64,000 nucleotides of DNA from Undaria pinnatifida (Eukaryota; Sar; Phaeophyceae; Laminariales; Alariaceae), in the NCBI GenBank assembly GCA_012845835.1, contig JABAKD010000011.1, positions 14,012,214-14,076,213 of the forward strand, given 5' to 3'. Shown here in pieces: positions 1-64,000 of this stretch (positions are counted from its first letter, which is position 1; the number at the start of each line of letters is the position of its first letter). A program made the translations under genes and the position numbers. Under the pieces are notes generated by a model. That model was not told where the DNA came from. It made no database searches and saw only the letters and a program-made list of their open reading frames with translations.

Positions 1-59
1 ACATCGCGCTTGTACAACGAACATTATCGTACCTGGTAAGCACTGAGCTTATCTCAACC

Positions 60-320
60 ATACGAACGGCTTTTTCGATAGCAGTTGGGTAGGAAAACGT
101 GTCATACTACAGTAGTACTGAAACCGTCCAACGGCAAAACTCAAGACCAACCCAACCCACGGCAAAAAAGTATCGAAAAGTGATGTTAAAAAAAAAGTTT
201 TCCTACCATTTTTTTCATATTTAAACCCCATTTTTTTCAAGGGTTAGTTGGCCATGGGTTATGAAATTCGTCGGTTTCAATACTAATATTATATGTTATT
301 TTTCCAACACAAACAAATTT
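60..320. repeat. Dispersed repeat, GTTGGGTAGGAAA family, copy 1
   Basis: It shares a left block GTTGGGTAGGAAA, then ACCCAACCCACG, a T/A-rich centre, a GTTGGCC...TTCGT(C/G)GGTTTCAA block and a right end GGAAATCGCAAACGC with copies at 4640-4990, 5130-5410 and 29560-29910, all in one orientation. No coding content. Confidence 0.7.
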
Positions 321-532
321 GGAAATCGCAAACGCACTAACACTGGGAAGTGTAGTGTAGTGTAGTGTAGTGTGGCCATTATGTGAGAGGAGCGAGGACG
401 GGGGGAGAGGGTGTACTAATCTCATTTGGGGTGGGGGGGGGGGGTAAAATTTGGTACAACTGCATGCAGCAATAGTCACATGCACGAGATTATCCATTGG
501 AAACGAGTCCGCCATCGGTGTCGGTGGCTTAC

Positions 533-657
533 CCTTGAACGATCTCGGTGCAAGTCTTGGCCGCGTATTCTAGTGCAAGGGCTCTCAAGCCATCCCCGTC
601 CTGGTCGATGACGGAATCCCTCGCGCGGTACAGCGCTAGCCTCTGGTCGTTCATCAC
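533..657 (-). CDS. secA: secA exon 16 (last exon in window)
   Basis: It encodes [20 protein letters not shown] and [16 protein letters not shown], continuing FSFDE from exon 15. Acceptor GAGCAG|GTG; donor CAAGG|GTAAGC in phase 2, so the coding sequence continues left of position 1. No further exon is recognisable in 1-532. Confidence 0.9.
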
Positions 658-3600
658 CTGCTCGGTTTGCATCAAGCCGAAAACATCAAAGTCATTGCAA
701 TTCAATTCGATGCAATTCTACTTATAGTTATCTTAATCTTTTCGATTTTTTTATCCGCCGGCGGATGGGGGAAGCTAAAGCTAAAGCTTATCAAGCGAAC
801 CACACTTCCACGTATTTTCACGCGTGTCGATGTAAAACTCTACTGTATTCACAATCGATTTTAGTCCAATGTTCAATTGTCGTTGTGACGTACAAAGTTG
901 ATACAACTTCACTGCAATTCGATCAAAACCAATTACAGCATTCCCATATTATTGTGGCATATTTCGAAGTATAACTTCAACAATAGGATAACCTCCACGG
1001 CTGATCAATCGATCGGTAGTGCAAAACCACACCGCACCCAAACCCGAACAACGCCGCACCACGCCGCGCGGCACCGCACCGCACCACAATACACCGCACC
1101 GCACCGCAATGCATTGCACGGCACCGTACCACACCACGACCACGACGACCACCACGACACTGTACCGCATCGCACTGCATCGCACTGCATCGCACTGCAT
1201 CGCACCGCACCTCATCGAAAGAAAAGACCGTTCGTCGAATGCCTGCGAAGTAGTCCTCCGTCGCTCTCTGTACCTTGTCTAAGGTAGCAGACACCTATCC
1301 ACAATATGCAAGAGGTATGGCAGAACTCGCGTTATGTTTTTAATGATTCACCGCGTCAAAATAACAGCAATAACAAACATGTATTTAACACGGGGGGGGG
1401 TATGTAGTCCTCTGTCGTTTTCTGCACCTTGCCCAAGGTAGCAGACATCTATGCATACTGCACATACAGGCCGTGTGACAGTTGGGGGTGTCAATGAAGG
1501 CTACTCTGGTGACCCGTGCTTCGACAGGCGGTAAGACAAAAAAGCAGCCATACCTCATATCCCACTAATACCTTTTGCAGGAGTCAGGGCCGCGATATAG
1601 TACGTTTCCCCACACCCGTTTGGAACGAATGGTGTTTTAACTACAGCAGTACATAGGAGATGTAGTACAACAGGACCCGCGTTTGTATAAAACAGTTTCA
1701 CAGCATGAAAAGATAGACAATTCAAAATGTGACGTGTGACAACTACAGAGGGAAGGGTGGCGTTGTTTAGACCATAGGGGGGGGGCACGTAGTCCTCCGT
1801 CGCTCTCCGCACCTTGTCCTCCTTCGCTCTCTGCACCTTGCATCAGGTATCGACAGGAGATTCAACAGTAGGATGATGGAAACAAACGACCTCACACTCC
1901 TACAAAGGTTAGAATGAAAAGCAAGCTACCAGGTGGAAATTATGTACGGAAGATTCACACCTCGGACAGACCACGATCTAGATCATATAGATCGCATAGA
2001 TCATATAAATCATACAGATCATACATATCATATATATATCTCATGAATCTAGATCATCTACAGGTCATATACAAGTCATCTACAACATATCCTATAGCTG
2101 TCGTTGTGATGTGATGTTGTGCAGGATCTGTATACGTCGAGTACAGATCCAACCGAGGAAGCATGTGCAAGATGATGCAGGTCGTACGGCTCCCACCGGG
2201 TAACATGAGCTAGACCATACAGATCATACAGATCTTCCATGAAACATCTAGATCATCAAGGTGTGCATCGATGATCTGTCGGGCGTGTGGAAACATTGGA
2301 TTAACTACAAGTGTACCCCCTCAGGGGCACAGACGTGATCCTGTGACAAGGCAGAGGAGGGTACAGCCCACACAGTCGAAAAATGTAAACTATTCAACGA
2401 GGAACGAAATGTGTCAGAAGAGGAGATGAGGAAAATAGGCGGATGTGACATGGATAAGTTTGTTAAAAGTAGATAGCAGCGAGAAAAACGATCGCTATCC
2501 TAGGAGATGGATGGTCGCCACAGACGGCCGAACAGGAAGGGGATAAGATAGGCGATTAGTTTTTTTCATGTTAACCTACTGAGCGCCCAAATGCCGGAGG
2601 TGTCTCTACTAGGCTATTAGGAGCAGGAACGGGGCTCCGTCTCGAAGGGACGCGTCGCCAATGGTCAAAAGACTAAGGCAAGCAACAAACGAGTACGCCC
2701 ACCCTCCAGTCTAGGTCCCGGAACAAACAGTGGGGCGTCGAGCTTTTTTCGGTCTAACCCTGCGCACCTGCTTGTTTTCGATGGGGATGTCGTCGCTGAG
2801 CCGGAAGCTGTCCATGATTTTAGTCACCTGATCCCCGCCGAACACCCTGCTCAAACCAACAAATTGAAAAACGAGCAAACGATTAAGCACACGGATGGGT
2901 AAGCCACCAAGACGATCACGTACAAAACCAATGTGCAACCGTCAATTTAAACCTCCAGTGTAACTGGCAGTGTATCCGCTAGTGAAACTGTCAGCGTAAC
3001 CGTTCGTGTAACCGTCAGTGTACCCGTCAGTGTAACCGTTGGAGCAAACATCAGCGTAACCGTCAGTGTATCCGTCTGTAGAACCGTGAGTGAAATCGCA
3101 AGTGGAACCGCCAGCGCAACCGTCAACGTAACCATCAATGAAACCGTCAATGTAACCGTCAGTGAAACCGTCAAGATAACCGTTAGTGTAACCGTCCGTG
3201 TTACCGTCAGTGCAACCGCCATCAGTGTAACCGTCCGTGTAACCATCAGCGTAACCGTCAGTGTAAACATCCGTGTAACCGTAAAGCGAAACCGTCTAAG
3301 TAACCGGCAGTGTAGCCGGCAGGGTAAGGTCAATTAAAATTTCAAGTGTAACCGTCAGGGCAACCATCAGCGTTACCGTCCGCGTCACCGCCAGTGTAAC
3401 CGTATTTCTGTAACTTTCCACCTGTTACTGTTGTTTTGTAACAATCAGTGTAATATTCCGTGTAAGCGTCAATAAAACCGTTAGTGCAACGGGCATTTAA
3501 ACAGTCCGTGTCACCGTCAGACTACACGGTGGTATACCCGCCAGTGTAACCATCAGTGAAAACATCGGTGTAACCGTCAGTGTAACCCTCAGCATAACCG

Positions 3601-6600
3601 TCAGTGTAACCATCAGCGTAACCGCCAGTGTAACCGTCAGTGTAACCATCAGCGTAATCGCCACTGTAACCGTCAATATAACCGCTAGTGTAACTGGCAG
3701 TGTAATCGTTAATGTAACCACCAGTGTAACTGTCAACGTAACCGTCCGTGCGACCACCGGTATAACCGTCATTGTAACCTCCAATGTATCGATCATTGTA
3801 GACGTATTTTTAACCGTCAATGTCCGTCCGTCTGTCCATGAGTGTAGCCGTGAGTGTAACCTTTACTTTATCCGTGAGCACCCATCAGCGCAACCGCCGG
3901 CGAAACCGTCCGTATAACCGTCAGTGTAACCGTCGTCAGTGTACCTGTCCGCGTAACCGTTAATGTGAAATCGTCGGTGTAACCGTCAGTAACATCGTCT
4001 GCTTAACTGTGAATATGACCACCGGATAACCGTTAGTGTAAGGGTGAGTGTAAAGGGTCATGTAACCGCCAGTATAAAAGGCGGCGTAACCACCAGAGTA
4101 ACTGTCAGTAAAACCGTCACCGTAACCGTCAGCGTATCCGTCAGTGTAACCTTCAGTGCAACCGTCATTGTAGCCGTCATTTCATCTGTCAATGTAACTG
4201 TTTGTCTAACCCTCAGTGTAACCATCAGTGAAAACGTCAGTGTAGCCGTCAGTGTAACCGTCGGTGTAACCGTCAGCGTAACCGCCAATGTAGCGGTCCG
4301 CGTAACCGCCAGTGTAATCGCCCGTATACCCGTCAGTGAAACGGCCAGCGTAACCGTCTGTGCAACCATCGGCGGAACCGTCAGTGTAACCGTCAGGGTA
4401 AACCGCCCGTACAATCGTCAGCGAAATCGTCCGTGTAACCGTCCGCGCAATGGCCAGTGTAACCGTCAGTGTAACCGCGTGTGAAACCGTCAGTGAAACC
4501 GTCGGTGTAACCGTCAGAATACCCATAAGTGAAACCGTCAGCGAATGTGTCAATGAAACCGTCGGCTCATGACACGGTCGGGGTGACACCAACATTTTCT
4601 GGGGCTCTACACTTGACCATCCCTACTGGGGAGTTTGCGATGTACCAACTTTGGTTGGGTAGGAGTTGGGTAGGAAAGCATATAATACTGTTAGTAGTAT
4701 TAAAACCCTCGAACGTCACAATCCAAGGCCAACCCAACCTACGAAAAAATTGGTTGGAAATGCGATTTCTCCTTCCATTTTTTAATTTTCTAAGCTAATT
4801 TTGTCGTGGCTTGGTTGGCTTTGGGTAACGACGTTCGTGGGTTGCAATACACATTGTTCATTGTTTTTTATAACCCAACAGACGTAATTTTCTCGTGGCT
4901 TAGTTGGCCTTGGGCTACGATGTTCGTGGGTTTCAACACATATTTTGCATTTTTTACAACCCAACAGACGTTGGAAAATCGCAAGCGCGCTAATAACTCA
5001 CTCAAAAGTTGACTTCGCATGCGAAACAATGAAAATACCACCCGACGACCAATCCCAAGGCGTGTCAATACGTAATAACAGGTATTACCGAATAGTTCGT
5101 ACAAACAAGTGGCATTTCGACGATATTGGGTTGTTTGCGAACTACCAACTTTGGAAAACATATAATATTACGAATAGTATTGAAACCGTCGAACGTCACA
5201 CACAATCCAAGGCCAACCCAACCCACGAAAAACGGCGGAAAAAAAAAGGTTGAAATATGTTTTCCTACCGTTTGTTTTACTGTCTAACCATTTCTTTTCG
5301 TGGATCGGGTGGCGTTGGGTTACAACGCTCGTTGGTTTGAGTACTGTTTCCAATATCATTTTACACTTCATCCAACCCAACAGAGGTTGGAACTCGCAAA
5401 CACCCTATCGGGTACGGGTATCTTCACGGTTAAGGACCTCCGTCAGACTAAACGATTTCGCCAAAACGTGTTATTCCTATCATAGCACACGTCCGCCAGT
5501 GCACCGTCAGTGCAACCGTGCATCCATCGATGTCCCGCAAGGATCAGGACTCAAGTTTTGGGTTGTCTGAGTTTTTGTTAGATACTGTGTCGTACCTGAA
5601 GATGTCGTCGTCGAGGGAAAGGAAGAAGCGCGTTGCCCCCGGGTCGCCCTGCCTTCCTGCCCTGCCCCTCAGCTGGTTGTCGACGCGGCGGCTCTCGTGC
5701 CTCGACGTGCCCACCACGTAGAGCCCGCCAAGATCGATCACCTGACGCGGCAGAAAAAGTCAACCAACCAACCGACTTATTATGCAAGCAATCAACACAG
5801 CACGCAACAAGGTAAGCACGCAAGTTATACAACCATCAACAACCAAGCAATCAAGCAGTTTACAAAATCAATCAATAAATAAATCAAACAATAAATAAAT
5901 CACCAATCAATCAATATCATTTGAATCAACCAATCAGTCACGCAATGAATCAATACATCAATTAACCGATCAACCAGCCAATCAATCGATCAATCAATCC
6001 ATCAACCAATTAATCAATCAAACAAAAAAACATCCAACCCACCAATCAATAGGTCGGGCAAGATTATATGGAGCGATCTCACTCCATCAGAACGAGAGCG
6101 CTGCCGTTCATTGCTGCTGGGATCAGTCTCCGGGGTAATCTGTTGATGGGAGTTTAGGGTTTGGTACTGTTAATGCTACCGCCACCACTTACCGCTACCG
6201 CTGCCGCCACTTAGCCCTAACCCCACCACCACCACCACTACCTCTACCACCACCACCACCACCGCCACTACAAATACCAACACCAATATCACTACCACCA
6301 CCAACAGCCACCACCACTACCACCACGAACACAACTACCACTACCATTAGCACTACCACAACCACTACCATTATCACGACCACCACCAACCACCGCCAAC
6401 ACCAACACCACCAACACTAACAATAACATCAGCAACACCACCAACAACACCACCAACACCACCACCACCAACACCACCACCACCACTAGCCATTACCGCG
6501 GTGCGTACAGTGGTTCCGCAGGTCATCGCCTCTTGCAAGATATAAAAATGTGTCACTATCTCCGATAGTCACCATAGTTGCTCAACACACAAATGCATAG

Positions 6601-9600
6601 CAGGTGTATATGTGATCCTTCACAACCACTAGCACTACCGCCACCACTACTACTACCACTACTACTACTGCTATTACTGCCACAACTACTCTCCTCACCG
6701 CTACAAACAACCAACAACACAACACCGCCCAACACCACCACTATGACCACGCCCACCTTCTCTTTCTCCTCCGCTAAGCCGTCGGCGAAGCACTTCTTGA
6801 TCACCTGGGCAGCCTCCCTTACGGCGACAACCCCATTCCCTTCCACGGGCCCCGCCTCACAGGCCGCAGAAACCAGCTCCTCCAACGCCTCCCTCCCCAT
6901 CTTCCCTTCCTCGGTTTTGGGGAGGGAAGAGTCTTTGGCGCATTCCGATACTGCCTCTGCCAACGATAAGGACGCCTCCTCGGGGAGGTCGCAAGGGAAA
7001 AACGACTCTCCCACCTGCATGCGGCGGGAGAGAATAACACAATGAACGCAGGCGTTGCACCTCAGCTGAAGCATTATTCTGCGCGATCGCTTCTGCACCA
7101 CGTTTTGATTCCCACGCAAGAGCAGCAGTTTCACCACCACCACCACCACCATCACCCCCCCCAACACAACCACAACAACAACCACAACAACCACAACCAT
7201 CAACATCAACACCTCTAACACCGCCACCACAACCACCATCACCAACACCACCAACACCACTTACACCAGCACAACCCACACCAGCCACAACACCACCAAC
7301 ACCACAACAACGAATTCCACGAACACAACGAAAACCACAACAACTATCACAGCAACCACCACAATCACCAACATCACCACCACCATCACCCCAATCAACA
7401 CCGCCGATACCACCACCGCTACTGTCCCCACAACTACCATCACCACAACCACCACCACCATGAACGTAAAGACCACCACCACACCACATCCACAACACAA
7501 AACAATAGCACCACCAACACAACCACCACCAACACAACCACTACCAACAACAACACCAACAACAACAACAACACCAACAACACTACCACCAACACCATCA
7601 GCACCACCGCCAACACCAACACCAACACCAACACAACACCAACACCAACACCAAACGTGTGGGAATCTAAAAAAACTCTGGTGTCTGCAGGTATAGTATC
7701 CCGGGGTCAGAATATCTACGACGATCGTCACATGAAACGCATCTTCGGTACCACCACCAGACTCCTCCTCCCCAACAAGATCCTTGGCCAGAACACCCCT
7801 CACGCGCACCCACAACAACCACCCCCGTCAGCACCACGAACATACCCGCCGCCATCAGTACTACCACCACCACCAATATCACTACCACTACCGCCACCAC
7901 AACCACCAATCACACCAACACCACCAACACAACCACCACTACAGAAGTGGTCTCTGTATAGTACCGGTATGTGCACTATAGAGGGAAATACCGGCACTCT
8001 AGCAGCAACCGGCACTACTCCGCGTACTGCCTCTACTGGTTGTTTTCTCCAGTGACAAGCGATGTTACAGGCGCTGCGAGCGGGCAACCAGTGCTACTCA
8101 ACCGGCAATGCAAAGGGAAAACTTTATCACCAAACGTACCTTCGGTACGACCGCCAACTCCTCCTCATCAAGAAGCTCCTTCGCCAGGGCGTCCCTAACG
8201 CGAATCCTCGCCATCACCGCGGCATTTCCACCCAACAAGATGTCCGTTCCTCTCCCCGCCATATTTGTCGCGACGGTCACCACACCCAGCCGCCCCGCCT
8301 GCCCCACGATCTCGCTCTCGCGTTCCACCAAGTCTGGGTTAGCGTTAAGCGTCTGGAAGGGGACAAGGGGGGATCGGCCCCGGTATGTTAATGCTATCGC
8401 TAACATGGCCAACCTCTCCCGATTCGACAAGAGCGATGACGGCGACGACGGCGGCGACCGTGTTTTCCCAACGTCGCTGCACTCACGTCACTGCCGAGAC
8501 AATTTACTTGGAATCAGTGGGAGACAGTTTTTGCAGTCGTGCAAAGATTAAAAAACCTATGATACAAGCGTTTGACGCATGCCACAGCGTAAGGGTTCAC
8601 CCACTGCACCCATTGCACCCATTGGCATTGAGGTGCTTCAGTTGAGGAGCTATCTACCTCGCACAAAAACGTTTTCTTGAGAGAGAACGAAAGTGCAACC
8701 GGATGACCAGTCCCATGGCCTAGGAATATAACAACAAATGCACTACAGCACAGTACCGGCATTGTGTGTCCAACGAGGTGTGGTAATTTTCGTGGGGGAA
8801 GAAAGGCAGTACCTCTATCGCAGGACGTGGCATCATTTTACATACATTTTACATGCATTTTACATACATTTTACATACATTTTACATACATTTTACATAC
8901 ATTTTACATACATTTTACATACATTTTACATACATTTTACATACATTTTACATACTTTTTACATACTTTTTGCATACATTTTACATACATTTTACATACA
9001 TTTTACATACATTTTACATACATTCAACTATTGCATCGCCGGGACCCACCCTCCACCTCTGTTAACAACGCTGGACTAGCTCATTGACAACTGTCGACAG
9101 CTGATCGCGTGTACGAGAAAAACGCCGGGCTGTTCATTGACATATTGTACGTTTCCGCGTTATTTCAGGCGGCCACAGCCCAAAGAAAATTCGGGGAAGC
9201 ATCTGAAAATTTCAAACTCACCTCAATCCTGGCATAACACGTGTAAACATAAACACAAAGATGCCTTTATTAGTTGTATGCATATATCATATATAACCGT
9301 GTAGTACCTGGCAAGGCACCCCCCTCTCCTCAAGCTCTTTTGCCGTCTGGTCCGACATCTGAACGTTTGTCGTTCCGATCAGCACCGGGCGTCCGTCTTT
9401 GTGCAGTCTCTCCACCTCCGTAAGCATGGCGGCGTTGGCCCCCACCCGGTTGCGGAAAACCACGTCAGGGTAGTCCCTCCTCGCGATTGGTAGGGCCGTC
9501 GGTATCTGCATCAGGGTATCGGTGTCGTCGGTAGTGCTGCTGTTGGTGCTACTATAACCGACTCATTCGAAATAATGTAACCGTCAGCGACGTCTACGAA

Positions 9601-12600
9601 CCGTCACAAAATCTACCCGCACGCGTGTGCATAGGGACACACGTGTCCCGGGCCCACCGAGAGCCCACCAGGCTATACGTGAAGGGGCTAGAGTTAGGGT
9701 TTACTTTCGAGCAGTCGAAACCTCGTGTAAGGGCTTCAAAGTCAGTTGCATTTCAAACATTTTGTCGAAGCTGGGGCAAAGCCTATTATGCTCTATAGCC
9801 CTCCAAAAGTCTACGAAGAACAAAGCCCTCGCCTGAATGACTTGCAGACCGTAGGTAGAGCCGAGCTCGTTAGCATCAGTGATCGCGGTACCCGTCATGC
9901 CGCACAGTTTGGGAAAGCTCCGGAACAGGGCCTGGTAGGTCACCTGCGCCATGACCTGACTCTGCTTCGACACAGTAATGCCTTCGCAGAGAAAAAAACG
10001 CCACATCGTGGAAAACAGGGGACAGGGGAAGAGTGGGGCGGAGGGGGGTGGGACACAACGTCATAATAGCAACGCCTTCACAAAAAAAAAAGCAAAAAAC
10101 GTCACAATGGGGAAAACAGTGGACCGCGGTGAACCGCGGGGGAGGGGCTACATAAGTTGCAACTCACGTAAATGCCGGACTGCTAGCGCACGCCAATCTT
10201 CAATACGCTTGAAAAATGTGTTTCGTAACTACTTAATACATCAGACAGTATACCTGAGACGAAATGACTTCAACTCCTACTGGGAAGGTAGGCGTGCAGG
10301 AAACGGCGGTTGGCAGTAGGGAATGAGCGTTGCCAGCAGAAGCTCGGCGTTTTTCAACGGGTATTCAACGTTGGCGACAGATAATGAGCTTTGCCAGTAG
10401 CCGCTAAGCTACGGCTGCCGCGCAGGGCGTGACCGTTGTTGGACTATTTATTGTACGGTTTCATAAACCGTTTCAATATGCCGTCTCAGGTATCATTTAC
10501 TCTTAAATGTACCGTTTCACGTACCGTGTCATGCGCCGTTTCATGTACCGATTAGTGTAGCGTTTCATACACCGTTTCATGTCCCGTTTCATGTACCATT
10601 TTATGCACCGTTTTATGCACCGTTTCACGTCTCGCCTTCTTTGGCCTCGATGCACTGGTGTAGACCGTCGCTGTATCTCCTCCCCTCCAGCACTCTGCCA
10701 CTGAAGGTGTCAACGATAAGCACGTCGTTGTCGCGAACGATGTACTCCTACGCGACACACAAGGAGGAGTGAAACACGTTACAGCGTCACAATGCTTCGG
10801 ACACAAAACGAGTAGAAAACACGCATACCGTTAGGTACAGCGGTATAGACTTACTTGCCGTTGTCTTTTTCCTGATCGGGCTCGATTGGTACATCCCTGG
10901 TCTCCCAGGAACTCCCATTTGAACACCGCCTCCTTCAATTACTTGCGGAACGGTTTGGCTTTTATTTGATTTCTTCCTTCACCTTTGTTTTCGTTTTCGT
11001 TTTTTCAGACGTTTCCTGATTTCTCAACTGCTTCCTTTAAATTTGATTTCTGCCAACTCGATTGCGGACTGTTTTTTTATTTTTTCTTTACGCTTTACCT
11101 TTTTGCTTTTTCTTTCTTTTTTGTAAGCTGAATACAAAATATCATTTTTTTTTTAGGTCTTTTATATTTGAGTTTTTTCGTTTGCCGAAGTTGAATCAAG
11201 TCTTAGCTGAGCTCAGCTTGGCTTATCAGCGCAGTGCCGTGCGGTGCCGTGCGGCGCCGTGCCCTGCCGTGCGATACTGTGCGGTGCTGTGCCGTGCTGC
11301 GTGGTGTGCTGCTCTTACTTTTTCGCGCATGCCAGGTATCATTCAAAGCACCATACCAGGTATCGGTACACCAAGTTTGTACGTACTACATGGGTGAATC
11401 ACAAAAAATGCACTACCAGCAGCAATAATAGCTCAGCAGCGCGGCGCCATGCGGTGCCGTGCCCTGCCCTGCGGTGCTGTACCGTACTGCACCGTGCTAC
11501 GCTGTGCTTTCTGCCGTACATACAGTAGTACTAGGTGTGATGCGAAGCACTAGGTACCAGGTACCGGTATGTACTTGTATACAAGTATTCGTCTTTTTTG
11601 CTTCCTTCATTGATTGTCCTCTCTCGGTCCCCTTCATGTTTTTCGCTTATATTTTCGCAAATTACCAGATACACCGATACTGCCGATCAGAACGTGACGT
11701 AACCAGCAAACACACAGCACGGCACAGGGCAATGAGATCTGCACAATTAGCATTATAAAACCGCTCGTTGCACCAAATCATAAGTCTCTTCTTTCTGCCC
11801 CCTTCACATTTACTTGTGTTCTTCCTTGCGCGAGCGCAGCGAGCGGCGTCAGCCACCCGCGGAGCGGTGCCCTTGTCAAGTATATACACTCCTTGACGAC
11901 ACAAAAGGAGACGACAGCCATGCCATTACAGTGGAGCGACCACAGCAAGCAAGGAGTCTCAGGTAGGCGAGGCGGAGACACATACCGAGAGCGGTGCGTT
12001 TATGACTTCGTCCAGCTTCGACAAAATGGTTCAGACATACTCGATTCTACACCCTCTCACCGACACGAACCCAAGCCCAACAGCAGTTTCCGCCTTTTTA
12101 CAACTGGAAACATTATCCCAAACGTATTCCCAGTCGTTTTCCCCCAAAAGGATTGGCGCAGTTCTAAGAGGGGTGATTGTGGAACCAGGTCCCCTCCCCC
12201 TAGATAGTACCGCCTCATTATACACAACTCCAAGGTTGCCATGGGTCTCTCATTCCGCTCCGAGTAGACCCAAGGTACCGACCCACCTCCGTGTATCCTC
12301 CTCACCACAATCACACGAGGAAGAACTGGCTACAGGGACACCGCCCCGCCTAATCCTCGCTTCATCAGAACACCGTCGCGTACTCTACTACACGGCACAT
12401 GGAGCCGCACCTTGTCCTTGGTGAAGAGTTCCTTAGCCTTGACCGAGTTGATGATGTACGGCGCCCACGGGTCTCGAGGGTCGAAAATCGACTTCCCCAA
12501 GATGCGATCGCAGTCGTCGTAGCCTTTATCGGTGAGGACGACATTCTGATCCTTTTCCGAAACCTAAAAACAAAAACAAAAAAGGATCATTGCTAGGGTC

Positions 12601-13981
12601 GTGAGCTGGCTGACTATTCTAATAGTAAGTTGTCGACTAGATATTCTAATAGCAGCAATAGTAGTAGTAGTGAGTTGGGAGTTATTCCACGGTACGGATA
12701 GCACTTTTTTGGAGCAAAAGGTCTGTGACCCTCTGATTGGTCTCTGATTGATTGAGCTGTTGAGCTCAAGAGTGGCACTATCGACTAGAAGTACAAGTAT
12801 GCATATGATAATTTACAGTAATACTTGTTTAGGACTATTAATGGAACTATTTGCGTTAGGAATAGCGCATGGGAATGTTGGTCGGGTTGCGAGAACGAAA
12901 GTCCTCGAAGTCATGTTTCGGGTGATGATGGATGACGGATGATGATGGATGATGGATGATGGTGACGATGTTGATATTGAGCCAGCTCCTCATGTTAGGA
13001 GCTCAGCAAATTCTTAGAATCTGCTGCACCCCTCCTAGCGTGGGACTACTCTCCGATGGTTGGATGGGTATTACCAGGGCTCGAGGTGATCACGTATGGC
13101 GCTCACGGGGGTCGAGGGTAAAAAATCGATTTCCCCAAGACGCGATCGCAGTCGTGGTGACCTTTGTCGGTCAGGCTTACATTCTAATCCTTCTCCGACA
13201 CCTTCAACAAAACAAAAGAAATACTGGCGCGCGTACAAGCTTTCTCTTCCGGATGTGGTTGGCTTTGAAATCCGGGGTTGTCGCAAGTGCAAAAGGGGGA
13301 AAAAACCCTTGTAAAAACTAGAGGCCAAACAATTAGCCACCGGGCAGGTGACCGGGCAAGTAAAAACGAGTATTATTGACCAATGCGACCACCTCAAACA
13401 AGATTACAGCTTGTCTGCAAGGTTTTCCTTGGGGATAGGGTTGGCTTGAAACCCCGTGGGGGCGCGAGATGAAAGGGGGGGACCAAAACTCTTGTAAACA
13501 CTAGAGGGAAAAAAACCCTCAAGTAACCTTGCAAGTAGCATCGACCATCGACCAGCCCAAACGAGCTTATAGCTTAGTCTGTTGTTCTGGTGTCAAAATA
13601 AATTTGCCGATGTGAATTTGTGCACACGATTATAAGCGTGTGCCTTTGTTGTACAGGTAGTTTTCCCTCTATAGTGCGGGTATGTGCGCTATAGAGGGAA
13701 ATACCGGGAATATGGCGGTAACCGGCACTACACCGCAGACTGCCACTGCTGTTCGTTTCCATCTGTGCCAAACGGTGTCACAGGCACCTCAGCGGGAAAC
13801 TGGCACTGCTCAAGCGGCGTTATTCGTAGAGGGGGCACTATTTCGTATCCCCAACGAATATGTGGTGGTGTTTTTATTGCGGGCGATCGACTGCAAAACC
13901 CATCAGTTAGTTCACTTTACGTCTGCGGCTGTCGTTATGCGTCTTTCCGAAAATGACGAAGACTGGGGCCGTGGCTAACTA

Positions 13982-14019
<38 letters not shown>

Positions 14020-17000
14020 ATTTATTATATAATACGCTAAGGATGGTCGTGAAGGTGGTCGTGACGTTTTGGATCTTTGAAAAATATCTTGGTTAAAACA
14101 CCCCCCCCAAAAAAGCGGCGACTCCCGAGCTCCACTCGGCCTCAGGCGGCCTCGCGATGCCGCCACGTCCCATCCGCACAGCAGCACTACGACATGCCGG
14201 CGAAAGAACCGCCGTCGGTGCCCCACCTCGGCGAGGGGGGAGCGTGGAAATCGCCCTCCCGGGGACGGCTCGCTTGCCCCCCCCCCGCTTTTTCTTCGTC
14301 GCTGCCTGCTAATTGTTTTTTTTGAACTCCCAACCATATTGTGAGGAAGACTAAAAATGTTGAACAACAAATGCTACTCGAGTTATTGCTTTTTGGCCAC
14401 TTGGGCCATGGACACAGCCATGGACACGAGACCACAAGCGCGCCTGCGTCAACAGCAATCACACAACACCAGGTTCAAACACAGCAGCGTCCAGCCGTCG
14501 CCGCTCGCCGTGCGCAGAATTGGCAAAGCGAGCGCTTTTGGCTTGGCCTAACCAGCCCGAGAGCATTGTAACCAACAAATCGGCTGCTGCTCGCCTGTCA
14601 GGTGTATTGCTCTAGGTACCGCTGCATTGCTGCACTGCTGTACTGGGTAGGTTCGTGGGTGCATGGTGGGTGGTGTTCTGCTGTGCTGTACGTACTGCTG
14701 CACTGCTGTTCTGATGTACGTACTGCTGCACTGCTGTTCTGCTGTATGTAGTAAAGGTTTGGTCGGTGGATGGGTGAAGCGTGCACTGCGTCGTCCGTGG
14801 TGGGTGGGTGGACCGTTCTGTTCGTGGGAGTCTTTTTTTTGCTGTTTCCTGTTTCATAAGAACCAACCAACTAACTACGCCCCGCGTACCAGGTGTATAC
14901 TGCTGTACGTACTGCTGCACAGCTGTTCTGATGTACGGACTGCTGCACTGCTGTTCTGCTGCGCTGTACGTACTGCTGCACTGCTGTTCTGATGTACGTA
15001 CTGCTGCACTGCTGTTCTGCTGTATGTAGTAAAGGTTTGGTCGGTGGGTGGGTGGAGGGTGCACTGCGTCGTCCGTGGTGGGTGGGTGGACCGTTCTGTA
15101 CGTGGGAGTCTTTTTTTTGCTGTTTCCTAATTCATAAGAACCAACCAACTAACTGCGCCCCGCGTACCAGGTGTATACTACTGTACGTACTGCTGCACGG
15201 CTGTTCTGATGTACGGACTGCTGCACTGCTGTTCTGCTGTATGTAGTAAAGGTTTGGTCGGTGGGTGGGTGGAGGGTGCACTGCGTCGTCCGTGGTGGGT
15301 GGGTGGGCCGTTCTGTACGTGGGAGTTTTTTTGCGTCCTGTGGGAGATGAACCCTTTTTTTTGTTTCTACAATTTAATACCGGCCTCCCACTGGTGCTTG
15401 GGAGTACCAACGTCCCCACTGCTGCACTCCTCTGTCCTTTACTACCGTACGTACTACTGCTGCCGTGTTATCATTTTTGTTTTGCAAAACTTACATACAG
15501 AGGATGATACCTTTACTAACGTACGTACGGCGGCATTGTCGTACTGCCCTGTTATTATTTTGTTATTTTGGTACTTAATACAGAGGATACAGCACCAATT
15601 TGTTTTTGTCCGCCATACCGGCCGGCAACTGGCATATTTCGGGGGTACCACTAGTAGTAAATAATAAGCCACCGACTAGTTTTTAGTTGGCTAGGTATTA
15701 CAGCTACCTTACTGCTCTAAAAAAAATCTACGCAACTTTACTTTGTACCATGCGGAAGGTGCTGTGGTGGCATTGCATTCTCCAGGTGCTGCGGTGGCAT
15801 TGCATCCTCCACACCTTTAAGATAAGCTAGTCTAATTTACAAAACTGCCTGATTTATGCCCTATTATTATTACGAATAACCACCCTCCGTATTACTTGCA
15901 TACGGTAAAAATCGCCGAGTTCTGCGTCCTTGCACCTAACTGGCGCATTTATGGTTCCACGAGGGGCGCGTATTCTTAAGTACTAAGTCGATTAGAGATG
16001 TTTTGGCCAAAACTAGGTAATGTGCTCCCAAAAAGAGGCACTGAACCCCTCCCGTTGCCGTTTTGCGCTCACGGTGTAGTGCAGCCCCTTCTCGAGAACG
16101 CCTGCGATTTTCCACGAGGTGGCGAATTTTTGTGCGGGGGCATCGACGCTTCTGGAAATGATCAGGGGCGTCCTAGCTTCGTCGATGAGAATGGAGTCGG
16201 CTTCGTCGACCAGGCAGAAGTAGAAGTCCTTCGCTTGCACCGCTCCTGAGGACGATAGGGATACACGTTGATTCCATTGGATAGAGATAACGATTCTTAG
16301 ACACGGTAGGCACGTGATAGCAGGATTGGCAGAAAGGGATCGACAGAGAGGGAAGAGGGGGGGGGGGATGATGAGAATGGAATCGGTTGAGGCCACGAGG
16401 CAGAAGTAGAATTTCTTCGCTTGCACCGCTCCCGAGCACGGCAGAGGTGACCGTCGATAGGACAGGGATACATGGAACCAACCAACAGAATTTGATATAT
16501 GCAAAACGTGAAACGGCGGCGCTTCGACGGTCTTTGAAGCTGTCCCTGCGCTCGTCGAAAGAGGATAACTTTAACGAAGTTCGCGTCCGTTGCCGATAAC
16601 CAAAACAATTACGAGCTGCCGGGGATCGGCAGGAGTAGCATCCGTGCAATATCCAGGTCAACGGTATATTCACGCGTCAATATCCATATATTGATCCAAG
16701 CCAACCACATATTCACGTATCCAACGGTCCTCAAGACTCACCATCATTGGTGACCGTTAGGTGGCCCCGGAGGTAATCGAAATCGGTATCCACGCAGCAA
16801 TACCCAACCCAGCGGTATATCCAAGTAGCAACATCAATGTGGCAACTCCAAGACAACGATATATCCAAACAGCAAGATCCAACGGGCCTCAAGACTCACC
16901 GTCTTTGGTGACCGTTAGGTGGTCCCGGAGGTAGTCGAATCCGAGCTCCTGATTAGTGGCGTATGTAACGTCCGCGGAGTACGCCTGCTTCCTCTGCGCT

Positions 17001-20000
17001 TCGGGCATGTTCGACTGGATCAGTCCCACGCTCAGTCCCAAAAAACGGTGAACCTGCGTATTTCATAAACATGTTTCAAGTATACGTCAGCTGTGAGTTC
17101 GACCAGTTGAGTAGTCGATACTCATCTTTGCTAGCTGAGTGTCGGCCGCACGTGTTTACATGCTCATCCCTCTCGTTAAGGATATAAATAACCTTAGGTA
17201 TATGCACAAGAAGTTACGCCTCCGCGCTATTTCCTCGGGCTGTAATTCACTTAAAAGCGCTTCAAAAGTGCTTTGAAACCGTCACCGAAAAGCCCATCAT
17301 ATGCCAGCAGCTGTTATCAACGTCACCGAACAGGCCGATGATGGTGTCAGCAGCTGCCAACGGGCAGGCTGTACGCCAGGCAGCTGTGCCCATTGCGTGT
17401 ATGACACGCCATATGCCTGTATGCATGGCTGTTGCTGATGACGCTGCTGGTGGTGTTGTTATATCTATATCTATTGGTAACGCACGAGTATCGCGGTCTC
17501 CCTCTTTCTGTTGCTGCTGCTGCTGCATGCTGCTGCCGTTGCTATTGCGATGCTACTTAATGCTGCTGCTGGTGTTGTCTCTGTTACTATTGAGGCCAGC
17601 TTCTCTTTGGTGGTGCTGGTACAAGTCACTATTCACCCCTGTGTGTCCTGGTGGACGTGCGTGTACCCCTCCGTGCAGCAGGCGTGTTGTCCCTGTTGCT
17701 ACTGTTGTTGTCTACTACTGTTATCCTTATTATGCTGCTGTTGTTGGTGCTGTTGCTGTGACGCTGCTGGGGGTCGTTGTCTATGTTGCTACCGCCGCCA
17801 TCCTCTCTGCCGTTGCAGCTGCTATAGGCATAACTCAAAATTTGCTTCCGCCATTGATGCTGCACCCTCACCTTACGTGTGTGTTGTGTGTTGTGTTCAA
17901 TTTAAATCGATTATTTCTACCGAACGTCACCAGTAGAACACCCAGCTCTTCATCCTAGAGAAATACAAGCCATGTGGTCACATAATGTGAAACAGAGAAA
18001 CCACATCAAATGTTTACGTGTGCCCCTAATTTTGGCGGTCTGCCCATCGGTCACTAAAAATAAGTATTGCCATGCATATCGCCAACAGCAGCAGCTTGCA
18101 GATACGAGTATCGACTATTCAACTGGTCGAACTCACAGTTGAGGTATTTGAAATAGTTTTACAAAACACGCACTCTGGTACATTATACCGGTATCAAATG
18201 CATTCATTCCTGGCCTTTTTTTGTTGTATATGAGTATCGACCATTCAACTGGTCGAGCTCACAGTTGAGGTGTCTGAAACAATTTTACAAAACACGCACT
18301 CTGGTACATCATACCGGTATCATACGCATTCATTCCTGGCCTTTTTAGGTTGTAAGAGTATAAATCTTGCGTCACTCGCTTTGCTTCGTCCCGTCCTAGG
18401 AGTTCCACCTACACGCCGAAGGAATTATCTTGCATTGCGTATTCATTAAAAGATTAAAGAACAAACCTCAGCTGCGAGATCGAGGACATCGTAGAAATTC
18501 ATATTTGTAAGCTGCGTGTGATACTGCGATCGCGCAGGTAAAATACCGGCACGTTACTGACGAAATTTCCATTGTTGTTGCGGTCAGAACCGCACGGACG
18601 TTTAGCGGGTCAAACCACTTGGAACTGTGGCGGGATAATTTTAGCTGAATTATACGAGAACATAATTGAAGCGCGACACAGTATGTACCCACGAAAACTA
18701 TTTTTTATAACCATACGGAACGCAACACATGGCTCTTCATGCGCCGGCACCGACGAGACCTCATCTAATACGGGGAACCACGTAGTAACTCTTCAGTTTC
18801 CGATGCACTCATTACAGCAATACCGACGAAAAACATGACCGACTGAAAAAAAAAAACGACGTAAAGCAATAACCGACGGAAAGCATTACCGACAGAAAGT
18901 ACTACCAACGGAAGTCAGTACCGACGAGTGTTCCAACGGAAAAGCATCACCGACGGAATCGTTATCGATCGATTTCACTACCGACGGAAGACATGCGGAC
19001 ATACGGAGGGGAATATATATCGACGGAAAGCATTACCGACGGATACACTGCCCTCCCGGAAGGTAATCCTTCGCCGAGAGGGAACAATGACAGCCCTTCC
19101 TGTGACTCTAGTATACATCCCACACCAACTAGATGCCGTTAACACTCCTGTTGACCTACCAGTACGTGCTTGCGGTGGGATAAATAATGGAATTACACCG
19201 CACCTGTCCCATGGTTTCGGCGTCCCTTCTTGCCAGGTAGTCGTTGGCGGTAACGACCAGCACGGTGCCTTTACCGGCTAGAGCGTTGAGGTAGCAGGGC
19301 AGCGTTGCCACGAGCGTCTTTCCCTCTCCGGTGGCCATTTCCGCGAGCTTTCCCTCATGCAGGGCTAGCCCGCCCAAAAGCTAAAAACGCCCAGTTTCGT
19401 GATCAATTCAAGCGGAAAATGCAGACGAGGTGTAGACGAAATTATGCGCAGAAGCAAGGACACGACGTTGATTTTCGTGCTGAGGGTATATTCGGCGAGT
19501 TTACTACGTAACACTTTTGTCGGTTTGAGCACTGCACTCTCGCTGTGGGGCCAAAAATACGTAGAAATAGACTACGACCATTTTCGAAGTTGGAACCGCG
19601 ATAAAAAAACTCTTGTTTTGGCCAACATAAAATTCTTCAAGGGGGGCAAGGTGAGCCCTACACAATTCTCAGTGCAGAAACAAATAGTTTTTACTGTTTC
19701 GCGTAAACACCGAGCAGAAAGAGCGCAATTATAGTGACGCGCCGCACAAAGGAAAAGAGTAGGAGCAGCACCTGAACATCGTAGTGACGGAGTTCCAAGA
19801 CCCTCCAAGCGGCCTCTCGAACCACGGCAAACGCTTCTTCTAACACGTCGTCAAAATCCCCTCCCGCCGAAAGCCGATCGCGGAACTCCTGCGTTTTCGC
19901 CCTGTCCAAACGGAAACGAGAATGCGAACTGATACTTGTACTGTACATGTTAGCAGGCGAGACGATGAGCAGGAGCAATGTCACCTTAAGTTGGCCAGCT

Positions 20001-21773
20001 GTCAACCAATTGCCTACATGTCACTTGAGAAACACCCCAGCACATCGACCATTAGGTAGTCCATCGCAGTAGCCAACCACGAATATATCAAACACCCAGC
20101 GCGACCAAATCAATTGATCAATTAACCAGCCAGCCAAGGCAACCGACCAACCAACCAACAAACCAACCAACCAACCGATCAACCGATCAACCGCAACCGA
20201 GCCCAGACCCGTAAAATCGCATCACCGACACCAAAGCAAGGCATTCGGTACTACGAACCGTAAAAAGAAGAAAGCACGATGCCCTATGTAGATCTCATAC
20301 AAATCACCCCCCCCCCCCCCCCCGGCCTCCTCCTGAAACCAACCATTCAAGCAGTCAGGCCCCCCGCCCCCGCTACGCTCGGCCACTTGCCTGAGCTGAT
20401 CGTCGGTCATACCCTCTATCTCGTCCTCTAGGTCGTTGATTTTTTTTACGCGAGATTCGTAAGACATGAGAACGTCGGCGTTTGCTGCCTTGACTGGGTC
20501 CCCCTTGGACTTCAGCAGGTCGTCCAACAATCCCATGCGCAGCGCCTGCGGAGCGGTGTGCGGTATGCGGATGTGCGTGTTTAGGGTTCAAGGTGTAGCG
20601 TTAGGATTAGTGTCCGAGGCGAAACCCGCGGAAGGAATCGTGCGCAGTAGGCCAAGGTTGTCCTTGTTGGGTCTACGACACGATTTGGGTACATGGCCCA
20701 GCATTGAGGTTGCTTATCTCGCGTGTTTAGTCACGCTGGCGACGGCCGCCACGAGTTGCCAGTCACCATATGGCACCCCTAATTATTTTTTCATTCACAC
20801 TTCTACTTTCCAGCTTCTGGACAAGAGGCGTGGTCACAGGTGTCGTCCCTTCTTCCCCCCAGTTCTTGCATTCAATTCTTATCGCGCATAGGGTTCAGCA
20901 ATCCCATTGCTCGTCGATTTTTCATCGAGTGTTGCTAACTCACGCTCTTGCGCTTCCGCAAGTCAATTTGTGCACAAGAAAAGTCCCCACGAATTTATAC
21001 GAGTATGCACTCGGGGGGACTCGAACTCACAAAACTGACCTGTACCAGGCCCGAGGATAACCTGATACGCCACCGGGGCGAACGGCATCCTATACCACAT
21101 ACTAGGGATAACGTAAAGAAAACTATACATAGCTGCCGAGTAGAGGGTGTCTATTCCGCACGATGAATGAGGGTTCTGCCCCTGCGTCAAACGTGGCACC
21201 CTGCACCATGTACTCGTCTTTTGACTTCCTGGCACAGCAGACAGCGGCAGTTGCACGTAGCGTACGTACGTGGTAGCATGATTATAAACTATGAATGATG
21301 GTGCTCTCCGAGGCTCCACCTTGAAAGTAACACGTTGCCACATGACATGATCACCCGCACTGCTCAACAAAAGGGTATAGCCGACCAAGCCCGTCACAGG
21401 CACACCGGCCGACGGCACAACAGGATGCGGCCTAGCCTGGCTAATCTACGCTGCGACTTCCTCTCACACTAGCCCCACATGACACAGCACACACTCCACA
21501 CTGCATAACACTGCCATATCATACCTTTGACTCCGTTCTCCTCCCTTGAACATGAACCGTTCCTCTCACCGTCTCGCTCCTCCTGCCTGTCTGTCGAAAC
21601 AAGGAGCATTCCAGCGACGGTGACGTCGACAGTGGCTGTCTCCCGGCCTTCGAAGTGGCTTCCATCTGTGACACGGAGTAAAAGCGTCCAGCTGCGCTCT
21701 GCACGAATGCAAATGCTCCTGTGGAGCCTGCCAGTAGCAGCAGAGACGTGGTTGCTGCGGCTGATGTCTTCAT
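533..21773 (-). CDS. secA: Nuclear-encoded plastid-targeted SecA translocase ATPase, 16 exons visible, 3' end off window
   Basis: SecA is the ATP-driven motor that pushes unfolded preproteins through the SecY/E channel; in plastids it works at the thylakoid. All motor motifs appear in order: Walker A with GEGKT (exon 4), Walker B with [19 protein letters not shown] (exon 6), the substrate-binding crosslinking region ending [17 protein letters not shown] (exon 8), MTGTA (exon 9), [10 protein letters not shown] (exon 11), [20 protein letters not shown] (exon 13) and the scaffold helix FSFDE-VMNDQR (exons 15-16). A stretch of about 115 residues between the last two motor motifs fits the cyanobacterial/plastid SecA type. 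Every junction agrees in phase: exons 21525-21773, 20391-20545, 19772-19901, 19204-19380, 16900-17053, 16073-16245, 12411-12563, 10636-10747, 9842-9981, 9308-9505, 8140-8352, 6757-7014, 5596-5741, 2768-2846, 1211-1294, 533-657. The C-terminal part lies left of the window. Two introns appear to use GC donors. Confidence 0.93.
1030..1210. repeat. CACCGCA / GCGATGCAGT minisatellite abutting the secA exon 15 donor
   Basis: Degenerate 5-10 bp units (CACCG, CGCACTGCAT) run to the last base before exon 15. On the gene strand the donor reads GAG|GTGCGGTGCGATGCAGTGCG, so the array appears to extend from the splice site itself. Confidence 0.85.
1211..1294 (-). CDS. secA: secA exon 15
   Basis: It encodes [20 protein letters not shown] then RTVFSFDE, the start of the long helical scaffold. 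Acceptor GGATAG|GTG, donor GATGAG|GTGCGG. Decayed copies of the acceptor region lie upstream at 1400-1455 and 1785-1850, and a GCGATGCAGT-type minisatellite begins directly at the donor. Confidence 0.93.
1398..1455 (-). pseudogene. Decayed copy of the secA exon 15 acceptor region
   Basis: On the minus strand it reads like exon 15 ([14 protein letters not shown]), then runs into a G/C-homopolymer instead of the FAGIRR codons. It includes the sequence around the acceptor. Confidence 0.8.
1785..1850 (-). pseudogene. Second decayed copy of the secA exon 15 acceptor region
   Basis: The minus strand gives KVRRATEDY followed by the same homopolymer break as the copy at 1398. Within it the 25-bp GTCCTCCGTCGCTCTC/GCACCTT part is itself repeated, so re-duplication has occurred more than once. 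Confidence 0.8.
1956..2290. mobile_element. GATC-word MITE, copy 1
   Basis: A 335-bp element with terminal inverted repeats: left CACACCTCGGACAGACCACG, right (reversed) CCACACGCCCGACAGATCAT. The interior is packed with AGATCAT words. A central block TTGTGCAGGATCTGTA and a GAGTACAGATCCAACC block are shared with four other copies. No coding capacity. Confidence 0.82.
2768..2846 (-). CDS. secA: secA exon 14
   Basis: It encodes 26 residues with [19 protein letters not shown] and IPIENKQ. Acceptor GAGCAG|G completes the Arg codon from exon 13; donor CAG|GTGCGC. A long 12-bp minisatellite begins about 100 bp upstream in the intron. Confidence 0.93.
2947..4565. repeat. 12-bp minisatellite GTAACCGTCAGT in secA intron
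   Basis: About 1.6 kb of degenerate 12-bp units (GTAACCGTCAGT and variants), roughly 130 units, with a few non-repeat breaks. The length keeps frame, so it yields long artificial open frames of alternating Val/Thr/Leu on both strands. These are not genes. Confidence 0.95.
4640..5000. repeat. Dispersed repeat, GTTGGGTAGGAAA family, copy 2
   Basis: Same order of blocks as copy 1, with an internal re-duplication of the GGCTTGGTTGGCTTTGGGT / TTCGTGGGTT part (4805-4960). Lies in the secA intron between exons 13 and 14. Confidence 0.7.
5130..5410. repeat. Dispersed repeat, GTTGGGTAGGAAA family, copy 3
   Basis: Adjacent to copy 2 in the same secA intron; shares GTCGAACGTCACA, CCAAGGCCAACCCAACCCAC and CAACAGAGGTTGGAACTCGC. 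Confidence 0.7.
5596..5741 (-). CDS. secA: secA exon 13: motif VI
   Basis: It encodes [20 protein letters not shown], then the arginine-finger segment [20 protein letters not shown] and LSLDDDIFR. Acceptor CGTCAG|GTG, donor TTCAG|GTACGA, phase 2. Confidence 0.96.
5815..6050. repeat. AATC/CAAC-rich simple repeat
   Basis: Degenerate AATCAATCAACC units in the secA intron between exons 12 and 13; no coding signal. Confidence 0.85.
6180..6490. repeat. CCA/ACC trinucleotide tract downstream of secA exon 12
   Basis: Degenerate (ACC)n/(ACCACT)n tract. On the gene strand the same GGT/GTT-rich sequence already starts right after the exon 12 donor at 6757. Confidence 0.9.
6757..7014 (-). CDS. secA: secA exon 12: plastid/cyanobacterial-type insertion
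   Basis: It encodes 86 residues, [20 protein letters not shown] through EEKEK, acidic and helical. It occupies the lineage-variable segment between motif V and motif VI of plastid and cyanobacterial SecA, and is less conserved than the other exons. Acceptor ATGCAG|GTG, donor AAG|GTGGGC. CCA-rich microsatellites flank it on both sides, so the coding exon is an island in simple repeats. Confidence 0.88.
7125..7650. repeat. CCA/CAA-rich simple repeat upstream of secA exon 12
   Basis: Long degenerate (CAACAC)n and (ACC)n tract; continues after a 150-bp interruption at 7810-7945. It produces long artificial frames rich in Val/Gly or Thr/Pro. Confidence 0.9.
7725..7800 (-). pseudogene. Decayed copy of the secA exon 11 donor region
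   Basis: The minus strand reads like the end of exon 11 ([17 protein letters not shown] against [17 protein letters not shown]) and continues past the junction. The donor GTACGT has become ATGCGT, so the copy could not splice normally. Confidence 0.82.
7955..8110. repeat. Dispersed ~150-bp repeat, copy 1
   Basis: Shares ACCGGTATGTGCACTATAGA, GGGAAATACCGGCACT, AACCGGCACTACTCC and CAACCAGTGCTACTCAACCG with copies at 13664-13830 and 49560-49725. Ends beside secA exon 11. Confidence 0.75.
8140..8352 (-). CDS. secA: secA exon 11: motif V
   Basis: It encodes 71 residues with [39 protein letters not shown] and a charged tail ending VVPK. Acceptor TTCCAG|ACG, donor AAG|GTACGT. A decayed copy of the last ~65 bases plus the donor lies downstream at 7725-7800. 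A dispersed 150-bp repeat ends about 30 bp inside the intron. Confidence 0.95.
8833..9030. repeat. 11-bp minisatellite CATTTTACATA
   Basis: About 18 nearly identical units of CATTTTACATA with a few CTTTTTACATA variants. Very homogeneous compared with the other arrays here, so probably young. Confidence 0.95.
9031..9307. other. secA intron 10, remainder
   Basis: Unique-looking intronic DNA between the 11-bp array and exon 10; nothing recognised. Confidence 0.5.
9308..9505 (-). CDS. secA: secA exon 10
   Basis: It encodes 66 residues with [17 protein letters not shown], then [15 protein letters not shown] and [10 protein letters not shown], the start of the second nucleotide-binding fold. Acceptor ATGCAG|ATA, donor CAG|GTACTA, phase 0 at both ends. 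Confidence 0.94.
9842..9981 (-). CDS. secA: secA exon 9: MTGTA motif
   Basis: It encodes 46 residues, [19 protein letters not shown] and [16 protein letters not shown], the invariant SecA helicase segment. Acceptor GCGAAG|GC after a T-rich tract; donor CAA|GTCATT, which is weak. A partial copy of its acceptor lies upstream at 10068-10125. Confidence 0.92.
10068..10125 (-). repeat. Decayed copy of the secA exon 9 acceptor region
   Basis: The plus strand GCAACGCCTTCACAAAAAAA...CGTCACAATGGGGAAAACAG parallels AGTAATGCCTTCGCAGAGAA...CGCCACATCGTGGAAAACAG at 9975-10018. The copied part is mostly intronic. Confidence 0.65.
10440..10632. repeat. 12-bp minisatellite ACCGTTTCATGT at the secA exon 8 donor
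   Basis: Degenerate units of ACCGTTTCATGT/ACCGTTTTATGC, ending at the exon 8 boundary. On the gene strand units begin within about 10 bases of the GC donor. Confidence 0.88.
10636..10747 (-). CDS. secA: secA exon 8
   Basis: It encodes [19 protein letters not shown] then [16 protein letters not shown], the end of the preprotein-binding domain. The acceptor is GCGTAG|GAG. The next exon needs phase 1, which only AAAGAAG|GCGAGA supplies, so this is the second apparent GC donor. A 12-bp minisatellite starts within a few bases of the donor. Confidence 0.88.
10748..12410. other. secA intron 7
   Basis: T-rich stretch at 10960-11180 and two GTGCCGTGCG arrays. TACCAGGTA words occur at 11348 and 11556. 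No gene is supported in either strand. Confidence 0.5.
11229..11310. repeat. GCGGTGCCGT minisatellite (also 11440-11510)
   Basis: Two short arrays of degenerate GTGCCGTGCG units in secA intron 7, resembling the array next to exon 15. Confidence 0.8.
12411..12563 (-). CDS. secA: secA exon 7
   Basis: It encodes 51 residues with [19 protein letters not shown] and the preprotein crosslinking domain core ending FTKDK. Acceptor TTTTTAG|GTT, donor AAG|GTGCGG, both phase 0, continuing HYT from exon 6. A whole decayed copy of this exon lies upstream at 13070-13215. Confidence 0.92.
13070..13215 (-). pseudogene. Decayed full copy of secA exon 7
   Basis: Aligns along almost all of exon 7 (12411-12563) including the sequence before the acceptor. 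The minus-strand frame gives VSEKD, stop, [20 protein letters not shown] and a second stop before APY. The acceptor TTTTTAG reads GTTGAAG here. A pseudoexon about 500 bp upstream of the real one. Confidence 0.88.
13225..13590. repeat. Tandem duplication of ~185 bp
   Basis: Two units (about 13225-13400 and 13410-13590) share GGTTGGCTTGAAA-like, AACCCTTGTAAA, CTAGAGG and CAAACNAGATTACAGCTT blocks. Next to the exon 7 copy, in the same intron. Confidence 0.75.
13664..13830. repeat. Dispersed ~150-bp repeat, copy 2, with hairpin end
   Basis: Starts with an inverted repeat, CCCTCTATAGTGC and GCGCTATAGAGGG around a 7-9 base loop, then follows the same blocks as copy 1. Confidence 0.75.
14640..15345. 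repeat. Three tandem units of about 240-330 bp
   Basis: Units share GTACTGCTGCACTGCTGTTC, AGTAAAGGTTTGGTCGGTGG, GTGCACTGCGTCGTCCGTGG and CGCGTACCAGGTGTATACT. They are nearly identical. In secA intron 6. Confidence 0.92.
15350..16072. other. secA intron 6, distal part
   Basis: Includes a small GCAT(T/C)C(T/C)CCA duplication (15770-15815) but no coding or transposon signal. Confidence 0.5.
16073..16245 (-). CDS. secA: secA exon 6: Walker B motif
   Basis: It encodes 57 residues starting [20 protein letters not shown] and continuing [10 protein letters not shown]. Asp-Glu-Ala-Asp is the catalytic Walker B. Acceptor CCTCAG|GA, donor ACC|GTGAGC. A decayed copy of its first ~65 bases sits upstream at 16370-16440. 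Confidence 0.94.
16370..16445 (-). pseudogene. Decayed copy of the secA exon 6 5' end
   Basis: The minus strand encodes [20 protein letters not shown], against [20 protein letters not shown] in exon 6. The Walker B acidic residues are lost, and the acceptor CCTCAG reads GCTCGG, so the AG is destroyed. Confidence 0.9.
16743..16785 (-). repeat. Copy of the secA exon 5 donor region
   Basis: The minus strand has [12 protein letters not shown] followed by G|GTGAGTCTTGAGG, against [12 protein letters not shown] with the same donor in exon 5. The donor is intact. Surrounding sequence is also weakly repeated (ATCCAACGG, CGGTATATCCA words). Confidence 0.88.
16900..17053 (-). CDS. secA: secA exon 5
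   Basis: It encodes 51 residues with [17 protein letters not shown] and [16 protein letters not shown], the conserved SecA segment after Walker A. Acceptor CGCAG|GTT, donor GACG|GTGAGT (phase 1). A second copy of its last ~35 bases and donor lies downstream in the intron at 16743-16785. Confidence 0.94.
17083..18435. mobile_element. Non-autonomous DNA element, copy A
   Basis: Left end TACGTCAGCTGTGAGTTCGA with GATACTCATCTTTGC; right end (18100-18147) GAGTATCGACTATTCAACTG and GTCGAACTCACAGTTGAG, its inverse. The interior is Ala/Leu/Cys-frame CTG-rich sequence with no transposase. The 3' edge (18105-18355) is tandemly duplicated as two ~125-bp units. About 1 kb matches 60429-62120. In secA intron 4. 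Confidence 0.8.
18840..19050. repeat. ACCGACGGAAAGCATT minisatellite
   Basis: Degenerate ~16-bp units with the core ACCGACGGAA, in secA intron 4, ending about 150 bp from exon 4. Confidence 0.85.
19204..19380 (-). CDS. secA: secA exon 4: Walker A motif
   Basis: It encodes 59 residues: [15 protein letters not shown], then the nucleotide-binding loop ATGEGKT, then [17 protein letters not shown]. Acceptor TTTTTAG|CTT, donor CAG|GTGCGG, both phase 0. All expected P-loop residues are present. Confidence 0.95.
19772..19901 (-). CDS. secA: secA exon 3
   Basis: It encodes 43 residues with [10 protein letters not shown] and [18 protein letters not shown], the N-terminal SecA segment just before the Q motif. 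Acceptor GGACAG|G (one base completes an Arg codon); donor CAG|GTGCTG, phase 0. Confidence 0.92.
20100..20210. repeat. CAAC/CCAA simple repeat
   Basis: Degenerate (AACC)n and (GATCAACC)n in secA intron 2. Confidence 0.85.
20391..20545 (-). CDS. secA: secA exon 2: N-terminal helix
   Basis: It encodes [15 protein letters not shown], then [18 protein letters not shown] and TDDQLR, matching the start of mature SecA. The acceptor is CCGCAG|GCG. No GT donor gives the required phase 2, but CTCAG|GCAAGT does and restores the family sequence DDQL-R-AKTQEF. This is therefore read as a GC-AG intron. A poly-G/C run lies just downstream in the intron. Confidence 0.85.
20793..21087 (-). mobile_element. 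tRNA-derived SINE, copy 1 (secA intron 1)
   Basis: The minus strand starts with a tRNA-like head: A box TGGCGTATCAGG and B box GAGTTCGAGTCC, followed by a ~200-bp body and an A-rich tail (GTGTGAATGAAAAAA). Same as copies 2 and 3; same strand as secA transcription. Confidence 0.85.
21525..21773 (-). CDS. secA: secA exon 1: start codon and bipartite plastid presequence
   Basis: The start is taken at the second in-frame ATG (21771-21773), because it opens a clean signal peptide: Met-Lys, a short Ala/Thr/Leu hydrophobic stretch, then AFA followed by Phe ([11 protein letters not shown]). Signal peptide, small-residue cleavage site and +1 Phe followed by a Ser/Arg-rich stretch is the pattern of heterokont plastid presequences. 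The 3' end is uncertain: donors at 21525/21524 (AAG|GTATGA) and 21570/21569 (ACG|GTGAGA) are both in phase 0. An upstream in-frame Met at 21806 is the alternative start. Confidence 0.75.
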
Positions 21774-22996
21774 GATGACTCGGACACTACCGGATTGTTC
21801 GTTCAACTACGTAAGCGTTCAACTAAGCACTCTGTGCCTCCTAGGCCGAAATCCCGGGATACGATGCAACGGTTAGGTTCTATGCGACTAGGAGGGTACG
21901 GCCACGTGGTTTATATCACCAGCTGCGGCCTGCGTCCCTCGCGCACTCGCGGTGACACTGCAATGATACCCTGTGTGCTGTTACTCAACACACGTCATTT
22001 TGGTGTTTGTGGAAATATGGAAGCGCTACCGTTTCCGGGGGTCGGGGTTTATACTTTGAAGAGCATCCTCCTCTGTTCAGCCAGCAGAGAGCGAGGCGCC
22101 AAAGGCCAGAGACCACAAGCCCAAGGACTCCAGATCTTTACCACCTAGTGAGAGACAGTGGCGTGGAAATCCCGGTAGTCCCTTGCTCAACTCGTACTGG
22201 CCTTCCACTACCCTTCTTGCCTGTGAGAGGCGACAAACAATCCAGCACTGCAATTCAAAATCGCCAGCTCTCCCATCCAGGACCTGCGATATTTTAAAGG
22301 CGATACCGAGGCAATTCAGAGGCCCAGTGCTCACGCAGCCTGGTCTGCCTGCGCGGGGAAGCGCCGAGCTAGCGTTGGCAATTATACCAGCAAGAGAGGG
22401 CAGCAACTGCAACCGGACCGAAAATTCCCTTTTTTTTGTTTCTGCACGAGAGCTCCCACCAGGACTTTGGTCAGGGTTCTCGCTGTCCAGCGTCTTGTGT
22501 CTACGGCGCAAGCTCCTCTCTCTCCGTAGGGTCCGATTGCAAGCAAGGCTAGACTAGACAACAGCTGGCGCATCTACGTAGCCGCTGCCGGACTGAGGAA
22601 TCAGCTGCAATTGTGCGGGTATATCTGCCTCTCTGTGCTGCAAGGCACAGCAGTGTATGCCCCGACTTGACCGCCATCTGCTATCCAATTTCTTGCAAGC
22701 AACCAGTCGGCGGTACCCATTGGCACCGCCTGGGCAGCACAACGGCAGCATAGCAGCCCGGAGTGAGATAGATCTTTGACACCTAATAGCTGGTTTCAGG
22801 GAAGAGACGGGAGACGGGGAGGGGGGGTAAGAGGTCTGCCATATCTGCTTGTTCGCTGTTGAAGCTACTACATCGAACGTATCGAGAGGATTTGCAGGAG
22901 GTGGATTGGTTTGCATTTTTTAGCTTCGGAAAGGATCTTTGACTTTGGACAGCGTCAGCAGCAGCGAGCAGGAGGCTCGACGTGAGGCAAGTAACA
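21774..22996. promoter_or_regulatory. Divergent secA / WDR68 intergenic promoter region
   Basis: The start codons of secA (minus) and WDR68 (plus) face away from each other across 1223 bp. The interval has no repeat array, no transposon signature and balanced composition, unlike the introns on both sides. It must hold both promoters and 5' leaders; no specific element is assigned. Confidence 0.6.
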
Positions 22997-42075
<19,079 letters not shown>

Positions 42076-43965
42076 GGAAATAAGGAGGTTTTTGAAGAGG
42101 GGGGGGGTTACGAGGGGGATTAGAGGTTGGCCAGGGTCGTGTGCCGTTCGCTGCGTTGTAGCGTGTTGTTGAGCGACATCCTTGATGAATGCCAACGCGT
42201 TATCATCTCGTACCGCTCGATTTTGGGGTATTTTTTCGACACGAGTTGTTGAGTTGCGTTTTTTAGGGGATATGGGGCAGAACGACTTTGTCTCGGTTGC
42301 GATTTTTTTCTTTTTTCAAATTCCTGAAGAATTGCATCGTGGTTGCGTTTCGTTTGACGTCGGCTTGGTTGGCCGGGGTTGTCGTTGTTATGAGTGACGG
42401 TGTTCCATATTCGACGGCATTTTGTTGGGGACAGTCGGCGACTTTGCCTGATCTCAGCGTGACACCAGGGGCATATTTGAATGGTGTCAATGCTTCGACT
42501 TTTGAACGCTGCGCAGGAATAACCAACCGCTGACACAAGGTGTGGGTGCTGTGTCTTAAGGATACCTTAAGGATATATTTCATGTACGATACACAGGTAT
42601 TGCGGCTCGTATATGCCTGGTAAAAGCGAAGCAAGGAGTTGGGTACCCTTTTATGTATATACATGAGTAGTAGTGGGGGAGAGACGGGGGGGGGGTGACA
42701 CACGGTGGTGCTTCTGATTTAGGGAGAGCCAGCTCGTCGTCGTATGCGACGATATAGTACAACCACAAGCAGCGGAGTTTGCACCTATTGATGCGAGTCA
42801 GACACTCATTGCGGACAGCTGGCTATCGTATGGCCCTCGCGGTCTTTGCGACTCAACCTTCGAGGACACTTACGCCTGCTCTTTGGGGAAGTGACCATTA
42901 GGAGTGAACGAATGGTGATTGTTGTCGCCGAGGCAACCAGAAAACGACGAAAGCCCCATCTGTCGACGTTGGACTATCAGTAAGACGAGCACCACACCTA
43001 TCAAGTACGTATGTACCTGGTATCAGGCATGAGACAGACAGTCAGCTTTGGTCGATCGTTGATGGCGGAGATTTTGTTCCGTGCCTGCTGCCTGGTGATA
43101 TAAAATCGAACATAAAAGATGATTACGCGTTTTAGTTTATTACCTCGTTTTTTTTTCAAGAGTGTCGGTGCGTCTATTATAGTCGTTCTTATATAGTCTA
43201 GTCAGTCGTATCCGTCAGTCGAAAAAGACCTTTTTCGACTGGATGGAGGAGACCAAAACACGTTAGACGGTCGAAAATAGATCGTTTTGCTACTCTAAAA
43301 AGGTACTCCACAAATTTCAGCTAGGTTTTCTACGTTATACACTAACACATGGTGGATGATGCGGTTCCAAAGAGGAGGTGCGTTCACTTGTCGCTGACTT
43401 GGAAGCTTCCTATTATAAAAAATGAAAATACACTCCAGCTGTGAGATCGAAGATTTCGTCGAAACTCATCTTTGCAAGCTGTGTGATACTCTGATCGCGC
43501 GTATTACGGGTTGTGTATCCTCATTAAGGACATAGGTCGGCGAATCCCTTACAACTACAGTGTAGCTATCAGAGTCTTCCTACTATACGACCGCCAAACC
43601 TACATTATTAATAGTACCAAAAGCACCTGATTGGGACTACACCGGGGAAAAGCACCCCAATGAATATTGTTGGCGCTGTATTTCCTGTAGATTCTTGTTT
43701 GATTTGTATTATTAATAGAATGCAACATCAAATAGCATGATCGATCGTATATTACTACGGTAGTTCGTAGATACTGACTGCCTGTATTGCTGCTGTGGTT
43801 GATGAGAACCGCATACCTAGCCCAGCGACCTGAAAAGACGAGCGTGGGGGCACTGCATCACCACACACAGTAGCAGAGAGACATGCATCGCAGATCGCAA
43901 TTCAAATTTTACACAAATTTATCATGTTTGATCTTTCAATTCGATCACCGAATATTTTTCGGGGG

Positions 43966-43998
<33 letters not shown>

Positions 43999-44759
43999 TC
44001 ACATTAACTGTTTTGTTGTTGTTCTCACATTAACTGTTTGGGGGTAAAATATTACGAGGCAATCCGGTCCGTCCAAGAGAGAAGCTTGCTTGCTTTTGCT
44101 CCTGCTGCCTGCACACACAAACACTGCACGCTTCATCCGCACCCAAGGTATACAAGTATGCGTATATGCGTCACTCGGTGACAGCCTCAGACCTTCCGGA
44201 ATGCTGTGGGGGTACCTACCTGCGTACCTCGAATTCCTAAACCGAGCGCGCGAAACAATCCAAACAGCCGAACAAATCGAACTGCAACAACAGCAGTGAT
44301 CCCTCTCTGTAATGCCGATTTAGTAGTGCTGGTTACCCGATATAGTGCCCGTTATTTCGCTGGAACAGTTGAAATACTGTTAGGAATTGTGCCTGTTTCC
44401 TTTATAATGCTGGTAATTCCTGTTGGAACATACCAAGTCTGTTGTCCTTCTCCGCAGATTTCATGAAAACATGCACTGAAGGCGTGTCTGCGATGTCGGG
44501 AAATCGGGGCCGCCCAATCTCATTTGAGAGCCGGTACAACGGCAAACTTCACTTCACTTGTACTTTTTTTTTGGGGGCTGGATTTTGGTGTTGGCTGTGT
44601 GTGCTGCACTAAATAATCCCAATCCAATGACGTCTGCTTGAAGGTGCAGTGGGAAGCTAGCATCCGCAGCTAGAGATACCCCGGGTGAAGCAAGCACCCC
44701 TCGACAGGCGCCGGGGCTATCCCTGCCCTGTCTGGCACGGTGTTGTCCTCCGAGTTGGC
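42076..44759. other. Intergenic region between WDR68 and the third gene
   Basis: Probably holds the WDR68 3' untranslated region, a CAGCTG-family fragment (43420-43590), a (TTG)n tract at 43969-43996 and the promoter of the third gene. An antisense open frame at 42120-42536 (138 codons) resembles no family I know and is left unassigned. Confidence 0.5.
43420..43590. mobile_element. CAGCTG-family element, copy 3 (forward, partial)
   Basis: Starts ATTATAAAAAATGAAAATAC and CACTCCAGCTGTGAGATCGA and stops after ACAACTACAGTGTAGCTATC. Between WDR68 and the third gene. Confidence 0.8.
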
Positions 44760-45292
44760 ATGGAATTTGCCGCACCGGTGTCTCAGAGACACGAGTTATT
44801 CTCCAAGCAGCAATTTGAAGCAAGGGACGCAGCGGAGTTAGTAGGGGCAAAGAGCAGTGCGGCCGGATCATCGAGACACGTCGTTGCTAGTGCTGCTGCT
44901 GCTTCCGAGGTAGCAGCTGAGAGCAGCTCGAAGAGCAGCACCCCCAAGGCGATGAAGGACGATATGCTGGACTCTGTGCCGGGGTCGGCGGTGGGAGGTT
45001 GGCAAGAGCAGCAACAGCAACAGCAGCAGCAACAGCAGAAGCAGCAGCAGCAACAACAACCGCAGCAGCAGCAGCAGCAACAGGCGGGCGGCGGGCGAGC
45101 CGGGGGAGATCAGGCGGCTATAGCGCCGCTAGAGACTAGCCAACTCGATCCCAGAGCCCCTGTGCGGAAGGGCAAATGGACCCCGGAGGAGGAAGTGTAC
45201 ACCACCAAGATTATCAACGACTTCAACAAAGGGCTGCTCCCGCTCGCCCCGGGAACGACCCTCCGGTCATACCTAAGCGAGAAGTTGAACTG
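44760..45292 (+). CDS. Core-protein gene exon A: N-terminus, poly-Gln and KGKWTPEEE
   Basis: The ATG at 44760 opens MEFAAPVSQRHELFSKQQFE, followed by an Ala/Ser-rich linker, a Gln tract of about 30 residues (45008-45080) broken by Lys and Pro, a Gly-rich stretch and the conserved RKGKWTPEEEVYTTKIINDF and LRSYLSEKLN. Donor AACTG|GTGAGG, phase 2. An upstream in-frame Met at 44685 is the alternative start. Confidence 0.82.
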
Positions 45293-48200
45293 GTGAGGGG
45301 AAGGGAGGGGGGGCACTGTTATGACAGCTAGGCTTGATGGTACGTAGCGTATAGGCGGGATGATGGCAATTATGTGGGTTATGCTGCAACCGAACACTTT
45401 CCTCCCGACTCTCGGAATGGGCTCTGCTTCCTCAATCAGGGACATGGGTGGTGCTAGGCGACGTGGGGGTCTTTGGGGGAACACGGTGTTGCGTGCGCAC
45501 GTCCGCGCAGTGATGACCTTCAACATGCTTGTTTGCTTGGTTTGCCCACAACGCGGATCCATGTTTGAAGCTTGCATCCTCACGAGTGCAGCAGCAGCAG
45601 CAGCACTGGCAGCAGCAGCTGCAGCTGTAGTTCTGCGCTCTCTTTTGTTGCTGCAACGTTGTACTGAGACCTGTGCGTGTTTGATCTTGATCTTCAGCGT
45701 GGTTTTACTATAATGGCCGTCCGACGTCGAATCGTGCACAGCAGGCTGTCCTGTTCTGCTGTCCTGTCGTGCCTGCCCCCTCCTTTTCCCCCCCCTGGAG
45801 GATCTACGAGCAGCCTGGGAGCGGATCTCGCGCACCACGATGCATACATACATCAGTACCTGGTACATCTTTTGCTCCGCATTGAAGCTCCAATACAATA
45901 CTAAAGCTGCAGTAGTTTCAAGTGCAACATCATACAAGTATACAAACACCATGAACTTTGAAAACCTCATTGCAGCCAAGTCAACCGCAGCCCCCCCCAC
46001 CACAGCCACCAAAACGGGTCCTAGTTGAACCCCCGCCAAAAACCCGAACCAACCACACACACACACCCCGCCAACCCCCCCTCCCGCCTCCTTCTCCTAG
46101 TGACCCCATGCGTATCACGAAGAAGTTTGCTGGCGCTTCGTGCATTGGCAAGCGCGTGTTCATGCCTGTGGAGCGCACGCCTGAAAACCTCATTGAGACC
46201 CACCGCAGCCGGCGCGAGCTGGAAGAAATGGAGCGGAAGTTCCACATCCGCCTTGAAAGCATGCGTCCCGGGGCCGCCCGAGCGAACGCCGCTGGAGCAT
46301 CCTCTTCAAAGCCGGGGGGGGGGTTAGGTGGATCGTTAGCCCCGGGGGCGAGTCCAAAGACTAGGAGGTCTACGGCTGCGCAGTCGGCTGGAGCCGGTGG
46401 GGGCGGGGGGGGCGGGGGAACTGCGCCAGCTGCAGCTTCTGCTTCTGCTGCTGCCGCTGTTGCGGGCGCTGTTTCTGTTGCCGCCGCGAGCGGAAGCAGT
46501 GCTGGAGTTGGAGGTGGGGGAGGCGGGGGGGGGAGGGGCAGGGGGGGGCAATCGACGAGGCGGGGGCGACATAGGGGTTCATCCACGTGGGGTTTCCGCT
46601 AGCAGCGGTGGCGGCGGCGGTGGTGGTGGTGGAGGCGGGATGGGGGGGGGTAGAACGACCTCCAGGTCACCGTCTCCGGGAGCTCACGGGCCTCACTCGG
46701 CTTGCGACGACTCTGCGCCTCATCCGGAGGGGTCGCCGGGTCGGAGGAGTTGCTGGGAGCGGGACGAGGAAGGGTATGGGCAGTATGACCCTATGGATCA
46801 GAGTCCATCTGGAGTAGACTCGGATGGTTCCTCCGAGAGCCCCTCGCGCCACACGGCGCCATACTCTGGGGTTGGCGGTGGTGGTGGCGGTGGCGGTGGG
46901 TATGGAGGCGGTGGGTACGGTGGGGGGGGGGGGGGGCGGGGGTGGAGGAAGGGGGGGGCACGAGCACGTGACGGGTTACTCGAGGTGTCAATGTGATAGT
47001 TGCAGCGGGCATAGTTCATTTGGAGCTGCTCACGGCAGGCGGGGCCGAGGCGGGGGCGGTGGTGGCGGGGGGGGGCAATACCGTCCCCACCAACACCATC
47101 AGCAGCAGGGGCAAGGGGGAGGGCGTGAAGGATACCATCGGCACGGGGGTGGTGTCCGGCGCGCCCACAACTTTCAGTTCGGGCAGGGGGAGCATGGGGG
47201 GGGGGTAGGGGCAGCCTCTGGCGGCGACCCTGACCAGGGAGGCCATCACGATGAGATGGAAAGCGGGGGGGGGGGGAGGAGGCGGTGGCGGAGCAGCGGG
47301 GGGGGGGGGGGGCGAGTGTCCCCGATGTCGGGAGCTGGGGTCGCTCGAGCTGGGGCTTGGGGGGGGCTCGGGGGCCCGCCTGGGGGGGCGATGAGCAGCG
47401 CAGCGCAGTTAGGCGCGCCGCGGACGCTTCCGCCCGCGGCGATGGCGGCCGCTGCTGTCATTAGGGAGGCGGGGGGGGGGGGGGGGGGGGGGCAGCGGTA
47501 GTGGGGCCCGGTCTCCTACCTGGCCTTTGCCGCGAGTTATTCCGGAAGGGTCGGAGATTTCTGACCAGGATGCAGGGGGTTTGCTTCTAGGCTTTTTCCG
47601 ATCGGTGCACGAGAAGGTCCAAACTGCGGCGGACGAGCTCGGAGAGGTGAGTGAGGGGAGGGGGTATATTAGCATCCCCTAGTTTCGAACGTTTTTTTAA
47701 TTACAACCCGTCATGTTCAATTGGGTAAGAAAAAAAAAAGATGGATTATAGATAAACAAACACCCCCTTGTGTAGTTTTTTCCCCCAATCAAACCCGTCC
47801 TTTTCATTGGGGGTGAGAAGGAAAAATGAATGAAGGATGAAACACCCCCTTGTTTAGAATGTCTTTTGAATTGAAACCCGTCAATTTCAAATAGAGGGCG
47901 GCTTGGGCGGGAGAGGAGGGTTGGAAAGAAGAATTGGTGTTCACCTCCTTGTTAAGAATGCTTTTCAAATTTCAACCCGTCTGATTCAAATGGAGAGGTG
48001 AGTGGAGGAGGAAGAGAAAGAGGAATAGTTTATCAAGCACATGAACGAATGGGCACCTCCTTGTTTGGATGCGTTTCAAATTGAACCCCTTCAAGTTTGA
48101 ATGGGCGGAGTGGACGCGTGGGGAGCCAATGGGAGGAAGAAAAGGAAACAATGTAACACATGAACGCATGGACACCCCTTGTTTAGATTTATTTCATCTG

Positions 48201-51200
48201 GCACTCGTCAAATGTAAATGGGTGGAGTGGACGCTTGTGAGAGTGCAGAAGGAAGATGAAGGATGGATGGACACATCGACCACCCCTTGTTTATAATGTT
48301 TCTTACGTTGAAACCCGTCATATTTTTGAATGGATGGAGTGGACGCTTGGGGAGGGAGAATGGAAGGAGGAAGGAAAGAAGGATGGGTGTACATGAACAC
48401 ACGAAAAGCCCCTTGTTTATTATGCTTTTCCAAGTTGAAACCCGTCAAATTTAAATGGCGTGGACGCTTCGGGAGGTGAGAGGAGGAAGGAGGAAACGAA
48501 AGGCAATATTTCGATAGGGGGGCCTAGGAAAAATATAAATAAATAAAGGAGAGAAATTTCCAAGGCTTGCGCAGGCATTTTCGTTACGGGTTGCCGTCAG
48601 CCATCGAGCTTTGCGACTTGCAACTAGTTTTGCTCCATAAAGTGCCCTCTGCTGCGGTGCCACTGCGAGCGCCACAGTTGGAACCCCTCCGTGTAAGCAA
48701 AGGTGTGGGTTGGCGGTCTACATGATAGTTGTGTCCCGTCGAGGCCTTGTTAGACTTAATATACTGGTTTTAGTATTTATTGAAGCGGTTCTCGGCGGTT
48801 GTCCGTAACTAGTCAGGAGTGCCGTCAAACGACATATGTGCGTGTACATATGTACAGTTGTTCCAACCGAACGCTGTTGTCAAGAGCTATCGCGGGTACG
48901 ATATATCTCCCATCAACTCGATTCGATGTTGCGTGTTAGATAGTAACGAAAAGGGCTCGAAAGCATCCTGCCAAGAGGCCGAAGGATAATGCGCACGCAC
49001 GACGTGCTACGTCGTCGTCCCTTTGAAAGTATTCGCCTCTACAGCCCAGGCACCAGTACGAATCGTAAATGGTCTTTGTGCAGCCTCGGGGTCATCAGAC
49101 GCAGACTCGTTATTACATGATTACATCCAACAGCGCGCGGCTTGGCGCTACTCGTATTACTGACCGCGAGGGCTGTTGCTGCGCTGCTGCTGCCATGCGC
49201 GGCGGTCAATCAGACGAACCACTCTTGGCGTAAGTATACGGACACTGGTGTTGTCTTGATAACGAAGAATAAAACGGCCATTATGTCGTTATATTGTTTT
49301 ATTCCCGCCAGTGTCATACCCCATCCATCCAATCAGTGTCAGTCGATCGCGTGTTGCTTTTGGTAGTTTTTTGTGATCCGTGATTGGTGGAATTTGACGA
49401 GATTCTAGGCCCCAATACTTCGAAATTCCCCCCAAGTACGAGTAGCTCAAGAAGAATGGGTGGACACCCCCTTGTTTAGCATGCTTTTCCAATTGAACAT
49501 CGTCAAATTCGAGTCGAAGACGCCTGAAGCCTTGTAAAGTTCCCCGTGGTACAGTAGAGACTCCTCTGTAGTGCCGGTATGTGCGCTATAGAGGGAAATA
49601 CAGGCACTAACTATACCGGCAACCGGCACTACTCCAAATACTGACACTGCTGGTTATTCCCACTTGTGCAAACGATGTCACAGGCACTAGCGGGCAGTCA
49701 GCATTACTCAACCGGCACCTCTACTGCTGCTCAATGTAATTTTGATGTTGTACCCGAAGCTGGTATATATTTATACCCCCCCCCCCCCCCCCCCCCCCCC
49801 CGCCCCCAATAATATACTGGTGCCAAAACCGTCAGATTTATCCCCTCGAAAGGATTTATAGCTTACATGCACAAATTGCCCCTTTCCCCCCCCCCCCCCC
49901 CGCCCCCCTCCAAACCCGCTCGCTTTTGATCAAAACCAAGCCCCCCTTTCCCTTCACAGCTGTCAGATTTTGTCCCCCTCAGAAACGGGTTTTATAGTTT
50001 CCGCGCACAGACTGACTAAAATCATCCTGTTGACCCTGATAGCTACACTGTAGTTGTAAGGGGAGTCGCCGACCTATATCCTTAATGAGGACACACAACT
50101 CGTAATGCGCGCGATCGGAGTATCACACACAGCTTGCAAAGATGAGTTTCGACGAAATCTTCGATCTCACAGCTGGAGTGTATTTTAATTTTTATAATAT
50201 TTATACGAACGTTTTTTTTTGTTTGTGTGGTTACGACTGCAGTATTCATTCAACGCAGCTCCAGACGGTCAAGTCTAGACTATGGCAGTATTATGGTGTT
50301 TAAGCTACTAATCTACAAGAGGGTCCGTCGGGATAAAGCATGCTGGATTGTCCCTCCCCCTCCCCCTCCCCCTCCCCCTCCCCCTCCCCCTCCCCCTCCC
50401 GCCATACGGAGATATTTTTGTAAACAGTACGGGCACGGAAACATTTGGAATGTGATATAGTTGACTTCCTCATTTGTAAGGTGTCGACGGCTGGTACACA
50501 TTTTGTCGTAAGTATACATATTTGCATAGTTGACCTGGAAACATCCATACTGGTCATGCCTATTAACAAGAATGATACCAGGTATATGTGTCAAAATGAG
50601 CGGTGGGTGCATCGCAGCTTTCAAAAATGAGTATCGACCCTGATGTTTTCGAACTCACAGCGGACAGCTGACGTATTTATAATATGTTCATACGTTTATA
50701 CTACACTACGTAACCCACAAGTGCCGGTACGTTGATAAGTCAGTAAATGGTCGATTGATAGTGACGTATTTAAAAGTAAAATATAGCAACGCTACGAGTA
50801 TGTTACCCACGGGTGCCGGTATGTTACTAGTCAAGCATCGAGTAAGTCAGTACATGCTCTATATATAGACTACTATACTTCGTTGACTACAGCGGCAGCA
50901 GCAGTCTTAACATGCAAGTATTGTATTACGCAGAGTATAATCTGTATAATAGTGCGTACTAAGATACGCTAGATTTATCACGAGTATTGCTGTGGATTTG
51001 TACGAGCAGGGCTGTGGGTTGGCTGCAACTCACGGCTATTTGATACCTGGTAGGTTTTTGGTGGGCTGGCGGAGCGAAAGCCCGCTATTAATATTTATTA
51101 ATATTAATTGCTGACGTAGTCTTTCAATACCTGGTAATTATCAAGTCTTTCTTTATAAACACAACACCACAACACCATATTCGTGGAGCCACAAGCGCGC

Positions 51201-54200
51201 CAGGTACCGACGGGTAGACAGATGCAAGGACACGGAACCCTGCACAAAAACCGCACAGAAGTATTTGCGCGGATATATACCGCACAAAAGTATTTGCGCG
51301 GATATATCATGATCAGAACGAAATGTGGTTACATGGCGAACATAGGGGAAGGTGTACGAGATTTTGTGTTTACCGTAGTTTCTGGTCTCTAGGAATGGTC
51401 CTCCTTAATACTCTTAGTATTAATAGTACTTGTATTAATATTTATACTGTGAATACCATCACTGGATACATAGTAATCAGAGCCCAACAAATGTGGTTAT
51501 TTATACTCTAAATGATACGGCTGTGGGTCGACTGCATTTCACGACTAATAACTAGTCGGTAGGTTAGTCGGTAGGTCGGCCGCCCCCCACGGACCTATTT
51601 GGCTTCATGTTTACATTTGAAAAGGCAAGAAATATAACCTAGATTCCCATAAGTTTCAACAGCCAAAAAAAAATGCTTCAGTTTTCACAAGAAAGCACCT
51701 AAGGGAAGTTACAGGAAACTCTGCCCCGGACTAGAAGACCGTGACTGCAATTGTTTCAGTCGCAATATTACCTGACGGGGATACCTCCGAAATAGCGAAC
51801 TCATCACGGAGCTTTATACGAAGCTAGCGGTGCCTACATTATGCCAGAAGTAAAGGTCTTAGATCCCGCCGTGGGGTTATTCTTTTAATATCTCTCAACC
51901 TTGCGCGAAACGCGAGCGTCGATGACGACGGCAAGTCCTGAACCATTTATCATATCATACAATACCGCACCATATACCACCGCACACCCGACAGCGTTTT
52001 CGCAAATCAACACACAAATTATATGATGTAACACTAACCGAGGAAGCTGCTCGATGGACCCACCGCTACAATACGACGCGGACTTAGACCACTCGTCGGA
52101 AGAACGCGAGCTGTACATGCATGTTGTTCCCCCATTTGTGTGTTTGCGTGTGGATCGCCCGCCCCGCGTGGCAGTGTCACAGGGCATGTGAGGCTTGAGT
52201 CCTTCGTGCCATCATATTTTTTCCTGCGTAGTGCGTCTTTTGCGGGAATTAGCATACGAGCATAATGCCAGCATAATCTCAGCTGAAGTAGCATAATCAT
52301 CGGTTTAGGAGCATAATGCTGTAGCGCAAAAACCGTAGCCGGATATTTGAATGTCCCCTGTGGATGACGCATCCGAAAAAAATATAAAACTTTGCGTAGT
52401 CTACGTGTGAAAAACGGACCAAGAGCACGCTCTGCCTCGTTGTCGGTGGCGGCTTATATGATACCAGATCATATCGCGAAAAGCACAGCTACTTTGTAGG
52501 TCGATAACACAAGATTGATCTCTGGGAGATATATTTGGAGCTATTTCGGCGTGGTTGGGAACATAACGGGGAATAAACCGCCTTTTTGGTGGTGGGATAA
52601 CAGCGTAATGGAGAGTACTTGCGGTACAATATGATTCTTCTTTTTGGTAGCACGTTGGGAAACAACGGGCCTAAAAGCGATGGTATAATCGGCGAAAAGA
52701 GGAGCATAAAGGACTCAAGCCTGCAATGTACGTGATTGTATCCACAGCCCGCAGCTATTAACAATACATACAAGTAGTTGTATGCCGAGTTGATAAAGCC
52801 TTCCTACTAATGAAAAAACCCAACAAGTCGGATAATCGGCACCTCCGTTTAGCGACTGACTATTAATCCGACTAATACGTAATCGGCGACTTAAATCGTG
52901 CCGACTCACAGCCCTACAAAAGTCTGAAATAGGAGAGGTACCAGGTTCCTGGTATAGGTTTTTGTCTTGATCTTGGGTTGTGATCGCCATGTATGGTCCC
53001 TCCGTGCTACTACTGCTACTACTGCTTCTACTACTACTACTACCACTACTACTACTACTACTATTAATACTACTACTGCTACTCCTGCTGCTACTACTAC
53101 TACTATTACTACTGCTGCTACTACTACTCCTGCTACTACTACGTTACTATTTTTATTTTATCTTTATTTTTTTCTCACACTTTTACTTTCCAGCTTCTGG
53201 ACAAGCCGTGGACACAGGTGTCATCCCTTCTCCCCCCCCGGTTCTTGCCTTCAAATATTTTTATCTCGCATGGGGTTCAGCAATCCCACTGCTCGTCGGT
53301 TTTTCATCGAGTGTTGCTGGCTCACGCTCTCGCGCTTTCCGCAAGTCAATTTGTGCATAAGAAAAAGTCCCAACGAATGTATACGAGTATGCACTCGGCG
53401 GGGCTCGAACTCACGAAACTGACCTATACCAGGCTCGAGGATAACCTGATACGCCACCGGGGCGACCGGCCTACTAATTATACTGCTACTACTACTACTA
53501 CTACTACTACTACTATTAATAGTGTGCTACATACTCGTAGTATTAATAGTACTATTTCGGGGTAACATAGTCCGAATCAAATATGGTTACTTCTATAATT
53601 GTTAAAATGTCGATATAAGTAGTAGGGCTGGGCACTGGTTCAGTATGTACTACTGTCAGTAGTAATCTGCTGGCAGTAGTAATCTACTGATTGACCCGGC
53701 CAGTATTTTCGCCAGATTTCCTTTCGTTGCTCCTCATTTTGTATTTTATTTTATTTTACTTTTTTTTTTTTCATATTCTTTCTTTTCCTCTCCTTTTATT
53801 TTCTGTCTTATCATTTTCTTTATTTTATTTCCACTTGGACTGAGTCTGACGTGCGTATGCGTAGTGATGGATATCACGTGTAATATACACGTGGAATATA
53901 TATTATAAAAATTAAAATACACTCCAGCTGTGAGATCGAAGATTTCGTCGAAACTCATCTTTGCAAGCTGTGTGTGATACTCCGTTGCATTCTTTCCAAA
54001 ACCGTCACATTTATCCCCTTAAAAAATTGTATAGTTTCCACGCACAGATTGAGCTGCCCCCCCCGTCCCCCCCCCCGCCCCAACCCCTCCCCCCTATGAT
54101 AAAACTGGTGCATTTTTTTTTTTTTCTTCCTAAAACCGTCAGATTTATCCCATTGAAGGATTTATAGTTTCCACGCACAAATTGCCCGCCCGTCGCCCCC

Positions 54201-57200
54201 CCCCCCCCCCCTCCCTTCCCCCCCCCTCCAACCCCGCTCCCTTTTGATTAAAACCAGGCCCCCACGTCCTTCGAAACTTCGCCCTCCCCTCACCGGTTAT
54301 TCGACTTACAGGATTCACTTGATACACGGATGCATTTCCTTCCACAGCTGTCAGGTTTTGTCCCCCTCAGAAACGGGGTTTATAGTTTCCGCGCACAGAC
54401 TGACTAACATCACCCTGTTGACCCTGATGGTCACACTGCCTGTAGTTGCAAGGGGAGTCGCCGACCTATATCCTTAATGAGGACACACAACCCGTGATAC
54501 GCGCGATCGGAGTATCACACACAGCTTGCAAAGATGAGTTTCGACAAATGTTCGATCTCACAGCTGGAGTGTATTTTCATTTTTTATAATATACGTTGTA
54601 GTGTTTTCTGGGTGGCAAGCGATGTAGTCGGTGTTTTCAGGCGCGAGTAATGAGACGTATGTACCAGTGTGGACCTGGCACATCGTAGGCTGACTCCCGA
54701 TTTCACTGTTCTTACGGAGTACCTGCTATAATTATTCTTCTGGCGAAGTCATGAATTGCGTCAGCTATGGTCTTCGTACCACTTTTGGTTTGTGTTTTTC
54801 CCTGGGGTATTCCTCCACTCCAGAGTGACGGCTTCAGTGCATCGCACTAACTGACTTGATCATGCGAGTTAATGTGACAACAACAACAACGACAACAACA
54901 ACAACAACGACAATAACAACAACAACAACTACTACTACTACAACTAACGTACGTGCAATAAACACGCCATATTATAGTGCGGAAACCCACCAAGAGGAGA
55001 GAGAGAGGAGAGAGGAGAGAGGAGTGACAAGGAGCCCACGGCCACAATAGACGAAATCACCCCAGCAAATGGTGCCACGGGCGCTGCGGCGCTGCTGCTG
55101 AAAGATCTCCGCCATCCCCCCGGCTGTTGCTCCTCCTTTTCACGCGCTCCTTCATGATACGGAGTATTAATTATTAAATATGACACGTTAGAACGATTTA
55201 TACTGCACCAGCGCGAATACCAACAACACCAAGAACGTCACATCATCAACACACGTTGCATGCATTTTTCTTGGACTTTTATCTTGATTTTTTCTGTGTA
55301 GATGAGACTGCAACCACCCCCGGCCAATAAATACAGTTGGGAGTTTTAAGCCCCGATTGTGTTGGGAAATGAATCGAAAATGCGTATTTTTGGCGTTAGT
55401 CGCTTCTCTCGGCCAGTATACTGCTTACAGTCCAGTATACTGATTGATTTTTACCGCAGTATATTCGATACTGACTAAGTCAGCCAGTGTCCAGCCCTAC
55501 CAAATAGTGGAATTTGAAATGTGTATGCTGTCTACTGCTACTGCTGTAGGTCGTGGGTTCTGATTACTGATGTACTACAACCAATGTCGTTTCCATAGTG
55601 ATTCTACCTCCAATACCCCTACTTTGATCTATATATTAATACCTTATACTGTGACGGGGATACGTATGATATGGTAACTCTGCTGTAATATTAATGGTGG
55701 TCAGAACCAAATATGGTGAGTACCTGGTACTGTATACTAATATATTAATAATATGATACTAATAGTCGCAATAGGGGAATTGACCTATTAATAGTATACC
55801 TGGTATAGGCTTGTGCGTTCTGATTATTGCGGTTTCAAGTATCACATACAGCAGTAGATTCTATAGACTATAACTGCTGGTATAATACCCCCCGCGACTT
55901 GTGGTATTATAATACAATAGGCATATGGCTTTCATCTCAGCTTTTGCCGAGCCCCAATCCAATTGGCCGAGGGTCCCCCCCCCGCCTTTATCCCAGCGCT
56001 TTCCAAGCCCCAATCCCATTGGCCGAGGGTCCTCCCCCCGCCCCTCCTCGGCCAATCAGGGGGCGAGGCGCGCAGCGGGAGTTGCCCCTCGGGGAACCCC
56101 CCCGGTCCCGCCGCACCGGTTCAGCCAATTCAGTGCCCATAATCTCAACGTACTCATTCATACGTAGATTGAAAGCAGATTCGACTGGCAGAATTCAGGG
56201 CGACTTGATTGTCGAAACACAGCAGAAACCAATCGCACAACACCAGCAGCAGCGTTCAGTAGCAAGGATCAAGGAAGCAACACACAACACAACAACCGCA
56301 CCAACACGACATCCGCTTCCAGTTCGCCGACAAAAGACAACAACCAGCAGCAGAAACCCAACGCGCGGTTGTTGTGTTGTGGTCATTTTTTGTCGTCGAA
56401 CTGAAGCGGGTGTCGTGTCGTGCGGTTGTTGTGATGTGTGATGCTTCCTTGCTCCTTCCTGCTGAACACTGCTGTTTTGCGGTGGGTTTTCTGCTGCTTC
56501 GAGAGTCAAGTTGCGCTGATCTCTGCAAGCCGGATCTGCAACAACTCTATCAATGAGTATGACGAGATCATAGTCGCTCATTTTGCTCAACGGGTGCGGG
56601 GGGACCGGGTTCTCCCCCCGAGGGGCAACTCCCGCCGCGTGTTAGCTGGGTATAGAGTTCTCCCTAACTTCCCCACTGCCCACACTAAATTTAAAGATAG
56701 AAAATCGAGCGCGCACAACAGTAAACGCATCTGTTTGCTGTTGTACTGCTGTAGCGTTGTTTTCTCCGCTACCAGCACCACGCGTATAGCAAACCCCTAC
56801 ATCTATGCGACATGAAGCTGTTGGATTTGCCTTTCGCCCCCACCCCTTCGAACACTCCGCCCTCTACTCACTGGTTGCACGACTTACAGGATATATACAA
56901 TAAAGTTATGCATTCCTTCCACAACCGTCAGATTTGTTCCCTTCGAGGATTTATAGTTTCCGCGCACAGATTGAGCTGCCCCACCCGTTCCCCCCCCCCC
57001 CCGCTCCCTCTTTTTCAAACCCAGGCCCCCACGCCCCTAAAAACTCCGCCGTCCCCTCACGGGTTATACGACTTACAGGATACGCTTGATAAACCGATGC
57101 ATTTCCTTCCACAGCTGTCAGATTTTGTCCCCCTCAAAAACGAGTTTTATAGTTTCCGCGCGCAGACTGACTAACATCACCCTGTTGACCCTGATAGCTG

Positions 57201-60200
57201 CATTGTAGTTCCGAGGGGAGTCGCCGACCTATATCCTTAATGAGGACACACAACCCGTAATACGCGCGATCGGAGTATCACACACAGCTTGCAAATATGA
57301 GTTTCGACAAAATCTTGATCTCACAGCTGGAGCGTTTTTTATTTTTTTTGTAATACCGGCCTGCTCTGGCGAAGTTCGCGAGCACGAACCAACCTATCTG
57401 GTTGCTGCTTTACGTACTGCTGTACTTGACGTAGCACATGATGGGTGGGTTGGCTGGTGGGTGGATGGCTTGGTCGGTGGGTGGATGGGTGTGTTCGGTG
57501 GTACGTGGGTGAGGGTTTTCGTGCCTGTGGGAGGCGTCCTCGCTATGTTGTCGTTCGGTACGGTGAGCATACCAGGTCCCGTTCAGTGCAAATCGAGTTC
57601 GAGATCGGTGCAACTTGGCAGTTGGTTCTCGAAGCAGCAGAAATCCACCTCGCACAATACTCTTGAACAATCAGCAGCAAGGAGCATAACAAGGAGGAAT
57701 CAACGACACACAACAACACACCAACACGAAGCCCGCGCTTCTACGAGGTGACCGGCAAACGGCCCAAACAGCAGCATCATCATCGCGCACAACCGCTGGT
57801 AACAGTCGGGGGCCTTTTCGCCGACGGGGTGGTAGCACCGGCCCTACGGGAGGTTCTTCCACCATTCTTATCCCACACTATCTGAAAAGAACTGATCCGA
57901 AGATACATCCGTATATTGATAGATAACACACGCTAACACCCCTCGGAATATTGTGGAGGTTGACCTTCTCAACAATGGGGTGTTAGCGCCTATGGAATCA
58001 ACCACACGTCGGGCAGATCATCAGTTCCTACTTGATTATCTAGATGTTTTAGGGAAGATCTGTATGATCTGTATGGTCTAGCTCATGTTGACGGGTGGGA
58101 GGCATACGATCTGCATGATCTTGCACGCCTTTCCTGGTTTAGATCTGTACTACACAGATTCTGCACCATATATCATATCGGCAGATATATGATGGGATCT
58201 AGATGATCTACTTCGAAGTATATGATGTAGATCTTGATCTGTCGGAGGTGTGGAGCAGTACAAAAAAAAGCGCCAATAAATGTGTGCAAAAAAAAAAAAA
58301 TGGTCCAGCTTGAAATAGCTTTTCACCCGCGTTGCAGGTACCAGTGTACCAGGTATCGTTTATTGTAACATGTCATACTGCACGAGGTTAATTTTTCAAA
58401 TCGAAAACCTCAAAATTGAGTGCTGCATGTGCTGCATGTGCTGCATGGCAGAAATGCCTTTGTTCTCGTTGTTGCTCGTTTTTATCTGTGTGGAATCGTA
58501 TTTTGGCCACCTGTCTTGATATGATAGGCAACGAATCGGTGAATGCAGGTGATATCGATCTTCTCGTCGTGTCCTCAGGTCTCAGGTCTTGTGTACAACA
58601 CCAATTCCAATCCCACGTTGATCGGGAAGGGGTCTTTTGTGCAATTAACACGAAGTTTGTGTCAAAAATGCCGGTAAGAATAAATAAATAAATAGTTTTT
58701 CGAGTTTTTGCAGATATCTTAGCGAGATCGAGTCGGATTCCCAAAAATGTTTCTCACCCCGGACAGCTCATGAGCTATATCATGAGCTATAAGCTATATC
58801 ATGAGCTTTATCATCTGTCGTTTATAGCCCACGCCTTCCAGACATGCACAGATGAGCTATATCCTGTACCTCAAGCCAGGGAAAACAAGTGTAGCTCATA
58901 CAGCTTCCTATTGCTCATCCCAGGGAAACACGTGCAGCTCATTCAGCTCCTACAGCTCCCCCTGGGAAAAGATGTGCAGATGAGCTATAGGCTTTGAAAC
59001 CAAGCGCAGATGAGCTACGTCCTGTAGCTCAAGCCAGGAAAACATGTGTGTAGCTCACGTAGCTCGTATAGCTCACCAGTGAGCTACGTTAAAAAACGGG
59101 CTAGCTCGAGCTACATCCTATACGGTGAGCTGATTTGTGCGGGGTGTGAAATGTTCGTATTTTTTCACACCTGATACCTGGTACACTTGTTTTGCATTTG
59201 TACACTGGTTTTCCATTTGCATGAGGCGTGGTCTCAAGAGTCGGCGCCTCACAGTCCTAACTCGCAGCGGCTCTCAAGATCGACTCTAGGAACGATTCTC
59301 TGATTTTGGCCGGCCCAACGACTCACCTATTATTTAAATAATAGTACGTGCCCCGCCCGACGACCCGATGCATAGATGTGAGGAGACGGTGAGCGAAGGG
59401 AAAACACGCCGCGGTCAAGGGTGTAAAAAAGCAAGCGTTCCGCGCTAAAAGTTATCAATAGTAGTTTGGCGTCAGTCGAAGTAAAATTACTGGAAACTCG
59501 AGTGTAAAACCAAGCGTTCCACACTACGTAAAAGCTGCGACCAGCTTAGGAGTAGCGTGGAAGTATGTTACTGGAAGATCGGGGGTAAACCCTAGCGTTC
59601 CACACTAAAACCTAGTAGTTTGGCGTCAGTCGAAGTAAATTCCTGGAAAATTACCGTCTGTGAAGAGGCTAAGCTGGAAGTGCCCGTCTCCTGACATCGA
59701 TGCCCAACAATGTACAGTATGTACCCCATTTGCAGTTTTTAGTTGTTTGGTACCATTTTGGGAAGCTTACACACCAACGCCCAATACCGGCAAGCGATTG
59801 TGTTAAGGCTTGCGTCCGGGTTACGTTGGGTTGGGTTGGATCGGGCTGGGTTGAGGCTTTCCTGCTTCCCACGGACGCCCAATGTAACGTGTACTCAATG
59901 TAACATATATGCAATGTAACATACGTACACGCAATAAAATATATATATACGAAGCACTCAATGCAATATGTACACAATGTAACATACACAATGTAACAAA
60001 TACGCAATGCTGGATTTTTCGTAGCCAAAAATGCAGCAGAGAGCGAGGTCCTAGCGAGAGCGACAAAGTATTGATCGTATCTTGTGTCATCGTTGTGGGC
60101 CGTCGTCTGGCATGACATGGAGCACCGTGTTGGGGTGGTTTGTTGGTTATGTTGCAGCATTTGTTGAACATCGCGAGGTGCTGCTGCTGTATTTGCCTAC

Positions 60201-60918
60201 AACTTAACTTTATTATTACCCTTGTGGATGCTTTTGCTGTAACAATGATACGACAAGTGCGAGTGCGCGGTCGGCGATGCTGCTGGTGTTTGCTCGTGTA
60301 CACGGGGCTTCCCTTCTTCCTTCTCGCAATTGTGCAGATAAGACTACTCTTGGTACTGCAGTATTCAAAATTGTGCACATGTTTTCGCAGCTATAACAGC
60401 CTTATGGATATGCAGAACAACTTATGCTTCCGCGCAATTTCCTTAGACTGTGGTCCACTTAAAAAGCGCTGTTTGTGAATTATGCTTCAAAAGTCTTTTG
60501 AAACCGTCACCGAAAAGCCCATCATATGCCAGCGGCTGTTATCAACGTCACCGAACAGCCCGATGCTGCTGTCCGCAGCTGTCAACGGGCAGGCTGTACG
60601 CCAGGTAGCTGTACCCTTTGCGTTTATGATGCGCCATACCGGTACGCCTGTTGTTGATGATGTTGTTCTCACATTAACTCGCATAATCAAGTCCGTGGTC
60701 ACAGGACGGGCTCCCGTCACTCTGGAGCTGAGGAATACCCCAGGGCAAAAACACAAACCAAAGGTGGTACACGCATATATCACAGCTGACGCAATCCATG
60801 CCTCCGCCAGAAACATATACAAAGTAAAATCGGGAGTCAGCCTATATGTATGGGTTTTGGTGATGTCGCTGCCGGTGTTTTTGCCTCTGTTTCTACTATG
60901 CTTGTATCGCGATCTCCC

Positions 60919-60958
<40 letters not shown>

Positions 60959-60959
60959 T

Positions 60960-61000
<41 letters not shown>

Positions 61001-62757
61001 TGATGGTACTTAGTTTTACTGCTGCAGGTATTGATGTCTCTGTTACTATTGAGGCCATCTTCTCTCTGGTGGTGCTGGCACAAGCACAACGGCATACAAC
61101 ACTACTCACCCCTGTTTGTCATGGTAAACGCGCGTGTACCCCTCCGTGCACCATGCGTGTTGTCCCTGCTGCTGCTGGTGTCTGCTATTGCTGTCCTCTC
61201 TCTGTGCTATTGTTCGTGCTGTTGCTGTGACGTTGCTGGGGGTCGCTGTCTATGTTGCTGCCGCCGCCATCCTCTCTGTTGTTGCAACTTGCACGTGCAC
61301 TGCAAGTACTCATTCTCTGCTTCCGCCATTGATGCTGTACTCTCATCTTACGTGTGTGTTGTGTGTCTTCTTTCGCATTACATCGGGTCTTTCTACCCAA
61401 CGTCATCATCAGTAGAACACCTCAGTGTTGATCCCAATTCATCCTAGAGAGGTACTAATTTTATGGTCACATACTGCTGTGAAACAGATAAACCAAAATC
61501 AAATGTTCACGTGTGTCCCTAAAACTGGTGGTCTGCCCATCGGCCACTAAAAATAGGCATTGCCGTACGCACTGCCAACAGCAGCAGCTTGCGCATATCA
61601 TTAGTATTGACCATTCAATCGGTCGAACTCACAGCTGACGTAGCCAAAATAGTTTTACAAGACACGCACTCCTGTATGTCATACCGGTATAGTATGCGTG
61701 CATTCCTATGACAGCCTTTTTTTTTCTTCTTCTCTCACACTTTTACCTTCAAGCTTCTGAACAAGCCGTGGTCACAGGTGTCGTCCCTTCTCCCCTCCGA
61801 ATCTTGCCTTCAATTTTTATCGCGCATAGGGCTCAGCAATCCCACTGCTCGTTGATTTTTTATCGAGTGTTGCTAACTCACGCTCTCGCGCTTTCCACAA
61901 GTCAATTTGTGCACAAGGAATAGTCCCAACGAATGTATACGAGTATGCACTCGGCGGGGCTCGAACTCACGAAACTGACCTATACCAGGCTCGAGGATAA
62001 CCTGATACGCCACCGGGGCGACCGGCTTCTACAGCCTTATTGTCATACGAGTGTAAATATTGCGCCACCGGCTTTGCTTCGCCCAGACCTGCGAGTACGA
62101 GTATCACTTACACGCCCAAGGGATATCTTGTAACAATCAAAACTGTGCAGATAGCGCAGTATTCGCTCTATTGAATAGCAAGAAAGTAAATGAATTACAG
62201 GACACCATATTATCCTATTTTAGCACATCATAATTGGGTACCAGGTGTCATCTAAAGATGGCGGAACATGTTACGTCGTCCAGTTTTGTTGCACTTTTTT
62301 CGTTGACCGTTAATACCAGGTATGTTGTTACTGCTGTTGTATTTTTGCCCTCCGATAATATAGCCTAGATGCCGTTCCGATATACGTCGAATATCCTCCC
62401 GTAGAGCACCAGTATCTCTCCCTATGACCCTCTGCCAACCGTTTCCCAATTTCCCGTCCTACTGTGATGTATATTTCGTTTCCGATCTTTGTTGCGTTTT
62501 GTTTTCGCTGCTCGTTTTTGTTGTTTTGCGTCGCTCGTTTTTGTTGTTTTGCGTTGCTCGTTTTTGTTGTTGTTCAGGACGTCTCTTCTGAGAAGGGAGA
62601 GGAAAACGCCTCAACGCACCCCCTCTTGGCAAGCAAGCGCGGCTTCCGATCCGTGTCCTCGCCGGCACTAACACAATTCGCGCATTACGCCGAACAGGCC
62701 CCAAGGCTCCAGACACCCCCCTTCAAGCGTAGGAAGAGCGTCTCTAGTTTCGTATAG
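44760..62757 (+). CDS. Gln/Gly-rich protein with KGKWTPEEE-DPMRITKKFAG core; 3' extent uncertain
   Basis: I recognise the core from uncharacterised stramenopile (diatom-like) proteins but know no established function. Exon A (44760-45292) ends RKGKWTPEEEVYTTKIINDF, LRSYLSEKLN and a split Cys codon. Exon B (46101-47646) starts DPMRITKKFAGASCIGKRVF, so the core is interrupted by one phase-2 intron, and ends LLLGFFRSVHEK. Poly-Gln and poly-Gly tracts surround the core. Exon B shifts frame at three G-homopolymers, each by the same amount, with no net change. A terminal exon at 62578-62757 fits in phase but needs a 14.9-kb intron. The aromatic and acidic run in exon A could be mistaken for a Myb repeat, but the Trp spacing does not fit. 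Likely nuclear, judging from the basic C-terminus (inference). Confidence 0.6.
45293..46100. other. Intron between exons A and B of the third gene
   Basis: An 808-bp GT-AG intron. It contains a short CAG repeat (45590-45625) and GTACCTGGTAC at 45856; the last 120 bp are a C-rich pyrimidine stretch before the acceptor. No gene seen. Confidence 0.7.
46101..47646 (+). CDS. Core-protein gene exon B: conserved DPMRITKKFAG, Gly-rich, with frame changes
   Basis: Acceptor CTCCTAG|T completes Cys. The exon reads DPMRITKKFAGASCIGKRVF, a helical segment (RRELEEMERKFHIRLESM), then long Gly/Ala/Ser stretches. The plausible frame changes near 46510-46550, 46920-46960 and 47470-47492, each at a G-run, and each time to the next frame (46102 frame, +1, +2, back). 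Convincing composition continues in each: SRSPSPGAHGPHS, QYRPHQHHQQQGQ, then SEISDQDAGGLLLGFFRSVH and the donor GAG|GTGAGT. Sequence error, true indels, or unseen introns in the Gly-rich part are all possible. Confidence 0.65.
47690..48480 (+). repeat. About eight ~100-bp tandem units after the exon B donor
   Basis: Units share CCCCTTGTTTAGAATGCTTT, CAAATTGAAACCCGTCAAAT and ATGGGTGGAGTGGACGCTTG. The part GTGGACGCTTCGGGAGGTGA parallels the exon end GCGGACGAGCTCGGAGAG|GTGA, so units seem to include donor copies. A single stray unit is at 49455-49520. Confidence 0.85.
49560..49725. repeat. Dispersed ~150-bp repeat, copy 3
   Basis: CTCTGTAGTGCCGGTATGTG, GCGCTATAGAGGGAAATAC and GTCAGCATTACTCAACCGGC match copies 1 and 2. 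Confidence 0.75.
49770..50210. mobile_element. CAGCTG-family element, copy 4 (reverse)
   Basis: Near-identical inverse of 26218-26640, including the AATAATATACTGGTGCCAAA segment and matching C-runs; ends CAGCTGGAGTGTATTTTAAT. Confidence 0.84.
50353..50400. repeat. (CCCCCT)n hexanucleotide repeat
   Basis: Eight perfect CCCCCT units; long C-runs also occur nearby at 49780-49800. Confidence 0.95.
52990..53150. repeat. (CTA)n microsatellite flanking SINE copy 2
   Basis: Degenerate CTA/CTG triplets; the same tract resumes at 53485-53515 beyond the SINE, so the SINE probably inserted within it. Another (CTA)n tract is at 13981-14020. Confidence 0.9.
53155..53470 (-). mobile_element. tRNA-derived SINE, copy 2
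   Basis: Minus-strand A box TGGCGTATCAGG, B box GAGTTCGAGCCC, same body, tail GTGTGAGAAAAAAATAAAG. Flanked by CTA trinucleotide tracts on both sides. Confidence 0.86.
53899..54593. mobile_element. CAGCTG-family element, copy 5, both inverted arms present
   Basis: Left arm TATATTATAAAAATTAAAAT / ACACTCCAGCTGTGAGATCG / GCAAGCTGTGTGTGATACTC; right arm is the inverse, ending TTTTATAATATAC. Arms of about 95 bp bracket ~500 bp of C-rich non-coding sequence. This copy defines the element's ends. Confidence 0.87.
54594..56059. other. Long intron or intergenic region, middle part
   Basis: Contains (ACA)n, a (GAGA)n-like stretch at 54995-55025 and many TATTAATA words; no gene recognised. Confidence 0.45.
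54875..54945. repeat. (ACA)n microsatellite
   Basis: Degenerate ACAACA with ACT triplets. Confidence 0.9.
56060..56660. mobile_element. Foldback element with ~270-bp inverted arms
   Basis: The left arm runs from GCGGGAGTTGCCCCTCGGGG through GAAACACAGCAGAAACCAAT, AGCAAGGATCAAGGAAGC and ACACGACATCCGCTTCC. The right arm reads the same blocks inverted and ends CCCCGAGGGGCAACTCCCGC. Arms are diverged, with a short spacer. No transposase. A third, partial arm lies at 57585-57750. Confidence 0.85.
56900..57345. mobile_element. CAGCTG-family element, copy 6 (reverse)
   Basis: Internal blocks CACAACCGTCAGATTTGTTC and TTTATAGTTTCCGCGCACAG are duplicated; right end TCTCACAGCTGGAGCG. Left arm absent. 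Confidence 0.8.
57585..57750. mobile_element. Partial arm of the foldback element
   Basis: CGAAGCAGCAGAAATCCACC, AATCAGCAGCAAGGAGCATA and CACCAACACGAAGCCCGCGC match the left arm of 56060-56660. Confidence 0.75.
58002..58253. mobile_element. GATC-word MITE, copy 5 (inverted)
   Basis: Ends CCACACGTCGGGCAGATCAT and (reversed) CCACACCTCCGACAGATCAA. The interior runs opposite to copies 1-4. Sits in the long intron of the third gene. Confidence 0.8.
58753..59149. mobile_element. AGCT-word sister MITE
   Basis: Same layout as the GATC family (ends TCTCACCCCGGACAGCTCAT and reversed TCACACCCCGCACAAATCAG; interior CCAGGGAAACACGTGCAGCT), but the internal AGATCAT words are AGCTCAT throughout. Lies 500 bp from GATC copy 5. 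Confidence 0.78.
59377..59696. mobile_element. AGGAGACGG MITE, copy 3
   Basis: Ends TGTGAGGAGACGG and CCGTCTCCTGACA, 320 bp. The AAGCGTTCC(A/G)C(A/G)CTA block is present three times inside, which explains the greater length. Confidence 0.84.
60690..60805. repeat. Dispersed ~110-bp repeat (also 33835-33960 and 54740-54835 inverted)
   Basis: Shared blocks: TCACTCTGGAG, GGAATACCCCAGGG, AACCAAA and GTGGTAC(A/G)CG, then ATATATCACAGCTGA(C/A)GCAA. The 60690 copy is inside element B. Confidence 0.72.
60918..61000. repeat. (CTG)n/(TTGCTG)n inside element copy B
   Basis: Triplet expansion within a CTG-rich part that is much shorter in copy A (17507-17530), so it expanded after the copies separated. 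Confidence 0.88.
61711..62038 (-). mobile_element. tRNA-derived SINE, copy 3, with target-site duplication
   Basis: Minus-strand A box TGGCGTATCAGG and B box GAGTTCGAGCCC, tail of T/A-rich repeats (GAGAGAAGAAGAAAAAAAAA). Flanked by ACAGCCTT at 61711-61718 and 62031-62038. The insertion lies inside element copy B; the undisturbed site is visible in copy A near 18335. Confidence 0.9.
62578..62757 (+). CDS. Candidate terminal exon, possibly of the core-protein gene
   Basis: After a T-rich tract ending TTGTTCAG, an open frame of 59 residues starts DVSSEKGEENASTHPLLASK, continues FRSVSSPALTQFAHYAEQAP and ends FKRRKSVSSFV with TAG at 62755-62757. The acceptor phase (0) matches the donor at 47646. 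Composition is that of a real polar C-terminus with a basic cluster. It could equally be the last exon of a gene whose earlier exons I cannot see. The acceptor is preceded by three short tandem copies of GCTCGTTTTTGTTGTTTTGC. Confidence 0.45.
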   Translation, partial: DVSSEKGEENASTHPLLASKRGFRSVSSPALTQFAHYAEQAPRLQTPPFKRRKSVSSFV

Positions 62758-64000
62758 ACAAACCAAAAAACTTTAAAACCGAAGGAGGGAGGTTTTTGGT
62801 TTTTGTGTCAGCGGAGGCGGATTTGAAGGGGTGCGGGGGGGGGAGGGGTGAATCCAGAATGAATGGAGCTCACGAGAATCTGCCCATCTGTTTGAGCTAG
62901 TTGCTGGTGCGAGGGAGGTTAAGAGAGGTAGAAGGGGGGGGCAGGGTCGTAAGCTACGCCGTGCTGTAGATTTTTTATGACAAAATCAGCACAATGACAG
63001 GTGGTGAGGCTTGCCTGGGGTGGGGAGAGGGGTGGGGGTGGTGGTGGGTGTACTCCTTGGGTTGCGTTAGGGCCGGGTCGGGGGGGGAGGGGGGGGTTCT
63101 GCTGCTGCGGTGCCGTAGACAGCAGGCACTGCGGTGGTCAGTGGTGGAGGCGGGGTCGCAGTGGCTTCGAGCTGTTTGGTTTCGCTAAGCTTGCGGATGG
63201 CATGTTTTAGGTTGTACCCTAGGAGGCTTGAGTTCGGAGCATAATTGAACAGGGGGGTCAGGCGTTGGGTGGGGGGGTGTTGGGGGGGCGGAGGGCGGAG
63301 GCGAGAAGAAGGGCGGGCCGGGGAGCGGGGGGGGGGTGGGGGGGGGGCGAGCGTGCTCCCTCGTCCGTTGTTTTCTTTTCGTTTTATGTTTCTCGTGGAA
63401 CATTAGGGCATTACGATGCGCTGCGTGTTGTAGAGAACGAAAAACCCTGTTTTCGCGCGATGCGTAGTACCTGGGGGATCGGGTCTCGCTGTGTTTTGTC
63501 TCTTGTCTCTTCTCTCTCCTCTCTTCTGTTTCTTTCTTCTCTCTCTCTGTTTCTCGCTCTCTTGTCTGTTTTCGGTAGATTTGTTTTTTTTTGTTCCTTT
63601 TTTTCTTAGCGCTTGGTCTGGTCTTTTCCCGCGTCGTCTTTGAGAGTCCTGTTTCCTGTTTTTGTTTGGTCTTTGTTTTCATTTTGGAACGTCCTCTCGC
63701 CCTGAGTTCGCTTGACCACCACCTAGTGCTGTTGACGTGCTCGGTTGCGGTCAGGCGGCTATCGCCAAGCCGGCAAAGCTTGGTCCTGAGCGCGAAGCCT
63801 TGTAAGGGTCGGGGGGGATAATAGAAATGGGACGATCCGAAGGGGCGGAGGGAGGGGGTGAGGGGGGGCCGCCCGGACAATTTAACGCCGTTTTTGAACG
63901 TGACTTAAAAACGTCTGTCTCTTGAGATGCGAAACAGTCGCGCTCTAGATCAATAACCTAGCCCATCTGATGCAGCTAGATGCAGGAGTTTGCTGGTGTA
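62758..64000. other. Right flank of the window
   Basis: G-rich then T-rich sequence, probably the 3' untranslated and flanking region of the exon at 62578. The 231-codon minus-strand frame (63185-63880) is Lys/Arg/Glu/Pro-rich because of the skewed composition; not accepted as a gene. Confidence 0.5.

Follow-up and report, generated by a model that had tools for sequence, protein, structure and literature searches.

Seven of the 44 exon edges of secA and WDR68, two genes of the brown alga Undaria pinnatifida, are accompanied by a clear copy on the same strand of the adjacent intron, and these copies very probably stem from local direct duplication in non-coding DNA, with the junctions as bystanders and the exon conserved while its copy drifts in the intron. 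The analysis of exon edges covered these two genes in one window, the whole stretch of 64,000 nt that was analysed, in which no tRNAs and, at the gathering threshold, no RNA families were found. Exon boundaries of secA (minus strand) and WDR68/DCAF7 (plus strand) were placed by orthologous proteins, and the exon numbering in secA is that of the initial annotation. From every edge, 60 nt of exon were compared with the adjacent intron, so that the 22 introns yield 44 sides; note that in secA intron 1 both sides are special, as exon 1 is approximate and the edge of exon 2 is the start codon. The seven copies reached scores of 38–75 and the remaining 37 edges 12–22, while the highest control values were 26 for 100 shuffles of each probe, 20 for the opposite strand of the same intron and 26 for non-adjacent introns.

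The edges in question are the donors of secA exons 5 and 11, the acceptors of secA exons 6, 7 and 15, and the exon 3 donor and exon 4 acceptor of WDR68. When whole exons were aligned with both adjacent introns, the four acceptor-side copies were located upstream and the three donor-side copies downstream, all seven on the strand of the original, as had been noted initially, and shifted by about 128–640 bp; all other exon–intron pairs scored at most 22 and antisense comparisons at most 23. The start or end of all seven copies lies no more than 2 nt from the junction, and intron flank is included, clearly so for secA exons 5, 6 and 15 and for WDR68 exons 3 and 4, but as a short stretch of 16 nt for exon 7 and 8 nt for exon 11. 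For random exon fragments, the chance that seven out of seven would reach the junction is approximately 4e-8, calculated as a rough product. The spacing is nearly head-to-tail for exon 5, with a 15-bp gap, and in the WDR68 exon 4 array, but strict head-to-tail order is lacking in most copies, and unmatched sequence separates the others from their originals. It is extremely unlikely that reverse-transcribed or templated exon fragments were inserted into the introns. Although some copies lie apart from the original, that of exon 7 being 638 bp away, and although exon 15 has a second, partial copy that is exon-only (1789–1818, minus strand, 28/30 identical to 1250–1279), beginning 15 nt into the exon and not reaching the junction, the seven main copies extend past their own junction into intron sequence, keep the orientation of the original and lie in the adjacent intron, and none of the seven contains an exon–exon join.

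In secA, where all features are on the minus strand, exon 5 (16900–17053) has its working donor ACG|GTGAGT after 16900, and the copy of this donor region (16646–16781; original 16797–16939) keeps the GTGAGT motif. Exon 6 (16073–16245) has its working acceptor before 16245, and in the acceptor-region copy (16370–16470; original 16184–16289) AG has become GG. For exon 7 (12411–12563, an orthologue-based model) the initial annotation had the entire exon copied; an acceptor-side copy is indeed present at 13082–13217, but it comprises the first 120 of 153 nt together with 16 aligned intron nucleotides, and it is decayed, with two in-frame stops and AG kept. The copy of the exon 11 donor region (7735–7842; original 8132–8237; exon 8140–8352, working donor after 8140) lies within a GGT-rich stretch and has lost its GT. 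Exon 15 (1211–1294, working acceptor before 1294) has its main acceptor-region copy at 1404–1481 (original 1250–1323), again with AG kept.

In two further cases that had been listed as junction copies, intron sequence alone is duplicated, so that seven of the nine junctions named at the outset stand as exon copies. At the secA exon 9 acceptor no exon copy was found, the exon probe scoring 14 and its shuffles up to 20, while intron bases from about −42 to −8 are copied at 10091–10124 with a score of 38. In the third gene, which is Myb-like, the region that follows the inferred donor of exon B (47646) holds a 119-bp array (47647–48495, plus strand). The exon B donor probe scored 15, with no exon B sequence found to be copied, and intron bases +27 to +56 have a downstream match with a score of 30, a value obtained without a shuffle control; the proposed extension of junction copies to this gene is therefore not borne out.

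The copies differ in age, as had been proposed, with exon-side identities ranging from 75 to 90%. At the four junctions with enough flank, secA exons 5, 6 and 15 and WDR68 exon 3, which were picked after the alignments had been seen, the pooled divergence is 29/200 (14.5%) on the exon side versus 60/219 (27.4%) on the intron side. After correction, the intron:exon ratio is 2.12 for the pool and 1.9–2.7 for the individual junctions (Fisher P 0.0013, four junctions). A factor of about two would be expected if only one copy of the exon part drifts, but both copies of the intron part do. This ratio is absent in secA exon 7 (82% identity on the exon side, 14/16 identical on the intron side), in secA exon 11 (75% on both sides, with an intron side of 8 nt) and in the WDR68 exon 4 array (78–85% on the exon side, 81–85% on the intron side). 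Among the in-frame codon differences in the five gapless pairs of exon and copy, a count made without exon 11, in which an indel shifts the frame, and without WDR68 exon 3, we found 24 replacement and 17 silent changes, in addition to the two stops found in the copy of exon 7. Seven copies with exon edge and intron flank, the divergence ratio at four junctions, the replacements and the stops in exon 7 together lend good support to the idea that tandem duplication crossed the junction and that selection retained the outermost copy. An assembly artefact from unresolved haplotypes or repeated reads, by comparison, is improbable in the extreme, as duplicates of this origin would be near-identical, whereas the copies differ from their exons by 10–25%, one of them carries stops, and exon and intron parts diverge about two-fold differently at four junctions.

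In WDR68, all features are on the plus strand. The donor region of exon 3 (28881–28954, working donor AAT|GTGAGG after 28954; original 28902–29012) is copied at 29119–29231 within a local array, with GT changed to AT. For exon 4 (31943–32056), with the working acceptor ACTGTCAG|AAC, acceptor copies form an array at 31473–31854, with decoy exon starts at 31559, 31688, 31754 and 31815, and a distal block at 29996–30304, with decoy exon starts at 30021, 30152, 30210 and 30271. AG is intact in all eight decoys, and intron 3 thus contains nine acceptors including the working one. The copies in the array are not independent of one another.

Such an arrangement could suggest that the copies are selected alternative or regulatory splice sites, acting as decoy acceptors or poison exons, rather than debris, but judged from sequence this would be very unlikely. 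In its favour, beyond the eight intact AGs and the retained GTGAGT in the exon 5 copy, two decoys reach 7.6 and 7.7 against 7.6 for the working acceptor when scored with a small matrix to which that acceptor itself contributes; once it is left out of the matrix, it scores 4.7. When the core was omitted from the probes, which derived from the working site and five known decoys, six of the eight decoys were recovered, all with CAG, although these sites are few and not independent, and no copy without the core was found in this search. Nevertheless, the splice dinucleotide is gone in three of the seven junction families (secA exons 6 and 11 and WDR68 exon 3), that is 43% versus 31% expected at 17% divergence, and exon copies have accumulated replacements and stops. 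A peak of conservation at the WDR68 decoy acceptors is not claimed here, as the core motif itself had served to select the sites, which biases such a peak.

Duplications of the same kind are also found away from junctions. In secA, a clean 126-bp tandem duplication (18102–18354, minus strand, 90.6% identity) is located inside one intron, and a 278-bp tandem duplication (14671–15332, minus strand) lies wholly within a 3.5-kb intron. With six arrays masked, amounting to about 7.7 kb and all within secA and WDR68, there are 20 direct versus two inverted duplication loci with a distance of up to 1 kb, and 15 of the direct ones are in the two genes. Nine of the 20 are purely intronic, six are at junctions and five elsewhere; note that the list omits low-complexity pairs as well as the six arrays, by which the exon 11 case was dropped. 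Likewise, direct copies were obtained for 111 of 473 intronic 60-mers and inverted ones for 18 of 473, compared with direct copies for 16 of 207 in the region from 48.6 to 64 kb. The density of loci is 0.243/kb in introns versus 0.211/kb in other DNA, the intron value rising to about 0.31 if the length of the masked arrays is disregarded.

This raises the question whether duplications arise or persist preferentially at exon edges, where they would build arrays of decoys. Six of the 15 loci in the two genes are at junctions, where random placement predicts 1.7–2.5 (simulated P 0.003–0.03, without correction for conservation), and the seven of 44 edges stand against 5.0% of random intron points with an edge-including copy when arrays are masked (132/2647, P 0.006); the eight decoys of WDR68 exon 4 also fit such a preference. 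Raw counts alone favour the junction-growth reading of the initial annotation. However, without masking, the proportion of random points rises to 10.2% (328/3204), so that 7/44 becomes ordinary (P 0.16). The nominal excess at junctions can be attributed to conserved exons, which in our model would keep their copies recognisable for longer. When exons were allowed to drift in a simulation restricted to substitutions, about 3.4 of the 44 edges and about 3.0 of the six junction loci would stay visible, the latter versus 1.7–2.5 expected (P 0.23–0.47). Furthermore, probes of 60 nt from the intron side of the junctions found an edge-including copy in only one of 40 cases and thus showed no enrichment over the 5.0–10.2% of random points. 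With nine of the 15 gene loci purely intronic and five further loci outside the two genes, the claim that intron growth takes place specifically across an intron's own edges lacks support. Junction-driven growth of introns is not supported and we consider a preference for exon edges improbable, although a modest excess at junctions may exist. The more far-reaching version, in which exon edges attract or retain duplications, introns grow by repeatedly taking in duplicates of their splice sites and some arrays, such as that of WDR68 exon 4, tune splicing as decoys, is quite improbable.

According to the preferred reading, with junctions as bystanders, local direct duplications would keep arising in the non-coding DNA of this region with shifts of roughly 80–640 bp, presumably by replication slippage, end-joining or unequal exchange. 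A duplicated segment straddling an exon edge would be tolerated as long as splicing continues to use the outermost copy, with a copied donor landing downstream of the working donor and a copied acceptor upstream of the working one. This tolerance might reflect recognition of short exons across the exon, where the site nearest to its partner would win. The exon would then remain under selection while the intronic copy drifts, and junction events would stand out, since a conserved exon should keep its copy readable about twice as long as an ordinary intronic repeat pair.

Tandem duplication across a junction has been described before, and the present case is a rich example of it. For a potato RdRp gene, a tandem genomic duplication has been reported that includes the 3' portion of an intron and the 5' portion of the exon after it (PMC4974935). 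As here, exonic sequence becomes intronic and splicing signals are copied, but the potato event created a new intron, while in our case existing introns lengthen, at seven edges of two genes. The model of intron gain by tandem duplication (Hellsten, as reviewed in PMC3443670) also has duplicate splice sites supplied by a gene-internal tandem duplication; there, however, an exonic segment is duplicated and an intron made de novo. No new intron is needed for the secA and WDR68 proteins, where the copies reside within introns whose flanking exon ends are supported by orthologues. Internal gene duplication (Gao and Lynch 2009) shares with our case the frequent tandem duplication within genes, but here the copies are partial and decayed, without new exons, and that of exon 7 contains stops. 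In Ectocarpus, tandem repeats are reported to be distributed relatively evenly over site classes, and introns are long for the size of the genome (PMC12477816); here, in contrast, some of the duplicated units contain exon edges. The initial annotation had known of no described general system for such a route of intron growth. While boundary-crossing duplication was thus already published for the potato gene, junction-crossing duplication as a general route was not found in the titles and abstract openings among the matches listed.

Exon edges may thus be regarded as fossil recorders, in which a decaying copy dates the duplication mainly by a single branch, and their copies would allow events of intron lengthening to be dated and counted directly. 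The nine acceptors in WDR68 intron 3 form a natural collection of splice-site duplicates with which the choice of the spliceosome between near-identical acceptors could be tested, and brown algae, with their long introns, would be well suited to a survey of intron lengthening of this kind.

Exon ends were set against orthologues by tblastn together with a small search for splice sites; secA lies on the minus strand, from approximately 21.8 kb to at least 532, and WDR68 on the plus strand at 22997-42072, followed by the Myb-like gene. The concatenated secA query matches a protein of Ectocarpus siliculosus at 81% and a eukprot protein at 85%, while the last ~130 residues of the orthologue found no match in the window. 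The WDR68 query shows an 84% match to a 339-residue eukprot protein, and the Myb-like query a 92% match, covering 47% of its length, to a protein of Ectocarpus sp. 13. The matches point to a brown alga as the probable source, presumably one outside Ectocarpus. Mean intron length is 1261 bp in secA (n = 15, the first one approximate) and 2580 bp in WDR68 (n = 7); published averages are 1203 bp in S. japonica and 704 bp in E. siliculosus (PMC6507550).

For 22 introns and their 44 edges, the first or last 60 nt of the flanking exon were aligned to the intron. The scores are bimodal, with 38-75 at seven edges and 12-22 at the remaining 37, and compare to a top score of 26 over 100 shuffles of any probe, at most 20 on the opposite strand of the same intron and at most 26 in non-adjacent introns. 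Positive are the donor edges of secA exons 5 and 11 and WDR68 exon 3, and the acceptor edges of secA exons 6, 7 and 15 and WDR68 exon 4. A search of whole exons against both neighbouring introns yielded the same seven matches, all other pairs scoring 22 or less, and upheld the proposed orientation, the four copies of acceptor sides lying upstream and the three of donor sides downstream. Of nine junctions named as duplicated in the initial annotation, seven thus have copied exon sequence, but the acceptor of secA exon 9 and the donor of Myb-like exon B (47646) do not: at the former only a stretch of intron before the acceptor is duplicated, and the match downstream of the latter is intron sequence only. 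The other two Myb-like edges tested gave no copy (scores 16 and 14, with probes 1-2 bases off the edge). Exon 7 of secA, named there as copied in full, is indeed present as a copy, but over 120 of its 153 nt only.

At secA exon 5, 143 bp, 40 nt of them exon, are duplicated nearly head to tail and the copy retains GTGAGT; the match likewise crosses from exon to intron at secA exons 6 and 15 and WDR68 exon 3. The copies at secA exons 7 and 11 extend recognisably into the intron for only 16 and 8 nt, and exon 15 has an extra 30-nt copy consisting of exon sequence only. WDR68 exon 4 is the final unit of an array in two blocks ~1.5 kb apart, and this array holds nine acceptors with a common core, the working site and eight others upstream of it. 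AG is intact in all eight upstream sites, two of which equal the working site in score on a small matrix to which that site itself contributes. Across the seven junction families the splice dinucleotide is kept in four and lost in three.

A single duplication, after which one exon copy but both intron copies drift, predicts an intron/exon divergence ratio of about 2. Four junctions with both sides well aligned (secA exons 5, 6 and 15, WDR68 exon 3), selected after the alignments had been viewed, differ at 29 of 200 positions in the exon part and 60 of 219 in the intron part, a corrected ratio of 2.12. The two-fold ratio is absent at secA exon 7 (82% on the exon side, 14 of 16 on the short intron side), at secA exon 11 (75% on each side, the intron side again short) and in the array at WDR68 exon 4, whose exon parts and intron parts match equally well, as might fit continued duplication or homogenising. 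Five gapless exon pairs, with WDR68 exon 3 and secA exon 11 set aside, show 24 replacement and 17 silent codon differences, and the secA exon 7 copy contains two stops.

Local direct duplications occur widely. Setting aside six arrays (7.7 kb masked) and low-complexity pairs leaves 20 direct and two inverted loci with a copy within 1 kb. Nine of the direct loci are wholly intronic, six touch a junction and five lie outside secA and WDR68, including one that follows the donor of Myb-like exon B. Their density is 0.243/kb in introns versus 0.211/kb outside, the intron value becoming ~0.31 once the masked 7.7 kb are subtracted, and of 473 intron 60-mers, direct copies exist for 111 and inverted ones for 18. 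The six junction loci are a nominal excess over the 1.65-2.54 expected if the 15 gene loci were placed at random (P 0.003 to 0.03). As exons stay recognisable longer, this excess is offset by a modelled correction: if the exon side takes on substitutions, the only changes simulated, to the same extent as its copy has diverged, ~3.0 of the six (3.4 of all seven) would still be detectable, and the number would no longer differ from random expectation (P 0.23 to 0.47). A test on intron-side 60-mers, which is free of exon-conservation bias, found an edge-including copy for 1 of 40 junction-adjoining 60-mers and any copy for 4 of 40 (4 of 44 were skipped for low complexity); at random intron points, spaced 15 bp and hence non-independent, edge-including copies number 132 of 2647 with arrays masked and 328 of 3204 unmasked. 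The earlier proposal that introns grow specifically across their own edges is favoured by the raw counts but not supported once these are controlled, with no excess either after the modelled correction or with intron-side 60-mers. Junctions were probably hit as bystanders of local duplication; a modest true excess may exist, the correction being a model.

Several further features were noted. Apparent GC donors are used by three of 14 modelled secA introns, a high share for a single gene, after exons 2 (20391, CAG/GCAAGT), 8 (10636, AAG/GCGAGA) and 9 (9833, CAG/GCGAGG), all on the minus strand. WDR68 and the Myb-like gene are adjacent (22997-47646), and P0241, a protein of Ectocarpus sp. 13, looks like the two fused into one, which suggests that the gene order is conserved and that the gene model there was merged. 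In Myb-like exon B (46101-47646) the conserved-domain frame hits a stop at ~46600, past which it encodes DQDAGGLLLGFF, a motif similar to P0243; base errors within the G-rich repeats, or an intron missed in the model, may account for the stop. Large minisatellites in two different genes (2933-4541 and 24099-25607) have similar units, 12 bp GTGTAACCGTCA and 14 bp TAACCGTCGATCTG, with TAACCGTC in common. The last WDR68 intron holds a TTG microsatellite of ~1 kb (40639-41650), and two successive introns of this gene share a similar 48-bp stretch (36389-36436 and 38026-38072, 83%), ~75-95 bp before the acceptors of exons 6 and 7. Inverted arms of ~87 bp (95%), 609 bp apart, at 53899-54593 look like a small terminal-inverted-repeat element; 54123-54585 within it has an 83% relative at 56913-57347.

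The window displays local direct duplication, junction crossing and decay of the inner copy. Physically, slippage, end-joining with fill-in or unequal exchange could be the cause. Tolerance would follow if, for short exons flanked by long introns, recognition works across the exon, since, in our reading, an extra acceptor farther upstream or donor farther downstream would then lengthen the exon and lose to the original. Tandem duplication is well established as a model of intron origin and has been supported in vivo (PMC3443670). For a potato gene, PMC4974935 describes a tandem duplication over an intron-exon boundary that made once-exonic sequence intronic, and the window shares with it the junction-crossing duplication that puts exon sequence into an intron. 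The route was not entirely undescribed, but as a general way for introns to lengthen it was not found in a literature search of mostly titles and abstract openings. The present case belongs to a known kind, and stands out by how many examples two neighbouring genes contain.
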